Origin: Flavobacterium sp. 90
GTDB taxonomy: Bacteria > Bacteroidota > Bacteroidia > Flavobacteriales > Flavobacteriaceae
Length of the DNA stretch: 64,000 nucleotides
NCBI RefSeq assembly: GCF_004339525.1
Contig: NZ_SMGE01000001.1
Coordinates: forward strand, 5,146,001-5,210,000
Direction of reading: 5' to 3'
Part shown: positions 1-64,000 of the stretch, piece by piece
Layout: every line of letters starts with the position of its first letter
Numbering within the stretch: the first letter of the stretch is position 1
Made by a program: the position numbers and the translations under genes
Notes under the pieces: generated by a model
The model's input: only the letters and a program-made list of their open reading frames with translations
The model's database searches: none
What the model was told of the DNA's origin: nothing

Positions 1-735
1 GATCAATATATACAAATTCAAAAAGATAGTTTCTATTTTATAAATCATCATTTAGGACATTATCCAAGTTTTGAATATAATCTGACTCAGATAGGAGACG
101 CTCTTGTTTTTTTATCTTTTTTAAGTGTTTTATTTGTTTATGCTCCAAAATTGTGGGAGGCTTTATTGTCAGGATTGTTGTTTTCTCTTTTGTTTTCTTG
201 CCCGCTTAAAAATCTATTTTCTGTACCAAGACCTGCAGCAACTTTTAATAATGATAGTTTTTTTATCGTTGGTAAAGCATTGTGCGGACACAATAGTCTG
301 CCATCAGGACATTCTATTGTAATTTTTACAGTACTTACAGTTTTATTCTATGCTTTTATGCCTCAGAAAATTAAAATGAAAATTCTGTGGTTTTTTGCCA
401 TCGTAATTATTGGATTGATTCTTGGTTTTACAAGAGTCGCTGTGGGAGCGCATTATCCTCTTGATGTTATTATAGGAGGAATTTTTGGATATATCTCAGG
501 ATTATCAGGTATTTTTATAAGCCGAAAATTTAGAATCTTTACTTGGATTGGCAATAAAAAAGCCTATCCGGTGTTTGTTGTGTTATTTTTGATTTGCGGT
601 ATTTGCCTGATCAACAAAATAATTAATGAAGATTTAATCATCTTTTATTTAGCATTTATTAGTTTAGCCGTTTCACTTTATAAAATTAGTATCGTTTCCC
701 TATATGAATTTACAGCCGTTTATGCCAAAAAGTAA
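1..735 (+). CDS. PAP2-family membrane phosphatase (5' partial), LpxE/LpxF-like
   Basis: The reading frame is open from the first base of the window, so the start lies upstream; the first in-frame start-like codon inside the window, a TTG at 151, is not a credible start. The three PAP2 signatures are visible: a K-x6-RP block (KNLFSVPRP), PSGHS, and an R-x5-H-x3-D block (RVAVGAHYPLDV). The rest is mostly hydrophobic, fitting a multi-pass inner-membrane enzyme with periplasmic active site. The family removes phosphate from lipids such as undecaprenyl pyrophosphate or lipid A. The gene overlaps the downstream phosphoethanolamine transferase by 32 bp, so the two are probably translated together; that context favours lipid A dephosphorylation (LpxE/LpxF-like) over undecaprenyl-PP recycling, but the substrate is inferred. 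Confidence 0.85.
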   Translation, partial: DQYIQIQKDSFYFINHHLGHYPSFEYNLTQIGDALVFLSFLSVLFVYAPKLWEALLSGLLFSLLFSCPLKNLFSVPRPAATFNNDSFFIVGKALCGHNSLPSGHSIVIFTVLTVLFYAFMPQKIKMKILWFFAIVIIGLILGFTRVAVGAHYPLDVIIGGIFGYISGLSGIFISRKFRIFTWIGNKKAYPVFVVLFLICGICLINKIINEDLIIFYLAFISLAVSLYKISIVSLYEFTAVYAKK

Positions 736-2242
736 CATAAAATTGACTCATTTTGTTTTATTGATGAGTATTTTAAATTTTGTGTTTTTTCATTTGCCTT
801 TTTACACCTATGTATTTAATAATATTGATTATAAAAGCTTAAGCGGTGTTATTCTGATTTTAAGCCTGGTAATTTTAATGTTGGTTTTAAACGCTTTTGT
901 TTTTTACCTGATATTTTCTCTCTCACGTTATCTTGGGAAATTTCTATTGGTTGTTTTCTTCCTGATCAATGCGGTTTCAGTTTACTTTGTTAATACTTAT
1001 AGTGTTATAATAGATGAAACTATGATTGGGAATATTCTTAATACCAATTATGAAGAATCCAGTAGTTTTTTCTCTTTTAAATTGATTTTATATCTGGTTT
1101 TTTTTGGCATACTTCCCAGTATTTACATCATTAAAGCCAATATAATAAATGTTGCTTTAAAGAAATTCTTAACCCTTTCTTCTCTGACTTTATTATTTAT
1201 TGTTGTTTTGGTATTTGCCAATGCAAGCAACTGGCTTTGGATTGATAAAAACTCCAAACAATTGGGAGGTCTTGCAATGCCTTGGTCATATTCAGTAAAT
1301 ACTTCGCTTTTTTATATTCATAAAGCTAAAAAGAACGAAAAAGAAATTTTATTGCCAAATGCTGTAATAAAGGATAATCAGAAATCAGTTGTGGTTTTAG
1401 TTATTGGAGAATCTGCCAGAAGTGAGAATTTTTCTCTTTATGGCTATAAGAAAAACACTAATCCGTTGCTTTCTAAAATACCGAATGTATTTCATTTTAA
1501 TGCTAATTCCTGTGCGACATATACAACTGCTGGTGTAAAATGTATCCTGGAACATACCAATTCTGATGAATTATATGAAATCTTGCCTAATTATCTTTAT
1601 AGAAATAACGTCGACGTTGTCTGGAGAACTTCAAATTGGGGAGAACCTCCGGTACATATCGAGAAATATCAAAACCGAGATGTTTTAAAGAAAGATTGTA
1701 AAGGCGAAGAATGTAATTATGATGAAGTTCTTCTAACAGGATTAAAAGAACAGATTTTGTCCAGTAAAAAGAATAAAATATTAATAGTTCTTCATACAAG
1801 TACAAGCCACGGACCAACTTATAGCAAGAAATATCCGCCATCGTTTGAGACTTTTAAACCGGTTTGTAATAGTGTTGAACTTGGAAAATGTTCTCGCGAA
1901 GAACTTTTGAACGCTTACGACAATACGATTGTTTACACAGATTATATTTTATCAAAAGTAATTGAAGACTTAAAGGAGTTAAAAGAGTATAAAAGTGCGA
2001 TGATTTTTGTTTCAGATCATGGAGAATCTTTAGGAGAAAAAAATCTGTATATGCATGGAGTGCCAATAAGTTTTGCGCCAAAAGAACAATACGAAATCCC
2101 TTTTATAGTTTGGGTTTCTGATAATTCAAAACAGCTCAAGCCTAATAAAACCGTTACTCAAAACCATGTTTTTCATAGTGTTTTAAATTTCTTAAACATA
2201 CAAAGTCCTGTTTATAAGGAGGAAATGAATATTTTTAAATAG
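704..2242 (+). CDS. Phosphoethanolamine transferase, EptA/sulfatase superfamily
   Basis: About 170 N-terminal residues form roughly five membrane segments; a periplasmic sulfatase-fold domain follows. The metal-binding block GESARSENFSLYGY starts near residue 235, the likely nucleophile is Thr272 in SCATYTTAG, and the C-terminal SDHGESLGE...MHG block matches the second metal/substrate site of EptA/MCR-type enzymes. Length (512 aa) is typical, slightly short. The family transfers phosphoethanolamine from phosphatidylethanolamine to lipid A phosphates. The start at 704 overlaps the PAP2 gene; an alternative ATG at 722 would shorten the overlap and leaves a normal N-terminus. A strong terminator follows at 2356. 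Family assignment is firm; lipid A as acceptor is inferred from family and neighbour. Confidence 0.87.
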   Translation: MNLQPFMPKSNIKLTHFVLLMSILNFVFFHLPFYTYVFNNIDYKSLSGVILILSLVILMLVLNAFVFYLIFSLSRYLGKFLLVVFFLINAVSVYFVNTYSVIIDETMIGNILNTNYEESSSFFSFKLILYLVFFGILPSIYIIKANIINVALKKFLTLSSLTLLFIVVLVFANASNWLWIDKNSKQLGGLAMPWSYSVNTSLFYIHKAKKNEKEILLPNAVIKDNQKSVVVLVIGESARSENFSLYGYKKNTNPLLSKIPNVFHFNANSCATYTTAGVKCILEHTNSDELYEILPNYLYRNNVDVVWRTSNWGEPPVHIEKYQNRDVLKKDCKGEECNYDEVLLTGLKEQILSSKKNKILIVLHTSTSHGPTYSKKYPPSFETFKPVCNSVELGKCSREELLNAYDNTIVYTDYILSKVIEDLKELKEYKSAMIFVSDHGESLGEKNLYMHGVPISFAPKEQYEIPFIVWVSDNSKQLKPNKTVTQNHVFHSVLNFLNIQSPVYKEEMNIFK

Positions 2243-2355
2243 CTTAATTAGATAAAGTTATTCTTTTTATTTAATAGAGTAGTATCGTTTAGCATCAAAT
2301 AAAAGATGAAAGCTTTGAAATAAAAAGAACAATTTTTCAAATATATTATAAGGTA

Positions 2356-2387
2356 AAGGCGCTAATTTTTAATAAAATTGGCGCCTT
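2356..2387 (+). terminator. Intrinsic terminator after the phosphoethanolamine transferase
   Basis: A 14-bp stem (AAGGCGCTAATTTT with AAAATTGGCGCCTT, one G:U pair) with a 4-nt loop is followed by a T-rich run on the plus strand. It lies between two convergent genes. Confidence 0.8.
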
Positions 2388-2419
2388 ATATTTTTTACGT
2401 TTTCTTCTGATAAATATAG

Positions 2420-2920
2420 CTATATATCGAAAGATTCATTAGTCAGAGTAAGTGCAATTCTGGCGCTTTTTATAAATTCGATTAATCCAAATTTCTTTAA
2501 TTCGGTAGTCAGATTATTGATTTCATCTTCTTGTCCTGTTGCTTCAAATACAGTAAAATCTTTTTCTATTAATATAAATCTGGCGCTATATTTTTTAAGC
2601 AAATGATTTATATGTTCTTCGTTGATAAAACTGGAAGTCGTTACTTTAAATAATCCCATTTGTTTCCATGCGATTTCTTCATTTGTACTGAAATAGCATT
2701 TATAAACTTCGATGATTTTTTCGATTTGAAGCGCAATATTTCTGGCGATTTCAAAAGTTTCATTTATAACGAGCGTACATCTGTACATTTTGTCAATTTC
2801 GCAAGTAGAGATATTGAGGCTTTTGATATTGATTTGTTTTCGCGTAAGCATAATGGTTATTTTATTGAGTAATCCCATTTGATCTTCGGTGTAGGCTGTT
2901 AAAGTATATTCTTGTTTCAT
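2420..2920 (-). CDS. ilvN: Acetolactate synthase small (regulatory) subunit-like ACT protein, orphan
   Basis: 166 aa, the usual length of IlvN/IlvH. An N-terminal ACT domain (about residues 5-75, starting YTLTAYTEDQMGLLNKI) is followed by the second regulatory domain, ending in LIEFIKSARIALT, which matches the conserved end of the small subunit. The family binds valine, leucine or isoleucine and controls the catalytic subunit of acetohydroxyacid synthase. No ilvB, ilvC or ilvD is adjacent: the gene is alone between a convergent transferase gene and a leader region. That leader carries two Ile-rich leader peptides and two terminators, which ties the gene to branched-chain amino acid supply independently of homology. 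It could complement a catalytic subunit elsewhere, or act as a separate regulatory ACT protein. Confidence 0.85.
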   Translation of the reverse strand: MKQEYTLTAYTEDQMGLLNKITIMLTRKQINIKSLNISTCEIDKMYRCTLVINETFEIARNIALQIEKIIEVYKCYFSTNEEIAWKQMGLFKVTTSSFINEEHINHLLKKYSARFILIEKDFTVFEATGQEDEINNLTTELKKFGLIEFIKSARIALTLTNESFDI

Positions 2921-2979
2921 TTGAAAAGTGTGTCTGAATTGTTTGAATTATTAGTAGTTAGTGTTTTCCGGAAATAAAA

Positions 2980-3011
2980 AAACCTTTCTCATTTATGACT
3001 GAGAAAGGTTT
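2980..3011 (-). terminator. Attenuator terminator 2 of the ilvN leader
   Basis: Perfect 11-bp inverted repeat (AAACCTTTCTC with GAGAAAGGTTT) around a 10-nt loop. On the minus strand it is followed by a T-run. It lies 26 bp after the stop of leader peptide 2 and about 60 bp before the ilvN start, so it would stop transcription before ilvN unless an alternative fold forms. Confidence 0.8.
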
Positions 3012-3037
3012 TTATTATACAATAGAATCCTGCCTCG

Positions 3038-3094
3038 TCATAAAAGACGAATAATGATAATTGCGATAATGATAATTTGTACTGAATTTTTCAT
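3038..3094 (-). CDS. Ile-rich leader peptide 2 of the ilvN attenuator
   Basis: Reads MKNSVQIIIIAIIIIRLL and stop: 18 residues with eight isoleucines in two runs of four. Ribosome stalling at the Ile codons when charged tRNA-Ile is scarce is the classical way such a leader prevents formation of the terminator that follows (2980-3011). The same MKN start and terminal Ile-run-Arg pattern appear in leader peptide 1, so the two probably arose by duplication. Confidence 0.75.
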   Translation of the reverse strand: MKNSVQIIIIAIIIIRLL

Positions 3095-3111
3095 GTGTAT
3101 TTTAAATAAAA

Positions 3112-3134
3112 AAACCTCCCAAAGAGGGAGGTTT
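3112..3134 (-). terminator. Attenuator terminator 1 of the ilvN leader
   Basis: Perfect 9-bp inverted repeat (AAACCTCCC with GGGAGGTTT), 5-nt loop, followed on the minus strand by a T-rich run. It sits between the two leader peptides, so RNA polymerase must pass this one first. Confidence 0.8.
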
Positions 3135-3176
3135 CAAATTGTATCTGTGTACTTATTTATATAACATCCCTGACCA

Positions 3177-3230
3177 TTATCTAATGATAATAATGCTGCT
3201 AATAATAGTGATGTTAATTAAGTTTTTCAT
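3177..3230 (-). CDS. Ile-rich leader peptide 1 of the ilvN attenuator
   Basis: Reads MKNLINITIISSIIIIR and stop: 17 residues with eight isoleucines, the last four consecutive. The stop is 43 bp before terminator 1. A TACATTTG box lies 21 bp upstream of the start, giving a very short 5' leader. Amino-acid content, position and the following terminator identify it as a sensing peptide rather than a random small reading frame. Confidence 0.75.
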   Translation of the reverse strand: MKNLINITIISSIIIIR

Positions 3231-3250
3231 TTTGTATTTCTGATGTGCGA

Positions 3251-3258
3251 CAAATGTA
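3251..3258 (-). promoter_or_regulatory. Candidate -7 box (TACATTTG) for the ilvN attenuator transcript
   Basis: Exact match to the Bacteroidota -7 consensus TAnnTTTG on the minus strand, 21 bp upstream of leader peptide 1. No clear -33 TTG is seen. Confidence 0.5.
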
Positions 3259-3671
3259 TTGATTTTTATAATGCTAAAGAAAGTTTTTTTTCAAAACTAT
3301 TTCCCTTAGGTTCTGTAAATTATCGGCAGTAGTAGAGTAGGTATTCCTTAAAATTGCTTTATATTATTCTATTCTTCCGGATTCTTATTATTCTTTTAAG
3401 CAAGAAGAAATAGTCTTTTATTTGAGGCGATTTACTTCAAATACAAATACTTCTTTAAAGACGATATTTTATAAATATATACTTACACAGATCTCTATAA
3501 TAGAATTTCAACCGGAGTTCTTAATCCTGCTTTACGAATTGCTTTTTCGCCCTGATTTCGGGTGTTTTCTTCTTGTTTTATGAATAAAAAAGTATATAAC
3601 TTAAAATTAATATATTTTTTATACGGTATGTTTATTTAATTATGAAATATGTTGTGTTTTGTTTAATAAAC
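3259..3671. other. Intergenic region without a recognised gene
   Basis: A+T-rich sequence between the minus-strand ilvN promoter and the plus-strand SusC promoter. No convincing reading frame, RNA gene or repeat element seen. Confidence 0.5.
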
Positions 3672-3760
3672 GGATAAGATAGTATTAATATGTGTTAATA
3701 TCAGCTTTTTTGTTAACTCATATTTAACATAGTTTTACAAGTGTAAAATTAACACTAAAT
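3672..3760 (+). promoter_or_regulatory. SusC promoter region 1: shared TATTAA-N6-TTAATA element
   Basis: A 30-bp block (3672-3701) contains the inverted repeat TATTAA-TATGTG-TTAATA (3683-3700). The block recurs at 10617-10646, 25503-25532 and 41777-41806, in each case 50-125 bp upstream of a gene of this locus. Downstream, TTAACTCA, TTTAACATA and TTTTACAAGTGT are conserved with the second SusC promoter, and TAGTTTTA is a 7-of-8 match to a TAnnTTTG -7 box. Interpreted as operator plus promoter; the binding protein is unknown. Confidence 0.6.
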
Positions 3761-3825
3761 AAAATTACCTGTCATTTTATAGGTCTTATGAAATTTAGGT
3801 TGCATACTAAAATCCATTATATCTT

Positions 3826-6800
3826 ATGAAGAAAAAAGTAAAAAGTAAAAATGTAAAACTATCAAAAATAGTTTTACTCCTATGTTTAATGTCGCTTTTT
3901 AAAGTTAGTAGTATTAGGGCAGAAACAATTAATTTATCATTTGAACAAAGTCAGGATAGAACTGTAAAAGGTAAAGTCGTTGATGAAATTGGAACGCCTT
4001 TACCCGGAGTTAATGTTATTGTAAAAGGCACTTCCAAGGGAACTGTAACTGATAAAAATGGAGAATTCAGTATCGATTTACCGGAAAAAAAAGATGTATT
4101 GGTATTTACATTTATCAGTATGAAAGATCAGGAAGTTATTGTTAATGGTAAAAATGATATTACTGTTGTAATGACAGATCAATCAGAATCACTAAAAGAA
4201 GTCGTACTTATTGGTTATCAAAGTGTACAAAAGAAAACGGTTACAGGCGCTATGACTACTGTAAAAAGCAAGGATATTGAGAATGTTCCTTATGCGTCTA
4301 TAGATCAGATATTGGCTGGTAAAGTAGCCGGACTTACTTCATTAAGTACATCTGGTGAGCCTGGAGCAAGAACAGTAACCAACATTAGAGGATCAAATAG
4401 TGTGGGTTTGGGAGGCGTTAGTTACCCGCTTTATGTGGTTGATGGAATAATTTATGACATAAACGATATGCCAAGTTCTTACGGAAATAATCCGCTGGCG
4501 TCATTGAATCCTAACGAAATCGAATCTGTAGATGTTCTTAAAGATGCTTCGGCTTCTGCGATTTATGGTTCAAGAGGAGCAAATGGAGTTATTTTAATCA
4601 AAACAAAACAAGGATCTAAAAATCAAAGACCAACATTTAGAGTTAATGCTTATACGGGTATTGGTTTAAAACCTTCTTTGAGAAAAGTAACTGTCGGGAG
4701 AATGGAGCGTCAATTAAAGTTGGACGCTATTCGAAGAAACTTCAAAGATATGGATCAAAATTTTCATATGGCTTTGACGGATAGTTTAAATGTGTCCTTT
4801 AATAATAATACGGACTGGCAGGATCTTTTTATTCAAAATGCCAGAATTAGTAATGTTGACGCAAGTGTTAGTGGAGCTTTTGGAAAAAACCAGTATAAAG
4901 TTTCTCTGGGATATTATAATGAAACAGGCGTAATTATTGGTTATCAGCTTAAGAGGTTTTCGCCTACAATGTTTTTGTCTTTAAATCTTACAGACAAAAT
5001 CAACTTTACAATAAACATGATGCCATCTTACATGGATACCAATCATGGATTTGGAAATGGAGAAACATTTCCGTTTGGAACCTGGGGATTTCCGAGTTCT
5101 TTCTGGGGCATTTCAGATAAACAAAAAAAGCAGTATCAAGGTCAGGCAGGAAATCTGGACGAAGACAAGAGAATTGGACTTTTGGCCAATACAAGGCTGA
5201 ATATTAATTTTACAAAAGACTTATTATTCACGAGTTCGTTTTCTTATAATTTCTTCGAAAACAGAAGAGATCAATTCCAAAGTTCACAAATTTATGCGAC
5301 AGATAAAGATGCCGCAGTAAGTGAGCATTATGCAACTAATATCAATGAGCTTGAGAATTATTTAACCTATACAAAAAGCTTTAATGAACGTCATAATTTT
5401 TCGGCCATATTAGGACAGCAAATATCTGAACAGGATAATAAAAGTTCTTATTTGCGTGGACAAGGTGTTTTAGGAAGTACTGTTTTTGATATTTCTCCCG
5501 GACCGGATTTGAGTGGTAATTCTTATATGGAAACAAAGAAACGAATGGGAATCTTTGGCCGTTTTAGTTATGATTATAAAGAGAAATACTTATTCTCGAG
5601 CAGTTATAGAAGAGATGGATCGTCACGTTATAATACAGATAAGCGTTGGACCACTTTTTATTCAGTAGCAGGAGGTTGGCTTGCCTCAGAAGAAACTTTT
5701 TTTAAACCGGTAAAAGATGTTGTTAATTTCTTGAAATTCAGAGGAAGTTACGGAGTTACCGGTAATGATCCCGCAAGTTATTATGCCCAATATAATATCT
5801 ATACCGGAAACGCCAGTTATGATAATTCTTCTTTTGGGATAAACAATCCTGCTGTGGCAACTACCTATAATGGAGTTCCAACCGTATCACAAAATTATGG
5901 AGGTTTTGCAGGATCAAAAGATATAACCTGGGAAAAATATCCACAAGTGAATTTTGGTATTGACCTTAATATGTTTAACAACAGAATACAAATCAATGCC
6001 GATTGGTATGCACGTGATTCCAAGGATATTTTCTATACTAATTTAGTAGCGCCGGCAACATCTGGATATGGTTTTTACAGTGGTAATGCTGTAGATATTC
6101 GAAATACCGGTTATGAGTTTACAGTTTCTACAGTGAACTTAGGAAACAATTCTACTTTTAAATGGAACACGTCTTTTAATATTGCTTTCAATGATAATTA
6201 TGTAACGAGATTGCCAGATGGTGGTAAAGATCTTACAGTTGGAGAACCTTGGCTGCAATATACATTGACTGAGGGAATGCCATTATTCAATTACAGAGTT
6301 TGGGATGTTAAAGGAGTTTATTCATCAGATTCCGATGTACCTACGGATCCTTTAACGGGGCAAAAAATGAAATTTTATGGAGAAACTATAAAAGTTGGAG
6401 ATCCAAAATATGTAGATCAAAACGGGGATTATATAATTGATAACCTGGACAAAAAATATGCAGGAAGTCCAAATCCAAAAGCAACTGGAGGTATTATTAA
6501 TGATTTTCGTTACAAGAATTGGTCAATGTCTATATTCTGCAACTTTGTTTATGGACGTAAAATATGGAATGGATATGTTTCGGACAGACTTAACGGATCA
6601 AAATCTGCAGCTCCTTGGTCAGATTGGGGTTCTCGCGCAACGGTTGGTACCATTCAGGATATAAATTATTATCAAGGACCTGGCGATACTACAGCCGAGT
6701 TTGGAACCTTGTTTACTAACTACAGTAATGTGGACCGTTTTCATATTGCCAATTCTCAATTTATTGAAGACGGAAGTTTTTTTAGAATAAAAAATATCAG

Positions 6801-7002
6801 ATTAGGGTATGCAGTTCCCGAAAATTTTGGAAAAAAAATAGGATTAAGCGCATTGCAATTTTATGCTATGGCAGATAATGTTGCTTTGTTTACAAAATCT
6901 ACTTTGCCAGATCCTGAAGCTGTTGGAGCAGATGGATTTACTACAGGAAACAATTATCCATTGGCAATTAAATTCACTCTTGGATTATCAGCAACATTCT
7001 AA
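3826..7002 (+). CDS. SusC-like TonB-dependent outer-membrane transporter
   Basis: 1058 aa. Signal peptide to about residue 32, then the carboxypeptidase-D regulatory-like domain typical of SusC (about 45-125, starting TVKGKVVDEIGTPLPGVNV), a TonB plug (about 140-255, with VLKDASASAIYGSRGANGVI) and a C-terminal beta-barrel ending in an aromatic-rich strand (ALKFTLGLSATF-type end). It imports the products of surface digestion together with its SusD partner, 18 bp downstream. The CarbopepD domain plus the plug signature define the SusC branch. Ligand cannot be read from sequence; the surrounding arabinofuranosidases, peptidases and hydroxyproline genes suggest glycopeptides or arabino-oligosaccharides. 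Transcription probably starts at the shared-operator promoter at 3672. Confidence 0.95.
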   Translation: MKKKVKSKNVKLSKIVLLLCLMSLFKVSSIRAETINLSFEQSQDRTVKGKVVDEIGTPLPGVNVIVKGTSKGTVTDKNGEFSIDLPEKKDVLVFTFISMKDQEVIVNGKNDITVVMTDQSESLKEVVLIGYQSVQKKTVTGAMTTVKSKDIENVPYASIDQILAGKVAGLTSLSTSGEPGARTVTNIRGSNSVGLGGVSYPLYVVDGIIYDINDMPSSYGNNPLASLNPNEIESVDVLKDASASAIYGSRGANGVILIKTKQGSKNQRPTFRVNAYTGIGLKPSLRKVTVGRMERQLKLDAIRRNFKDMDQNFHMALTDSLNVSFNNNTDWQDLFIQNARISNVDASVSGAFGKNQYKVSLGYYNETGVIIGYQLKRFSPTMFLSLNLTDKINFTINMMPSYMDTNHGFGNGETFPFGTWGFPSSFWGISDKQKKQYQGQAGNLDEDKRIGLLANTRLNINFTKDLLFTSSFSYNFFENRRDQFQSSQIYATDKDAAVSEHYATNINELENYLTYTKSFNERHNFSAILGQQISEQDNKSSYLRGQGVLGSTVFDISPGPDLSGNSYMETKKRMGIFGRFSYDYKEKYLFSSSYRRDGSSRYNTDKRWTTFYSVAGGWLASEETFFKPVKDVVNFLKFRGSYGVTGNDPASYYAQYNIYTGNASYDNSSFGINNPAVATTYNGVPTVSQNYGGFAGSKDITWEKYPQVNFGIDLNMFNNRIQINADWYARDSKDIFYTNLVAPATSGYGFYSGNAVDIRNTGYEFTVSTVNLGNNSTFKWNTSFNIAFNDNYVTRLPDGGKDLTVGEPWLQYTLTEGMPLFNYRVWDVKGVYSSDSDVPTDPLTGQKMKFYGETIKVGDPKYVDQNGDYIIDNLDKKYAGSPNPKATGGIINDFRYKNWSMSIFCNFVYGRKIWNGYVSDRLNGSKSAAPWSDWGSRATVGTIQDINYYQGPGDTTAEFGTLFTNYSNVDRFHIANSQFIEDGSFFRIKNIRLGYAVPENFGKKIGLSALQFYAMADNVALFTKSTLPDPEAVGADGFTTGNNYPLAIKFTLGLSATF

Positions 7003-7020
7003 AAAACAAAAACGAAAAAG

Positions 7021-8535
7021 ATGAAAACAACCTATAAAATTAAATATATACAACAAGTGCTTGCTGTTTGTCTTGTTGTTGTATCCTTGAATTCCTGCTC
7101 TGATTATTTGGATGAAAAACCAATAAGTCAGCCTTCTAATGTAACTTTTTGGAGAAATAGCAATGATGCTAATTCTGCCGTTGCAGGAGGTTATGCACAA
7201 TTGCGAAAAGCGTTAAACTCAGGATTATCATATTATGCTCACGGAGATCTTGGAACCGATGTTTTTTCTACGGAAAGAGAACTTCGATCTGATTTTACAG
7301 ATATCATGAAATTCAAATTGGGAATATCAGTTCCTTTAACAGAAACCTGGAAACCCATGTATAAGGTTAGGGATTTCTCGATTTTTTATGCAGCGATAAA
7401 ACAAGCCGATTTATGCCTTAAGCATATTCCGGAAATTCCAAAAGATGAGTTTACAGACTACGATGCACAGTACAATCAATATATTGGAGAAGCCTATTTT
7501 ATAAGAGCGTTTTCTTATTTTTATATGGCTCGTGTTTGGGGGAATGTTCCAATTGTTGATGGTTCAGATCCTGATATTGTTGATACCAAAAATTATAAAC
7601 GAGAAGATGTGGCAAAAGTACTTCTTAAAGCTACTGAAGATTGTCAGTCTGCAATCAAAAATCTTTCATGGAATTACAGCACAGATACTGATAGAGTAGT
7701 TAGAGCAAATGCCGGAGCTGCTTATGCATTACTTGCTCATATTTATGCGTGGTCGGGTAATTATAGTGCCTGCGAAACTGCTGCTGCAAAAATTATCGAT
7801 AGTAATTTTTATACCTATGTAGATCGTAACAATTACATGAATGTTTTTGCTGGTCAATCTTCAGAATCTATATTTGAAATTGCTCAAAATTCTCAAAGCG
7901 AAGCACAAGCAGGAGATCGTCAAAGTCTTACCAATTACTTACTTAGAGGAGAATATTTAAAAACACGTTTGAACGAAAAAGAAACAGTTTGGCAATATGA
8001 TCTTACTACGCTAAAGCAAACTTTCTTTAACGATGCAAATGATTTAAGAAGAACCAAAGGTTTTGCAGAATTTTCAAGCGATTGGCCCATTTTACTTAAA
8101 TATTCTAAAGTTACTTACACAAGTCCTACATCGCCTTTGAGTATCAATAACATCTTAATTTTTCGTTTGGCTGATATTGCTTTATTGCAAGCAGAAGCTC
8201 AGGCTGCACAAAATAAATTTGATCAGGCAAGAGCAACATTAAACCGTATTCGGAAAATGGCTGGTTTAGAAGATTCAACTGCAAGCGATGATAAATTATT
8301 TGAAGCAGTTATCGAAGAACGCGGTAGAGAATTGTTTATGGAAGGGCATCGTTTTTATGATTTAGTGCGATTAGCGCGTGCCAAAAAGATATACAAATTT
8401 GGAGATTCAAGTTCTAATAAAATAACAGCAAGTCAGTTTGTGAGCGGAAAAAGTTATTGGCCAATACAACCTACATTATTAGAGACCAATATATTGTTTA
8501 CGCAAACTGAATATTGGAAATCTGAAGCACAATAA
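7021..8535 (+). CDS. SusD/RagB-family surface glycan-binding lipoprotein
   Basis: 504 aa. Lipobox with lipid-anchor Cys26 (SLNSC), followed by the acidic SDYLDEKP start seen in SusD proteins. TPR-type helices (for example QYIGEAYFIRAFSYFYMARVWG) and the C-terminal ERGRELFMEGHRFYDLVR signature are clear. SusD proteins sit as a lid on the SusC barrel at the cell surface and hold the ligand. Directly downstream of SusC in the same operon. Confidence 0.95.
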   Translation: MKTTYKIKYIQQVLAVCLVVVSLNSCSDYLDEKPISQPSNVTFWRNSNDANSAVAGGYAQLRKALNSGLSYYAHGDLGTDVFSTERELRSDFTDIMKFKLGISVPLTETWKPMYKVRDFSIFYAAIKQADLCLKHIPEIPKDEFTDYDAQYNQYIGEAYFIRAFSYFYMARVWGNVPIVDGSDPDIVDTKNYKREDVAKVLLKATEDCQSAIKNLSWNYSTDTDRVVRANAGAAYALLAHIYAWSGNYSACETAAAKIIDSNFYTYVDRNNYMNVFAGQSSESIFEIAQNSQSEAQAGDRQSLTNYLLRGEYLKTRLNEKETVWQYDLTTLKQTFFNDANDLRRTKGFAEFSSDWPILLKYSKVTYTSPTSPLSINNILIFRLADIALLQAEAQAAQNKFDQARATLNRIRKMAGLEDSTASDDKLFEAVIEERGRELFMEGHRFYDLVRLARAKKIYKFGDSSSNKITASQFVSGKSYWPIQPTLLETNILFTQTEYWKSEAQ

Positions 8536-8564
8536 TTTATAATAAATATATAAAAACTACAACT

Positions 8565-9221
8565 ATGAATTTATTTTTAAAAAATAGCATAATAATCTTA
8601 ATCGTTATTATGAGTATTACCGCTTGTGCAAAAGATGACTATTTAACTGATAGTGGAGTAGCGAAAGCAGAGACTCCATTAACGGCATATGATTATTTAA
8701 AAGCACATAAATATCAGATGTTTGATACACTAATTACCTTAATAGATCATTATGATTTAAAAGAAACAGTTAATTCCTCAGGAACTTTCTTTGCTGTAAA
8801 TGATTATAGTATAAGACGTTTTCTAAAGGCTAAAACCGATTCTCTGAAAATAACCTCGCAGTCTGATGAAGCAAAATACACACTTGATGATTTATTGAAT
8901 GATCCTACTGTAACTTCTAAAAGTATTTTGCAATATGTTTTTAAGGATAAAATACAATTAAGTACAGCGACAACTACTGGTCAGGAATATAAATCTCTGG
9001 CAGATACTTTAATTACAATAAAGAAAATTAAAACACTGGAACCAGTTTATTATGAACATAGCGATGCTCCGGTATATTTTCTTTATTACTGCAAAGACAA
9101 CAAAGCAAATGAAGTATGTCAAACTACAGATATTTTGACTCAAAACGGAAATGGCACTGTACTTCATGTTCTTAACAACACACACTTTTTTAATCTCTTT
9201 TCAAAAAAGATTGGAAATTAA
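8565..9221 (+). CDS. Fasciclin (FAS1)-like surface lipoprotein
   Basis: 218 aa lipoprotein: hydrophobic signal with lipid-anchor Cys21 (SITAC). The remainder resembles one FAS1 domain: TFFAVNDYSIRRFL corresponds to the family's T-x-F-AP-x-N-x-AF strand, and GNGTVLHVLNNTHFF to its closing V-x-V-D segment. Third gene of the first SusCD operon (30 bp after SusD, 18 bp before the next lipoprotein), the position normally taken by surface glycan-binding proteins. Probable role: accessory ligand binding or adhesion at the outer membrane. No catalytic motif seen. FAS1 assignment is by pattern and moderately certain. Confidence 0.65.
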   Translation: MNLFLKNSIIILIVIMSITACAKDDYLTDSGVAKAETPLTAYDYLKAHKYQMFDTLITLIDHYDLKETVNSSGTFFAVNDYSIRRFLKAKTDSLKITSQSDEAKYTLDDLLNDPTVTSKSILQYVFKDKIQLSTATTTGQEYKSLADTLITIKKIKTLEPVYYEHSDAPVYFLYYCKDNKANEVCQTTDILTQNGNGTVLHVLNNTHFFNLFSKKIGN

Positions 9222-9239
9222 TTTAAAATAAAATTCATT

Positions 9240-10232
9240 ATGAGAAAAAATATAAAAATAGCTGCGTTTTTAATAGCATTATTACTCGTTGTTACAGCTT
9301 GTGAAAAACCTGAAATAGGCTATTTAAGCGATAACATTTTTTACAATAATAGTATTTATTATGTCGAAAGAGGAAAAACAACTTATTCGTCTCCAATAGT
9401 AGCAAATGGTTCATCGTCTCCGCTAAATGTTGAACTTCTAAAAGTAAAAGATTCAATAGGAAACGATGTAACTGCAGTTTTTAAAGAACCTCAGCACATT
9501 AAAGTTTATGATCAGCCAGTAACTTATCTGGACTCGACTATGGAGTTGCTTAATTCCAGATTTAAAGACAGTATTGTTCAGCCTTTTAGAATAAGTCCAA
9601 TAGGGGGCCGCATGGAGTTTACTCCGGCAACAACCTTTTTACCGGGAGGAAGTTATACCATAGATTTAAAAGTAAACAATGTAAAAGGAGAGAAAACGAT
9701 TAATGATGCGGTTAAAATTGTATTGACAAATTCAACGGGAGTTCCTTTTCAAAATGTATTTAAAAGAGTAAGAGATTATTCTGAAGGATCTACTTTAAAC
9801 AATACTGACGATGAAAATATAGTAATCGATGTGAATTTTGTTCCGGGTACACAAGAGGAAACAAAGTGCATTTATAAATTTATAGATAAAAACGGAGTTG
9901 CTTTTAATCCAAAAGCGGGCGAAATTGCAAGATGGCTTCCAAACTGGCCTTGTATAGACAATTGGGATCCTTATTTTAAACCTGTATTAACAGACACAGC
10001 AATCGAACATAAAATGCCGGGGTTAGTTGGTTTTAAATTTCCTTATTTTAATAGTTTAGTCGTTGGCGGACAATCCTGGGATCAGGGAGGTGATGCGCTA
10101 TCTTATTTTAAAATTCCAAAAGGATATCTTAATGAGTATAATGTAAATATACAAGTAGCATTTGCTTTTCGTTTTTATGCACAAGGAACCTTTAATATAA
10201 CCGTGCATTTGAAAAAACTGACCAAAAAATAA
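9240..10232 (+). CDS. Surface lipoprotein, DUF5007/SusE-like (accessory of the SusCD operon)
   Basis: 330 aa lipoprotein with lipid-anchor Cys21 (VTAC). The N-terminal half looks like an immunoglobulin-type beta domain (GRMEFTPATTFLPGGSYTIDLKV). The C-terminal part is rich in aromatic residues and Gly (RWLPNWPCIDNWDPYF, GGQSWDQGG), as in carbohydrate-binding beta-sandwiches. Architecture and position recall DUF5007 proteins of Bacteroidota loci, but I cannot confirm that family without a profile search. Last gene of the operon 3826-10232. Likely a surface-exposed ligand-binding protein. Confidence 0.6.
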   Translation: MRKNIKIAAFLIALLLVVTACEKPEIGYLSDNIFYNNSIYYVERGKTTYSSPIVANGSSSPLNVELLKVKDSIGNDVTAVFKEPQHIKVYDQPVTYLDSTMELLNSRFKDSIVQPFRISPIGGRMEFTPATTFLPGGSYTIDLKVNNVKGEKTINDAVKIVLTNSTGVPFQNVFKRVRDYSEGSTLNNTDDENIVIDVNFVPGTQEETKCIYKFIDKNGVAFNPKAGEIARWLPNWPCIDNWDPYFKPVLTDTAIEHKMPGLVGFKFPYFNSLVVGGQSWDQGGDALSYFKIPKGYLNEYNVNIQVAFAFRFYAQGTFNITVHLKKLTKK

Positions 10233-10249
10233 TTGAAATATATAACCCG

Positions 10250-10450
10250 TTTGGCAATGTCACTAAGTTAAGCTTTTAGAAAATAAAATTAATCTCGCAA
10301 AGACACAAAATCGCAAAGATTTTTGTCATTTCGACGAAGGAGAAATCTCCGCGAGAAGCTCGACAAAGATTGGATTCTTGTTACAGAGTTACTCGCGGAG
10401 ATTTACTTCGTCTGTTCGCTATCGTTCGGGTCTCCTTCGTCGAAATGATA
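10250..10450. repeat. Dispersed palindromic element (GTCATTTCGACG family), long form
   Basis: The core 10324-10449 is a long imperfect hairpin: the left arm begins GTCATTTCGACGAAGGAG and the right arm ends CTCCTTCGTCGAAATGA; an inner arm pair is CTCCGCGAG with CTCGCGGAG. The same element, including a TTCGTCTGTTCGCTATCG insert in the right arm and about 70 bp of matching left flank, lies at 37788-37990. No coding capacity. Confidence 0.8.
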
Positions 10451-10616
10451 AAAATCTTTGCGATATGGTTTAAACATACAGTAAATCAGTACATGATTAT
10501 GGATAACATTATATGTTCTGTTTTTGGGTTATAATTATAGATATTTAAAAAATATACATAAAATATTGTTAAAATGATTAGATATTTTTAAATAAACAAA
10601 TAGTTAGTCAAAAAAG

Positions 10617-10700
10617 GGATAATATAATACTATGATGTGGTAATATCGGCATTTTTCTTAACTCAGGTTTAACATAATTTTACAAGTGTTAAAAATACAC
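10617..10700 (+). promoter_or_regulatory. SusC promoter region 2: shared operator-like element
   Basis: The 30-bp block at 10617-10646 aligns without gaps to the one at 3672-3701. The inverted repeat is degraded here (TACTAT...GGTAATAT). The following about 60 bp also matches the first SusC promoter (TTAACTCA, TTTAACATA, TTTTACAAGTGT), and TAATTTTA is the -7 candidate. Confidence 0.6.
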
Positions 10701-10718
10701 TAACCAAATTATTAAATT

Positions 10719-13700
10719 ATGAAGCCAACCACGCATGTTTTAAAAAGTACTGCAACATCCTCTCACAGAGAAAAGATGTTCTTTACGATTTTGTTATTGT
10801 TTGTTTTTTTTAGTTCATTTTCACAACAGAAGATCAGCGGTAAAATTACAGATGCAAATAAGATTCCAATACCGGGAGTGTCAGTTTTAGAAAAAAACAC
10901 AACTAACGGAGCTGTAAGTGATTTCGATGGAAATTTTCAAATTACACTTAAAAATAAAAACTCAAAATTGGTTTTTACTTATTTAGGTTTTGTAACTCAG
11001 GAAATTTCAGTTTCAGATAAGAATGTAGTAAGTGTTGTTCTTCAGGAAAGTAAACAAGAATTAAATGAAGTAGTAGTTGTAGGATACGGAACTCAGAAAA
11101 AATCAAGAATTACAAGTGCGATAGCGAGTGTAAAAGAAAAAGATTTTACAAGAGGAGCAATCAACGATGCTTCTGATCTTATAAAAGGTAAAGTTGCCGG
11201 TCTAACAATTAGCAACGGTTCCGGAGATCCGGGTTCATCGCCAAATATTACATTACGTGGATTTTCAAGTTTAAAAGGGAATAACGGTCCTTTGGTCTTA
11301 ATTAATGGTGTACCGGGAAGTATTGATACGGTTGCTCCAAATGAAATTGCTTCGATAGATGTTTTGAAAGATGCATCGGCAGCAGCAATTTACGGAACCA
11401 GAGGAGCAAATGGAGTAATTCTTATTACAACAAAAACAGTAAATAGCGATATACCGCCAACAATTACGTACTCAACATTTACCACAACATCTACTTTTGC
11501 TAAAAAAGCTAAATTTATAGATGCCAGTCAACAAAGAGCTTTACGCTCTCAAGGTTTTACAATACCTTTTGCTGATGGCGGTGCCAGTACAAATTGGTTA
11601 GATGAAATCTCAAAAACGGGAGTATCTCAAAATCATAATTTAGCTTTTAAAGGTGGAACGGCTAAAACAAATTATATAGTAAACCTTAATTATGTGAATC
11701 AAACCGGGGTTTTTAATAATACCTATAATAAAGAATACCGATTTTCATTTGATGTCAATCATAGCATGTTCAATGATAAGTTAAGGATTAATTTAAGCTT
11801 ATTAAACGGAACACAAGATATGGGTATTGAGGAGGGAATTGCTGCATATGCATACAGACAAGCAATGATTAGAAATCCTACTGCTCCGGTATATAATCCA
11901 AATGGTACTTATAATGAAGATAGAAATAAGCTTCAATATTACAATCCAGTAGCGATTTTGAATGAAACGACGCAAGATAGAAATAGTACTTGGCAAAGAT
12001 TTACCGCTAATTTAACTTTGGATTTATTACCGGGATGGGATGTAGGTACGCAGCTTTCAAAAAATAAAAATACAGCTTTAAATGGATATGTTGAAACTAA
12101 AAAACATTATTCAAATACAATAAATGGTAGAAATGGAGTTGCTTCAAGAGATACAGGAGCTACAGATAATGATTATGTTGAGATAACATCAAAATATCAT
12201 AAAACTTTAGGAAACCACGACTTTACAGTATTAGGCGGTTATAGTTATCAATATACTGTTAATGAAGGATTTTCTGCCCGTAATTCTGATTTTCCAACAG
12301 ATGCATTTTCGTATAATAATTTAGAAGCAGGAAATGGTTTGTCAGATGGTACTGCATCTATGGATAGTTATAAAAATGACAGTAAATTAATTGGATTCTT
12401 TGGTAGGTTAAATTATAATTTTAACAGCAAATACGATTTGTTATTTAGTATCAGACGAGAAGGTTCTTCTAAGTTTGGAAACAATCACAAATGGGGTAAT
12501 TTCCCGGCGGTTTCTGCAGGATGGAGTATCAATAAAGAATCTTTCCTAAAAGACGCTACTGCTGTAAATACTTTAAAATTAAGAGCAGGTTATGGAGAAA
12601 CAGGAGTAATACCAAATGATCCTTATATGTCAATGACATTGTACAAATATGATGGATATTTCTTTAGTAACGGAAAATGGGTTAAAGGTTTAGAGCCGGT
12701 AAGTAATCCAAATCCTGATTTGCGTTGGGAGAAAACAGCAGAGGTAAATATTGGTCTTGATTTTGGTTTTTTCAATAATAGAATTAGCGGAAGCGTTGAT
12801 TTCTATAATAAAAAAACAAGTGATATGTTATGGGATTATAAAGTACCAACTCCTCCTTATTTGTTCCCTCAAATTACGGCAAATGTTGGAAAAATGGAAA
12901 ATAAAGGATTTGAAATTCTTCTTAATACAATTCCTGTAAGAACAAAAGATTTCACTTGGAACTCATCAATGACTTTTTCGCACAATAAAAATAAGCTAAC
13001 GAGTCTTTCTAATGATTTATATAAAATTGAAGGAGACTATTTGAATACCGGAAATACAGGAGATCCAATTTCATTTGAAACACACAGATTAGAAGTAGGA
13101 CAATCAATTGGTAATTTCTGGGGGTTGAAATCTGTAGATATAACGGGACCTTCATCTAAACCGGAAGAAGATAGAAAATGGATCGTAGAATTACCTGACG
13201 GTACTAGAAAAACACTTAGTACAGAATTGTATAACGATGCTAATAAACAATATTTAGGAAACGGTATTCCGCAATATTATGCTGGATGGACGAATACTTT
13301 TTCTTATAAAAGATTTGATTTAAGCGTTGTATTAATAGGAGCTTTCGATTATCAAATCCTAAATACACAACGTATGTTTTATGAAAATCCAACAATTGCT
13401 TACAATATGTTAGACAGTGCATATGATAAAGTATATGGTAAAGAGTTACTAAACTACAATCAAACCTACGTAAGTTATTATATTGAACAAGGAGATTATG
13501 TAAAAGTAGACAATGTAACTTTCTCCTATAATTTTGATGTAAAACCATTGAAATTTATCAATGCAATGAGATTGTATGTGTCTGGAAATAATTTAGCTAC
13601 AATTACAAAATACAAAGGACTTGACCCAGAGATAAAAAGAGAAGATCCTTTGTCACAAGGAATGGATGGAAGAGATAAATATCCAAGTACAAGAGGTATT

Positions 13701-13727
13701 ACACTAGGTTTAAATCTAACTTTTTAA
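10719..13727 (+). CDS. SusC-like TonB-dependent outer-membrane transporter
   Basis: 1002 aa. After an N-terminal signal (hydrophobic core about residues 20-35; an ATG at 10776 could be the true start) come a CarbopepD-like domain (KISGKITDANKIPIPGVSVLEK), the SusC linker ELNEVVVVGYGTQKK, a plug with IDVLKDASAAAIYGTRGANGVI, and a beta-barrel. Paired with a SusD gene 11 bp downstream. Its promoter shares about 90 bp with that of the first SusC gene, so the two pairs are probably induced together, perhaps for different fragments of one substrate. Confidence 0.95.
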   Translation: MKPTTHVLKSTATSSHREKMFFTILLLFVFFSSFSQQKISGKITDANKIPIPGVSVLEKNTTNGAVSDFDGNFQITLKNKNSKLVFTYLGFVTQEISVSDKNVVSVVLQESKQELNEVVVVGYGTQKKSRITSAIASVKEKDFTRGAINDASDLIKGKVAGLTISNGSGDPGSSPNITLRGFSSLKGNNGPLVLINGVPGSIDTVAPNEIASIDVLKDASAAAIYGTRGANGVILITTKTVNSDIPPTITYSTFTTTSTFAKKAKFIDASQQRALRSQGFTIPFADGGASTNWLDEISKTGVSQNHNLAFKGGTAKTNYIVNLNYVNQTGVFNNTYNKEYRFSFDVNHSMFNDKLRINLSLLNGTQDMGIEEGIAAYAYRQAMIRNPTAPVYNPNGTYNEDRNKLQYYNPVAILNETTQDRNSTWQRFTANLTLDLLPGWDVGTQLSKNKNTALNGYVETKKHYSNTINGRNGVASRDTGATDNDYVEITSKYHKTLGNHDFTVLGGYSYQYTVNEGFSARNSDFPTDAFSYNNLEAGNGLSDGTASMDSYKNDSKLIGFFGRLNYNFNSKYDLLFSIRREGSSKFGNNHKWGNFPAVSAGWSINKESFLKDATAVNTLKLRAGYGETGVIPNDPYMSMTLYKYDGYFFSNGKWVKGLEPVSNPNPDLRWEKTAEVNIGLDFGFFNNRISGSVDFYNKKTSDMLWDYKVPTPPYLFPQITANVGKMENKGFEILLNTIPVRTKDFTWNSSMTFSHNKNKLTSLSNDLYKIEGDYLNTGNTGDPISFETHRLEVGQSIGNFWGLKSVDITGPSSKPEEDRKWIVELPDGTRKTLSTELYNDANKQYLGNGIPQYYAGWTNTFSYKRFDLSVVLIGAFDYQILNTQRMFYENPTIAYNMLDSAYDKVYGKELLNYNQTYVSYYIEQGDYVKVDNVTFSYNFDVKPLKFINAMRLYVSGNNLATITKYKGLDPEIKREDPLSQGMDGRDKYPSTRGITLGLNLTF

Positions 13728-13738
13728 ATTAAATCAAA

Positions 13739-15346
13739 ATGAAAAATAAAAATATAGTATATAAAATTCTTATTTCGGGCTTATTCCTTTTAGGAACAGG
13801 ATGTACGAATCTAGATGAGACCGTTTATGATCAGGTAAGTGCCGAAAATACTAAATTAACAGCTGATGATTTAGCGAGTATTATTGCTCCGGCTTACAAC
13901 TCTTTTAGACAAATTTATTCAGATTGGGATGCTATTTTTAACCTGTATGAAGATTCATCAGATTTAATGGTAACACCTCAGAGAAACGGTATTGGCTGGG
14001 GAGATTATTACATCACAATGCACAAACATAGTTGGGGTACAGCGCTTCCAATGGCCGAGGGTAACTGGTTTTATATGTATACTGGAGTAAATAAAGTCAA
14101 TAGAGCGATATACCAAGTCGAGCAATTAGAAGGTGTTGATAACAAAGAAAATGTTATTCAGGAATTAAAAGCACTAAGAGCAATTTATTATTATTTGCTA
14201 TTAGATAATTTTAGAAATGTTCCTATTGTAACTTCCTATATCAATCCTCCTGGATATTTGCCAGTTCAAAATACCGGAAAAGAAGTTTATGATTTTGTAG
14301 AAAAGGAATTAAAAACAGCTTTACCTTACTTAAGCGACAAGAATAATTCTTCGACTTATGGTAAAATTAATCAATGGGCTGTAAAAATGACTTTGGCAAA
14401 ATTATATTTGAATGCCGGAGTTTATTTAGGAACACCAAAATGGGATGAAGCTTTGGCTCAGGTTAATGATGTTATCAATAATGGAGGTTTTAAACTGAAT
14501 TCTAATTATCGAGACAATTTCATCATCAAAAATGAATTTTCTACAGAACAAATATTATCGATTCCTTATGATCAGATAAAAGCACCTGGAACGAGCTGGC
14601 CATATAGAACATTGGCAGCTGCAAGTCAGGCAACTTTTGATTTAGCTGGAGGACCTTGGAACGGAACAGGCGGAATCCCTCAATTTATAGATACTTATGA
14701 TCCGGACGATCAAAGGTTAAAAGATTGTTGGTTAGGAGGAAAGCAATTTACAAGTAAAGGAGATCCGATAATGTTAGACGATAAAGTAACACAATTTGAG
14801 TATATTAATTACATGACCAGCGTTGATGGTTGTGAGCCAAATGAAGGTTACAGAATGGTTAAATATGAAATTGGTCCCGGTCTTGTAGGACAAGCAAGCA
14901 ATGATGTTCCTTTTTACAGATTGGCAGATGCTATGATGATCAAAGCAGAATGTTTATTAAGAAAAGGAGACGCTGGCGGAGCTGCAGCAATTGTTACAGA
15001 ATTACGACAAAGAGATTTTAAAAATACCAATCCTGCAAAAGCAACTGTAACAGGTGCAAAACTTATGGGAGGAAGTGTTTATAAATACGGAACTTATCAG
15101 GCTGGAGTAATTACAAATTTAGAAGGTGGTGCAGACATTCAGTACGGTGGTTTCCTTGACGAATTAGCTTGGGAATTTGTTGGAGAAGCGCACAGAAGAC
15201 AAGATTTAATCCGATTTGGAGTATATTCAAAAAAATCATGGTTCTCTAAAAAAGCAGATCCAAGTGGAGATTTCAGAGCTATTTTTCCAATTCCGCAATC
15301 AGAAATGGTTAAGAATAGCAATTTGAAACAAAATCCTGGATACTAG
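13739..15346 (+). CDS. SusD/RagB-family surface lipoprotein
   Basis: 535 aa with lipid-anchor Cys22 (GTGC) and the NLDETVYD start usual after it. TPR-type helical segments (ELKALRAIYYYLLLDNFRNVP) and the C-terminal DELAWEFVGEAHRRQDLIRFG and FPIPQSEMVKNSNLKQNPGY signatures are those of SusD. It partners the SusC encoded 11 bp upstream. No sulfatase, glycosidase or extra binding domain is fused. Confidence 0.95.
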   Translation: MKNKNIVYKILISGLFLLGTGCTNLDETVYDQVSAENTKLTADDLASIIAPAYNSFRQIYSDWDAIFNLYEDSSDLMVTPQRNGIGWGDYYITMHKHSWGTALPMAEGNWFYMYTGVNKVNRAIYQVEQLEGVDNKENVIQELKALRAIYYYLLLDNFRNVPIVTSYINPPGYLPVQNTGKEVYDFVEKELKTALPYLSDKNNSSTYGKINQWAVKMTLAKLYLNAGVYLGTPKWDEALAQVNDVINNGGFKLNSNYRDNFIIKNEFSTEQILSIPYDQIKAPGTSWPYRTLAAASQATFDLAGGPWNGTGGIPQFIDTYDPDDQRLKDCWLGGKQFTSKGDPIMLDDKVTQFEYINYMTSVDGCEPNEGYRMVKYEIGPGLVGQASNDVPFYRLADAMMIKAECLLRKGDAGGAAAIVTELRQRDFKNTNPAKATVTGAKLMGGSVYKYGTYQAGVITNLEGGADIQYGGFLDELAWEFVGEAHRRQDLIRFGVYSKKSWFSKKADPSGDFRAIFPIPQSEMVKNSNLKQNPGY

Positions 15347-15395
15347 AAATAATATGAAGATTTTACAAGTTGGTTACTTGTAATTATAAGTGTGT

Positions 15396-15428
15396 GAGAA
15401 GCTGTTCCTTGTTTAGGAATGGCTTTTC
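15396..15428 (+). terminator. Probable intrinsic terminator after the second SusD gene
   Basis: Stem GAGAAGCTGTTCC with GGAATGGCTTTTC (several G:U pairs), followed by a T-rich stretch, just before the start of the M61 peptidase gene. May only partly separate the two transcripts. Confidence 0.45.
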
Positions 15429-15447
15429 ATTTTTAAATCAAACAATT

Positions 15448-17037
15448 ATGAAACACAAATCAAAAATTATAAAAGCTTGTTTTTTTCTGATCGTTTTTCA
15501 ATCTTTTTTTTCCTCTAAAGTTATAAGTCAGACGAAAAATAAAGATTTGAAAATGAATTTTTCGGTAGCTTCACAAAATCCCGAAACTCATTATCTGGAA
15601 GTTGTTCTGGGTTTTGAAAATTTGTCCTCAAACAAAACAAATCTGATACTTCCGGTTTGGACGCCGGGCTATTATTTAATCCTCGATACACCAAGATATA
15701 TTGTAGATTTTGATGTAGAAGATACCAATGGAAATAAAATAAATTGGACTAAAAAAGCCAAAAATTGCTGGGTTGTCGAAAACGGAAAAACATCCAAAAT
15801 TAAAGTGAAATATAAAGTTTTTGCCAATAAAAAATCGGTTGCAGAATCTTATGTCGATGCTGATAAAGCTTTTTTAATGCCGAATACTATTTTTATGCAT
15901 GTAGAAAATGCATTAAATAATCCCGTAACACTAACTATTAATCCGCATAAAAACTGGAAAAAAGTTTCCACCGGATTAAAACCAATCCATGAAAATGGAC
16001 TTGCTTTTTCAGCCAAAAATGTAGATGCGTTTTATGACAGTCCGATTTATTTGGGAAATCAAAAAATAATAAATTTCGAACACGAAGGAAAATCATATTC
16101 ATTAGGAATTGCGACTCCCGAAGGATTAAAAGAAGAAAAATTCACTACAGATCTCAAAAAAATAATGTCCGCAACAACGGCAATTATGAAAAAAGTTCCG
16201 TATGATTATTACAGTTATATTATGATGGAATCCGGTGGTGGAGGTCTCGAACATTCAAATTCACAAGCGATATTTACCAACGGAACTTTCGATTTTAAAT
16301 CTCCTGATGAATACACCGATTTTTTGAATTTTGTAACACACGAATATTTTCATCTTTATAATGTAAAAGCCATTCGCCCAATAGAATTAGGACCTTTCGA
16401 TTATAATAAAGAAAATTATACCACCATGTTATGGGTTTCAGAAGGTTTTACCGTTTACTACGAATACATCATTATGCTCAAAGCAGGTTTACTCGAAGAA
16501 AAAGAAGCACTGAAATATATTACCGAATCGATAAAACGCTACGAAAATATCGAAGGAAGTAAACACATGTCGTTGTCGAGATCTAGTTTTGATATCTGGC
16601 TTAACTTTTTTAATAACGAAAGCAACGCCAAGCAAACTACAATTTCCTATTACAATAAAGGACCAATTATTGGATTTTTACTGGATTTAGAAATCAGAAA
16701 TAATACTCAAAACCAAAAATCATTAGACGATGTAATGCGTTTTTTATACAATGAATATTATGAAAAAAACAAAAGAGGATTCACAGAAGCCGAATTCTGG
16801 AAAGCATCTGAACAAATCGCAGGAAAGTCATTAACCGAAATAAAATCGTATGTTGATACCGTAAACGAAATTGATTATCAGAAATATTTAAAATACGCAG
16901 GACTTCAAATCGATTTAAGTCCGATAAATTCTAATGCAAAAAAGGATAATCTTATCGAAAGAAATTTTGAAATAAAAGAATCACCGGAAGCTTCAGCATT
17001 ACAATTAGAAATCAGGAAATCTATTTTTAAATTATAA
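15448..17037 (+). CDS. Secreted M61-family (glycyl aminopeptidase-like) metallopeptidase
   Basis: 529 aa from the ATG at 15448, which puts a good signal peptide (ACFFLIVFQSFFSSKVISQ) at the N-terminus; the frame extends upstream only to a TTG. The N-terminal M61 beta domain (PVWTPGYYLI) precedes the zinc motif HEYFH in THEYFHLYNVKAIRP, with LWVSEGFTVYYEYI supplying the downstream Glu. Family members remove N-terminal glycine or other small residues. The protein ends about where the usual C-terminal PDZ domain should start (after KYAGLQIDL), so it is a short form. Placed between a SusCD operon and the hydroxyproline operon, it could trim peptides released from a glycoprotein. Confidence 0.88.
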   Translation: MKHKSKIIKACFFLIVFQSFFSSKVISQTKNKDLKMNFSVASQNPETHYLEVVLGFENLSSNKTNLILPVWTPGYYLILDTPRYIVDFDVEDTNGNKINWTKKAKNCWVVENGKTSKIKVKYKVFANKKSVAESYVDADKAFLMPNTIFMHVENALNNPVTLTINPHKNWKKVSTGLKPIHENGLAFSAKNVDAFYDSPIYLGNQKIINFEHEGKSYSLGIATPEGLKEEKFTTDLKKIMSATTAIMKKVPYDYYSYIMMESGGGGLEHSNSQAIFTNGTFDFKSPDEYTDFLNFVTHEYFHLYNVKAIRPIELGPFDYNKENYTTMLWVSEGFTVYYEYIIMLKAGLLEEKEALKYITESIKRYENIEGSKHMSLSRSSFDIWLNFFNNESNAKQTTISYYNKGPIIGFLLDLEIRNNTQNQKSLDDVMRFLYNEYYEKNKRGFTEAEFWKASEQIAGKSLTEIKSYVDTVNEIDYQKYLKYAGLQIDLSPINSNAKKDNLIERNFEIKESPEASALQLEIRKSIFKL

Positions 17038-17052
17038 TTATTTTCATATAGT

Positions 17053-17152
17053 TTGTCATTTCGAGGAACGAGAAATCTCCACAAGTAACTCCGCAACGAA
17101 AATCCAATCTTTGTCGAACTTCTTGTGGAGATTTCTCCTCTGTCGAAATGAC
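17053..17152. repeat. Dispersed palindromic element (GTCATTTCGA family)
   Basis: Hairpin with outer arms GTCATTTCGAGGAACGAG / CTCCTCTGTCGAAATGAC and inner arms ATCTCCACAAG / CTTGTGGAGAT. It lies between the convergent M61 and AraC genes and may act as a bidirectional transcription stop. Confidence 0.75.
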
Positions 17153-17208
17153 AATATTATGTTTAAACTTTGCATCTTAGCGTCTTTGCGAGATAAAAAA
17201 AAATCAGC

Positions 17209-18057
17209 TTAAAACTGAGCACGATAATGCGAAGGCGAAATCCCTTTCAATTCCTTAAATTTTCTATTGAAATTGGCAATATCCTGAAAACCACAAAGCT
17301 CAGATACAGAAGCAATCGAAAGATCTTTTTTATTGTGAAGTAATTTACACGCATTTTCAATTCTGATTTCAATCAAAAACTGAAAAAAAGTTTTATTAGT
17401 ACGTTTTTTAAAATAACGGCAAAAAGCATTTTTACTCATATTTGCCTTTTCTGCAACTTCATCAAGAGTAATATTCTGATGATATAATTCGATGGCATAT
17501 TCAAAAACAGCACTCATTCGGCGACCTTCATCATCCGTATATTTCTTTTTGTAAACAAAAGAAGAAAGAGGCGTTTTCTCTGAAGAAATAATAATATTTA
17601 TAATTTTCAGGAAAGAAGCAATGCGTTGTATTTTATTCTGTTTTTTTAGTTTATTAAAATGATGCGTAATTTTCTTATGATTCGAAAGTATTTTCATACC
17701 ATACTCCGATTCTTTAAAAAAATCATCAACAGAACTCATATCATTCAGACTAAAAAAATCTTTACCAAAAGAAGTTTTAGTAAAAAACAAAGTCAGCATT
17801 ACAGATTCCGGACTTGCCTCGACATTACTTCTAAAAACATGAGGAACATTCTCACCAATTACTAAGATATCGTCCTCTTTATAATCGTTTATCGAATCTC
17901 CCACGATTAAAGTTCCCGAACCTTTTGCAATATAGCTTATCTGAATTTCTTCATGCTGATGCAATTGATCGTAGAAAACACGCTCAATATCTTCCTGATA
18001 AATTAGAGCTTCTCTTTCGGTTTTAGGTATTTTAAAAGGTAGAATTTTCAACGTCAT
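17209..18057 (-). CDS. AraC-family transcriptional regulator, candidate regulator of hydroxyproline catabolism
   Basis: 282 aa from the ATG at 18057; a longer frame upstream codes for an unlikely hydrophobic stretch. The N-terminal cupin-like ligand domain (HQHEEIQISYIAKGSGTLIVGD, DDILVIGENVPHVF) is joined to a C-terminal double helix-turn-helix (about 180-282: ITLDEVAEKANMSKNAFCRYFK and VSELCGFQDIANFNRKFKE...GISPSHYR). Such proteins bind a small ligand and activate an adjacent operon. It is transcribed divergently from the hydroxyproline operon, so hydroxyproline or an intermediate is a reasonable inducer; this is inference. Confidence 0.9.
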   Translation of the reverse strand: MTLKILPFKIPKTEREALIYQEDIERVFYDQLHQHEEIQISYIAKGSGTLIVGDSINDYKEDDILVIGENVPHVFRSNVEASPESVMLTLFFTKTSFGKDFFSLNDMSSVDDFFKESEYGMKILSNHKKITHHFNKLKKQNKIQRIASFLKIINIIISSEKTPLSSFVYKKKYTDDEGRRMSAVFEYAIELYHQNITLDEVAEKANMSKNAFCRYFKKRTNKTFFQFLIEIRIENACKLLHNKKDLSIASVSELCGFQDIANFNRKFKELKGISPSHYRAQF

Positions 18058-18183
18058 GTTTTTTAGATATGTAAATATTAACAAAAAAAACAGATTATAC
18101 AAAAGAATTGGTAATATAGTACTGATAAAGGCTAATAATGACACAGAACTACTTTTTTTTAAGCTTTATTTTTGATAAAAATT
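18058..18183. promoter_or_regulatory. Divergent promoter region, AraC regulator / hydroxyproline operon
   Basis: 126-bp A+T-rich gap between divergent genes. TATTTTTG at 18167-18174 matches the TAnnTTTG -7 consensus for the operon but leaves a very short leader. No -33 TTG at the right distance, consistent with an activator-dependent promoter. No inverted repeat could be singled out as the AraC site. Confidence 0.4.
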
Positions 18184-19104
18184 ATGAATATGAAAATTAA
18201 ATGGGATGGCGTAATGCCAGCTGTAACAACAAAGTTTACAGCAGAAGGTCAACTGGATCTTGTAATGTTCGAGAAGAATATTAAAGCACAAATTGAAGCT
18301 GGAGTTAATGGAATTATACTTGGTGGAACCCTTGGAGAAGCAAGTACATTGACGAAAGAAGAAAAAGAGATTTTAATAAACAACACTTTAAGAATAGTCG
18401 AAGGAAAAATTCCGGTTATTGTAAATATTGCAGAGCAAACTACCAGCGAAGCAATTACTCTTGCAAAACGTGCTGAAGAGTTAGGTGTAAATGGTTTAAT
18501 GCTTTTACCTCCAATGCGATACAAAGCAACTGATTACGAAACTGTTGTTTACTTTAAAGAAATTGCTCAAAGTACTTCTTTACCAATTATGATTTACAAT
18601 AATCCTGTAGATTATAAAATTGAGGTAACACTTGATATGTTTGAAGAACTTTTAAAATTGGACAACATTCAGGCAGTAAAAGAATCAACCAGAGATATCA
18701 GCAATGTAACAAGAATCAGAAATCGTTTTGGCGATAGATTAAAAGTACTTTGTGGTGTAGATACTCTTGCACTTGAAAGTTTAGTGGCTGGAGCCGATGG
18801 TTGGGTTGCAGGTCTTGTAGTAGCATATCCTGCCGAAACTGTTGCAATTTACAAATTGGTAAAAGCTGGAAAAGTAGACGAAGCAGTAGCAATTTACAGA
18901 TGGTTTATGCCATTATTAGAATTGGATATTTCTCCACAATTAGTCCAAAATATTAAACTTGCCGAAGTAGCAACAGGACTTGGAACAGAAAATGTAAGAG
19001 CACCAAGACTTCCGCTACAAGGAAAAGAAAGAGAACGCGTTTTGTCGATCATTGATTTTGCAATGAAAAACAGACCAGTATTGCCAGCCTATAAAACTAT
19101 TTAA
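18184..19104 (+). CDS. DapA/NanA-superfamily deaminase, probable 1-pyrroline-4-hydroxy-2-carboxylate deaminase
   Basis: 306 aa from the ATG at 18184 (a second ATG is at 18190; a TTG further upstream is less likely). Class I aldolase TIM barrel with the family GGTLGEASTL motif, Tyr138 (MIYNNP) and Schiff-base Lys166 (AVKEST). The superfamily includes dihydrodipicolinate synthase and N-acetylneuraminate lyase. Here the next three genes encode the other steps of trans-4-hydroxy-L-proline breakdown, so the product most likely converts 1-pyrroline-4-hydroxy-2-carboxylate to 2-oxoglutarate semialdehyde and ammonia. First gene of the operon 18184-23019, 20 bp before the dehydrogenase. Fold is certain; reaction rests on the cluster. 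Confidence 0.87.
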   Translation: MNMKIKWDGVMPAVTTKFTAEGQLDLVMFEKNIKAQIEAGVNGIILGGTLGEASTLTKEEKEILINNTLRIVEGKIPVIVNIAEQTTSEAITLAKRAEELGVNGLMLLPPMRYKATDYETVVYFKEIAQSTSLPIMIYNNPVDYKIEVTLDMFEELLKLDNIQAVKESTRDISNVTRIRNRFGDRLKVLCGVDTLALESLVAGADGWVAGLVVAYPAETVAIYKLVKAGKVDEAVAIYRWFMPLLELDISPQLVQNIKLAEVATGLGTENVRAPRLPLQGKERERVLSIIDFAMKNRPVLPAYKTI

Positions 19105-19124
19105 TTAAAGATTAAAAGAAAGCG

Positions 19125-20693
19125 ATGACTACAGGAAAAAATTATATTGGAGATGTGCTTTCCGCGAAAGGTAAAACGACTTACAAAACAATAAATCCCG
19201 AATTAAATTCGGAGAATGAAACTGTTTTTTATGAAGCTACAGCCGAAGAGATTTCTGAAGCTGTAGCATTGGCCGAAGAAGCTTTTAAAACTTACGGAAC
19301 AATTGCAGACGTAAAAAAAGCAGATTTCCTTGATGCTATTGCCGAGGAAATCGAAGCTTTGGGCGAAGATTTACTAACGACTTACATTCAGGAATCAGGA
19401 CTTCCGGCAGGAAGAGCAAATGGCGAACGCGGCAGAACAACCGGACAACTTAGAGCATTTGCAACCATGCTTCGCGAAGGTTCATGGGTTGAAGCGATCA
19501 TCAATAAAACAGAAGGAAAACCGGATATTAGAAGATTACAGATTCCAATAGGACCAGTTGTCGTTTTTGGAGCAAGTAATTTTCCGCTTGCATTTTCTAC
19601 TGCTGGTGGCGATACCGCGAGCGCATTGGCAGCGGGTAGTCCTGTAATAGTAAAATCACATCCGCTTCATGCTGGAACAGGCGAATTAGTAGCTTCGGCT
19701 GTTATAAAAGCAGCCAAAAGAACTGGAATGCCAAATGGTGTTTTCTCAAACCTAAACAGCAGTGGTGTTGAGGTTGGAGTAGCGTTGGTAGAACATCCGT
19801 CTATAAAAGGAGTTGGTTTTACCGGAAGTATAAAAGGAGGAACAGCACTTTGCAAAATTGCAGCCAATAGAGCTATTCCAATTCCGGTTTATGCTGAAAT
19901 GGGAAGTATAAATCCTGTGCTTATTTTACCTTCGGCTTTAAAACTAGAAAGTGAAAAATGGGCTAAAAATTATGCTGCTTCAATCGTAGCAGGAACAGGA
20001 CAATTTTGTACAAATCCGGGACTTATTTTAGGAATAAAAAGCGCTGAGTTAGATAATTTTATTACTATTTTAGCTTTAGAGACAGATAAATTAGACCCAA
20101 CTTGTATGCTGCATCCGAATATAAAAAAGCAATACGAAAGTCTAAAATCAGAAGTGCTTGGGCAAGAAGGATATACGCAGGAAACCAGTTTAGAGAAAGA
20201 GGTAAAACCAAATTATGCATTGCAAAATATAATTGCGGTTGATGGAGAAACCTTCTTAAAAAACAAAACATTTCACAAAGAAGTTTTTGGGCCTTTTTCT
20301 GTAGTGGTCAAATGTGATGATGTGCAGCAGCTTAACACCATTATTGCGGAGTTGGAAGGACAATTGACAGGAACAGTTTTAAATGCTGATTTGCAAGAAT
20401 GGGACAATTTCAAAGAAACAATCGAAAACCTTAAAAATAAAGTCGGACGATTGATTTTTAATAATGTTCCAACAGGAGTAGAAGTTTGTTCCGGAATGAC
20501 TCACGGCGGACCTTTTCCTGCAAGTTCCGACAGTAAATTTACTTCTGTAGGATTAACAGCGGTTAAAAGATGGGTTCGTCCGGTAACTTTTCAGGATTGG
20601 CCGGATCAATTATTACCAAACGCTTTACAGGACAAAAATCCTTTAAATATTACCAGAACTGTAAACGATATACTAACAAAGAACGCTATATAA
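19125..20693 (+). CDS. Aldehyde dehydrogenase, probable 2-oxoglutarate semialdehyde dehydrogenase
   Basis: 522 aa. Aldehyde dehydrogenase fold with catalytic Cys295 (GTGQFCTNPG), the AEMGSINPVLI segment around the general base, and cofactor-binding GPVVVFGASNFPLAFS and GFTGS blocks. The FGASNFPLAFS/GQFCTNPG pattern is that of the KGSADH branch (NADP-type 2,5-dioxovalerate dehydrogenases). It oxidises 2-oxoglutarate semialdehyde to 2-oxoglutarate, the last step of hydroxyproline catabolism and also of some sugar-acid pathways; the adjacent epimerase selects the former. Only 3 bp separate its stop from the epimerase start, implying translational coupling. Confidence 0.9.
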   Translation: MTTGKNYIGDVLSAKGKTTYKTINPELNSENETVFYEATAEEISEAVALAEEAFKTYGTIADVKKADFLDAIAEEIEALGEDLLTTYIQESGLPAGRANGERGRTTGQLRAFATMLREGSWVEAIINKTEGKPDIRRLQIPIGPVVVFGASNFPLAFSTAGGDTASALAAGSPVIVKSHPLHAGTGELVASAVIKAAKRTGMPNGVFSNLNSSGVEVGVALVEHPSIKGVGFTGSIKGGTALCKIAANRAIPIPVYAEMGSINPVLILPSALKLESEKWAKNYAASIVAGTGQFCTNPGLILGIKSAELDNFITILALETDKLDPTCMLHPNIKKQYESLKSEVLGQEGYTQETSLEKEVKPNYALQNIIAVDGETFLKNKTFHKEVFGPFSVVVKCDDVQQLNTIIAELEGQLTGTVLNADLQEWDNFKETIENLKNKVGRLIFNNVPTGVEVCSGMTHGGPFPASSDSKFTSVGLTAVKRWVRPVTFQDWPDQLLPNALQDKNPLNITRTVNDILTKNAI

Positions 20694-20696
20694 TTT

Positions 20697-21707
20697 ATGC
20701 CAAGAAAAACCTTTTTTTGTGTTGATGCACATACGTGCGGAAATCCGGTAAGAGTTGTCGCTGGTGGTGGTCCCAATTTGGTTGGAAACAACATGAGCGA
20801 AAAAAGACAACATTTTTTAAAAGAATACGACTGGATTCGTAAAGGACTTATGTTTGAGCCTCGCGGTCATGACATGATGAGTGGAAGTATTTTGTATCCG
20901 CCAAGTAATCCTGAAAATGATTTCGGAATTTTATTTATCGAAACTTCGGGTTGTTTGCCAATGTGCGGACATGGAACCATCGGAACCATAACAATTGCGA
21001 TTGAAGAAGGATTGGTTACACCGAAGATTCCCGGAAAAATTAAGATGGAAGCGCCGGCAGGACTTGTTCAGATCGAATACCAACAAACCGGTAAAAAAGT
21101 AGATTGGGTAAGATTGACGAATGTAAAATCATATTTGGCAGCCGAAGGCTTAACGATTGATTGTCCGGAATTAGGCGAGATTGTTTTTGATGTGGCATAT
21201 GGAGGAAATTATTATGCGATTGTAGATCCGCAAAATAATTTCTCTGGAATTCAGGATTTTACAGCCGGAAAAATTGTTCAGTACAGTCAGGAAGTGCGCA
21301 AACGCATTAATGAGAAATATCCAAATATGTTTATTCATCCTGAAAACGATACGATTCGCGATGTAAGTCATATGTTGTGGACAGGAGATCCTATCGATCC
21401 AACTTCTTCAGGACGAAATGCCGTTTTTTATGGCGACAAAGCAATCGATCGTTCACCATGCGGAACCGGAACTTCGGCAAGAATTGCACAGCTTCACGCT
21501 AAAGGGAAACTAAAAAAAGGAGAAGATTATATACACGAAAGTTTTATTGGAAGTAAGTTTATTGGCAGAGTCGAAGAAGAAACTTCGATAGGCGATATCA
21601 AAGCCATTGTACCAAGTATTCAGGGTTGGGCAAAAGTTTACGGTTACAACAATATCATTATTGATGAAGATGATGATCCGTATGCTTTTGGTTTTCAAGT
21701 GATTTAA
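20697..21707 (+). CDS. 4-hydroxyproline 2-epimerase (proline racemase family)
   Basis: 336 aa. Both catalytic cysteines are present: Cys90 in PMCGHGTIG and Cys255 in RSPCGTGTSAR. The Cys/Cys pair marks racemases and epimerases and excludes the trans-3-hydroxyproline dehydratase branch, where the first residue is Ser or Thr. The usual start FFCVDAHTCGNPVRVV is present. It converts trans-4-hydroxy-L-proline to cis-4-hydroxy-D-proline, which feeds the FAD dehydrogenase encoded next. A proline racemase cannot be excluded from motifs alone, but the four-gene pathway context strongly favours the epimerase. Confidence 0.92.
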   Translation: MPRKTFFCVDAHTCGNPVRVVAGGGPNLVGNNMSEKRQHFLKEYDWIRKGLMFEPRGHDMMSGSILYPPSNPENDFGILFIETSGCLPMCGHGTIGTITIAIEEGLVTPKIPGKIKMEAPAGLVQIEYQQTGKKVDWVRLTNVKSYLAAEGLTIDCPELGEIVFDVAYGGNYYAIVDPQNNFSGIQDFTAGKIVQYSQEVRKRINEKYPNMFIHPENDTIRDVSHMLWTGDPIDPTSSGRNAVFYGDKAIDRSPCGTGTSARIAQLHAKGKLKKGEDYIHESFIGSKFIGRVEEETSIGDIKAIVPSIQGWAKVYGYNNIIIDEDDDPYAFGFQVI

Positions 21708-21723
21708 AAAAATGATAATATAA

Positions 21724-21768
21724 AAAAAATCATTGGTTTACAGAAAAACTTCTTACCAATGATTTTTT
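21724..21768 (+). terminator. Hairpin between epimerase and dehydrogenase genes
   Basis: Stem AAAAAATCATTGGT with ACCAATGATTTTTT around a 17-nt loop. It could be a partial terminator, an mRNA stabiliser, or a bidirectional stop; it lowers confidence that all four catabolic genes are equally expressed. Confidence 0.5.
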
Positions 21769-21783
21769 AAATTTATAATAGTA

Positions 21784-23019
21784 ATGAAAAAAGTAAGTAT
21801 AATTGGCGGAGGAATAATTGGCTTATGTTCAGCTTATTATTTAGCCAAAGAAGGTTATGAAGTCGTTGTTTTCGATAAATCAGATATGAGCGACGGTTGT
21901 TCTTACGGAAACGCCGGAATGATAGTTCCATCGCATATAATTCCGTTGGCACAACCCGGTATGATTGCACAAGGAATAAAATGGATGTTTGATAGCCAAA
22001 GTCCGTTTTATGTAAAACCAAGATTAAATCTGGATTTAATGAAATGGGGATTGCAATTCTACAAACATGCGAATTTAAAGCATGTAGAAAAATCCATGCC
22101 GGCACTTTGCAATTTATCGCTTTTGAGTAAAGACTTGTATCAGGATTTTGCAAAACAAAACAACTCCTTTTTTTATGAAGAAAAAGGGCTTTTAATGCTT
22201 TATAAAACCGAAAAAACAGGCGAAGAAATTCAGCACGAAGGAATATTGGCAGAAAAATTAGGCTTAGAAGTTGATTTTTTATCCAAAGAAGAAGTTTCAA
22301 GATTAGAAAAAGGAACGACTACAGACGTGATTGGTGGCGTACATTACAAAAGTGATGCGCATGTATATCCTCAAAAATTCATGCAATTCCTTAAAGAAGA
22401 ATTGAGCAGATTAAATGTAAAAATTCATTCGCAAACTACTGTTAATGATTTTGTTTTAAAGAACAATCAGATTTCAGAAATCATAACGGACAAAGGCAAT
22501 TTCGCAGCAGACGAAGTAGTTTTGGCAACAGGATCTTGGAGTCCGCATATTGCTAAAAAACTAAATGTAAATATTTCGATTTTACCGGGAAAAGGTTACA
22601 GTTTTACACTTAACGATCAAAGTCATAAACCGTCAATTCCGACCATTTTATGCGAAGGAAAAGTAGCTGTAACGCCTATGAATAAAGATATTCGTTTTGG
22701 AGGAACAATGGAAATAACGCACACCAATGACACCAAAATAAATCAAAACCGATTACAGGGAATCGTAAATTCAATCAATGATTTTTATCCGGATTTAAAA
22801 ATCGAAATGCCAAAAGAACAAGATACTTGGTTTGGTTTCAGACCTTGTACGCCTTCGGGAATGCCAGTTATTGCGCGAGATAAAAAACTTAAAAATTTAA
22901 CTTTAGTTACAGGACACGCCATGATGGGATTAAGTCTGGCTCCTGCAACAGGTAAAATTGTAGAAGAAATTATTTCAGGAAAAAAGACTTCTGTAGACAC
23001 GCAAATGTTTCAACTTTAA
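21784..23019 (+). CDS. FAD-dependent D-hydroxyproline dehydrogenase (DadA-like)
   Basis: 411 aa. N-terminal dinucleotide-binding motif GGGIIGLCSAYYLAKEGYEVVVFDKSD, the DadA-type CSYGNAGMIVPSH segment, and a C-terminal GHAMMGLSLAPATGK flavin-contact motif. It belongs to the D-amino-acid dehydrogenase/DAO family. In this operon it should oxidise cis-4-hydroxy-D-proline to 1-pyrroline-4-hydroxy-2-carboxylate, passing electrons to the respiratory chain; no export signal is seen. It completes the set epimerase, dehydrogenase, deaminase, semialdehyde dehydrogenase. Confidence 0.88.
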   Translation: MKKVSIIGGGIIGLCSAYYLAKEGYEVVVFDKSDMSDGCSYGNAGMIVPSHIIPLAQPGMIAQGIKWMFDSQSPFYVKPRLNLDLMKWGLQFYKHANLKHVEKSMPALCNLSLLSKDLYQDFAKQNNSFFYEEKGLLMLYKTEKTGEEIQHEGILAEKLGLEVDFLSKEEVSRLEKGTTTDVIGGVHYKSDAHVYPQKFMQFLKEELSRLNVKIHSQTTVNDFVLKNNQISEIITDKGNFAADEVVLATGSWSPHIAKKLNVNISILPGKGYSFTLNDQSHKPSIPTILCEGKVAVTPMNKDIRFGGTMEITHTNDTKINQNRLQGIVNSINDFYPDLKIEMPKEQDTWFGFRPCTPSGMPVIARDKKLKNLTLVTGHAMMGLSLAPATGKIVEEIISGKKTSVDTQMFQL

Positions 23020-23022
23020 AAA

Positions 23023-23060
23023 AAATCAGCTTCATTTTTAATCAAAATTGAAGCTGATTT
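23023..23060 (+). terminator. Intrinsic terminator of the hydroxyproline operon
   Basis: Stem AAATCAGCTTCA...TTTT with AAAAT/TGAAGCTGATTT, short loop, followed by a T-run. It begins directly after the dehydrogenase stop codon. Confidence 0.8.
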
Positions 23061-23094
23061 TTTTTATTTAATAGGCATAAAATCGTAAAGATTT

Positions 23095-23729
23095 TGTCAT
23101 TTCGACGGAGGAGAAATCCTCACGAGAAGCTCGAAAAAGATTGGCGACAATATTGAACGCGGATAACACAGATTCGCTTTGCGAAAACACAGATTAAAAA
23201 GGATTTTATCCGCTTAATCTTGTCATTTCGACGGAGGAGAAATCTTCGCAAGAAGCTCGACAAAGATTGGAGACAATATTGAACGCGGATGACACGGATT
23301 CGCTTTGCGAAAACGCAGATTAAAACGGATTTTATCAGCTTAATCATGTCATTTCGACGGAGGAGAAATCACACGCGGGATTCGACAAAGATTGACGATT
23401 TTGATTACGGAGTTACTTGCGAAGATTTCTCCTCCGTCGAAATGACAAACTAGACGAAAATCTTGTTATGAAAATTCTCGTAAAGGCATAAAATGGGAAA
23501 GATTTTGTCATTTCGACGGAGGAGAAATCTTGACGAGAAGCTTGACAAAGATTGAAGACAATTGAACGCGGATGACACGGATTCGCTTTGCGAAAACGCA
23601 GATTAAAACGGATTTTATCAGCTTAATCTTGTCATTTCGACGGAGGAGAAATCACACTAGAAGCTCGACAAAGAATGTCGCCAAACTTTGTCGAATCCCG
23701 CGTGTGATTTCTCCTCCGTCGAAATGACA
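23095..23729. repeat. Tandem array of composite palindromic repeats (126-bp unit)
   Basis: Five units begin with TGTCATTTCGACGGAGGAG at 23095, 23221, 23347, 23506 and 23630. The first two are exactly 126 bp apart and the fourth is 124 bp long; each of these three has an inner module GAACGCGGAT...TTCGCTTTGCGAA...GCAGATTAAAA. Units three and five end in the inverse arm CTCCTCCGTCGAAATGACA, so the array reads repeat-repeat-hairpin, spacer, repeat-hairpin. The 5' gap (23061-23094) and the tail to 23861 hold nothing recognisable apart from the next gene's promoter. Confidence 0.85.
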
Positions 23730-23861
23730 AACTAGACGAAAAAGTTTTTAATTACAATATGATAAAAACAAAAACTCACATTACAAAATTCTAAATACTG
23801 ACCACATTTAGAATTAGAAAAGATTGCCCTATTTTCAAACAAAAAACAAAACAAACCAAAA

Positions 23862-25277
23862 ATGAAAGACCAAAATCAAGAAGAATTTAAAAAAGAATTA
23901 GGACTTCTCGACGGAACTATGCTAGTAGTAGGTTCTATGATAGGATCCGGAATATTTATTGTAAGTGCCGATATTGCCAGACAAGTAGGTTCAACTGGAT
24001 GGCTTATTTTAATTTGGCTATTTTCAGGATTAATTACTATGATTGCGGCGGTAAGTTATGGAGAATTAAGCGCCATGTTTCCCAATGCTGGCGGACAATA
24101 TGTGTATTTAAAAGAAGCATATAATAAATTAATTGCCTTTTTGTACGGCTGGAGTTTTTTTGCTGTAATCCAAACCGGAACTATTGCGGCGGTTGGAGTG
24201 GCGTTTTCAAAATTTGCAGCCTATTTAATTCCTGCTGTCAGCGACGAAAATATCTTATACGAAATAGGAAATTTCAAACTCAATGTCGCTCAGATTGTTT
24301 CTATTGTAACGATTATTTTTCTAACGTATTTGAATACTCGCGGTGTAAAAAACAGCAAGATTCTACAAACCATTTTAACGATTATAAAAATACTTTCTAT
24401 TTCAGGATTAATCATCTTCGGATTTACTTTGGCAGCAAAAGCCTCAATTTGGAATGCCAATTGGACAGATGCCTGGACACCGCGCTCTTTTAATACAGAA
24501 ACTGGTTCATGGCTCCCAATTAATGCTACGGCTTTGATTTCGGGGATTTCAGCGGCTATGGTTGGAACTTTATTTTCCAGCGATTCCTGGACAGGAGTTA
24601 CTTTTATTGCAGGAGAGATAAAAAATCCAAAGCGAAATGTTGGATTAAGCATGTTTCTGGGAACCTTAATCGTAACAATCATTTATGTTTTAACGAATTT
24701 AATGTACGTGGCAGTTATTCCGTTAACCGAAATTGCAACAGCAAAATCGGATAGAGTAGCGGTGGTTGCTTCAGATTATATTTTTGGAGATATTGGAACG
24801 TTAATTATTGCGCTTATGATTATGATTTCGACATTTGCCTGCAATAATGGCTTAATTATGGCGGGAGCCAGAGTTTATTATACGATGGCAAATGACGGTT
24901 TATTCTTTAAAAAAGCAGCTAATTTAAATAATGCAAGTGTTCCTGCGTGGGCACTTTGGGCGCAATGTATTTGGGCTTCTGTATTATGTCTTACCGGAAA
25001 ATACGGTGATTTATTGGACTTTGTAATCATCATTGTTTTGATTTTTTATATCCTTACGATCTACGGAATTATGCGTTTGCGTAAAAAAATGCCAGATGCT
25101 GTTCGTCCGTATAAAGCAATTGGATATCCTTTTTTACCGATTTTTTATATCATAATTGCTTCGGCTGTTTGTGTTTCGTTATTGTTTACGAAATTTTCAA
25201 CTTGCGGTTGGGGAGTTTTAATTATGTTAATCGGAATACCTGTTTATTATCTGATAAAGGAAAAAAGCCCAAACTAA
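23862..25277 (+). CDS. APC-family amino acid permease (candidate hydroxyproline/amino acid importer)
   Basis: 471 aa, about 12 membrane segments. The first helix carries the APC motif VGSMIGSGIFIVSADIA, and GELSAMFPNAGGQYVYLKEAY is the conserved second-helix/loop signature. The family exchanges or symports amino acids across the inner membrane. It follows the hydroxyproline operon in the same orientation but is separated by a terminator and an 840-bp repeat-filled gap, so it has its own promoter. Substrate is unknown; hydroxyproline, proline or glycine/serine would fit the locus. Confidence 0.88.
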   Translation: MKDQNQEEFKKELGLLDGTMLVVGSMIGSGIFIVSADIARQVGSTGWLILIWLFSGLITMIAAVSYGELSAMFPNAGGQYVYLKEAYNKLIAFLYGWSFFAVIQTGTIAAVGVAFSKFAAYLIPAVSDENILYEIGNFKLNVAQIVSIVTIIFLTYLNTRGVKNSKILQTILTIIKILSISGLIIFGFTLAAKASIWNANWTDAWTPRSFNTETGSWLPINATALISGISAAMVGTLFSSDSWTGVTFIAGEIKNPKRNVGLSMFLGTLIVTIIYVLTNLMYVAVIPLTEIATAKSDRVAVVASDYIFGDIGTLIIALMIMISTFACNNGLIMAGARVYYTMANDGLFFKKAANLNNASVPAWALWAQCIWASVLCLTGKYGDLLDFVIIIVLIFYILTIYGIMRLRKKMPDAVRPYKAIGYPFLPIFYIIIASAVCVSLLFTKFSTCGWGVLIMLIGIPVYYLIKEKSPN

Positions 25278-25288
25278 TTTTTTGAATT

Positions 25289-25315
25289 CCTAACAGGTTT
25301 TTAAAACCTGTTAGG
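25289..25315 (+). repeat. Dispersed palindrome CCTAACAGGTTTTTAAAACC-type; likely permease terminator
   Basis: Inverted repeat CCTAACAGGTTT / AAACCTGTTAGG 10 bp after the permease stop. A sister copy (CCTCACAGGTTT / AAACCTGTGAGG, with compensated base change) is at 39416-39446, so this is a mobile or recurrent element that also serves as a hairpin. Confidence 0.65.
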
Positions 25316-25502
25316 TCTCCTAAATATCGACAACGTAATGTAATACGCACTGCTGTGCGCCTCTACAATAGCATATCGTTCAATTGATTACTACAGATAA
25401 ATATTCGCTTTTACTTCATTGATCTCTATGATATTAGAAAAACTGAAATTAGGAAGATTATTAGTATTTAATAACTGATTTTGTTTGAATTTCAATTTCG
25501 AT

Positions 25503-25532
25503 GGATAATATAATATTACTATGTGTTAATAT
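25503..25532 (+). promoter_or_regulatory. Shared operator-like element upstream of the S9 peptidase operon
   Basis: 30-bp block nearly identical to 3672-3701; inverted repeat TATTAC-TATGTG-TTAATA. It lies 50 bp before the start of the S9 peptidase gene and would control 25583-37697. Confidence 0.6.
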
Positions 25533-25582
25533 TAACCCACATCAGTCAATAAATAATATATATTTTTATAAATATTTAAATT

Positions 25583-27832
25583 ATGGGAACAACTAGTAAA
25601 AAAATAAGTGTATTTTTAACACTTTCATGGTGTTTGATAACTCAGGCTCAAGGAACTTTAAAGGAATATAAAAAGGCAAATGCCGTAGATTCTTTATTTA
25701 AGAATAAAGTTATTAATACTCCGAAGGAATTTCATTGGATTGGAAACGATTATGTTTGGTACAGCAATAATCTGCTAAAAGGAAAAGAATTTCTTTTGGT
25801 TAATACCAAAGAACAGAAACAAGCACAAGCTTTCGATCATAATAAGTTGGGACAATCTTTATCAAAATTTTTAGGAAAAGAGGTAAAATCAAACGATTTG
25901 CCAATTGAAAATTTAGAATTTGATAAAACTTTGTCAACCTTAGTTTTTACAACAGATACAACTAAAGCTTCTTGTAATTTAAAGACGTATGAAATTGCTA
26001 AAATTGGACCTTATAAAAAGCCAGCAAAAACAGATGATTATTGGGGCGGTAATTTTGATGAATTGGGAAATAAACCTGTAGGTTCTCCGGATTCTTTGAA
26101 TGTTGCGTTTATCAAAAACTATAATTTATATATCAAGAATAAGAAAACAAAAGTTGAAACGCAGTTAAGTTACGATGGTTCAAAAGGCTTTTATTATTCT
26201 TCGTATTTACAATGGTCGCCAAACAGTAAGGAAATAATGGCTTATAAAGTCAGACCTGGAGAAGATCATAAAATTTATTTTGTAGAGTCAAGTCCGGCAG
26301 ATCAGTTTCAGCCAAAATTGCAAACCAGAGATTATTTAAAACCTGGAGATCAATTACCATTCAAAAGTCCGCAATTGTTTGCTGTAGCTTCAAAAAAGCA
26401 AATTTCGGTTGCTACAGATTTATTTCAAGAACAATATGAGTTGAGCGGAATCGAATGGAAAGACGACAGCAGCGCTTTTACTTTTGAATTTAATCAAAGA
26501 GGACATCAGGTTTATCGTGTTTTGGAAGTAAATGCAACAACTGGAAAAGTAAAAGTCATTATAGAAGAAACCAGTCCGACATTTGTAGATTATAGCGGAA
26601 AAAGATACCGTTACGACCTTAAAAAAAGCAATGAAATTATTTGGGCTTCGGAACGTGATGGCTGGAATCATTTATATTTATACGATGCCATTTCCGGAAA
26701 AGTAAAAAATCAGATTACTAAAGGAAATTGGCCAGTAAGAGAAGTTTTAAAAGTAGATGAAGAAAAAAAACAAATCTATTTTACTGCAAGCGGATTAGAC
26801 AGCGATCAGGATCCGTATTTATTGCAGTTTTGCCGAATTGATTTTAACGGAAAAAACTTTACCAGATTAACGACAGAAAACGGAAATCATAAAGTAACTT
26901 TTTCACCGGATTATAAATATTATGTCGATCAATATTCAAGAGTAGACGCGGCGCCAATTACGGTTTTGAAAAGTATTGATTCTCAAAAAACAATTGTTGA
27001 ATTACAAAAAGCAGATATTTCGGCATTGCAAAAAACAGGATGGATTGCTCCGGAAGTTTTTACGGCAAAAGCAAGAGATGGCAAAACAGATATTTGGGGC
27101 GTTATTGTACGCCCGACAACTTTTGATCCGAATCGTAAATATCCAATTATCGAATATATTTATGCAGGGCCGCAGGATTCATTTGTTCCAAAGAATTTTC
27201 AGCCTTATTATTGGGCAATGTCATCGCTGGCAGAATTAGGATTTATCGTGGTTCAGATTGACGGAATGGGAACTTCAAATCGCTCAAAAGTTTTTCATGA
27301 TGTATGTTGGAAAAACTTAAAAGATGGTGGTTTCCCAGACAGAAAACTTTGGATGAAAGCCGCTGCAGCCAAATATCCTTATATGAATATTGACAAAGTA
27401 GGAATTCACGGAACATCTGCGGGAGGACAAAATGCCGGAGCAGCTTTGGTTTTTAACTCTGATTTTTATGATGTTGCCGTTGCATCTTGTGGTTGCCACG
27501 ATAATAGAATGGATAAAATGTGGTGGAACGAACAATGGATGGGATATCCGGTTGGACCAGAATATGAAGCGTGTTCTAATACCGCAAATGCAGCACAATT
27601 AGGCGGAAATTTAATGTTGATTGTGGGAGAATTAGACGATAATGTTGATCCTGCGTCAACGATGCAATTTGCAAACGCTTTAATAAAAGCCAATAAAAAC
27701 TTTGAGTTAGTAACTGTTCCGGGAATGGGACATTCAGCAGGAGGAGATTTTGGAGAACGTAAGCGAAGAGATTATTTTGTACAGCATTTATTAGGCGTGA
27801 TTCCGCCAACTTGGGAAGAAATTTATAAGTAG
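25583..27832 (+). CDS. Secreted S9-family prolyl peptidase (dipeptidyl peptidase IV-like)
   Basis: 749 aa with an N-terminal signal peptide (about residue 23). An eight-blade beta-propeller N-domain (DPPIV_N-like, about 90-500) is followed by an alpha/beta-hydrolase domain. Nucleophile Ser612 lies in HGTSAGGQ; the Asp is in GELDDNVDP and the His in GMGHSAGG. Family enzymes cut after proline near the N-terminus of peptides. In this locus the probable substrates are proline/hydroxyproline-rich peptides released from a glycoprotein. First gene of the large operon-like run 25583-37697. Confidence 0.9.
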   Translation: MGTTSKKISVFLTLSWCLITQAQGTLKEYKKANAVDSLFKNKVINTPKEFHWIGNDYVWYSNNLLKGKEFLLVNTKEQKQAQAFDHNKLGQSLSKFLGKEVKSNDLPIENLEFDKTLSTLVFTTDTTKASCNLKTYEIAKIGPYKKPAKTDDYWGGNFDELGNKPVGSPDSLNVAFIKNYNLYIKNKKTKVETQLSYDGSKGFYYSSYLQWSPNSKEIMAYKVRPGEDHKIYFVESSPADQFQPKLQTRDYLKPGDQLPFKSPQLFAVASKKQISVATDLFQEQYELSGIEWKDDSSAFTFEFNQRGHQVYRVLEVNATTGKVKVIIEETSPTFVDYSGKRYRYDLKKSNEIIWASERDGWNHLYLYDAISGKVKNQITKGNWPVREVLKVDEEKKQIYFTASGLDSDQDPYLLQFCRIDFNGKNFTRLTTENGNHKVTFSPDYKYYVDQYSRVDAAPITVLKSIDSQKTIVELQKADISALQKTGWIAPEVFTAKARDGKTDIWGVIVRPTTFDPNRKYPIIEYIYAGPQDSFVPKNFQPYYWAMSSLAELGFIVVQIDGMGTSNRSKVFHDVCWKNLKDGGFPDRKLWMKAAAAKYPYMNIDKVGIHGTSAGGQNAGAALVFNSDFYDVAVASCGCHDNRMDKMWWNEQWMGYPVGPEYEACSNTANAAQLGGNLMLIVGELDDNVDPASTMQFANALIKANKNFELVTVPGMGHSAGGDFGERKRRDYFVQHLLGVIPPTWEEIYK

Positions 27833-27890
27833 AAAATTCCTCAGAAGTAGAAAAAGGGAGTTTTGTAAATCATAAGAAAAAGAAGTAGTG

Positions 27891-30800
27891 ATGAAAAAAT
27901 ATCAATTATTTATTTGTGTAATGTTAAGTTTTTGGGCTTCGTGTACCACAAGTTTACGCGCACAAAACGGCGACCAGATTTTAGACGGAATTGGAGAAAC
28001 GGGATTAATTGCACGTTATGTTTTTGATGGCGATGCAAAAGATTGGTCGCGAAATAATTTACACGGAAAAATTCAGGATACAAAAGCTAAGTTTGTAAAT
28101 GACGAACTTTTTGGTACTGTACTTTCTTTGCCTGCAGATAGTAAAGCATTTGTTTCAATTCCCGGAGACGGATTAATTGGCGAAGAATCTTTGAGTATTT
28201 CAGGATGGATTTTCTTAAGATCGGCACAAAAGAATCAGCGCTTTTTTGATTTCGGAAAAAACACAAATTCACATTGGTTTTTTGCACCAACAGGAACTCA
28301 AAATGAAGATGGAATTCAAACTGAAGTAAGTACAGAAGCAGGAGCAAAATATAAAACAAAAGGTGCAGTTTTAGAAACCGGAAAATGGAATCATGTAGCC
28401 GTTGTAATTAATATTCCATCAAAAACAATCAGCACTTTTGTGAATGGTTTGTTGGTAAATGAAACTAAGAATGTAGAATTGGATTTAGCGAAATTATTCG
28501 ATTATAATTCGGCAGAAAAAAATAAGCTTTATATTGGAAAATCGCTTGGTGATGAAAACATTTATCTGAATGCAAAACTTCATGATTTCAGAATTTACAG
28601 AGTTCCTTTGACAGACAAACAAATCACGAGAATTTATAATAATGCCTTAAAAGAAGGACAGGAAGAAGAATCGGGAGAAGAACAAACTACAGATTTACCA
28701 AAATTTCCTGTTGGAACGCCACAACTTTACAATCAATTTTTAGCAAGTGTTGCAGACGTAAAAGTTGAAACCGTTGTAGGATCGCTTCCAAGATTACCAA
28801 GTTACATTAAAGGAGTTTACAAAAATGGAATTCAAGGTCCGGAAGTTCGCGTAATTTGGCCTTCGCCGAAAGATAATAATCAAGTACTTAAAAGTGGACA
28901 ATATACTGTAACCGGAACAGTTTCGGGAACAGATTTAAAACCAAAAGCAATTGTAACCGTAAAAGATGCAAAAGAAGCTGCAACTCCAGAACGCAAACTG
29001 GAAGCTTTTAAATTAGAGCAAGTTGTATTGAATTCTGATGCTGACGGACACGAGACAAAATTTGTTGAAAATCGTGATAAATTTTTATCCACATTGGCAA
29101 CAACAGATCCAGATTCGTTCTTATATATGTTTCGTAATGCTTTTGGGCAACAACAACCAAAAGAAGCTGAACCACTTGGCGTTTGGGATACACAAGAAAC
29201 AAAATTACGCGGTCACGCAACAGGACATTATTTAACTGCAATTGCTCAGGCATATGCAAGCACAGGTTATGACAAAGCACTTCAGGCAAATTTTGCCAAT
29301 AAAATGGAGTATATGGTAAATACACTGTACCAGTTATCTCAGCTTTCGGGCAAACCAAAAACAGCAGGAGGAAAATTTGTGTCAGATCCAACTGCTGTTC
29401 CCTTTGGTCCGGGCAAAACTGCCTACGATTCTGATTTAAGTACGGAAGGAATCCGTACTGATTATGAAAATTGGGGAACTGGATTTATCAGCGCTTATCC
29501 GCCGGATCAATTTATTATGTTGGAAAACGGTGCAATGTACGGCGGACAAAAAACGCAAATTTGGGCGCCTTATTATACTTTACATAAAATCCTTGCCGGA
29601 TTAATGGACGTCTACGAAGTTAGCGGAAATGAAAAAGCATTAGAAACCGCAAAAGGAATGGGAAATTGGGTTTATGCCCGCATGAAAAAGCTTCCAACAG
29701 AAACGCTTATCAGTATGTGGAACCGATATATTGCTGGAGAATTTGGCGGAATGAACGAAGCAATGGCAAGATTATACCGAATCACAAAAGATCCTCATTA
29801 TCTTGAAGTTGCACAGTTATTTGACAATATCAAAGTGTTTTATGGCGATGCAAATCACGCCCACGGATTAGCCAAAAATGTGGACACTTTTAGAGGTTTA
29901 CACGCCAATCAGCATATTCCGCAAATTATGGGAGCGCTTGAAATGTACCGCGATTCAAACACACCGGATTATTACCGCGTAGCCGATAATTTTTGGTACA
30001 AAACAGTAAACGATTATATGTACACAATTGGCGGAGTTGCGGGAGCAAGAAATCCTGCAAATGCCGAATGTTTTATCAGTCAGCCGGCAACGATTTACGA
30101 AAATGGTTTCTCGTCTGGCGGACAAAATGAAACTTGTGCAACCTATAATATGCTTAAACTAACGGGAGATTTATTTCTATATGAGCAACGTGGCGAATTA
30201 ATGGATTATTACGAACGTGGTCTTTACAATCACATTCTTTCATCAGTAGCCGAAAATAGTCCGGCAAATACGTATCATGTTCCTTTAAGACCAGGTTCTG
30301 TAAAACAATTTGGAAATGCTCACATGACAGGTTTTACGTGCTGTAACGGAACTGCAATTGAAAGCAATACGAAATTTCAAAATTCAATTTATTTTAAAAG
30401 TGCTGATAATAATGCGCTTTATGTAAATCTGTACGTGCCTTCGACTTTAAATTGGACAGAAAAAAATATAACTGTAGAACAAACAACAGATTTTCCTAAT
30501 GAAGATTTTACGAAGTTAAAGATTAAAGGCAACGGCAAATTTGATCTGAAAGTTCGTGTGCCACATTGGGCAACCAAAGGATTTTTTGTAAAAATAAATG
30601 GAAAAGAAGAAAAAGTAAAAGCAACACCGGGAAGTTATCTTTCATTGAATAAAAAATGGAAAGATGGCGATATAGTGGAATTGCGTATGCCATTTCAATT
30701 TCACTTGGAACCGGTTATGGATCAGCAAAATATTGCGAGTTTATTTTACGGACCAATTTTATTGGCTGCACAAGAAACAGAACCTAGAAAAGATTGGCGC

Positions 30801-30947
30801 AAAGTTACTTTTGATGCAAATGATATTAGCAAAGCAATACAAGGAAATCCTAAAAAGTTAGAGTTTACGATAGACGGAGTTTCATACAAACCGTTTTACG
30901 AAACCTACGGACGCCATTCGGTTTATCTGGATGTTACACTGAAATAA
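27891..30947 (+). CDS. GH127-type beta-L-arabinofuranosidase with N-terminal LamG and Ig-like domains
   Basis: 1018 aa from the ATG at 27891 (a GTG lies just before it). Signal peptide, then a LamG/concanavalin-like domain (about 35-260: ISGWIFLRSAQ, GKWNHVAVVI), an acidic linker, an Ig-like module (about 275-365), then the DUF1680/GH127 catalytic domain (about 370-1015). The zinc-thiolate site of HypBA1-type enzymes is intact: Glu747 and Cys749 (NETCATYNM) plus Cys817-Cys818 (FTCCNGT), one of which is the nucleophile. The characterised family removes beta-L-arabinofuranose, notably beta-1,2-linked arabinose on hydroxyproline of extensins. A hydroxyproline catabolic operon lies 5 kb upstream. 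Confidence 0.9.
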   Translation: MKKYQLFICVMLSFWASCTTSLRAQNGDQILDGIGETGLIARYVFDGDAKDWSRNNLHGKIQDTKAKFVNDELFGTVLSLPADSKAFVSIPGDGLIGEESLSISGWIFLRSAQKNQRFFDFGKNTNSHWFFAPTGTQNEDGIQTEVSTEAGAKYKTKGAVLETGKWNHVAVVINIPSKTISTFVNGLLVNETKNVELDLAKLFDYNSAEKNKLYIGKSLGDENIYLNAKLHDFRIYRVPLTDKQITRIYNNALKEGQEEESGEEQTTDLPKFPVGTPQLYNQFLASVADVKVETVVGSLPRLPSYIKGVYKNGIQGPEVRVIWPSPKDNNQVLKSGQYTVTGTVSGTDLKPKAIVTVKDAKEAATPERKLEAFKLEQVVLNSDADGHETKFVENRDKFLSTLATTDPDSFLYMFRNAFGQQQPKEAEPLGVWDTQETKLRGHATGHYLTAIAQAYASTGYDKALQANFANKMEYMVNTLYQLSQLSGKPKTAGGKFVSDPTAVPFGPGKTAYDSDLSTEGIRTDYENWGTGFISAYPPDQFIMLENGAMYGGQKTQIWAPYYTLHKILAGLMDVYEVSGNEKALETAKGMGNWVYARMKKLPTETLISMWNRYIAGEFGGMNEAMARLYRITKDPHYLEVAQLFDNIKVFYGDANHAHGLAKNVDTFRGLHANQHIPQIMGALEMYRDSNTPDYYRVADNFWYKTVNDYMYTIGGVAGARNPANAECFISQPATIYENGFSSGGQNETCATYNMLKLTGDLFLYEQRGELMDYYERGLYNHILSSVAENSPANTYHVPLRPGSVKQFGNAHMTGFTCCNGTAIESNTKFQNSIYFKSADNNALYVNLYVPSTLNWTEKNITVEQTTDFPNEDFTKLKIKGNGKFDLKVRVPHWATKGFFVKINGKEEKVKATPGSYLSLNKKWKDGDIVELRMPFQFHLEPVMDQQNIASLFYGPILLAAQETEPRKDWRKVTFDANDISKAIQGNPKKLEFTIDGVSYKPFYETYGRHSVYLDVTLK

Positions 30948-30962
30948 TACTTAAAAAAGTTA

Positions 30963-31052
30963 GCCACGAATTACACGAATTTTCACGAATTATTTTGAGA
31001 AATCGTATTAAAATCCCCATAAGAATTAGTAAAAATTCGTGCAATTCGTGGC
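30963..31052. repeat. Intergenic inverted repeat (GCCACGAATT family)
   Basis: GCCACGAATTACACGAATTTT (30963-30983) is mirrored by AAAATTCGTGCAATTCGTGGC (31032-31052), followed by an A-run. Long imperfect hairpin inside the operon; may be a partial terminator or mRNA stabiliser. Confidence 0.65.
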
Positions 31053-31084
31053 AAAAAAACCTTTAGAATCATCAAACCAAAAAC

Positions 31085-32776
31085 ATGAAAAAATTAATTC
31101 TAAGCCTTATTTTATTTTTATTTACGGTAACATCTTCATTTTCCAGTGAACTTATAGATGTCGTAAATACTTTTCAGGCAGACAAAACCGCTTTGCAAAA
31201 TTTTTATCCCAATAGAGAATCGGAGGAATATTATGTGCGTTTCTCTAAGTTTTATTCTGATTGGGAGAAAACAGTAAAAAATATCGATTTTAAAAGTTTA
31301 TCCAAAGACGGAAAAGTGGATTATTTATTATTGAAAAATCTAATCAATAAAGAAAATTATTTTTTACAAATAGAATACAAAGGCTATAAAGAAGTGGCTT
31401 CGGTTTTGGATTTCTCCGATGAAATAAATGTTTTTATCAAAGAAAGAAGAAGAGGAAAACATCCGGTTTCTAATCAATTGGCGAAAGCTTTTGATGTTGC
31501 AGCAAATAATATTGATAAAAAAACAGAGACTTTAAAAGCCAAACCTTTTAAAGATTGGTTTGCCGCCGATAAAGCAGCAAAATCTGTAGCTTATTTTAAC
31601 CAATCGCTTAAAGAGGCTTATGAGTTTTATTACAGTTATGATCCAGATTTTACATGGTGGATGGAAAAACCGTATAAAAAGTTATCAGAGAAATTGAAAG
31701 CTTACGAAGATTTTTTAAAAACAAATTATTCTCAAACCAGCATAAAAGATGACGGAAGCGGTATTATTGGAAAACCAATTGGAAGAGAAGCAGTAATCAA
31801 AAGTTTGTCTTACGAATATATTCCGTATTCTCCAGAAGAACTTATTGCTGCTGCTCAAAGTCAATTTGAATGGTGTAAAAAAGAAATGATAAAAGCCTCA
31901 ACCGAATTAGGTTATGGAAATGATTGGAAAAAAGCATTAGAACACGTTAAAGACACTTATGTTCCCGCAGGCGAACAACCGCAAGCGATTACGAGCCTTT
32001 ACAATCAATCGATTAAATTTATTGAAGACAAAGATTTAATTACGTTGCCGGATTTGACAAAAGAAACCTGGCAGATGATTATGATGACGCCGGAACGTCA
32101 AAAAGTAAATCCGTTTTTTACAGGAGGCTGGGAAATCAGTATTTCATATCCAACTCAGGATATGGATCAGAAAGACAAATTGATGAGCATGCGCGGAAAC
32201 AATCCTAATTTTTCTTTTGCAACGGTTCAACACGAATTACTTCCGGGACATAATTTGCAGTTCTTTATGAACAGCCGTTATAAGTCGTATCGTCAGCCTT
32301 TTGATACTCCGTTTTGGATGGAAGGTTGGGCTTTGTATTGGGAAATTATTCTTTGGAACAAACAATTTCCGCAAACACCGGAGCAAAAATTAGGAATGTT
32401 ATTCTGGAGAATTCACCGTTGTGCCCGAATCATTTTCTCCTTAAAATATCATTTAGGAGAATTGACACCACAACAATGTATTGACTTATTAGTAAACGAA
32501 GTTGGACACGAAAAAGCCAATGCAGAAGCCGAAGTCAGACGTTCTTTTGCCAGCGGAGACGCACCATTATATCAAGTCGCTTATATGACTGGAGGTTTAC
32601 AATTTTATGCTTTAAGAAATGAATTGTTAGCAAAAGGATGGACAGAAAAGCAGTTTCACGATCGCGTTTTGAAAGAGAATATAATGCCGGTTGAAATGCT
32701 TCGGATTTTATTGGAAGATTTACCGGTTTCAGAAGATTATAAAACGAATTGGAAGTTTTCGACTGATTTCAAATAA
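31085..32776 (+). CDS. Secreted DUF885-family metallopeptidase
   Basis: 563 aa with a signal peptide ending near residue 20. The DUF885 zinc motif is seen as HELLPGH (His383, Glu384, His389) followed by PFWMEGWALYWE with the third ligand region, and the C-terminal VRRSFASGDAPLYQVAYMTGG block of the family. DUF885 proteins are related to M32 carboxypeptidases and thought to be peptidases; activities are poorly known. Between the GH127 and the DUF5695 gene, it is a third peptidase of the locus, likely acting on peptide fragments in the periplasm. Confidence 0.82.
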   Translation: MKKLILSLILFLFTVTSSFSSELIDVVNTFQADKTALQNFYPNRESEEYYVRFSKFYSDWEKTVKNIDFKSLSKDGKVDYLLLKNLINKENYFLQIEYKGYKEVASVLDFSDEINVFIKERRRGKHPVSNQLAKAFDVAANNIDKKTETLKAKPFKDWFAADKAAKSVAYFNQSLKEAYEFYYSYDPDFTWWMEKPYKKLSEKLKAYEDFLKTNYSQTSIKDDGSGIIGKPIGREAVIKSLSYEYIPYSPEELIAAAQSQFEWCKKEMIKASTELGYGNDWKKALEHVKDTYVPAGEQPQAITSLYNQSIKFIEDKDLITLPDLTKETWQMIMMTPERQKVNPFFTGGWEISISYPTQDMDQKDKLMSMRGNNPNFSFATVQHELLPGHNLQFFMNSRYKSYRQPFDTPFWMEGWALYWEIILWNKQFPQTPEQKLGMLFWRIHRCARIIFSLKYHLGELTPQQCIDLLVNEVGHEKANAEAEVRRSFASGDAPLYQVAYMTGGLQFYALRNELLAKGWTEKQFHDRVLKENIMPVEMLRILLEDLPVSEDYKTNWKFSTDFK

Positions 32777-32861
32777 TGAAAATAGTTTAGATTTTATCAT
32801 TTAAAAAAGTATAACTAAGAGACTAAATCAGATTGGTTTAGATCTTAAAATAATAAGAATT

Positions 32862-35552
32862 ATGAAGAAAATACAACTTTTGGCTTTAGTATTTTGTTGC
32901 ACAATAGGTTCGACTAATGTGCAGGCACAAGAATATTGGGATCGAATTAAAGCGAAAAAATCAACGCTTGAAGTCGACAAAGGATTTACTGTTTTGAATA
33001 CAAAATCGTTTGAATTGAAAATATTAAAATCTTCTCAAACGGTAGCAGCATTATCGCCACTTTCAGATAAAACTTTTGATTTTACGCCTGGAGAAAGACT
33101 TTCTATTCGTGATAAAGACGGACTTTATCAATTGGGAGATATCAATCTTCGGGTAAAAGCTGCGGATGGAACCTGGAAAAGTTATTCTACAGCAGAAAAA
33201 AGAGCTTCTGTAACTCCGTTAAATGTTTCGGGGAATATTTTGGCTGCAGCCGATCTTTCGAACACATTACCAACTGATATTCCGGTAACGATAAAACGTT
33301 ATTACGAAGAAAAAGACGGGAATTTAGTTTTACGTTTTGAGATTACAAACAAATCAAATACGACTCAGGAAATTGGAGCTTTAGGCGTTCCGATGGTTTT
33401 TAATAACATTCTGGAAGGAAAAACATTAGACGAAACACACGTTCACAATGTATTTTTTGATCCATATATTGGTAAAGATGCGGGTTATCTTGAAGTAAAA
33501 AGATTAAGCGGTCATGGTCCGGCATTGTTGGTGCTTCCGGAAGCAAATATGCCTTTTGAAGCGTATCGTCCGTTATTGGATGATGAAACGCCAAGAAGTA
33601 TTGTTTTTGAAGGTTTTCATGAATGGATGCCTTTTAGTAAAGCTTACGCCGAAAATGAATGGAAATCAGCTGATCAATGGAATACGCCAACTTCATTAGT
33701 ACTTAAGGCGGGAGAAACTAAAAGTTTTTCTTTGAAATTTGTATTAGTAGATCAAATTGAAAATATTCAAAATTCTTTAGTTCAAAACGATCGTCCGGTT
33801 GCAGTTGGAGTTCCGGGTTATGTTTTGCCTCAGGATGTTGACGGACAACTTTTTCTAAAATATAGTAAAGCAGTAAAATCTTTTAAAGTTGAACCTGAAG
33901 GCGCTTTAGTTATAGAACAAAAATCAAAAAATAAAAATGGTTATTTTCAATATGCTGTTCACGGAAAAAAATGGGGAAGAGCAAGATTAACCGTTGTATA
34001 TGAAGACGGATTACAACAAACAATCAATTATAAAGTAATAAAATCAGAAACAAATGTTGTAGCTGACTTTGGAAATTTCCTGACAACAGCTCAATGGTTT
34101 GACGAAAAAAACGATCCGTTTCATAGAAATCCTTCGGTAATCTCTTATGATTATGAAACTAAAAAACAAGTAACTCAGGACAGTCGTGTCTGGATTTCAG
34201 GTTTAAGTGACGAAGGTGGAGCAGGAGGCTGGCTTGGTGCAGTAATGAAACAATTAATTGAACCAAAAAAAGAAGAAGTAGAAAAATTACAGCAGTTTGT
34301 TGATAAAACTTTATGGGGAAGTATTCAGTATAATACAGCTGATACGCTTAAATACGGAGTTAAAAAGAGTGTTTTTTATTATGAGCCAACTTTAATGCCG
34401 GAAGAAACTTACAGCAAAGATGTTAATTATAAAACATGGGCTGCATGGGACAAAAAAGGCGCTGATGATCCGGGAAGATCTTATAATTATCCGCACGTTG
34501 CCGCTGCTTATTGGACAATGTATCGTTTGGCGAGATATCATGACGGCTTGGTTACAAATCATGCGTGGGATTGGTATTTGAAAAATGCTTATGAAACAAG
34601 TATTGCAATGACAAGATTAGCGCCGTATTATGCGCAGTTTGGACAAATGGAAGGAACGGTGTTTTTATTGATTTTGAAAGATTTAAAAACCGAAGGTTAC
34701 ACAGAAATGGCTACTATCCTGGAAGCTAAAATGAAAGAAAGAGCGGATCACTGGAGAACTTTAAATTATCCTTTTGGAAGTGAAATGCCTTGGGATTCTA
34801 CAGGTCAGGAAGAAGTTTATATGTGGTCAGATTATTTTGGATACACAGATAAAGCAAAGATTACATTAGACGCAATTTTGGCTTATATGCCTACAATGCC
34901 ACACTGGGCTTATAACGGAAATGCGCGCAGATATTGGGACTTTTTATACGGAGGAAAATTATCAAGAGTAGAACGTCAGATTCATCATTATGGTTCGGCT
35001 TTGAATGCGATTCCGGTTTTGGAACAATTCAGAAAAACACCTGAAGATTTCCATTTATTAAAAGTTGGTTACGGAGGATTATTAGGCGGAATTTCGAATA
35101 TTACCGAAGATGGTTTTGGAGCTGCGGCTTTTCACTCTTATCCTGAAACTTTAAGAATTGATTATTTATCAGGAGATTACGGTTCTGGTTTCTTTGGTTA
35201 TGCGGTTAATACAGCCACTTTTATTACCAATGAAAAAGATTATGGATGGGTTGCTTTTGGAGGAAATGTAAAAGAAAAAGGAGATGAAATTGTAGTTGAT
35301 ATTACAACAGCTGCAAAATCTAAAGTATTCATCGCTCCTAAAAAAATATGGTTAACATTAGACGCAGGTACTTTTAACAAAGTAGCTTATAATACTAAAA
35401 CTGGTGCGATTACTATTACTTTAGATCCAAAAACTACTTACACGCCAAATGCTTATTTGAGAGTAGATCAGGATGTTAAATTATCATATGAAAAAGTAAG
35501 AGGCGCTTATAAAATAGCTTTGAAAAACAAACCAGTTGAAATTAAACTATAA
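32862..35552 (+). CDS. DUF5695-type secreted protein, putative glycoside hydrolase
   Basis: 896 aa with a signal peptide (to QAQ, about residue 23). N-terminal beta-sandwich-like half (FELKILKSSQTVAALSPLSD; VTIKRYYEEKDGNLVLRFEI) resembling the sugar-hydrolase substrate-binding domains, then a helical half (about 540-770: YPHVAAAYWTMYRLARYHDG, YAQFGQMEGTVFLLILKDL, RYWDFLYGG) of (alpha/alpha)6-barrel character. I recall this architecture as DUF5695. No catalytic residues are established to my knowledge. It is 6 bp upstream of the GH43 gene, so the two are co-translated, and it sits in an arabinofuranosidase operon. Most likely a carbohydrate-active enzyme; the activity is unknown. Confidence 0.65.
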   Translation: MKKIQLLALVFCCTIGSTNVQAQEYWDRIKAKKSTLEVDKGFTVLNTKSFELKILKSSQTVAALSPLSDKTFDFTPGERLSIRDKDGLYQLGDINLRVKAADGTWKSYSTAEKRASVTPLNVSGNILAAADLSNTLPTDIPVTIKRYYEEKDGNLVLRFEITNKSNTTQEIGALGVPMVFNNILEGKTLDETHVHNVFFDPYIGKDAGYLEVKRLSGHGPALLVLPEANMPFEAYRPLLDDETPRSIVFEGFHEWMPFSKAYAENEWKSADQWNTPTSLVLKAGETKSFSLKFVLVDQIENIQNSLVQNDRPVAVGVPGYVLPQDVDGQLFLKYSKAVKSFKVEPEGALVIEQKSKNKNGYFQYAVHGKKWGRARLTVVYEDGLQQTINYKVIKSETNVVADFGNFLTTAQWFDEKNDPFHRNPSVISYDYETKKQVTQDSRVWISGLSDEGGAGGWLGAVMKQLIEPKKEEVEKLQQFVDKTLWGSIQYNTADTLKYGVKKSVFYYEPTLMPEETYSKDVNYKTWAAWDKKGADDPGRSYNYPHVAAAYWTMYRLARYHDGLVTNHAWDWYLKNAYETSIAMTRLAPYYAQFGQMEGTVFLLILKDLKTEGYTEMATILEAKMKERADHWRTLNYPFGSEMPWDSTGQEEVYMWSDYFGYTDKAKITLDAILAYMPTMPHWAYNGNARRYWDFLYGGKLSRVERQIHHYGSALNAIPVLEQFRKTPEDFHLLKVGYGGLLGGISNITEDGFGAAAFHSYPETLRIDYLSGDYGSGFFGYAVNTATFITNEKDYGWVAFGGNVKEKGDEIVVDITTAAKSKVFIAPKKIWLTLDAGTFNKVAYNTKTGAITITLDPKTTYTPNAYLRVDQDVKLSYEKVRGAYKIALKNKPVEIKL

Positions 35553-35558
35553 GATTCA

Positions 35559-37697
35559 ATGCCGAAAAAGAAACTAATTTACTGTTTATGCATGCTTATT
35601 TTTGCAGGAACTATTTTTGCTCAAAAAGATGTTGCTGTAAATTCTCCCGGCACTGGAAATCCAATTTTGCCGGGTTGGTTTGCCGATCCTACGATTAAAA
35701 AATTTGGAGATACCTATTACATCTATGCCACGACAGACAATGAAATGCTGGCATCGGGCGCTCCAACCGTCTGGTACAGTAAAGACTTTAAAAACTGGTA
35801 TAATTATATCATGGAAATTCCTTCTTTTTCGGCAAAATCGATTACCAATTTTTGGGCACCCGATATTATCGAAGGAAAAGATGGTAAATATTATTTGTAT
35901 TTTGGAAACTGCGAAATAGGCTGTAATATTTATGGCTATGTTTCGGATTCTCCTGTTGGACCTTGGAAAAAATTAAGCGAAAATGATACTCCGGTGATTT
36001 CAAACGGATATCCAAAAGAGAATTTTCCATCTCTGGATGCGCAGTTTTTTACCGATACTGATGGTAAAATATACAGTTATTGGGGAACTTGGGTGCATTA
36101 TAACGGCGGATATGCTGTTGGTGAATTGAACAAGAATAATATGAGTGAAATGATGCATTCAACCAATATTCCGTTAGAGCAAACGCCGGCACCTTTTGAA
36201 GCTGCTTACATGATGAAAAAAGGTTCTAAATACATTTTGATGTATTCCGGAGCGTCTTGTCATGATGAAACATATAATGTTCGTTATTCTTATTCGAATT
36301 CGCCATACGGACCTTTTACGCCCGGAAAAAACAATCCGATTTTGAGTACAAATGAAGATCAAACCGTTCACGGTCCCGGTCATCATTCGATCTTACAGGA
36401 AAAAGACGATTATTATATCGTTTATCACAAACATGATTATCCAATGACGCGAGGCGGACTTGCGAGACAAGTTTGTATTGATAAATTGATTTTTGAAAAT
36501 GATTCGACAATCAAAAAAGTCGTTCCTTCAAGCAAAGGAATTGCTGATTTAGTGAAGTCTGAAGTTCCTGAAAATATTGCTTTTGGAGCAAAAACTACCG
36601 CTTCGTCATTTTATCATTTAAAGTCGACACAATACGATTACGAATACAAACCTTCGTATGCGACAGATGATAATAATGCCACAATGTGGAAAGCAGCAGA
36701 TAATACTTCAGCGCAACATTTAATTATTGATTTAGGTTCTGAGAAGAAAGTAAAACGAGTAATGACGCAATTTGAATTTGCGAGTTATTATTACCAATAT
36801 AAATTGGAATATTCTGCCGATGGTAAAAAATGGAATTTATTTGCTGATAAATCCAAAAATCGTATAGCAGGAAGTCCAATGATTGATGATAATGATGTAA
36901 CAGCGCGTTTTATAAAATTAACAGTTCTGGGTACTGAAAAAACAGGACTTTATGCCGCAATTTGGAACATTAAAGTCTACAGTTCATTATTTGAGATTCC
37001 CTTGCAATTGCAAAACAAAGAATCGAAAATAAGTCCGGCGCCAAAAAGTTCTAAGAAATTATTGGTAGATTTTGATGCCAGTAAAATTCAAAATAAAGTC
37101 GCTATAAATTCAGTTTCGAATAAAGGATCTCTTGGCGGAACTTTTGTCAAAAGCGGAGACGTTTCTTTAGAAAATGTAGACGGAATAAAAGCGTTCAATT
37201 TTAAAAATGGAGCTTTTACTTTAGATAAAGCGGTGCCAAAAACATTGGCTTGGAATGGTTCTTATACCGTTGCAACCTGGGTTAAAAATCCTGAAATACC
37301 AAAAGAAGGTGATATTTTGTTATCATGGTGCGACAGAAACGAATTTGGCTTAGCCAATTCCTACAATACATTGGCTTACAATAGCGGAAGTTATGGCGCA
37401 GGAGTACATCTTGACGGTCATTTTGATATGAAATACAATAAAGTTCCCGAAGCTAATAAATGGCATTTTATTGTTTTAACTTTTGATGGTGTTGTAGAGA
37501 AAGTGTATGTCGATGGCGTTTTAGACAATTCGCAGAATATGCTTTTATCTTCGGCAATTGATAAAGCCAAAATAATAATTGGAGCATCTGATATTGGAGA
37601 AAATTTCTCCGGTTTTATGGCTTCATTGCGTTTGTATGATTATGCACTTAATGAAAAGGATTTAGTTAAACTAATGAATGACACCGCAAAAAAATAA
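35559..37697 (+). CDS. GH43-family glycosidase with discoidin (F5/8C, CBM32-like) and LamG domains
   Basis: 712 aa, signal peptide to about 21. The GH43 five-blade propeller (about 30-315) has the base Asp43 (WFADPT), an Asp in SLDAQFF as pKa modulator and the acid Glu in PFEAAYM. Next comes a discoidin-like module (about 335-475: KTTASSFYHL...IIDLGSEKKVKRV) and a C-terminal LamG module (about 495-705). GH43 members mostly remove alpha-L-arabinofuranose or beta-xylose. Beside a GH127 the expected role is removal of terminal alpha-L-arabinofuranose from hydroxyproline arabinosides. Last gene of the run 25583-37697. Confidence 0.88.
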   Translation: MPKKKLIYCLCMLIFAGTIFAQKDVAVNSPGTGNPILPGWFADPTIKKFGDTYYIYATTDNEMLASGAPTVWYSKDFKNWYNYIMEIPSFSAKSITNFWAPDIIEGKDGKYYLYFGNCEIGCNIYGYVSDSPVGPWKKLSENDTPVISNGYPKENFPSLDAQFFTDTDGKIYSYWGTWVHYNGGYAVGELNKNNMSEMMHSTNIPLEQTPAPFEAAYMMKKGSKYILMYSGASCHDETYNVRYSYSNSPYGPFTPGKNNPILSTNEDQTVHGPGHHSILQEKDDYYIVYHKHDYPMTRGGLARQVCIDKLIFENDSTIKKVVPSSKGIADLVKSEVPENIAFGAKTTASSFYHLKSTQYDYEYKPSYATDDNNATMWKAADNTSAQHLIIDLGSEKKVKRVMTQFEFASYYYQYKLEYSADGKKWNLFADKSKNRIAGSPMIDDNDVTARFIKLTVLGTEKTGLYAAIWNIKVYSSLFEIPLQLQNKESKISPAPKSSKKLLVDFDASKIQNKVAINSVSNKGSLGGTFVKSGDVSLENVDGIKAFNFKNGAFTLDKAVPKTLAWNGSYTVATWVKNPEIPKEGDILLSWCDRNEFGLANSYNTLAYNSGSYGAGVHLDGHFDMKYNKVPEANKWHFIVLTFDGVVEKVYVDGVLDNSQNMLLSSAIDKAKIIIGASDIGENFSGFMASLRLYDYALNEKDLVKLMNDTAKK

Positions 37698-37787
37698 ATT
37701 AAAAACGTCTTTTAAGCGCAATTAATCTTAAACAGATTTTATTGTGATTAAGAGGCATTTTATTTAATTAAAATGCATCCCGAGGCT

Positions 37788-37990
37788 TCGGGCAATATCA
37801 TTAAGTTAAACTTTTTGAAAATAAAATTAATCTCGTAAGAATGCAGTTTAAGCGCAATATTGTCATTTCGACGAAGGAAAAATCTTCGCAAGTAACTCCG
37901 CAATGAGAATCCAATCTTTGTCGAGCTTCTCACGAAGATTTACTTCGTCTGTTCGCTATCGCTCGGGTCTCCTTCGTCGAAATGATAAAA
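37788..37990. repeat. Dispersed palindromic element (GTCATTTCGACG family), long form, second copy
   Basis: Core 37861-37987: outer arms GTCATTTCGACGAAGGA / TCCTTCGTCGAAATGA, with the same TTCGTCTGTTCGCTATCG insert as the copy at 10324-10449 and a similar left flank. The remainder of the gap 37698-38049 holds no gene. Confidence 0.8.
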
Positions 37991-38049
37991 TCTCTACGAT
38001 TTAGTGTCATAGTATTATCGATTTTCTTTAGTCAATAAAAACAATCATT

Positions 38050-39393
38050 ATGTTTCAAAACAAAGGCTTTACAAAGATTTTAATAGTCATAACTTGTTTG
38101 GCTTTTTTTGTTGTTTCTGCTCAGGAAATAAAAAATAAAGAACTCTATATTCCTAAAAAAGTATGGATGTTGCCTGAAAATAATGATTATAAAGATCCAA
38201 AGAGCGATTACAACTTTGATCACATGATTACTTCGGCAAATTTTGCCATCTTTTGGCACAAGGATTATGGCAAAGATCCAATGTTGAATACCGAAGTAAC
38301 AGAAAGATTTGACCCCAATAAAATGTTGAGTGAGTGCGAACGAATTTATAATGTTTATGTCAATCAGCTAAAATTGGTTCAATCAGGAAATTCGCTTACG
38401 GATAAATATAAAATTCTGATTTTTGTATTTAAAGGTGAAGAAAAAGCAGCATTTGGCGGTGGCGACGAAGATAAAGTTGGAATTTTCTGGACGCCGGCAG
38501 TTCGCGTAAACAAAGAACCTTACGGAGTTTTGGCGCACGAATTAGGACACAGTTTTCAGTATTTAAGCCATGCCGATACCGGAAAAGGTCCCGACGGAAC
38601 TATTATGGAAATGTCTGCACAATATATGCTTTGGCAGGTTTATTCGGGTTGGATGACTTTTGAAAATTATCATTTGGTTGATTATTTGAAAGGAACTTAT
38701 TATGGATTTCTGCATCCTTATAATATGTATCATTCACCTTATGTAATTGAATATTGGTCGGAGAAACACGGGAAAGATTTCTTTGGGAAATTAATGCGAA
38801 ATTCTAATGAAGGCGAAGATCCTGTAATGACTTACAAGCGTTTAAACTCGATTAATCAGGAACAGTTTAACGACGAAATGTTTGATGCTTCAAGGCGATT
38901 TATTACTTGGGATTTGCCTAGAATTGATTCGGTTGCAAAACGGTATGCGAATAAACATTTTACTAAAGTTAATAAATTGAAGGACAAGTGGTATATAGTT
39001 GATTCGATCAATTGTCCTCAGAATTACGGATATAACGGAATCCAGTTAAATATTCCTAAATTGGGAACTAAATTAGAATTGAATTTTAAAGGAATTGCCG
39101 GAGAAAACGGTTTCTCAAAAGTAAAAATAGAAAAAGCAGGATGGCGATATGGTTTTGTGGCTCAGCAAAAAAATGGAAAACGAATATATAGCCAAATCTT
39201 CAAAAAAAATAACGGCAAAGTATCTTTTAAAGTCCCAAAAGATACAGAACATTTATGGCTGGTAGTTTTGGGAGCGCCAACAGAACATTGGTCTCGGCCA
39301 AATAGATGGGGCGATAATCCGGACAAAACGCCTGATGAACAATGGCCTTATGAGTTTCAGTTATCAGGTACAACACTTGCCGATTTGAAATGA
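38050..39393 (+). CDS. Secreted HExxH metallopeptidase-like protein (DUF6055-like)
   Basis: 447 aa, signal peptide to about residue 25. Zinc motif HELGH (His163-His167) in VLAHELGHSFQYL, followed by EMSAQYMLWQ, whose Glu could be the third ligand. The domain is related to residues 30-450 of the protein encoded at 41884: both share the aromatic N-terminus, FxxxW/F-HKDYG/GDKVG, the HExxH, and the AGWRYGFV segment in the C-terminal beta domain. No sorting domain. I recall the family as DUF6055, of undefined activity. In this locus it is a candidate (glyco)peptidase for hydroxyproline-rich glycoproteins. Confidence 0.7.
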   Translation: MFQNKGFTKILIVITCLAFFVVSAQEIKNKELYIPKKVWMLPENNDYKDPKSDYNFDHMITSANFAIFWHKDYGKDPMLNTEVTERFDPNKMLSECERIYNVYVNQLKLVQSGNSLTDKYKILIFVFKGEEKAAFGGGDEDKVGIFWTPAVRVNKEPYGVLAHELGHSFQYLSHADTGKGPDGTIMEMSAQYMLWQVYSGWMTFENYHLVDYLKGTYYGFLHPYNMYHSPYVIEYWSEKHGKDFFGKLMRNSNEGEDPVMTYKRLNSINQEQFNDEMFDASRRFITWDLPRIDSVAKRYANKHFTKVNKLKDKWYIVDSINCPQNYGYNGIQLNIPKLGTKLELNFKGIAGENGFSKVKIEKAGWRYGFVAQQKNGKRIYSQIFKKNNGKVSFKVPKDTEHLWLVVLGAPTEHWSRPNRWGDNPDKTPDEQWPYEFQLSGTTLADLK

Positions 39394-39415
39394 AATTAAT
39401 CTTTTAATATCTTAA

Positions 39416-39446
39416 GACCTCACAGGTTTTTAAAACCTGTGAGGTC
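39416..39446 (+). repeat. Dispersed palindrome GACCTCACAGG-type, second copy
   Basis: Perfect inverted repeat GACCTCACAGGTTTT / AAAACCTGTGAGGTC in the gap between the metallopeptidase and the GH36 gene; sister of 25289-25315. Confidence 0.65.
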
Positions 39447-39483
39447 TGGTAAAACTTCTGAAGCATCATTAAAAAATAAAAAA

Positions 39484-41694
39484 ATGAACCGATTATTACT
39501 TTTAGTATTTACAATTGTTTTTTCTGCTGTTCAGGCGCAGGAAAGTTCCCTGATTAAAATTGAAACCGAAAATTCGGCATTGGTTTTAAAAGTGGGAAAA
39601 AACAAGAAATTATATCAAACGTATTTGGGAACAAAGCTTGATAATGGTTCAGAATATGAATTGATTTCGAAAGAAAATACAAAAAAGTTTGTTGTAAATG
39701 ATGGTAATCCTTTAATCGATTTGCGTCATTTGGCTTATCCAACTTTTGGAACGGACAATTTGTTTGAACCCGCAATCAGAATGACGCATAATGACGGAAA
39801 TCCATCTTTGGAATTAGAATATCAAAACCATACTTCTCAAAAAGTAAGCGATGATATTTCTGAAATTACTATAAAATTAAAAGATCCGCAATATCCGGTT
39901 TTTGTCAATCTTCATTATAAAATATTTTATTCAGAAAATGTAATAGAAACCTGGACAGAAATTCAGCATCAGGAAAAAAAATCGGTTGTACTTTACAATT
40001 ATGCTTCGGTTGCCTTGCATTTAGATTCCGATAAATATTGGCTGACTCAGTTTTACAGTGACGTTGTAGAAGAAATGAGAATGGAAGAAACTCAGCTTGT
40101 TCGAGGTGCTAAAACTATTGATTCGAAGTTGGGCGTAAGAACGAATATGTTTGCTTCGCCAAGTTTTTTTCTTTCGTTAAATTCAAAATCTAGTGAAAAT
40201 AACGGAGAAGTAATCGCAGGAACAATTGCATGGTCAGGGAATTTTAAGCATACGTTTGAAATTGATAATAATAATGAATTAAGAATCGTTTCGGGAATAA
40301 ACGAATTTGCTTCAGAATACAATTTAAAACCTGGAGAAATATTTAAAACTCCGGCTTTTATTTATACTTTTTCGAACAAAGGAAAAGGGCAGGCGAGTAG
40401 AAATTTACATACTTGGGCAAAAAAATACGGAATTAAAGATGGTGAAAAACCACGCTTGACTTTATTGAATAATTGGGAAACGACGTTCTTTGATTTTGAT
40501 CAGGTAAAATTGAGCAATATGTTTCAAGATGCTAAAACATTAGGCGTTGATATGTTTTTGTTGGATGATGGTTGGTTTGGGAATAAATATCCAAGAAGTG
40601 GTTCTGTTTCGGGTTTGGGAGATTGGCAGGCTACAAAAGCTAAACTTCCTGACGGAATTGGTTTTTTAATGCAGGAAGCTAAAAATACTAACGTGAAATT
40701 TGGTATTTGGATTGAGCCTGAAATGGTAAATGAAAAAAGCGAATTGTATGAGAAACATCCGGATTGGGTTTTAAGTTTGCCTAATCGTGAAAAAAGTATT
40801 TATCGAACACAATTGGTTTTGGATTTGAGTAATCCAAAAGTTCAGGATTTTGTTTTTAAGGTTGTCGACGACATTATGCAAACAGAATCGGGTGTTGCTT
40901 TTTTTAAATGGGATTGTAACCGAATGATGACAAGTGCGTATTCGACTTATTTAAAAAATGAACAATCGCATTTGTTTATTGAATACACAAGAGGATTGTA
41001 CAAAGTTCTGGACAGAATAAAAAGTAAATATCCAAACTTGCCAATGATGCTTTGTGCCGGCGGCGGTGGAAGGGTAGATTATGGATTACTGAATTATTTC
41101 ACGGAGTTTTGGGCAAGCGATAACACAGATCCGTTTGACCGCGTATTTATTCAATGGGGATATTCTAATTTTTATCCGGCATTATCGACTTGTAACCACG
41201 TAACTTCGATGGGAAATCAATCGATAAAATTTAAAACCGATGTTGCAATGATGGGCAAATTAGGTTTTGATATTCATGTTGGAGGTTTAAAAGACAACGA
41301 ATTAAAATATTGTCAGGAAGCGGTTTCTAATTATAAACGATTAAGTCCGGTGATTTGGCAAGGAAATTTATTCCGATTAATTTCTCCTTATGAAGATACA
41401 AGGGCTGTTTTGATGTACGTGAATGAAAACAAAACGCAATCGGTGCTTTTTTCTTATACGCTGCATCCGCTTACAGATCCTAATTATGGTTTGGTAAAAC
41501 TTGAAGGACTTGATGCTTCAAAAAAATATAGCGTTAAAGAAATTAATCTGATGCCTCAGAGTAAAAATACTTTTGAAGAATCTGGTACTATTTATTCCGG
41601 TGATTTTCTGATGAAAATAGGATTGAAAGTTTCTTCTTCAAGACAAGAAAGTAGTGTTGTACTTGAGATTACTGATGTTGATTTGAGGAATTAG
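39484..41694 (+). CDS. GH36-family alpha-galactosidase, secreted
   Basis: 736 aa from the ATG at 39484, which starts a clear signal peptide (MNRLLLLVFTIVFSAVQAQ); the upstream extension lacks one. N-terminal beta-supersandwich (about 25-310), then the TIM barrel with LNNWE, LDDGWFG, FGIWIEPEMV, nucleophile Asp477 in FFKWDCNR, CAGGGGRVDYG and acid/base Asp546 in WASDNTD. C-terminal beta domain to 736. The family releases terminal alpha-galactose. In plant extensins serine carries a single alpha-galactose, so the enzyme fits the proposed substrate; raffinose or galactomannan are alternative substrates if the gene is only a neighbour. Confidence 0.92.
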   Translation: MNRLLLLVFTIVFSAVQAQESSLIKIETENSALVLKVGKNKKLYQTYLGTKLDNGSEYELISKENTKKFVVNDGNPLIDLRHLAYPTFGTDNLFEPAIRMTHNDGNPSLELEYQNHTSQKVSDDISEITIKLKDPQYPVFVNLHYKIFYSENVIETWTEIQHQEKKSVVLYNYASVALHLDSDKYWLTQFYSDVVEEMRMEETQLVRGAKTIDSKLGVRTNMFASPSFFLSLNSKSSENNGEVIAGTIAWSGNFKHTFEIDNNNELRIVSGINEFASEYNLKPGEIFKTPAFIYTFSNKGKGQASRNLHTWAKKYGIKDGEKPRLTLLNNWETTFFDFDQVKLSNMFQDAKTLGVDMFLLDDGWFGNKYPRSGSVSGLGDWQATKAKLPDGIGFLMQEAKNTNVKFGIWIEPEMVNEKSELYEKHPDWVLSLPNREKSIYRTQLVLDLSNPKVQDFVFKVVDDIMQTESGVAFFKWDCNRMMTSAYSTYLKNEQSHLFIEYTRGLYKVLDRIKSKYPNLPMMLCAGGGGRVDYGLLNYFTEFWASDNTDPFDRVFIQWGYSNFYPALSTCNHVTSMGNQSIKFKTDVAMMGKLGFDIHVGGLKDNELKYCQEAVSNYKRLSPVIWQGNLFRLISPYEDTRAVLMYVNENKTQSVLFSYTLHPLTDPNYGLVKLEGLDASKKYSVKEINLMPQSKNTFEESGTIYSGDFLMKIGLKVSSSRQESSVVLEITDVDLRN

Positions 41695-41776
41695 TTTTTA
41701 AAATTTAAGGTTTTTCTAGTGTGAGAATTAGTAATTATCTAACTATTTGTATAACAGAATAGTATAGTTAAAGAAT

Positions 41777-41806
41777 AGGTAAAATAGTATTAAATGTTGT
41801 TAATAT
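41777..41806 (+). promoter_or_regulatory. Shared operator-like element upstream of the T9SS metallopeptidase gene
   Basis: 30-bp block related to 3672-3701, with the perfect inverted repeat TATTAA-ATGTTG-TTAATA. Ends 77 bp before the start codon; TACATTTA downstream is a 7-of-8 match to the -7 box. Confidence 0.55.
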
Positions 41807-41883
41807 TGTCTTACAAATATTTAAGTGTGATATTTACATTTACAAAAAAATGCTATTTCTTAACCTATTAATTAATTTAACCT

Positions 41884-44121
41884 ATGAAAAAACTATTACT
41901 ACTGATTGTCGTTTTTCTATCCAGTTATTTTGCAATTGCACAGAAAACGCTTTTTACTCCCACAGAATGGAGTGATCCCAACAATGAATTTTACAATAAA
42001 GTATCCAACACCAGAAAGTATGAGTCTACGAACTTTGTCGTTTACTGGGGTGATAAAGTGGGTACAAATCCTGCGACGTATTCTGATACAGCACTTAGAT
42101 TTACGCCTAAATCGGTTGCAGATACGCTTGAAACTAGCTTTAAACGCTACATTACCGATTTGCATTTTATAAATAATGCGCCAACAACAAATTTTGGAAA
42201 ATACAAGATCATTATTATGATGATGAACACCTGGACTTCTACAGATCCAAGGTTACAAGCCTTTGCACAAGCCAGCTCGTTTAGTGGTACAATTGGCGCA
42301 ATGTTTGTACATCCTGAAGCTACAAGAGATGGTGGAGCATTGTCACACGAATTTGCGCACACGCTGCAAATGATGATGGGCATTCAGGAAAACCCAGGCG
42401 CCGGTAGAGCATTTTCGGGATATGATTGGGCAGGTCCGTTTTTTGAAGGACATGCCAATTTTATGCGAGCCCAGGCTTACTCACAATGGGCAGAAATTGA
42501 CGGAACTCTCACCCGCTGGATTCAGACGAAACATTTTATGTGGTCCTCGAATCGACATCATTACACGAATTTTCATTTAATGTATTATGTGCAGGAAAAA
42601 GAAGGTTTTGATTTTACTAGAAGAATGTGGGCAGAATCTATGAACGAAGAGCATCCGCTTGAAACCATTAAGCGATTAAAAGGTTTTACGCAAGATCAAC
42701 TTGATGATTATCTTTGGGGATATGCACAAAGACAACCTGCATTCGATTATCCTATTCAATGGAATTCTCAAATTAATGCGACAAGTAATTTTGGAAAAAC
42801 CATTAGAAACGTGTACAACAGCATCAAAACAAATATGCCTCGTTATACTAGTAGAGAATACACGCTTCTAACTAAAGTTACAGGTACAACAGATCAATAT
42901 TATACTAATAATGACTGGGCTCCACAAGATTACGGAATGAACGTAATTCCTTTATACCCAACTTGTACAGGAACTCAAAAGAAAGTTACGATTAAATTTA
43001 AAGGACATACTGAGGTTAATACAACTCAGGCTGGATGGAGATATGGTTTTGTTACTACAAAAACTGATGGTACTATTTCGCGTTACAGTCCAATGTATAA
43101 AGTGGATGGTGAAGCTTCATTTACCCTTAATACCGCTACAGAAGCCAATATTTATTTGGTAGTATTTGCTGCGCCAAAAGTCCATGTAAATTACAATATG
43201 GATGTTGGTTACCCAAAACAAAGAAGATATCCTTATGAACTAAAAATTGCAAATGCTACTCCAGAAGGATTTCAGCCTGCAGCAAATTTTAGAAGTTATC
43301 TTAAAACAAACGGACATTTGCACACTAACGGTGGCGGATGGGTTTCTAATAACGCGACTGTTGCGTCTACAGTATATGTAGGTCCATATGCAATTGTGAG
43401 AGCCGGAAATGTTTCAGGAAATGCACGTATAGAAGATTATGCTATGGTAGATGGAGGAACTATAAATGGTAGTGCAATTATAAGAGGAAATGCATGTGTG
43501 TACAACGCAACGATAGCAAACACTGCAATTGTTGAAGGTAATGCTTGGATGGAAGGCGGATCTGTAAAAAATACAGCCAATATAAAAGGAAACGCAATGT
43601 TGTTTGCGGGAGATTTTGGAAGTTCGGTTGTGGTAGGAGGAGATGCGGAAATTGGAAGTTGTTCTACACCAGGTGTTTATTTACAGTTTCCTTACTGGAG
43701 AAACGGAAGAGACAATTGTGATGGTAAAGGAGCAAGCGATACTTCTAATGTTGATATCAATGCAACATTTACGAACTTTACAGCTGCACAAATGGCTTTT
43801 AGTACCACACCAAACTGTACTGTAACTACGTTGGCAACTAATAAGTCAACTTTTGATTCAGCAGCAGAAGTAGATTTAAGTGTTTATCCAAATCCGGCAA
43901 AAGGAAATCTAAACATTACCTTTTTACAAACGGAAGAAGAAAAAACAACTATTGCTTTGTTTGATATTAACGGACAAAAAATAGCTACAATTGCAGATAA
44001 AGTTTACGAAGCCGGAAGAATTGACATTCAATACAATTCTGGTAACTTAACTCCGGGAGTATATTTATTACATATTCAAAGAGGAAATAATGTTGTAAGC
44101 AAAACATTTATCAAAGAATAA
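41884..44121 (+). CDS. T9SS-secreted HExxH metallopeptidase-like protein with beta-helix region (DUF6055-like)
   Basis: 745 aa. Signal peptide to about 20; DUF6055-like metallopeptidase domain (about 25-460) with zinc motif HEFAH (His155-His159) and a downstream FFEGHANFMRAQ block; a region of hexapeptide-like repeats (about 484-600: VYVGPYAIVRAGNVSGNARI, IIRGNACVYNATIANTAIVEGNA) predicted as a left-handed parallel beta-helix; and a C-terminal type A sorting domain (about 662-745: VYPNPAKGN, LFDINGQ, LTPGVYLLHI). The sorting domain shows export by the type IX system to the cell surface or medium. Paralogue of the protein at 38050. Function unknown; a surface endopeptidase or glycopeptidase starting attack on the substrate is the likely role. 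Confidence 0.78.
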   Translation: MKKLLLLIVVFLSSYFAIAQKTLFTPTEWSDPNNEFYNKVSNTRKYESTNFVVYWGDKVGTNPATYSDTALRFTPKSVADTLETSFKRYITDLHFINNAPTTNFGKYKIIIMMMNTWTSTDPRLQAFAQASSFSGTIGAMFVHPEATRDGGALSHEFAHTLQMMMGIQENPGAGRAFSGYDWAGPFFEGHANFMRAQAYSQWAEIDGTLTRWIQTKHFMWSSNRHHYTNFHLMYYVQEKEGFDFTRRMWAESMNEEHPLETIKRLKGFTQDQLDDYLWGYAQRQPAFDYPIQWNSQINATSNFGKTIRNVYNSIKTNMPRYTSREYTLLTKVTGTTDQYYTNNDWAPQDYGMNVIPLYPTCTGTQKKVTIKFKGHTEVNTTQAGWRYGFVTTKTDGTISRYSPMYKVDGEASFTLNTATEANIYLVVFAAPKVHVNYNMDVGYPKQRRYPYELKIANATPEGFQPAANFRSYLKTNGHLHTNGGGWVSNNATVASTVYVGPYAIVRAGNVSGNARIEDYAMVDGGTINGSAIIRGNACVYNATIANTAIVEGNAWMEGGSVKNTANIKGNAMLFAGDFGSSVVVGGDAEIGSCSTPGVYLQFPYWRNGRDNCDGKGASDTSNVDINATFTNFTAAQMAFSTTPNCTVTTLATNKSTFDSAAEVDLSVYPNPAKGNLNITFLQTEEEKTTIALFDINGQKIATIADKVYEAGRIDIQYNSGNLTPGVYLLHIQRGNNVVSKTFIKE

Positions 44122-44173
44122 GAATTCATTATTTTATTGATTCTAACGAAATCATTAGAATTACAGAAATACA

Positions 44174-44206
44174 AAAACCTCCAAAGTCATTGATTTTGGA
44201 GGTTTT
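44174..44206 (+). terminator. Intrinsic terminator closing the glycoprotein-utilisation locus
   Basis: Perfect 12-bp stem AAAACCTCCAAA with TTTGGAGGTTTT; T-rich on the plus strand. Between convergent genes. Confidence 0.8.
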
Positions 44207-44254
44207 ATTGTATTCGAAAGCATAGTTTTATGTAGAACTATACTTTCATGAGAA

Positions 44255-45193
44255 TTAATTTATTTTCACCAAATGCGCTTCAATTGCAGCTCTGTCAGAC
44301 TCATATTGAGCAGGAAGTTTTAAGTTTTGACCTAATTCTTCTAAAGGCTCATCTACTGTAAATCCAGGATTTTCTGTAGCGATTTCGAACAAAACTCCTC
44401 CTGGTTCTCTGAAATAAAGAGAGTGGAAATAGTTTCTGTCAATCTGTGGTGTAATTTGCAAACCGTATTCTTCGATTTTTTCACGGAAGTGCATTAAAAT
44501 TTCATCATTCTGAACTCTGAAAGCTACGTGATGGACAGTTCCGTTTGCTCCCAAACCGCGTTTTTCTTCAGGTAATTCTACCAAGTCAACAATTGCAGCA
44601 TTTTCTACCGCATCTGTTGCATAACGGTAACGGTTTACGTCTTGATCGATCAATTTATAACCAAATATTTCGGTTAAGATTGCAGCAGTTGCTTTTATGC
44701 TGTTTAAAGTCAAAGTGATGTTATGAAAACCTCTTGTCGCTACATCAGCTTTTACTTCGTCAGTTTCCCAAGGTTTTCTGTTATCGTCTGTTTTAGATTC
44801 GATTAATTCTAATTTTAAACCGTCCGGATCTAAGAAAGTAAGGTATTTTTCTCCAAATTTTTCCGAAGGTTTATTATAAATCACATTGTATTGCTCAAAA
44901 CGTTTTTGCCAGAAATCAAGGCTTCCTTTAGGAACAGAATAACCAATTTCTGTAGCCATTCCGGAACCTTTTCTTCCTTGTTGAATTCCTTCTCCCCAAG
45001 GGAAAAAAGTTAAGATTGTTCCAGCGCTTCCAACTTCATCTCCAAAGTAAAAATGGTACGTTCCAGGATCATCAAAATTTACTGTTTTTTTAATAAAACG
45101 TAATCCTAATATGTTAGAGTAAAAGTTGAAGTTACGTTTTGCATCACCCGCAATTGCAGTAATATGGTGTAAGCCTAAGATTTTATTTTCCAT
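44255..45193 (-). CDS. VOC-family ring-cleaving dioxygenase (MhqO/MhqA-like)
   Basis: 312 aa with two vicinal-oxygen-chelate halves: residues 1-135 (GLHHITAIAGDAKRNFNFYSNILGLR; FLDPDGLKLELIE) and 150-285 (GFHNITLTLNS; GTVHHVAFRV; FREPGGVLFEIATENPGF). The metal ligands His, His and Glu of type I ring-cleavage dioxygenases are in place. MhqO-like enzymes act on hydroquinones or catechols and are induced by quinone stress. An MhqD-like esterase is encoded nearby at 48653. Its upstream region has both a TTAATCTAGGTTAA-N23-TAAATTTG promoter and a sigma-54-like promoter with upstream palindrome. Confidence 0.88.
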   Translation of the reverse strand: MENKILGLHHITAIAGDAKRNFNFYSNILGLRFIKKTVNFDDPGTYHFYFGDEVGSAGTILTFFPWGEGIQQGRKGSGMATEIGYSVPKGSLDFWQKRFEQYNVIYNKPSEKFGEKYLTFLDPDGLKLELIESKTDDNRKPWETDEVKADVATRGFHNITLTLNSIKATAAILTEIFGYKLIDQDVNRYRYATDAVENAAIVDLVELPEEKRGLGANGTVHHVAFRVQNDEILMHFREKIEEYGLQITPQIDRNYFHSLYFREPGGVLFEIATENPGFTVDEPLEELGQNLKLPAQYESDRAAIEAHLVKIN

Positions 45194-45229
45194 GGTATTT
45201 TATATTTAATTGTTATTGATTTTGTTATA

Positions 45230-45274
45230 CAAATTTACGTCTGTTATACGGCTGCATCGATTAACCTAGATTAA
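45230..45274 (-). promoter_or_regulatory. Promoter with TTAATCTAGGTTAA operator (VOC dioxygenase)
   Basis: On the minus strand TTAATCTAGGTTAA (45261-45274), then exactly 23 bp, then TAAATTTG (45230-45237), a perfect -7 box, 36 bp before the start codon. The same arrangement with the same 23-bp spacing occurs at 49759-49803 and 61529-61573. The dyad covers the -33 region, a class II activator position. Confidence 0.65.
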
Positions 45275-45315
45275 GAAATAAAAAAGCCGTTATTTTTTCA
45301 TTCGCAAAGTAATAA

Positions 45316-45400
45316 CCAAATAATATTCCAGTTAGGTTAAGTGATTGTATGTAAGGTTTTTGATTATTCTTTAAGACTTCAAATGCTACGATATATCGTA
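45316..45400 (-). promoter_or_regulatory. Sigma-54-like promoter with upstream activating palindrome (VOC dioxygenase)
   Basis: TGGAATATTATTTGG (45316-45330, minus strand) resembles a -24/-12 element, with GG in place of the usual -12 GC. The perfect palindrome TACGATATATCGTA (45387-45400) lies 56 bp further upstream. The block 45313-45400 aligns without gaps to 61637-61734. A sigma-54 activator gene starts at 45557. Confidence 0.55.
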
Positions 45401-45556
45401 ATTTTATAAACGGATCTTATTTTATTTAGAAAACTAATAGTATTTTACTTAACGCTATTTCTTAAATTTACGGTTATAACTCGTTGCTTGTAATTCGCAA
45501 AAAAAACATTAAACTCAACGTTTTATAATATCAAAATACCACACCAATTATTATTT

Positions 45557-47146
45557 ATGGATAAGCCAAATGACCAAACTGCAATTATAATGAAGCGATT
45601 GCAGGAACGAGAAAAAGAACAAATGCTGATTTTGTCAATTTGTAGTGCGCTTTCTCAGGCTTTAACAAAAGAAGAATTGGATATCGTAGTAAGTAACAGG
45701 CTTAAAGAAGAATTTTCTTTTGATGATTTTATTTTGGCTTCCGCCGATGAAAAAGAAACGGAATATCATATTTTCTATCACTATTTACAGAAGGAAACAG
45801 CAATAAAAAAGTACCTGATTAATGATGGTTTTTTTGATCTCTGTCTGGATTCTCCAGATACCGTTATTTTTGACCTAAAGACTTTAGACGAAAAAAAGAA
45901 TAATTTTCCGGATTATATTTCTACGGTTAATAATAAAGGTCTTAAAAACGGAATAGGAATCTGTCTTCCATATATTAAAGGAAATAGAAATGTACTTTTC
46001 CTGTTCTTTAAAAACCCGAATATTTTTAGCAGAGAATCAAACCGAATCATTAGAGGAATTGGAATGCAGCTTTCTATAACTCTGAGAAATATTATTTTGA
46101 GTCAGGAATATGAAAGCAAAATCAGCGCGATTAAAAGTCTAAATATAAAGACTGTTGAAAAGGAAGAAGAACCGATAACCATAAGTAGTGAAGGCTTTTA
46201 CGGAATTGTTGGAAACAGTAATGCCATGCAAAACGTTTACGAGCTTATTTCGCAAGTTGCAGCTTCTCAATCGACGGTTTTGATTTCTGGCGAAACGGGA
46301 ACCGGAAAAGAACTTGTGGCGAGTGCGATTCATAATTTGTCTTTGGCTTCGAATAAAAAAATGATCAAAGTAAATTGCGCATCGATTCCCGAAAATCTTA
46401 TCGAAAGTGAATTATTCGGACATGAAAAAGGTGCTTTTACAGGAGCATTAGAATCCAGAATCGGTAAATTTGAACAAGCTGAAAATAGTACAATTTTTTT
46501 GGATGAAATAGGAGAGATGCCTTTAGAATTGCAAGGAAAATTACTTCGTGTGCTTCAGGAAAAAGAATTGGAAAGAATAGGAAGTAATAAAATCATAAAA
46601 GTAAATGTTCGCGTTATTGCGGCAACAAACAGAACATTAGAAAAAGAAGTTGCCGAAGGTCGTTTTAGAAGTGATTTGTATTATCGCTTAAATGTGTTTC
46701 CAATCGCATTGCCTTCGTTGCGGGAACGCCCGGAAGATATTGAACTTTTAGGGAATTTTTTCTTAGAAAAACATGCTGCAAAAATCGGAAAGAAAGTAAA
46801 AGGTTTTTCTCAAAAAGTATTGAAAAGCATGGTCGCAAATGAATGGCCGGGAAATGTGCGCGAATTAGAAAATATAGTCGAAAGAAGTATTTTATTTGCT
46901 AAAGAAGAAGTAATAAAAGAAATGAGTTTTCCGAAGCTTTTTAAAACCGAAACAACTTCTGAAACTGATTTTCATATCAAAACATTACAGGAAATAGAGA
47001 AGGAGCATATTTTGAAAGTAGTGAAAAAATGCAACGGAAGAATCTCTGGACCACAAGGCGCAGCAGTTTTATTAGGTTTGCCTTCAACAACTTTGATGTC
47101 GAGAATGCAGAAATTAGGCATTAAAAAAGAACATTCTGCAAAATGA
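45557..47146 (+). CDS. Sigma-54-dependent transcriptional activator with N-terminal GAF-like domain
   Basis: 529 aa. N-terminal sensor of about 190 residues looks like a GAF domain (SICSALSQALTKEELDIVV...GIGICLPYIKGNRNVLFLFF). The AAA+ domain (about 215-450) has Walker A GETGTGKE, the sigma-54 contact loop GAFTGA, Walker B IFLDEIGE and the arginine-finger region. A Fis-type helix-turn-helix closes the protein (NGRISGPQGAAVLLGLPSTTLMSRMQKLGI). It has no receiver domain, so it is probably ligand-controlled. Divergent from the VOC dioxygenase gene, whose promoter contains a sigma-54-like element and an upstream palindrome; this protein is the best candidate to bind it. Confidence 0.92.
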   Translation: MDKPNDQTAIIMKRLQEREKEQMLILSICSALSQALTKEELDIVVSNRLKEEFSFDDFILASADEKETEYHIFYHYLQKETAIKKYLINDGFFDLCLDSPDTVIFDLKTLDEKKNNFPDYISTVNNKGLKNGIGICLPYIKGNRNVLFLFFKNPNIFSRESNRIIRGIGMQLSITLRNIILSQEYESKISAIKSLNIKTVEKEEEPITISSEGFYGIVGNSNAMQNVYELISQVAASQSTVLISGETGTGKELVASAIHNLSLASNKKMIKVNCASIPENLIESELFGHEKGAFTGALESRIGKFEQAENSTIFLDEIGEMPLELQGKLLRVLQEKELERIGSNKIIKVNVRVIAATNRTLEKEVAEGRFRSDLYYRLNVFPIALPSLRERPEDIELLGNFFLEKHAAKIGKKVKGFSQKVLKSMVANEWPGNVRELENIVERSILFAKEEVIKEMSFPKLFKTETTSETDFHIKTLQEIEKEHILKVVKKCNGRISGPQGAAVLLGLPSTTLMSRMQKLGIKKEHSAK

Positions 47147-47147
47147 T

Positions 47148-47765
47148 TTATTCCTGAATCATTTTTATTTTTCCGGAAGAAATTGCCCAAAAAATCAACA
47201 ATCCCATACTGATAATCAATGCAAATGAAGGGTATTGAAATGAAATACCAAAAGCAATTAAGTAAGTTGGTAATCCGTATAAATAATTGTTTCGGATTTT
47301 TTTTATAGCCGAATTTGTAATTTCAGGACGTAAAAGTTTCTTATTGCTGCTTGCTGTAAACCACAATAAATTGTATGAAAGATTGATTAAAACGAAGATT
47401 CCTGTATAGATTGCAACTGCAATATTAGATGCGTCGCCTTCAAAAAAACGCGCCAATAAAGCCGTTGGATAAGAAACAAGCGTTACCAAAAAGAGAATCA
47501 ATCCGTTTGCAAACATAATCGCAGTGTTGCGGCTGTAAATTTGTTTGAAAATCTTGTGATGATTCACCCACATGATAAAAATACTGAAAAAAGAAAGCGT
47601 AAAAGCAAGATACGATGTCCATTCTCCTTTTAAAAAAGCCAATAATTCAGCGCCATTTTTGATCGCATTGGCGTCTGGCGCATGAAGATCCAAAACCAAA
47701 AGCGTAATGGCAATGGCGAATACGGCATCGCTGAAATTTTCTATTCTTACGGTTTCTTTTTCCAT
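47148..47765 (-). CDS. TMEM175/DUF1211-family membrane protein (putative potassium channel)
   Basis: 205 aa from the ATG at 47765; longer forms would add residues translated from repeat DNA. The family signature RIENFSDAVFAIAITLLVLDL forms the first helix (R-x3-FSD motif); about six membrane segments in all. Bacterial TMEM175 proteins are potassium-permeable channels. Convergent with the sigma-54 activator (1 bp between the stops). No sign of operon partners; upstream is a repeat array. Confidence 0.85.
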   Translation of the reverse strand: MEKETVRIENFSDAVFAIAITLLVLDLHAPDANAIKNGAELLAFLKGEWTSYLAFTLSFFSIFIMWVNHHKIFKQIYSRNTAIMFANGLILFLVTLVSYPTALLARFFEGDASNIAVAIYTGIFVLINLSYNLLWFTASSNKKLLRPEITNSAIKKIRNNYLYGLPTYLIAFGISFQYPSFALIISMGLLIFWAISSGKIKMIQE

Positions 47766-47797
47766 TTTGTAATTGTATTGAAATACATAATCATTTA

Positions 47798-48287
47798 ACC
47801 GCAAAGTGCGCAAAGATTTTTTTAGTTGCGTGATGTTGACAAACACAAAGTTCGCAAAGCTTTGTATTGATTTAGCTTTGCGAACTTTTTATGCACAAAC
47901 GCGATTAACAGTAAGAAAAAACTTTTGCGAACTTTACGGTTAATATTTTTTACCGCAAAGTGCGCAAAGATTTACGCAAGGCTCGCAAAGTTTTTAGACA
48001 AAGCTTCGCGAACTTTTTATGCACAAACTCGATCAACATTATGAAAAAACTTTTGCGCACTTTACGGTTAATATTTTTTACCGCAAAGCGCGCAAAGATT
48101 TACGCAAAGTTCGCAAAGTTTTTAGACAAAGCTTCGCGAGATTTTGTGTTGAAAGACATAATTATTTTTACCGCAAAGTGCGCAAAGATTTACGCAAGGT
48201 TCGCAAAGTTTTTAGACAAAGCTTTGCGAACTTTTTATTGACAAACGCGATCACTAATATGAAAAAACTTTTGCGAACTTTGCGGTT
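47798..48287. repeat. Tandem hairpin-repeat array (ACCGCAAAGTGCGCAAAG family)
   Basis: ACCGCAAAG starts occur at 47798, 47952, 48080 and 48170. Each unit runs ACCGCAAAGTGCGCAAAGATT, GCAAAGTTTTTAGACAAAGC, GCGAACTTTTTATG, and closes with the inverse CTTTTGCGAACTTTACGGTT; the last ends at 48287. Unit length is 128 bp in the clearest case. Open frames through the array are by-products of the repeat. Together with its flanks this explains the gap 47766-48302. Confidence 0.8.
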
Positions 48288-48302
48288 AAATTTTTTCTCA
48301 AT

Positions 48303-48653
48303 CTATAACTTTATAAATATTGATTTTCGCAGTTTTGGTTCAATATTTTTTGTTTTGTGTCCTTTTCCGGTTGTGTCTTCTACCAATAGAATTGATCCTG
48401 TTTCAAAGGTTCTTTTTTCTCCTAATGAAGTTTCGATTTCTACACCGCCTTCTAATAAAACAATATATTGACGATCCGGAGCATTGTGAAAATCATAATC
48501 GTAAGATGGTTTGACTTCTCTAAATACGATTGATTTAACAGCTTCATCATCAGATAAAAACCCGATATCGCCATTGTTTTTCAAGGAAACTTCGAAGTCT
48601 TCAAAATGACTTTCGCCATTTTCGTCGCTGTAAACCCGAGTTATCGTGATCAT
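48303..48653 (-). CDS. Small cupin-fold protein
   Basis: 116 aa, a single cupin barrel: YIVLLEGGVEIETSLGEKRTFETGSILLVEDTTGKGHKTK shows the G(x)5HxH-like region (weak) and the second motif with the final His. The first metal-ligand histidines are only partly conserved (DYDFHNAPDRQ), so metal-dependent catalysis is uncertain. Its start overlaps the stop of the esterase gene by one base, so the two are co-translated. It may be a small detoxification or sensing protein; function not assignable. Confidence 0.75.
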   Translation of the reverse strand: MITITRVYSDENGESHFEDFEVSLKNNGDIGFLSDDEAVKSIVFREVKPSYDYDFHNAPDRQYIVLLEGGVEIETSLGEKRTFETGSILLVEDTTGKGHKTKNIEPKLRKSIFIKL

Positions 48654-49273
48654 TATTTCTTAGAAAAAATAAGCGCATTTGCACAATCTACTTCATCCTG
48701 ACTGATAGTATGCCCCATATTCGGATAGATTTTTTTAGTAACGTCTGCACCTAATTTTTCAAGAAGTGCTTCGGTTTCGTTTACTCTTTCGACCGGAACA
48801 TGAAAATCAGGATCACTTGTTCCGATGAAAATTGGTGTGTTTTCAAAATTTCCGGAGTAATGGTTTTCATAGACTTTATCGCCAATAAGACCGCCTGTAA
48901 AAGCAACGACACCGCCATATTTTGCAGCATTTCTAGCTGTAAATTCCAGAACCAGACAAGCACCTTGTGAGAAACCAAGGAAATAAATATTTTCCTTTTC
49001 GATTCCGTTTTGCTGAACAGCCAGAACAACCTGATGAATAGCATCTAATGATTTTGAAAAAGAAGGTTCATTCTCTTCAATTGGCACTAAAAACGAATAC
49101 GGATACCAGGTTCTGTTTTCTGCCTGAGGCGCAACCAATGCAAAATCCGAAACATTAAGATGTTTTGCAATCGAGAGAATATCATGAGCTCCAGCGCCAC
49201 GACCATGAATCATGATTAAGGCTTTTTTTGCTTCATTTAAAGGAATACCGTCGGTTAAAATTTCTGTATTCAT
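48653..49273 (-). CDS. Alpha/beta-hydrolase carboxylesterase (MhqD-like)
   Basis: 206 aa of the phospholipase/carboxylesterase family: oxyanion region MIHGRGAGAHD, nucleophile Ser in GFSQGA, Asp in GTSDPDFHVP and His in NMGHTIS. Compact size and motifs match MhqD/YodD, which with ring-cleaving dioxygenases belongs to the quinone-stress set in Bacillus. Here a VOC dioxygenase is 3.5 kb away on the same strand. Likely soluble in the cytoplasm. Substrate unknown. Confidence 0.87.
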   Translation of the reverse strand: MNTEILTDGIPLNEAKKALIMIHGRGAGAHDILSIAKHLNVSDFALVAPQAENRTWYPYSFLVPIEENEPSFSKSLDAIHQVVLAVQQNGIEKENIYFLGFSQGACLVLEFTARNAAKYGGVVAFTGGLIGDKVYENHYSGNFENTPIFIGTSDPDFHVPVERVNETEALLEKLGADVTKKIYPNMGHTISQDEVDCANALIFSKK

Positions 49274-49335
49274 AAGTTTTGTTTTTTAATTGATGTTGTT
49301 GGAATAGCGTGATTTTTTGTTTCACTTTATGTGAA

Positions 49336-49421
49336 AACTTTGTGACTTTGCGTCTTTGCGAGATTATTTTTTTTTCTCTAAGCAGTGGGAAATTTGCGCA
49401 AAGACGCAAAGTCGCAAAGTT
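49336..49421. repeat. Inverted repeat of the GCAAAGACGCAAAG type
   Basis: 25-bp arms AACTTTGTGACTTTGCGTC.. (49336-49360) and the complement at 49397-49421 with one mismatch. Sits between GNAT and esterase genes. Confidence 0.6.
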
Positions 49422-49437
49422 TTTTTAAGCTATTCAA

Positions 49438-49728
49438 TTACTTCTTCCAGATATCTGCATATTCATCCGGATGTCTTTTGAATTGCGCATGAACATAAGG
49501 GCAAAGTGCCAAAACCATCATATTATTGGCGCGAACATAAGAAACCATTTCTTCCAGAAGTTTCTTTGCATAACCTTTTCCTTCGGCTTCCGGTTCAACA
49601 CCAGTATGGTAAACGGTTAGTAAATCATCTTTGATGCTTACGGTCATTTCGCCAAGCTTTTTGTCTTCTACATAAAGATTAAAAGCGCCGTGTTTTTTTT
49701 CGTCTAATTCTAATTTTATTGTTTCCAT
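49438..49728 (-). CDS. Small GNAT-family N-acetyltransferase (YjdJ/YidJ-like)
   Basis: 96 aa, a minimal GNAT fold: strands around AFNLYVEDKKLGEMTV, VEPEAEGKGYAKKLLEEMVSYVRANNM carrying the acetyl-CoA-binding Q/E-x-x-G-x-G/A loop, and the typical end LALCPYVHAQFKRHPDEYADIW. Such short proteins are widespread in Bacteroidota and of unknown substrate. Its promoter has a TTAATCTACATTAA site 23 bp from a GAACTTTG -7-like box, the arrangement seen at two detoxification genes, so it is probably in the same regulon. Confidence 0.88.
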   Translation of the reverse strand: METIKLELDEKKHGAFNLYVEDKKLGEMTVSIKDDLLTVYHTGVEPEAEGKGYAKKLLEEMVSYVRANNMMVLALCPYVHAQFKRHPDEYADIWKK

Positions 49729-49758
49729 ATTTATTTTTTATGTCTTGGTTTAGAATTA

Positions 49759-49803
49759 CAAAGTTCGTTAAACTAGGAGTTAAGTCTACTTAATGTAGAT
49801 TAA
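49759..49803 (-). promoter_or_regulatory. Promoter with TTAATCTACATTAA operator (GNAT gene)
   Basis: Dyad at 49790-49803, 23-bp gap, -7-like GAACTTTG at 49759-49766 (7 of 8 to TAnnTTTG), start codon 31 bp on. The dyad overlaps the stop codon of the response-regulator gene. Confidence 0.6.
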
Positions 49804-51158
49804 TTATATCCTTGTTTTATACCTAATTTTTTCATTTTTGAAAACAAAGTCTGTGGTTGAATTTTCAAGAGTTCTGCCGCACCGCCGGAACCCGAAACTT
49901 TTCCGTCACAAATTTTAAGCGCATTCATGATATGCTCTTTTTCCATTTCTTCCATCGATAACATTTTGCCGTTATTACTTTCTAACGGGTTTGAAGTATT
50001 TGTTGGAAGATCAAATTTTTCAATTTCGTTTGTTTTAGCGAGAAGCACATTTCTTTCTATTAAATGTTCTAATTCCCGAATATTTCCCGGCCATTCATAT
50101 CCTTTTAATTGTTCTAAAGCTGTTGAACTAATACTGTTGACATTTTTCCGTGAACTTGTTGCGTATTTCTTTAAAAAGTAGTTTGCAAGAGCTTCAATAT
50201 CTTCTTTTCGTTCTTTTAGAGTCGGCAATTGAATCGGAAATACATTTAAACGATAGTATAAATCAAGCCTGAAACGTCCTTCCGCAACTTCTTTTTCGAG
50301 TGATCTGTTGGTTGCTGCAACAATTCGAACATTGATTTTAATGGTTTTATTTCCCCCAAGTCGCTGAATTTCTTTTTCTTGTAAAACGCGTAATAGTTTT
50401 ACCTGAGAATCAAGCGGTAATTCGCCAATTTCGTCCAGAAAAATAGTTCCGTTATCAGCTTGTTCAAACTTTCCGATTCGTAAAGAATTAGCGCCAGTAA
50501 AAGCACCTTTTTCATGTCCGAAAAGTTCCGATTCTATTAGAGAATGTGGTAAAGCAGCACAATTTACAATTACAATTGCATTTGATTTATGTGCTGATAA
50601 TTCATGTATAGAATGTGCCGCTCTTTCTTTTCCTGTACCGCTTTCGCCAAGAATCAATACAGAAGTTTCGGCTGGAGCTACAATTTTTATTTTTTCGATT
50701 ACATCTTTCAAAAGTTCACTATTACCAATAATCCCTTCAATTTCCTGATCTTCGTTATCAACTGATTTTTCTGCTAATGTTCCTCTTTCCTGATCGTATC
50801 TATATTTTGCAATGTCCAGCATTACGATAAGATCTCTTTCTCTAAACGGTTTTACCATAAAACCATACGGATGCGTTGCTTTTACCGCTTCAAGAGTAGA
50901 TTGGTTGGTATTGGCAGAAATATATAGAAACGGCAGTTGTATTTCGCGGAGTTCCCAAGCAAGGTCAATTCCCGTAAGGTCGCCTTTGAGCATAATGTCA
51001 AGCAAAACCCAATCCGGTTTTTTGTCTTCGATTAATTTTCGGGCCTGAACCACAGAAGAAGCAATGCCAACTATTTGATAACCCGCTTTTAGCAACATGA
51101 TTTTTAGATCATTTGCAACTATAAATTCATCTTCAACAATTAGAATTTTCTCCTTCAT
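49800..51158 (-). CDS. NtrC-type response regulator (REC, sigma-54 AAA+, Fis HTH)
   Basis: 452 aa. Receiver domain 1-120 with phospho-acceptor Asp54, acidic pair Glu9-Asp10 and Lys in MVKPF. The AAA+ domain (about 140-375) has GESGTGKE, GAFTGA and IFLDEIGE. A Fis-type helix-turn-helix ends the protein (DGKVSGSGGAAELLKIQPQTLFSKMKKLGI). It activates sigma-54 promoters when phosphorylated. The cognate kinase is encoded 9 bp upstream. AAA+ domain and HTH are close to those of the activator at 45557, so the two may recognise similar sites. Confidence 0.93.
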   Translation of the reverse strand: MKEKILIVEDEFIVANDLKIMLLKAGYQIVGIASSVVQARKLIEDKKPDWVLLDIMLKGDLTGIDLAWELREIQLPFLYISANTNQSTLEAVKATHPYGFMVKPFRERDLIVMLDIAKYRYDQERGTLAEKSVDNEDQEIEGIIGNSELLKDVIEKIKIVAPAETSVLILGESGTGKERAAHSIHELSAHKSNAIVIVNCAALPHSLIESELFGHEKGAFTGANSLRIGKFEQADNGTIFLDEIGELPLDSQVKLLRVLQEKEIQRLGGNKTIKINVRIVAATNRSLEKEVAEGRFRLDLYYRLNVFPIQLPTLKERKEDIEALANYFLKKYATSSRKNVNSISSTALEQLKGYEWPGNIRELEHLIERNVLLAKTNEIEKFDLPTNTSNPLESNNGKMLSMEEMEKEHIMNALKICDGKVSGSGGAAELLKIQPQTLFSKMKKLGIKQGYN

Positions 51159-51167
51159 TTCTTAAAA

Positions 51168-53447
51168 TTATATAATTTCAGCATTATCAGTTGATCCCTC
51201 AAATTCGGTGTTTCTTGTAAATGTAATAGTGATTTTTAAACCATTATCATTTTTCATCTCAAAAGTTCCGTCAATCTGATCGGTTAACCCCATCATTAAA
51301 TTCATACCAAGTGAATCTCTTTCAGTATCTTCAAAATCTTTAGGAAGTCCAACACCATTGTCTGCAATCAAAAGTTTGTAATCCCTGTTTTCTATATTTT
51401 TAAGGCTTATAATTACTTCTCCTTTTTTGTCTAGAGGAAAAGCATATTTTATCGCATTATTTATCGCTTCATTTATAATTAAACCAAGCGGAACTGCTTG
51501 AGCAACATCAAGATAAACTTTTTCTGTATCAAGTACAAAGTTAATTTTGGTATCCGTATCAAAACATTCTCTCATATAACTAATGAGTTCATAAATATAC
51601 CAAGACATATCAATATTTGCCAGATTATCAGATTGATACAGTTTTTGATGAATCAATGACATCGCGTGCATTCTGTGTTGGCTGTTTTGAATCGCCATTA
51701 ACGCGTCTTCGTTATCTAAATACGCCGATTGTGTGTTTAATAAACTAATCACAATCTGAAGATTATTTTTTACACGATGATGAATTTCTTTTAAAAGCCA
51801 TTCTTTCTCGATCAGCATTTTTTTGTTCAGTTCGTTTTGCTCATTAATCTGCTGACGTTTGATTTCTAATTCTTCGTTTTTTTTCTTTTTTATTCTAAAA
51901 CTGTTGTATAAAAGCGCTATAAAAAGGATTAAAACCAAAACTCCGCCTATAAAAACATTACGAAGTACTTTATCATTATGAATTTTTATTTCTTGTAATT
52001 TCCCCTGTTCTGTGAGAAGTTTTATGTTTTTATCTTTTTTTTCTGTTTCAAATTGAACTTGTAATGCTGCAGACGTTTTTAGCTTTTCGACATTAAAAAT
52101 AGAATCTCTTAAAAGTTGATGCTTTTGCAAATGTTTTATCGCAGATTCGTATTTTTTACTGGCATGATCAGATTGAAAAGACAAAAGTTCGATTTGCGAA
52201 AATAGAATTAGCTTGTTTGATTTTTTGGCAAATTCTTTAAATTTTTCAATGTAAGCGTACGTTTTTTCGACCTGACCGGATTGTTGTAAATAAATGATAA
52301 TTGCCGTTAATTTATAAGCCAAACCTGCATCAGATTTTTGATAATCTTTTAATAATTGTTCGTAATAAGGTTTTGCATTTGTAATTTGTTTGAGCATCGA
52401 ATAGCTTACTACAAATATAAAACGCTGTCTTATTTGTGTGATTTCATCTTGTGGCGGATAATCTTTTTCAGTTCGTTTTAGTGTACGTAATGCTCCGCGA
52501 TAATTTTTTTGCTGGCAATACAACGATGCCAGATTATAGGTTATCGTATTGATATCGCCTACATTTTTATTCTCTAACGCAATATTTAGTGCTTTTTCAA
52601 AATTAGAAAATGCCAAATCATATTTCAGAAGATCATAATAAGCAAGCCCAAGATGATTGTAAATTGTACAAAGTTGATAACTTGTATCATGAACTTCTTC
52701 GGCTATTTTTTCTGCCATTAATGCATATTGTAGCGATAATTGTGTATTTTGTAATATTCCGTAATTATCAGACATTAAGGTATAAACTCCCTGAAGTTCT
52801 TTAAAACCTATGGATTTATAAATAGCAACGGCATTTTCTAAAAGTTCTAATGCTTTTTGGTGGTCTTCTATAATACCATAATAATCAGCAAGGTCTTTTA
52901 AGGCATCTGCTTCTTTTTTTAAGGCTTTACCTTTTTTATAAAGCGGAATTGCGATTTCGAGATATTTTATTTTTTCTTCAAAATCCCCGGTTTCATAGCC
53001 TTTATAAGCACAAAGTTCTCTGTAAACATCTGCTGTAAGGAGTGGTAAATTATTTTTTACAGAATAGTTGAGTGCTTCATTCGTCTTTTTTAATCCGTTT
53101 TTAGAATCTCCTTTTTCTCTGTCAATCTGAGCCTCTAAAAGAATTACTTTTCCTTTTCCGAGTTTATAACCCAAAGTATTGCTTAGTTTTTTTGCTTCAA
53201 AATTTAAATTATTTGCACTATCAAGATCTGCTTTAAGCTCGCCTGGTTTGGTTAGATAATAACTGCTTAAAGCCAAAAGCATTTCCACTTTTTGGTTGTC
53301 ACTTTTAGCCGCAGCTATTTTCTTTTTTAATTGATCAGGGTCTTGTTTTGACTGTGCAATTACTTGCATGCTCAGGAACAAAAACGCAACTATAGTATAT
53401 AGAGTGCATTGGTGGATTTTGATTGCTAAATGGGGAGTTTTATTCAT
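51168..53447 (-). CDS. Sensor histidine kinase with TPR domain and HisKA_2 (HWE/LytS-like) core
   Basis: 759 aa. Signal/anchor segment at the N-terminus, tetratricopeptide repeats to about residue 440 (for example ALNIALENKNVGDINTITYNLASLYCQQKNYRGAL), coiled coil, a membrane helix (about 490-512), then HisKA_2 with the phospho-acceptor in LLKEIHHRVKNNLQIVISLL and a HATPase domain (INEAINNAIKYAFP, LLIADNGVGLP, SLGMNLMMGLTDQI). The TPR part is predicted periplasmic, the kinase cytoplasmic. Forms a two-component pair with the adjacent NtrC-type regulator; the signal is unknown. Confidence 0.92.
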   Translation of the reverse strand: MNKTPHLAIKIHQCTLYTIVAFLFLSMQVIAQSKQDPDQLKKKIAAAKSDNQKVEMLLALSSYYLTKPGELKADLDSANNLNFEAKKLSNTLGYKLGKGKVILLEAQIDREKGDSKNGLKKTNEALNYSVKNNLPLLTADVYRELCAYKGYETGDFEEKIKYLEIAIPLYKKGKALKKEADALKDLADYYGIIEDHQKALELLENAVAIYKSIGFKELQGVYTLMSDNYGILQNTQLSLQYALMAEKIAEEVHDTSYQLCTIYNHLGLAYYDLLKYDLAFSNFEKALNIALENKNVGDINTITYNLASLYCQQKNYRGALRTLKRTEKDYPPQDEITQIRQRFIFVVSYSMLKQITNAKPYYEQLLKDYQKSDAGLAYKLTAIIIYLQQSGQVEKTYAYIEKFKEFAKKSNKLILFSQIELLSFQSDHASKKYESAIKHLQKHQLLRDSIFNVEKLKTSAALQVQFETEKKDKNIKLLTEQGKLQEIKIHNDKVLRNVFIGGVLVLILFIALLYNSFRIKKKKNEELEIKRQQINEQNELNKKMLIEKEWLLKEIHHRVKNNLQIVISLLNTQSAYLDNEDALMAIQNSQHRMHAMSLIHQKLYQSDNLANIDMSWYIYELISYMRECFDTDTKINFVLDTEKVYLDVAQAVPLGLIINEAINNAIKYAFPLDKKGEVIISLKNIENRDYKLLIADNGVGLPKDFEDTERDSLGMNLMMGLTDQIDGTFEMKNDNGLKITITFTRNTEFEGSTDNAEII

Positions 53448-53500
53448 TTTTTAAAGATAATCTATTATCAGTTATCTGCAAATCCGGATGTTAAATTTGC

Positions 53501-54166
53501 TTATTTTTCGCGGTGATAATGGTAACATATCAGCATAGCAATTCCGGGAATAATCAGCGTTCCTAAACCAAAAAACTTTCCTGCAATTGCGCCTAAAAAA
53601 CAACCTGTCAAAAATCCCATAATAGTAACTACTTGTTTCTTAAAACTTAGTAGAATTTCAGCATCTTTTAAGCCATTTTTTAATAGGTTTCCTAAATCAA
53701 GAGAAGCTTGTGTTACGTTTCCGGTCATCATAGTTGTTGGTCCATGCGTTTCTTTAGCATATAATTTTCCAAAAGCATTCTGAAGTCCCATTGCAAAAAC
53801 GGTTGCCATTGCGATTGCGTAAATCGTCCATTCAGAAAAAATTTCTAAAAAACCAAAAGCATAAGAAGCAATTCCGCTTAAAACCAATACGATACCTTCC
53901 CAAAACAAAATTGTATAATGATTTGTGTTTTTTAATGCAATTCTTCCTCCAGTAATAACAGCCATAATAAATACTGGAAAGGTTAGTAATTTGATCCAGG
54001 CATGTACATCAGAACCTTTAATGATCTGATAAGCAAAGACAATAAAGTTGCCTGTAACGTGTGCCGAAAATATAGAATCTGCCGCCACAAATGTTACCGT
54101 ATCGCAATACCCTGCTATGATGGTTAAAAGCAGGGTTACGTACCAAATGTTTTTTTGTATTTCCAT
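53501..54166 (-). CDS. DUF1275 (YoaK-type) membrane protein
   Basis: 221 aa with six to seven membrane segments. The family pattern is clear: GYCDTVTFVAADSIFSAHVTGNFIVFAYQII at the N-terminus and FAMGLQNAFGKLYAKETHGPTTMMTGNVTQASLDLG in the middle. The proteins are thought to be transporters; substrate unknown. It lies 8 bp after the Dps gene in the same direction, so the two form an operon. Confidence 0.88.
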   Translation of the reverse strand: MEIQKNIWYVTLLLTIIAGYCDTVTFVAADSIFSAHVTGNFIVFAYQIIKGSDVHAWIKLLTFPVFIMAVITGGRIALKNTNHYTILFWEGIVLVLSGIASYAFGFLEIFSEWTIYAIAMATVFAMGLQNAFGKLYAKETHGPTTMMTGNVTQASLDLGNLLKNGLKDAEILLSFKKQVVTIMGFLTGCFLGAIAGKFFGLGTLIIPGIAMLICYHYHREK

Positions 54167-54174
54167 AATTGTAA

Positions 54175-54648
54175 TTATTTAAGGTGAGCACGAAGCATCC
54201 ATGCCATTTTTTCGTGATTTTCTAATAATCCTGTGATATAATCGCTGGTTCCGGCATCGTGAAGTTCGGCAGCAAAATTATTGATGTTTTCACGTAAGTG
54301 TATCAAAATACTTTCATGGTCTAAAAGCAATTCTTTGATATAACCTGCACTGTCGTTTTTCTCTCTTGATTCTTCTGTAAGATGTGTCAGTGCCAAATAT
54401 TCTTTTAAAGTTCCTGGTGCATAATGACCAAGAGTTCTGATTCTTTCTGCAACTGCATCTACAATTTCGTCAAGTGCTTCATATTGTTGCTGAAAGAAGA
54501 TGTGTTTGTTATAGAAATCCGGACCTTCTACATTCCAGTGTGCTTTTTTTGTTTTGGTATAAAGTACAAATTCGTCAGCCAAAACTTTTGTCAATACATC
54601 TACAACTTTTGTGATGCTTTCTTGTTTAATTCCGATGTTTGCTTTCAT
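54175..54648 (-). CDS. dps: Dps-family ferritin-like DNA-protection protein
   Basis: 157 aa, the normal Dps length. Four-helix bundle with the intersubunit ferroxidase signature: YTKTKKAHWNVEGPDFYNKHIFFQQQYEALDEIVDAVAERIRTLG, giving His, Asp and Glu ligands. Dps dodecamers store iron by oxidising it with peroxide and shield DNA in stress. First gene of a two-gene operon with the DUF1275 gene. No sigma-54 element was seen upstream. Confidence 0.92.
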   Translation of the reverse strand: MKANIGIKQESITKVVDVLTKVLADEFVLYTKTKKAHWNVEGPDFYNKHIFFQQQYEALDEIVDAVAERIRTLGHYAPGTLKEYLALTHLTEESREKNDSAGYIKELLLDHESILIHLRENINNFAAELHDAGTSDYITGLLENHEKMAWMLRAHLK

Positions 54649-54711
54649 TTTATATAAGGTTTAATGAATAATAGGTTAATGTTAATTCTAAATGTTTTAA
54701 ACACATAGCTG

Positions 54712-54751
54712 CGGAGTTACTTGTGGAGATTTCTCCTTCGTCGAAATGACA
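54712..54751. repeat. Half copy of the GTCATTTCGACG palindromic element
   Basis: Only the right arm is present (GGAGATTTCTCCTTCGTCGAAATGAC). The left arm is missing, so this is a decayed copy. Confidence 0.6.
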
Positions 54752-54888
54752 AAGCCTTTGCGGCTTCCCGTCTTTGCGAGATTAATTTAATAAAAAACTA
54801 AAATTAAATTTGCTCTAATCTGCAAAATCTGCGTGAAACAAAATCATTTTAATCTTAATATTTCTACGTTTCTATGTGTTTAAATTAA

Positions 54889-55320
54889 TTAATTCAAAGA
54901 GTTTAATAAATAATAATCAAGTGAATATTTTCCTGCTCCAAGCGCAAGAATTAATAATAAAGACAACGTGTACATGTAGGGAACGTCGCGCACTTCGAGT
55001 GAATCTTTTCTGTGTACTACAAAATATCCTACGGCTGTAACGCCAATAGTTGGCAAGACAACAAGTCGGGTTCCAATGCCTAAAATGATTAGAAACGGAA
55101 CTACAGTATCAGAAAAAGTAGCGACTAATCCGTTTAGTTTTTCCGGTAAATGCAAAGGATTTGGAACGTGTTCTCTTTGTCCATTTTCAACTCTGAATTT
55201 CTTCATTCCGTGTACTCTGAATAGCTCAACCGCAAGTAATACTCTAAACGCTAAAAGTGCCGCATTGTTGAATGATGTTCCTAAATCTGAGTGAAGGATT
55301 TGTTTGATAATTTCGATCAT
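54889..55320 (-). CDS. DoxX-family membrane protein
   Basis: 143 aa from the ATG at 55320; longer starts add a segment that overlaps the upstream gene. Four hydrophobic helices with the DoxX pattern ALLAFRVLLAVELFRVHGMKKF, FSDTVVPFLIILGIGTRL and a C-terminal SLLLILALGAGKYSLDYYL. DoxX-like proteins are linked to oxidative stress and thiol homeostasis, with poorly known activity. It is 11 bp downstream of the amidohydrolase gene and the last gene of the operon 60078-54889. Confidence 0.78.
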   Translation of the reverse strand: MIEIIKQILHSDLGTSFNNAALLAFRVLLAVELFRVHGMKKFRVENGQREHVPNPLHLPEKLNGLVATFSDTVVPFLIILGIGTRLVVLPTIGVTAVGYFVVHRKDSLEVRDVPYMYTLSLLLILALGAGKYSLDYYLLNSLN

Positions 55321-55331
55321 TTCTTTAAAAT

Positions 55332-57218
55332 TTAAAAAGCAAAACAGGAACAGCCCAAAGCGCCCCAAAATGCATTATAGTTATTTACCGGCACGTTGCT
55401 CATTCTGGCAATATCATGACTGTGAGCATGAACATCACAGCTTCCTGAGCAACTGTGTATTTGAGAAGTCAGACTTGGTTTTGCATCTGCTTTTGAGTTC
55501 TTTTCGATTATGCTTTGCAAATTACTTTTGGCTGGATATCCGTTGTAAATATTCGTTGGCGACCAATCCGGCAAAATCGGAATATGTGGCGGTGAGAAGG
55601 AGGAGAAATCTCCGTTTGCATACACAATTTTTCCGTCGACAATGGTTAAATCAGCTTCAATTTTTTTAATGTCTTCATCAGGAATAGAAAAATAATCAGT
55701 GTCTAAAACGACTAAATCAGCAAACATTCCAACTTTGATATCTCCTTTTTTGGCTTGTTCTTGCGAAAACCACGCGCTTCCTCTGGTATATAATTCTAAA
55801 GCGGTTTCTCTACTTAATCTGCTTTCGTTATACAATTGCAAACCTCCAACTGTTTTTCCAACCGTCATCCAATACATTGAAACCCATGGATTGTAACTGC
55901 TTACTCTTGTAGCGTCAGAACCTCCGCCAACAGGAACTTCCATTTCAAGCATTTTTTTAATTGGCGGTGTATTTTCAGCTGCTTTTGCGCCATATCTGTC
56001 TGTGAAATATTCACCTTGATACGCCATTCGGCTTTGAACTGCGATTCCGCCGCCTAAATTTTTGACACGTTCTATGTTTCTTTCATCAATAGTTTCGGCG
56101 TGATCAAAAATCCACGGTAATCCATTAAACGGAATTTCCTGATTGATTTTTTCGAATACATTCAAAAACCTTGTTATGCTTTCGTTATAAGTAGCATGAA
56201 GTCTGAAAGGCCAACGATTTTCGACCAAAAGACGCACTACTTTTTCCAATTCGGCTTCCATATTTTCAGGAAGATCCGGTCTTGGCTGAAGGAAATCTTC
56301 AAAATCAGCAGCAGAAAAAACTAACATTTCTCCGGCTCCATTATGGCGATACATATCATCGCCCTGATACAATTTTACGGTATCAATCCAATCTTCAAAA
56401 TCTTCGAATTCGTGTTTTGGCTTTTGGGTAAAAAGATTATAAGCGATTCTTACCGTTAATTGTTTCTTTTCGTTTAGTTCGTTTACGACTTTATAATCAT
56501 CGGGAAAATTCTGAAAACCACCTCCGGCATCGATAACACTTGTAATCCCGAAACGGTTCAACTCTTTCATGAAGTGACGCGTTGAATTGATTTGATGCTC
56601 ATAGGAAAGCGTTGGACCTTTTGCCAAAGTCGAATACAAAATCATGGCGTTTGGAGTAGCGATAATAAGTCCGGTTGGTTCGCCATTTGAATCACGCTCA
56701 ATTTGTCCTCCGGGAGGTGCAGGCGTGTTTTTTGTATAACCAACGGCTTTTAACGCGGCTCTGTTCATAATTGCTCTGTCGTACAAATGCAGAATAAAAA
56801 CAGGAGTTTCAGGCGAAATTGCATTGATTTCCTGTAAAGTTGGCATTCTGCGTTCAGCAAATTGAAATTCTGACCAACCTCCAACGACACGAACCCATTG
56901 CGGATTTGGTGTGCGATCGACTTGTTCTTTTAACATTCGAAGTGCATCTGCAAGAGAAGGAACGCCATCCCAACGCAATTCCAGATTATAATTTAAACCG
57001 CCACGAATAAGGTGAATGTGCGAATCGTTGATTCCCGGAACCACTCGTTTATTTTGAAGGTCGATTATTTTGGTTTCTTCACTTGCAAATTCCATAACGT
57101 TGCTGTCGTTTCCAACTGCAATAAATTTTCCGTCTTTAATAGCAACTGCGGTAACATTTGGCGTTTCGGCATTGAAACTATGAATTTTACCGTTGAATAA
57201 AATTAGATCTGCTTTCAT
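55332..57218 (-). CDS. Amidohydrolase family 3 (YtcJ-like) with Cys/His-rich C-terminal tail
   Basis: 628 aa. Composite beta domain at both ends (LILFNGKIHSFNAETPNVTAV; ADLVVLDTDYFSIP...GKIVYANGDFSSF) and a metal-dependent TIM barrel (PGINDSHIHLIRGG; FRLHATYNES; WIFDHAETID; GGGSDATRV). The family hydrolyses amide or ester bonds of cyclic or acylated compounds. After the normal end (about residue 540) there is a linker and a tail with SCSGSCDVHAHSHD and a final GALGCSCFAF, which looks like a metal or redox site; two CxC/CxxxC-type motifs are rare in this family. Cytoplasmic, no signal peptide. Member of the operon starting at 60078. Confidence 0.85.
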   Translation of the reverse strand: MKADLILFNGKIHSFNAETPNVTAVAIKDGKFIAVGNDSNVMEFASEETKIIDLQNKRVVPGINDSHIHLIRGGLNYNLELRWDGVPSLADALRMLKEQVDRTPNPQWVRVVGGWSEFQFAERRMPTLQEINAISPETPVFILHLYDRAIMNRAALKAVGYTKNTPAPPGGQIERDSNGEPTGLIIATPNAMILYSTLAKGPTLSYEHQINSTRHFMKELNRFGITSVIDAGGGFQNFPDDYKVVNELNEKKQLTVRIAYNLFTQKPKHEFEDFEDWIDTVKLYQGDDMYRHNGAGEMLVFSAADFEDFLQPRPDLPENMEAELEKVVRLLVENRWPFRLHATYNESITRFLNVFEKINQEIPFNGLPWIFDHAETIDERNIERVKNLGGGIAVQSRMAYQGEYFTDRYGAKAAENTPPIKKMLEMEVPVGGGSDATRVSSYNPWVSMYWMTVGKTVGGLQLYNESRLSRETALELYTRGSAWFSQEQAKKGDIKVGMFADLVVLDTDYFSIPDEDIKKIEADLTIVDGKIVYANGDFSSFSPPHIPILPDWSPTNIYNGYPAKSNLQSIIEKNSKADAKPSLTSQIHSCSGSCDVHAHSHDIARMSNVPVNNYNAFWGALGCSCFAF

Positions 57219-57226
57219 AATTCTGA

Positions 57227-57958
57227 TTATTTAGCGTTAAGTTTTGCAATTGCTTCTTTAATTCCTTCGCCGGCAACATTGTAGAAAGATGGACCTGCAA
57301 GCAAAATAATTTTGGTTAATGGCTTATAATCGGCTAATTTTTTATCTTTTAAATAAGTTTGCGTTCTGTAAGCTTCAAAAGAACCTAAAACTACATTTGT
57401 TGCTACTAAAGCCGTTGGAGAATCGATTCCAGCATCTTTAATATCACTTGCAAAAGCGTAGTTAGAAACTCCTAAACGTAAGGCTTCGCGCATGGCAACA
57501 CTTCCGACACTTATCATTAAATCCGGCGTGAATTTATTGCGATCACCAAGACCAATAAGTAATAATTTTTTGGCTGCCAAAGTTCCTTTTGGAGGCGTAA
57601 TCAATAAAGTTTCAAGTGAATGTCCGGTAAATTTTCCGCTTTTGCGTAATTCGGTGATAATTCCTTTTAAAGCATCGTCTAAATGTACCATTCCGTTAAG
57701 GTTTGCAGGAAGGGCAGGAGGGTTAAAGATATCACCTTCAGTATATTCGAAAACGCAGGCAACTTGTAATTCTGCTTCCGCTGAAGATGGTCCCTGAACC
57801 AATCCGTTTATGGCAACTCCGTCAACTTTTCCCCAAGTGGTTGTTGATCCAAGTGCTGCTGTTTGTGCAAATGATGCATTAGCAAAGAATATTGTGATAA
57901 AAAGAATTAGATAAGAATTTCTAAGTCTGTATGTGGATAAAAGTGTGGTATTTTTCAT
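57227..57958 (-). CDS. Secreted M17 (leucyl aminopeptidase) N-terminal-domain-only protein
   Basis: 243 aa. Signal peptide (LILFITIFFANASFAQ), then a macro-like domain matching the M17 N-terminal regulatory domain: GDIFNPP, KLLLIGLGDRNKFTPD, ISVGSVAMREALRLGVSNYAFA. The catalytic C-terminal metallopeptidase domain is absent, so it is not an aminopeptidase by itself. It lies 8 bp upstream of the amidohydrolase gene and 17 bp downstream of the porin gene. Role unknown; a ligand-binding periplasmic protein is possible. Confidence 0.75.
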   Translation of the reverse strand: MKNTTLLSTYRLRNSYLILFITIFFANASFAQTAALGSTTTWGKVDGVAINGLVQGPSSAEAELQVACVFEYTEGDIFNPPALPANLNGMVHLDDALKGIITELRKSGKFTGHSLETLLITPPKGTLAAKKLLLIGLGDRNKFTPDLMISVGSVAMREALRLGVSNYAFASDIKDAGIDSPTALVATNVVLGSFEAYRTQTYLKDKKLADYKPLTKIILLAGPSFYNVAGEGIKEAIAKLNAK

Positions 57959-57975
57959 CGTTATGAATTTAGTGA

Positions 57976-59376
57976 TTAAAATTTAAACCCTAATCGGGCA
58001 TTAAAGAAAACGCCGTCTTTTGAATTTGGAATGATGTCGTCGATAAAAGCGCCGGTTTTAAAATATTGAATTCCGCTTACGACTGAAATAAATTTGTTAA
58101 CGCTATAGGTAAAATTTGCAAGATAAGCCGTCCCGATATACGGTTCTGTCGAAGAACTTCCGGGAAGATTCAAAGTGCCGCTTGGCCTGTAAACACCGTC
58201 TTGAAGTGAATATCTCCAGTTAAAAACCACATCGACCTGCATCTTTAATTGTGGCAATAAATCCATCGTGGCATAAGGATGAATGTCGATAAGGTTTACC
58301 GGACCCACTTGCGGACTAAAACCAAAATATCCTCCTTTTGGATACAACGGATTAAACGTTTGCAGGTTTCCATTGCCTTGATTTTGATCTCCCGATATAT
58401 AATCGTTTCGAAGGTTTATCGTTGGTTTGAATTTTATATTTTCGAAGGAATAACCCAAATCTGCAGAAGCTGTCCAGGCATTAATATTTCCGGAACCAAA
58501 ACTCCCAAACTGATATGCCGCTTCAAGATTATAAATAAAACCTCCGCCATATTTCCAGAATCTTGTTCCTATTGTATGTCTTTTTTCGGGTGCAATTCCT
58601 TCTTCAAAAAGAGATTCTTTTCTGTTGATTCCGAGATAATAAAGATCCAGGTTTCCTGCTTTTGGGAATATTATTTTCGAATAAGCGCCCCATAAATTGA
58701 TTTGTTTCGACATTTTATTATCAAAAACGCCTTTGTGAACCGTATCTGCCATCATTGCAAAAGCGTCAATTGAGAATCGGGCTGAAGAGTACATTATTTT
58801 GGCTCCTGTAAAATAAAGTCTCGCATTTGGACCTTCTCTTACTGAAATTAATCTTCCCGAACCGTAATCGAGTTCTTGTCTTCCGGCACGAATGGTTAGT
58901 TTTTTATCTTCTTTCTGATATAGATTTACATCTAAAAAAAGATTCTGAACATTCAACTGATCTTCGTCAATTCCTCTTGGACCGTTGATTCTGCCGTCTT
59001 GCAAGGCGCTTCTTAATTGTGCAAATACTCTAAAGGTTTTTCCTAAATGAACATCGGCATGAAGATCATAACGCTGCAGGAAAAAGTTGTTGTGACCAAT
59101 ATTTAATCTTCCCCAATCTTCATTATTGAAATCAACGTATTCATATCGGGCTTCACCTCCAAGAGACATATAAAAATCTTTCTGTTTGTTTAACGGAATG
59201 AATTTTAGATTCTCATAAAAGTTTCTGTTTGAATCTTTTAGAAATTCGTAGTTTTCGTCATAACGCAAAAGTTTAAAGTTTTGTGCCGATGCAATGCTTC
59301 CCATTAAAAGAAAACACATCACGATGATTCCGAAGTTCTTGTTTTTTGACAATATGGATTTTGATGATTCCAACAT
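57976..59376 (-). CDS. Outer-membrane porin, alginate-export (AlgE-like) family
   Basis: 466 aa. Signal peptide (IVMCFLLMGSIASAQ, about residue 32). A beta-barrel with repeated amphipathic strands and the family features SLGGEARYEYVDF, RYDLHADVHLGKTFRVFAQLRSAL and GRQELDYGSGRLISVREGPNARLYFTGAKI. Many Bacteroidota members sit by catabolic enzymes rather than alginate genes and probably pass small organic anions. In this operon it would admit the substrate of the downstream hydrolases. Ends with the aromatic strand NARLGFKF. Confidence 0.85.
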   Translation of the reverse strand: MLESSKSILSKNKNFGIIVMCFLLMGSIASAQNFKLLRYDENYEFLKDSNRNFYENLKFIPLNKQKDFYMSLGGEARYEYVDFNNEDWGRLNIGHNNFFLQRYDLHADVHLGKTFRVFAQLRSALQDGRINGPRGIDEDQLNVQNLFLDVNLYQKEDKKLTIRAGRQELDYGSGRLISVREGPNARLYFTGAKIMYSSARFSIDAFAMMADTVHKGVFDNKMSKQINLWGAYSKIIFPKAGNLDLYYLGINRKESLFEEGIAPEKRHTIGTRFWKYGGGFIYNLEAAYQFGSFGSGNINAWTASADLGYSFENIKFKPTINLRNDYISGDQNQGNGNLQTFNPLYPKGGYFGFSPQVGPVNLIDIHPYATMDLLPQLKMQVDVVFNWRYSLQDGVYRPSGTLNLPGSSSTEPYIGTAYLANFTYSVNKFISVVSGIQYFKTGAFIDDIIPNSKDGVFFNARLGFKF

Positions 59377-59445
59377 AATGAAGGGAGAGATTTGTTTTTA
59401 TTTATTTGTTTCAGTTCCGAAGCTTCGGGATCAGGTTGAAATGAA

Positions 59446-60078
59446 TTAGTGTTTCAACATGTTGTGTGCATAATGAATTCCTAAACCGTAAGATCCGCCG
59501 TGTTTTTTCATTAAATTAGTTACCGGAACATACGTTTCCTGACGTGCCCAGTCTCTTTGAAGTTCTAATATATATTGGATAGAAGTTATAGGCTGCGCTC
59601 CAACTTGTATCATTCTTTGTATTGCACGTTCGTGAGCTTCTGTGCTTACATCTCCACAGGCATCTGTGATTACGTAAACTTCATAACCTTCTTCAATGGC
59701 AGATAAAGCGGGACCAACTATGCAAACTCCTGTCCATAATCCTGCAAGAACCAGTTTTTGTTTTTTAGTTCCGGTAATTGCTTTATAAGCGTTTTCGTCT
59801 TCCCAGGTATTCATCGTTGTACGGTCAATATATCCTGAAGTTGCGATTGGGTAATATTCTTCAATTTCAGGGAAAACCGGACCTGCAAAACTTTCTTCAA
59901 AAACAGTGGTTACAACCGTTGGAACGTTGAAGATTTTTGATGCGCCGCAAACAATAGCAACATTGTTACGCAATTCGCTTAACGGAATACTGCTTGTAGC
60001 AAATGCCATTTGTCCTTCGAAATCAATTAATACTAATGCGTGATTGTCTGGTGATAATAAGTTTACTGATGGTTTCAT
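59446..60078 (-). CDS. Isochorismatase-family hydrolase (YcaC-like)
   Basis: 210 aa. Cysteine hydrolase fold with Asp in ALVLIDFEGQMAF, a Lys in the central strands and the nucleophile Cys in LWTGVCIVGPALSAIEEGYEVYVITDACGD. Closest in pattern to YcaC-type proteins (octameric, substrate unknown). The C-terminal extension VTNLMKKHGGSYGLGIHYAHNML is typical of that branch. First gene of a probable operon running to 54889. Its promoter has a well-formed sigma-54 element with upstream palindrome. Confidence 0.87.
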   Translation of the reverse strand: MKPSVNLLSPDNHALVLIDFEGQMAFATSSIPLSELRNNVAIVCGASKIFNVPTVVTTVFEESFAGPVFPEIEEYYPIATSGYIDRTTMNTWEDENAYKAITGTKKQKLVLAGLWTGVCIVGPALSAIEEGYEVYVITDACGDVSTEAHERAIQRMIQVGAQPITSIQYILELQRDWARQETYVPVTNLMKKHGGSYGLGIHYAHNMLKH

Positions 60079-60106
60079 AAGTTTGATATTTAATATTATT
60101 AGTTAA

Positions 60107-60190
60107 GCTAACAAAATGCCAAATGTGTAATTGGCTATTATAGTGGGATGTATAATTTAAAGGGATATTTTTTGGTTACGATATTTCGTA
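60107..60190 (-). promoter_or_regulatory. Sigma-54 promoter with upstream palindrome (isochorismatase operon)
   Basis: TGGCATTTTGTTAGC (60107-60121, minus strand) has the invariant GG-N10-GC. The palindrome TACGATATTTCGTA variant (60177-60190) lies 55 bp upstream, the position of an activator site. Distance from element to start codon is 28 bp. Confidence 0.65.
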
Positions 60191-60214
60191 GATTTATTAT
60201 CTCTTTATTGAAAT

Positions 60215-60538
60215 TTATATAGAATGTGTTGAAAGTTTACGAATCATTTCAGCAGAAACGGCGTCGGCATATATTCCGAATGCGCTGGTTAGAACACCTT
60301 TGATATTGTAGATTTCAGATATAATGCCGTACACAATATCTTCATCGCCGGGATCTGTATCTCCTTCAAAACGGAATAAATATTCGATTTTGAATTCTTC
60401 AGGTGACATCGTTTGTTTGTTATTATTATAACGAATACAGTTTTCGTCAAGATTGAAGTTTTCGGTAAATCCTTGTTGATTTAGCCATTGCAAAGCTTCT
60501 GTAACGGTATCAAATGATGGTTGTTGAATAGTACTCAT
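60215..60538 (-). CDS. Small conserved acidic protein of unknown function
   Basis: 107 aa, cytoplasmic, acidic, no signal peptide. The pattern TVTEALQWLNQQGFTENFNLDENCIRY...YLFRFEGDTDPGDEDIVYGI...GVLTSAFGIYAD recurs in small Bacteroidota proteins often labelled phosphoribosylpyrophosphate synthetase, a label not supported by any catalytic motif here. It lies 69 bp after the hydrolase gene with a hairpin between, so it may be partly co-transcribed. Confidence 0.75.
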   Translation of the reverse strand: MSTIQQPSFDTVTEALQWLNQQGFTENFNLDENCIRYNNNKQTMSPEEFKIEYLFRFEGDTDPGDEDIVYGIISEIYNIKGVLTSAFGIYADAVSAEMIRKLSTHSI

Positions 60539-60552
60539 GGTTGGAAAGTTTT

Positions 60553-60590
60553 AAAACTGCCTTTAAAAGCGGATCAATAAAGGCAGTTTT
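60553..60590 (-). terminator. Intercistronic hairpin after the chloroperoxidase-like gene
   Basis: Stem AAAACTGCCTTTA with TAAAGGCAGTTTT, loop about 11 nt, T-rich on both strands. A partial terminator between 60608 and 60538. Confidence 0.6.
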
Positions 60591-60607
60591 GATTAATTTT
60601 AAGAAAC

Positions 60608-61426
60608 TTATGCTTTAATAAAAGCCAAAATATCGTTGTTGATCGTTTCTGCCTCTGTAGTTGGCATACCATGAGGAAAACCAGGGTAAGAGATCAATTT
60701 TCCGTTTTTCAAAAGTGCTGCAGCTCTTGGCGCTTGTCCGTAAGGAACGATCTGATCATCTTCTCCGTGCAAAACCAAAACCGGAATATCTAAACTTTTA
60801 AGATCTTCTGTAAAATCTGATTCAGAGAAAGCTTTGATTCCTTCATAATGAGCCAAAACCGAACCCATCATTCCCTGACGCCACCAATTGTGTTTAATTC
60901 CTTCCTGAACTACTTTTCCTTCACGGTTCCATCCGTAAAACGGAATTGGGAAATCATAAAAATATTGCGCTCTATTAAATCCTGTTCCTTGTCTGATTTC
61001 GTCAAAAACTGATAATGGAACTCCTTCAGGATTTGTTTCGTTTTGAATCATAATTGGTGTTACAGCGCTAATAATTACTGCTTTTGCAACACGTAATTTT
61101 CCGTATTTTGCTGCATAACGTATTACTTCACCACCTCCAGTTGAATGACCAACGTGAATAGCATCTTTCAAATCAAGAAATGCAGTTAATTCAGCAATAT
61201 CTGATGCATAAGTTTCCATGTTGTTTCCTTCAGAAGTTTGACCAGAACGACCGTGTCCGCGGCGATCATGTGCAATAACTCTGTATCCTTGTTTTAAGAA
61301 AAACATCATTTGTGCATCCCAGTCATCACTTGATAATGGCCATCCGTGGTGAAAAACTACTGGTGTTCCTGTTCCCCAATCTTTGTAAAAAATTTCTGTT
61401 CCGTCTTGTGTTTTAAATGTGCTCAT
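60608..61426 (-). CDS. Alpha/beta-hydrolase, non-heme chloroperoxidase-like
   Basis: 272 aa. Cofactor-free perhydrolase/esterase family: FHHGWPLSSDDWDAQM, oxyanion and DRRGHGRS blocks, Ser in VGHSTGGGE, Asp in HGEDDQIVPY, His in FPHGMPTT. Members hydrolyse esters and can form peracids with peroxide. No signal peptide. Its promoter region combines the TTAATCTAGGTTAA/TAAGTTTG arrangement with a sigma-54-like element and upstream palindrome, exactly as for the VOC dioxygenase gene, so the two are probably co-regulated stress genes. Confidence 0.9.
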   Translation of the reverse strand: MSTFKTQDGTEIFYKDWGTGTPVVFHHGWPLSSDDWDAQMMFFLKQGYRVIAHDRRGHGRSGQTSEGNNMETYASDIAELTAFLDLKDAIHVGHSTGGGEVIRYAAKYGKLRVAKAVIISAVTPIMIQNETNPEGVPLSVFDEIRQGTGFNRAQYFYDFPIPFYGWNREGKVVQEGIKHNWWRQGMMGSVLAHYEGIKAFSESDFTEDLKSLDIPVLVLHGEDDQIVPYGQAPRAAALLKNGKLISYPGFPHGMPTTEAETINNDILAFIKA

Positions 61427-61528
61427 CTTTTTATGGTTTTAGATTATTAAATTGTTTGTATAATTGTTAAAATTTGAATTATAATAAAGTGTTGTTTTGG
61501 TTTTATTGATGTTGTTTTATTTCTTTGA

Positions 61529-61573
61529 CAAACTTACAGCAGTTTCGAAAGTTTGTTAGTTAACCTAGATTAA
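61529..61573 (-). promoter_or_regulatory. Promoter with TTAATCTAGGTTAA operator (chloroperoxidase-like gene)
   Basis: Dyad at 61560-61573 identical to that at 45261-45274, 23-bp gap, perfect -7 box TAAGTTTG at 61529-61536. Confidence 0.65.
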
Positions 61574-61649
61574 GAAAAAAATTAATCTCAAAATTGCCAT
61601 GTTTATGTTCTGCATTTTTAAATACTATTTATTTTACGCAGAGTAATTT

Positions 61650-61734
61650 TCAAACAACGTGCCGTTGAAGTTAAGCGATTGTTTTTAAGGGAATTGTGAT
61701 TTTTGAAGCGATTTTTGTTTTACGGTATTTCGTA
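61650..61734 (-). promoter_or_regulatory. Sigma-54-like promoter with upstream palindrome (chloroperoxidase-like gene)
   Basis: CGGCACGTTGTTTGA (61650-61664, minus strand) matches the -24/-12 consensus except at the first base and the last C. TACGGTATTTCGTA variant (61721-61734) lies 56 bp upstream, the same distance as at 45331-45386. Confidence 0.6.
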
Positions 61735-61845
61735 AAATTATTAATAGGAGATTATGATTTTATATAAATTATATAAAATTTAATTTTTTTTAACGAGGAG
61801 ATTTATAAGGCGGATGTAAGGAAAAGCAAAAAAAAGCAAAGAAAA

Positions 61846-62187
61846 CCATAGCCCGTGGTTTCAACCACGGGCTATGGTAAGATTTATTGAAATAGGGAAG
61901 GCATAATCCGTATTTTTTTTATGGAACACTTGTTATGTGTTGTAAATAATTATTGCATTCCCACGGTTAAAATCGTATTACAATTATATTAAATGAATAG
62001 AAAAAACATAGCCCGTGGTTTCAACCATGGGACACGTATTATAAATCGTTGCGTTTCCATGGTTGAAACCACGGGCTATGGCTGGATTTGTTGAAACAGG
62101 GAGGGTATAATACGTGTTTTTCCACGGAACACGTGTTATATATTATAAAAAATTATTGCGTTCCCATGGTTAAAACCACGGGTTATA
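61846..62187. repeat. Cluster of CATAGCCCGTGGTT palindromes in a partly tandem array
   Basis: A perfect palindrome with 15-bp arms (CCATAGCCCGTGGTT / AACCACGGGCTATGG, 61846-61877) is followed by related half or full sites at 61959, 62008, 62055 and 62161. The sequence between them also repeats: ATTTATTGAAATAGGGAAGG..ATAAT and GGAACAC.TGTTAT..TT appear twice about 200 bp apart. No gene in 61735-62241. Confidence 0.8.
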
Positions 62188-62241
62188 GATGGATTTATTG
62201 AAATAGGGAAGATAAAATCAATGGCTTCAATTACGGAGATA

Positions 62242-64000
62242 TTATATTTCCTTTAAAATCTTGAATACTTCATTAATTTCATAATCTAACGCTTTTATTT
62301 TTTCTATTGTTTCAGAATTAAATTGCTCTCGTTTGGCTTCTTTTTCAATAGTAGATAAATAATTACTAAGATCTTTTAGCATGAAAATATCCAGACTGGA
62401 TTTCATATTGTGGCAAATTCTCATTGCTGTATTGTAATCGTTATTACGAATGGCTTTACCTAATTCTATAACTTCGTTAGGAATTTTTTCCAGAAAAAGA
62501 TCAATCATGTCTTTTCTAAAATCTGCTTCACCGCTTGAAACCTCATCAATAAAAGAAAAATCGATTATTCTCTTTTGTATCGGATCAACATCTTTAGTGA
62601 TGACTGTTTTTATAGCTTCTAAAAGTTGTTCCTGCTTAAAAGGTTTAGGAACGTAAGCATTCATCCCAATTTTATAACAAAGTTCCTGCTCGCCTACGAG
62701 CGAGTGCGCGGTCATTGCAATAATAGGAACTTTTAAGTTCATTTCGTTTCTGATGTATTCTGTCGTTTGATAACCGTCTTTTATTGGCATCTGAAGATCC
62801 ATTAATACTAAGTCATATTCATTTTTGGATAAAAGGGCGATTCCATCTTCACCATTTCCAACAATATCCAGTTTAAAGCCAAAATTTTGAATAACACTTT
62901 TTACCAGTTTTTGGTTTAAAACATTGTCTTCGCAAAGCAATATTTTAAGATCTCCGTGATTACAGGCAGTTGTTGTTTCAACCGTGGTTTCAATATGATT
63001 CGTTTTCTTATAAGTAAGAATAAAGAAAAATTCTGAACCAAATCCGGGTTTACTTTTTACCTGAATTTCAGAGTTCTGCAATTCAATAAGTTGTTTTACA
63101 ATATTAAGACCAAGTCCTGTGCCGCCAAATTTTCGTGTTGTGCTTTCTTCGGCTTGTGTAAATCTTTCGAAAATGCTTTTAAGTTTAGCTTCATTAATTC
63201 CAATTCCGGTGTCTTTTACAGAGAATCTAAGCGAGTATTGATCATTAGTTTCATCAATCTTTTTTACCGAAATCGTTACTTCACCTTCTTCTGTAAATTT
63301 TAGTGCATTTCCGGCAAGGTTAACCAGTATTTGATTCAATCGTCCCTGATCGCCAATTACCATTTCCGGCATATCGGCATCTAGAAAAAGATTGAATTCG
63401 ACATTTGCTGAAACTTTTACTTTTAGTAAATCATAAACGTGTTTCAGTGTATTTTTTAAATGGAACGGTTCTTCATCGATAGTCAGGTTTCCGGATTCAA
63501 TTTTGGATAGATCCAGAATATCATTTACGATTAAAAGTAAATTCTCCTGAGCAATTTGTACACTATTAATATAATCACGTTGAATTGTATCGAGAAAAGT
63601 TTGTGCCAGAAGATCTGTAAAACCAATAATAGCATTTAAAGGCGTTCTGATTTCGTGACTCATATTAGCAAGAAAACTGTCTTTTGCGAGAACTGCACGT
63701 TCGGCAATTTTTTTCTGAGCCGCCAGGTCAATATTTTTTGTTCTTAATTCTAATTGATTGATAATGTGCTTTGCCACAATTGAAAGTGCATTTCGCTGAT
63801 TTTCATTCAACTCTTTAGAGACATGGTCGATTGCACAAATAGTTCCAATATTATAACCGTCAGGCGTTGTAAGTGGGATTCCGGCATAGAATCTCACCTT
63901 AAAACCATCAAGAACATTAGGATCGTTTTTGAATCTTTCGTTTAAAAAAGTATCGGATATTTCAACCAATTCGGATTGCATAATTGTATATCTGCAAAAA
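62242..64000 (-). CDS. Hybrid sensor histidine kinase GAF-HisKA-HATPase-REC-Hpt (5' partial)
   Basis: The frame continues past the window end; in-frame codons upstream of the ATG at 63981 encode FCRYTI, which belongs to the GAF domain, so that ATG is internal. Visible domains: end of a GAF (RFYAGIPLTTPDGYNIGTICAID), HisKA with the phospho-acceptor in MSHEIRTPLNAIIGF, HATPase (NLAGNALKFTEEG, DTGIGI, GGTGLGLNIVKQL), receiver with Asp in LVLMDLQMP and Lys in VPKPF, and a C-terminal Hpt with His in ICHNMKSSLDIF. A phosphorelay kinase with an input domain outside the window. No partner regulator adjacent. Confidence 0.92.
   Translation of the reverse strand, partial: FCRYTIMQSELVEISDTFLNERFKNDPNVLDGFKVRFYAGIPLTTPDGYNIGTICAIDHVSKELNENQRNALSIVAKHIINQLELRTKNIDLAAQKKIAERAVLAKDSFLANMSHEIRTPLNAIIGFTDLLAQTFLDTIQRDYINSVQIAQENLLLIVNDILDLSKIESGNLTIDEEPFHLKNTLKHVYDLLKVKVSANVEFNLFLDADMPEMVIGDQGRLNQILVNLAGNALKFTEEGEVTISVKKIDETNDQYSLRFSVKDTGIGINEAKLKSIFERFTQAEESTTRKFGGTGLGLNIVKQLIELQNSEIQVKSKPGFGSEFFFILTYKKTNHIETTVETTTACNHGDLKILLCEDNVLNQKLVKSVIQNFGFKLDIVGNGEDGIALLSKNEYDLVLMDLQMPIKDGYQTTEYIRNEMNLKVPIIAMTAHSLVGEQELCYKIGMNAYVPKPFKQEQLLEAIKTVITKDVDPIQKRIIDFSFIDEVSSGEADFRKDMIDLFLEKIPNEVIELGKAIRNNDYNTAMRICHNMKSSLDIFMLKDLSNYLSTIEKEAKREQFNSETIEKIKALDYEINEVFKILKEI

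What the first reader, a model, noticed from the sequence alone, without database searches (positions are those of the whole stretch)
3672..44206. A locus that appears to take plant extensin-type glycoproteins down to 2-oxoglutarate
Seen: two SusCD pairs, M61, S9, DUF885 and two HExxH proteins, GH127 with intact Cys/Glu zinc site, GH43, GH36, and a complete hydroxyproline operon (epimerase with both Cys, FAD dehydrogenase, DapA-like deaminase, semialdehyde dehydrogenase) with a divergent AraC regulator. Known: extensins carry beta-L-arabinofuranosyl hydroxyproline capped by alpha-L-arabinofuranose, and alpha-galactosyl serine; HypBA1-type GH127 enzymes act on the former. Inference: the glycosidases strip the glycans, the peptidases open the Hyp-rich backbone, and released hydroxyproline enters the TCA cycle. 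Glycan and amino acid arms for one substrate in one locus would be a glycoprotein-utilisation system, broader than a normal polysaccharide utilisation locus.
Basis: partly seen in the sequence, partly recalled or inferred. Interest (0 to 1): 0.88.

Follow-up and report, generated by a model that had tools for sequence, protein, structure and literature searches.

The report
Plant glycoprotein-eating gene regulon in Flavobacterium
A Flavobacterium carries one block of genes, apparently switched together by a single regulator, that looks built to take apart sugar-coated, hydroxyproline-rich plant cell-wall proteins and burn both the sugars and the unusual amino acid.

Summary
In detail: 21 genes (3826-44121) of a Flavobacterium combine two SusCD pairs, peptidases, glycosidases and a complete 4-hydroxyproline operon. 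Corrections: the 'GH127' is GH146-type, a family with characterised Araf-beta-Hyp-cleaving members; the two 'HExxH proteins' are DUF6055/Svx gluzincins, the larger with the two-domain layout of the Pectobacterium peptidase shown in 2026 to cleave extensins. New evidence: a 36-bp motif learned only from relatives' AraC/DapA promoters recurs before five operons here (one site weak) and before the GH146 operon in 29 of 80 relatives. HypE lies within 10 kb of this GH146 in 38 of 80 loci, down to 45 bp, in several arrangements. In 299 genomes of the family all 7 with DUF6055 are among the 14 with GH146; within the genus only 4 of 10 are. The genome has a separate arabinan-type locus and a second Hyp locus lacking its epimerase. 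Best reading: a one-regulator hydroxyproline-rich-glycoprotein utilisation regulon, extensin-type most likely. Weak points: the alpha-galactosidase arm is poorly conserved, DUF5695 resembles an arabinogalactan lyase, and nothing was assayed.

The parts
3670..3705 (+). AraC-type operator before SusC1 (120 bp before the ATG)
   Evidence: PWM 18.1 bits, PWM trained without the window
3826..7002 (+). SusC1, TonB-dependent importer
   Evidence: TIGR04056 741 bits, cut-off 368
7021..8535 (+). SusD1 lipoprotein
   Evidence: PF07980/PF14322
8565..9221 (+). lipA, 218-aa lipoprotein without a family; travels with SusCD1
   Evidence: no Pfam or NCBIfam family; SusC1-SusD1-lipA-lipB cassette also in L021, L049, L055, L073, L078
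9240..10232 (+). lipB, 330-aa lipoprotein without a family; as lipA
10615..10650 (+). operator before SusC2 (68 bp before the ATG)
   Evidence: PWM 16.9
10719..13727 (+). SusC2
   Evidence: TIGR04056 756 bits
13739..15346 (+). SusD2
   Evidence: PF07980
15370..17037 (+). M61 glycyl-aminopeptidase-type peptidase, HExxH intact
   Evidence: PF05299, PF17899; motif at 324
17209..18144 (-). AraC-family regulator (start probably near 18057)
   Evidence: HTH_18 1.4e-21, weak cupin match; divergent from the Hyp operon in relatives
18107..18142 (+). operator in the AraC/DapA intergenic region
   Evidence: PWM 26.2; conserved in relatives
18172..19104 (+). DapA-like, probable pyrroline-4-hydroxy-2-carboxylate deaminase
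   Evidence: PF00701 210 bits; operon context
19125..20693 (+). probable 2-oxoglutarate semialdehyde dehydrogenase
   Evidence: PF00171; best NCBIfam matches dioxovalerate/KGSA dehydrogenases, all below cut-off; PDB 3v4c, 1eyy
20697..21707 (+). HypE, 4-hydroxyproline 2-epimerase
   Evidence: NF010578 593 bits, cut-off 376; both Cys motifs
21784..23019 (+). FAD-dependent D-amino-acid (D-Hyp) dehydrogenase
   Evidence: PF01266 1.4e-67; NF001933 281 bits, below cut-off 383
23862..25277 (+). amino-acid permease
   Evidence: PF13520
25501..25536 (+). operator before the S9-GH146 operon (46 bp before the ATG)
   Evidence: PWM 18.5; 45-50 bp spacing in many relatives
25583..27832 (+). S9/DPPIV-type prolyl peptidase
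   Evidence: PF00930, PF00326
27888..30947 (+). GH146-type beta-L-arabinofuranosidase with LamG and Big_4 domains
   Evidence: PF07944, PF20736; 5opj 222 bits; E748, C750, C818, C819
31085..32776 (+). DUF885 metallopeptidase-like protein (HELLPGH)
   Evidence: PF05960
32862..35552 (+). DUF5695; beta-sandwich plus (alpha/alpha) barrel, remote PL27 relative
35559..37697 (+). GH43 with F5/8 C and LamG domains (subfamily not assigned)
   Evidence: PF04616; 5msx 142 bits
38050..39393 (+). SvxA: one-domain DUF6055 gluzincin
   Evidence: PF19527 463 bits; NF040510 59.6 bits; HELGH at 163
39439..41694 (+). GH36 alpha-galactosidase family enzyme
   Evidence: PF02065 with N and C domains; KWDCN at 490 and SDN at 560
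41775..41810 (+). operator before SvxB (73 bp before the ATG); weakest site
   Evidence: PWM 10.7, below the null maximum of 13.7 but far above the next window hit, 3.9
41884..44121 (+). SvxB: DUF6055 peptidase plus beta-helix (acyltransferase-like) domain plus T9SS sorting tail
   Evidence: NF040510 218 bits over model 40-559 of 601; HEFAH at 155, E188; repeated short strands in the model

Best explanation
The locus is a hydroxyproline-rich-glycoprotein utilisation regulon under one AraC-family regulator, aimed most likely at extensin-type plant (and related algal) wall glycoproteins. Proposed mechanism: T9SS-exported SvxB, and SvxA, cut the glycosylated Hyp-rich backbone; GH43 removes terminal alpha-Araf, GH146 the beta-Araf chain down to the Araf-beta-Hyp bond, GH36 the alpha-Gal on Ser; the two SusCD pairs import glycopeptides and peptides; S9, M61 and DUF885 release free Hyp; the permease brings it into the cytoplasm; HypE, D-Hyp dehydrogenase, DapA-like deaminase and semialdehyde dehydrogenase turn it into 2-oxoglutarate. 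Arabinose goes to the L-arabinose isomerase and sugar kinase found elsewhere in the genome. The regulator probably senses Hyp or a pathway intermediate. Shown by computation: gene content, intact active-site motifs, linkage and profile associations, shared operator motif. Inferred: every activity, substrate, location, the inducer and the binding of AraC to the motif.
For: Operator: a PWM from 26 relatives' AraC/DapA sites (window excluded) finds in the window 18107 (26.2), 25501 (18.5), 3670 (18.1), 10615 (16.9), 41775 (10.7); next hit 3.9; 50 Markov simulations gave a top hit of mean 7.0, max 13.7. Genome-wide, a degenerate pattern with up to 2 mismatches hits 11 places, 5 of them here (reversed-pattern control: 7 hits). 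Before the GH146 operon, 29 of 80 relatives score 14 or more, none with any of 200 column-permuted PWMs; by presence in the flank of an AraC at least 55% identical: 23 of 29; with a more distant AraC 0 of 7; with none 6 of 44. Profiles: in 299 genomes of the family GH146 in 14, DUF6055 in 7, all 7 inside the 14 (expected 0.33); in 345 genomes of the phylum 12 and 10, shared 6, all 6 within about 13 kb. Svx cleaves extensin in vitro and needs its second domain for that (PMC13164431). GH146 XeHypBA1 and Bll4HypBA1 act on Araf-beta-Hyp (PMC10850190 passages). A separate arabinan-type locus in the genome (L118: GH127, GH43s, GH51-type enzymes, L-arabinose isomerase) shows no operator hit above 7.
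Against: No activity or expression data. GH36 is in 0 of 80 GH146 flanks (200 bits or more; the 10-kb flanks reach only part of its place in the window's order) and sits beside a Hyp locus without this GH146 in L106, L108, L109; only one relative (L115) showed another possible alpha-galactosidase family, GH97. SvxA-like genes are in 9 of 80 flanks, and 24 of 47 searched relatives' genomes have no DUF6055. Within Flavobacterium, 6 of 10 genomes with strong DUF6055 hits lack both this GH146 and HypE, in other contexts as far as scanned. DUF5695 resembles PL27, an arabinogalactan-protein lyase family. SvxB is far below the Svx equivalog cut-off (218 vs 625), and counted from the motif it lacks the W and G of the proposed sugar site. 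The SvxA-GH36 genes and the permease have no site, and SvxB's is weak. Of 12 distant HypE operons tested only 4 carry a site directly upstream. 42 of 80 GH146 loci have no HypE within 10 kb. No GH121 was seen in the window scans.
Confidence: 0.7

Rival explanations
1. The real substrate is arabinogalactan protein (or a mixture of hydroxyproline-rich glycoproteins), with DUF5695 removing rhamnose/glucuronate caps and GH146/GH43 trimming arabinose; the Hyp operon then handles an AGP backbone.
For: DUF5695's best structural match over most of its length is PL27 BACCELL_00875, and PL27 enzymes release Rha from gum arabic (PMC8377490 passages). A close relative, L004, has a GH42 beta-galactosidase-family gene between DUF5695 and GH43. 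GH146 Bll3HypBA1 acts on beta1,3-Araf, also on rice AGP (PMC10850190 passages).
Against: The Pfam scans of the window genes show no GH16, GH30, GH2, GH35, GH79, GH105 or GH145; the only galactose-type enzyme is GH36 (the GH43 subfamily is not assigned). The Svx authors argue by docking that AGP does not fit Svx (PMC9266454, PMC10815107 passages).
Confidence: 0.17
2. Two neighbouring but separate systems: a peptide/hydroxyproline (collagen-like) locus at about 3.7-25 kb and an arabinan or pectin side-chain locus at about 25.5-44 kb.
For: Hyp operons without this GH146 in the same genus stand with, between them, aminopeptidase P, DPPIV, M43 and SusC (L105, L108, L112), and the own genome has such a locus (L117). 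HypE and this GH146 are not within 10 kb in 42 of 80 loci.
Against: The same operator stands before both halves; HypE and GH146 lie 45-59 bp apart on one strand in L032, L035, L062; both arms carry the operator although not near each other in L014/L120, L036/L121, L040/L123; the arabinan role is already filled by L118.
Confidence: 0.08
3. The shared motif is real but is a general Hyp-response element; the glycosidases were recruited next to a Hyp operon for another substrate, such as arabinosylated algal wall glycoproteins in the marine relatives.
For: Many of the linked loci are from Allomuricauda, Flagellimonas and Muricauda, genera recalled to be largely marine; the motif also stands before Hyp operons without this GH146 (these were among the training sites).
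Against: The window genome is close to Flavobacterium sp. CF108, recalled to be a poplar-root isolate; SvxB matches a family with an extensin-cleaving member. This broadens the main reading more than it contradicts it.
Confidence: 0.05

Closest known systems
Bifidobacterium longum hypAA-hypBA2-hypBA1 cluster and Xanthomonas euvesicatoria XeHyp enzymes (GH43, GH121, GH146/127)
   Same: Same logic for the Ara4-Hyp glycan: alpha-Araf removal, then beta-Araf removal down to Hyp; a prolyl oligopeptidase pseudogene lies beside xehypAA in Xanthomonas (PMC6085000, abstract and Discussion read).
   Different: No GH121 match in the window scans; here SusCD import, Svx peptidases, further peptidases and Hyp catabolism are added. 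X. euvesicatoria cannot use arabinose (same paper), and those enzymes were studied for pathogenicity.
Svx/AvrXca gluzincin peptidases (Pectobacterium, Dickeya, Xanthomonas)
   Same: DUF6055 peptidase domain with HExxH and downstream Glu; SvxB also covers the second, acyltransferase-like part of the model.
   Different: Below the equivalog cut-off; T9SS tail; placed in a nutrient locus with glycosidases and Hyp catabolism.
Polysaccharide utilisation loci of Bacteroidota
   Same: SusCD pairs, lipoproteins, exported glycosidases, local regulator.
   Different: Contains the catabolic operon for the amino acid of a protein backbone and five peptidase-type proteins; apparently controlled by the AraC protein of the Hyp operon instead of a SusR, HTCS or ECF regulator (the last comparison is recalled).
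Hyp loci without this GH146 in other Flavobacterium (such as L105, L108, L112) and L117 in the own genome
   Same: Same AraC-DapA-ALDH-HypE-DAO core and motif, with SusC and a DPPIV-type peptidase (L117 has lost ALDH, HypE and most of DAO).
   Different: Aminopeptidase P (L108, L117) and M43 (L105, L112, L117) instead of the glycosidases and Svx; read here as collagen- or peptide-type.

Membership tests
Polysaccharide-utilisation-type locus | adjacent SusC-SusD pair with degradative enzymes | tested here: met
   two pairs
GH127 (HypBA1 type) | closest to GH127 rather than sister families | tested here: not met
   3wkw 28.6 bits against GH146 5opj 222 bits; a clearer GH127-type gene, full-length to PF07944 at 382 bits, lies at L118
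GH146 | closest solved relatives are GH146 | tested here: met
   5opj 222, 8k7y 139 bits
GH146 | Zn/catalytic Glu and three Cys | tested here: met
   E748, C750, C818, C819, cf. E723, C725, C804, C805 in PMC10850190
GH146 | beta-L-arabinofuranosidase activity on Araf-beta-Hyp | not testable with these tools
   needs enzyme
Svx/AvrXca peptidase (SvxB) | NCBIfam equivalog cut-off 625 bits | tested here: not met
   218 bits
Svx/AvrXca peptidase (SvxB) | peptidase plus acyltransferase-like domain | tested here: met
   model 40-559 of 601; repeated short strands of a beta-helix in the AF2 model, low confidence there
Svx/AvrXca peptidase (SvxB) | HEXXHX(8,28)E | tested here: met
   H155, E156, H159, E188 invariant in 16 of 16; 28 residues between H159 and E188
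Svx/AvrXca peptidase (SvxB) | predicted sugar-site residues W136, G137, N171 | tested here: inconclusive
   counted by offset from the motif only: N present, W and G not; not aligned to Pba Svx
4-hydroxyproline epimerase | equivalog cut-off and both catalytic Cys | tested here: met
   593 vs 376 bits
trans-4-Hyp degradation pathway | epimerase, D-Hyp oxidase/dehydrogenase, deaminase and KGSA dehydrogenase in one operon | tested here: met
   families and order; the last three are below their NCBIfam cut-offs, so their reactions rest on context
PL27 (DUF5695) | PL27 fold and catalytic residues | tested here: inconclusive

The most novel reading that the evidence does not exclude
A class of 'glycoprotein utilisation regulons': a conserved hydroxyproline core (AraC, DapA, ALDH, HypE, DAO) whose AraC protein also commands exchangeable substrate front ends, one for collagen-like peptides and one for arabinosylated plant or algal wall glycoproteins, and keeps controlling them in trans when the genes separate. 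Svx peptidases, known as plant-pathogen virulence factors, would in Bacteroidota be foraging enzymes, with hydroxyproline as the signal that reports a hydroxyproline-rich glycoprotein.
Probability: 0.5. Interest if true: 0.82.

Novelty: new variant of a known kind. Interest (0 to 1): 0.7.

Why it matters
Extensins and other hydroxyproline-rich glycoproteins are abundant, recalcitrant wall proteins (recalled), yet my searches of the held open-licence papers found no described bacterial locus that uses both their glycan and their amino acid: extensin with utilisation loci and hydroxyproline (3 papers listed), DUF6055/DUF5695, GH127 with hydroxyproline and Bacteroidetes, GH146 with extensin, hydroxyproline with SusD and extensin, hydroxyproline 2-epimerase with glycoside hydrolase and Flavobacterium. 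I judged most of these by title and abstract start; the nearest was an in-silico mention (Latescibacteria, PMC4454575, passages). Most subscription papers are not in that library. If right, the case extends the utilisation-locus idea from polysaccharides to a whole glycoprotein, gives Svx peptidases a nutritional role outside pathogens, names a regulator with a testable operator and predicts functions for DUF6055, DUF5695, lipA and lipB.

Tried and rejected
Arabinan/pectin reading: weakened by the separate arabinan-type locus L118. Pure collagen reading: collagen-type loci exist (L105, L108, L112, L117), and in the stretches read they show neither this GH146 nor Svx. The Flavobacterium -33/-7 consensus gave no full promoter in the 11 leaders tested. 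phmmer of SvxA and of DUF5695 against PDB found nothing; profile and fold did better for DUF5695. Foldseek and VIA-align on the SvxB model (mean pLDDT 65) gave gluzincin-type peptidases (lugdulysin, M1, aureolysin); no M60 peptidase domain was listed, which excludes nothing. DapA against PDB at 1e-40 gave nothing. I did not place the GH146 on a tree with XeHypBA1 or Bll4HypBA1, and GH121 was not searched genome-wide. The operator test has limits: the core expression that picked the training sites was written after seeing an alignment that included the window; 26 of 30 relatives' intergenic regions gave a training site (L005, L006, L050, L071 did not match the expression); relatives are not independent; hypergeometric values ignore phylogeny (by genus at phylum level: 2 of 4 DUF6055 genera shared with 8 GH146 genera of 154, P 0.014).

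Of 12 unlinked HypE operons, 4 carry a site directly upstream (L120, L121, L123, L128), 1 has a site elsewhere (L129), 7 have none above 9 (L122, L124-L127, L130, L131). In three genomes (L014, L036, L040) both arms carry it.
Full report
What is there. The window (64 kb of a 6.65-Mb one-contig genome, C1:5146001-5210000) belongs to a Flavobacterium: its GH146 protein is 97% identical to that of Flavobacterium sp. CF108. Between 3826 and 44121 lie 21 genes, all on the + strand except one AraC regulator. Flanking genes (acetolactate synthase small subunit, EptA and PAP2 upstream; glyoxalase, sigma-54 activators and a TMEM175 channel downstream) have no evident relation.

Correction 1: GH146, not GH127. 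The 1019-aa enzyme matches PF07944 in two pieces and is closest to 5opj (BT0349 by the papers; 222 bits) and 8k7y (Bll3HypBA1; 139 bits), and far from HypBA1 (28.6 bits). The Zn-binding Glu and three Cys are present. According to PMC10850190 (passages read), GH146 XeHypBA1 hydrolyses mainly Araf-beta-Hyp and Bll4HypBA1 acts on Araf-beta-linked Hyp of the glycoprotein backbone, while BT0349 acts on arabinan-derived oligosaccharides and Bll3HypBA1 on beta1,3-Araf; so the family fits the substrate but does not fix it.

Correction 2: the HExxH proteins are Svx-like. Both match PF19527 (463 and 441 bits). The 745-aa one aligns to 40-559 of the 601-position NCBIfam Svx/AvrXca model (218 bits; cut-off 625) and ends in a T9SS sorting tail. 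Its AlphaFold model (mean pLDDT 65, low in parts) shows a gluzincin-type domain, a beta-sandwich, repeated short strands of a beta-helix, and the tail. Pectobacterium Svx degraded carrot extensin but not mucin or concanavalin A, and lost this when its acyltransferase-like domain was removed (PMC13164431, abstract, Results and part of the Discussion read). HExxH and the downstream Glu are invariant in 16 of 16 aligned DUF6055 proteins.

The hydroxyproline operon. HypE is well over the curated cut-off (593 vs 376). The DapA-like, ALDH and DAO proteins match the right families and order, but none exceeds its NCBIfam cut-off, so their exact reactions rest on context. HypE occurs once in the genome.

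Linkage. One scan of GTDB contigs with the GH146 protein returned the best 80 of 103 loci, some cut short by contig ends. HypE lies within 10 kb in 38 of 80: upstream on the same strand in most, on the opposite strand (L029, L047) or downstream (L047, L060, L070, L072, L073) in others. In L032, L035 and L062 it ends 45-59 bp before GH146 on the same strand. In 299 genomes of the family, HypE is in 152 and this GH146 in 14, 13 shared, and by the printed coordinates 9 of the 13 are within 10 kb, 3 on other contigs and 1 about 0.9 Mb away. In 101 genomes of the genus 15 have HypE over the cut-off and 6 the GH146, all 6 shared; 3 are within 10 kb, 2 at 20-22 kb, 1 on different small contigs.

Svx association. 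All 7 DUF6055 genomes of 299 in the family (6 genera) are among the 14 GH146 genomes; in 345 genomes of the phylum 6 of 10 are, and in those 6 the genes are within about 13 kb, in G723 about 0.4 kb apart. Against this, in 101 genomes of the genus 10 have strong DUF6055 hits and only 4 of them the GH146; the other 6 (L097-L102) sit in other contexts, of which only a few neighbours in L097, L100 and L101 were scanned. Of 47 genomes searched, chosen by me from the 80 loci, 23 have DUF6055. In Parapedobacter (L021, L078) the order SusC1-SusD1-lipA-lipB-Svx-GH146 is contiguous.

One regulon. Aligning AraC/DapA intergenic regions of 30 relatives with the window showed a conserved block. A 36-bp PWM from 26 of the relatives, the window excluded, was scanned over the window: the five best places all lie 29-120 bp before genes of this locus: DapA 26.2, S9-GH146 operon 18.5, SusC1 18.1, SusC2 16.9, SvxB 10.7; the sixth is 3.9. 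The best of 50 simulated windows reached 13.7 (mean 7.0), so the SvxB site alone is not significant. Genome-wide, a degenerate pattern with up to 2 mismatches hit 11 places; 5 are here, 2 are in the second Hyp locus; the reversed-pattern control hit 7. In relatives the same PWM finds a site before the GH146 operon in 29 of 80 at 14 bits or more, usually 45-50 bp from the S9 start; 200 column-permuted PWMs found none. The site follows the regulator: 23 of 29 loci with an AraC at least 55% identical in the flank, 0 of 7 with a more distant AraC, 6 of 44 with none. In three genomes where HypE is on another contig or about 1 Mb away (L014/L120, L036/L121, L040/L123) both arms keep the site; 8 of 12 distant HypE operons examined have none directly upstream.

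Natural controls in the same genome. L118 is an arabinan-type locus with GH127, two GH43 by Pfam (a third by tblastn) and GH51-type enzymes, L-arabinose isomerase and a sugar kinase, and no PWM hit above 7. L117 is a second Hyp-type locus with aminopeptidase P, DPPIV, SusCD and M43; between DapA and the last 72 residues of DAO the ALDH, HypE and rest of DAO are missing, so this genome's only HypE is in the window.

Verdict. Observation confirmed with corrections; interpretation supported and extended by a shared operator; all enzyme functions remain predictions. The closest published systems that I read handle the glycan only (PMC6085000, abstract and Discussion; PMC10850190 passages). Novelty: a new variant of the SusCD utilisation-locus kind.

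Noticed in passing
L117 (G000:C1:3200000-3219900), about 5659-19900: Second AraC-DapA Hyp-type locus of the same genome with ALDH, HypE and the first about 339 residues of DAO missing, leaving DapA and a DAO remnant before aminopeptidase P, DPPIV, SusCD and M43; motif sites kept.
   Followed up: partly
window 23020-23861 and 10233-10718: Several copies, in both orientations, of a repeat around GTCATTTCGACGGAGGAGAAATC (with variants) fill the long gaps before the permease and SusC2; looks like a dispersed intergenic repeat.
   Followed up: no
L004:17832-19937 against window near 35552: A GH42 gene stands between DUF5695 and GH43 in relative L004 (ORFs of similar length in others) and is absent from the window.
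   Followed up: partly
L118 (G000:C1:2111000-2130900): Separate arabinan-type locus with a GH127-type enzyme full-length to PF07944, GH43 enzymes, two GH51-type enzymes, L-arabinose isomerase and a sugar kinase.
   Followed up: partly
window 49800-53447: Sigma-54 response regulator next to a TPR-containing HisKA_2 histidine kinase, opposite strand, outside the locus; another sigma-54 activator at 45557-47146.
   Followed up: no
L104, L107, and hits: Six of 101 genus genomes have a second proline-racemase-family gene (about 261-274 bits, below the 4-Hyp epimerase cut-off), in five of them about 11-35 kb from HypE, in G006 on another contig; possibly a 3-Hyp dehydratase.
   Followed up: no
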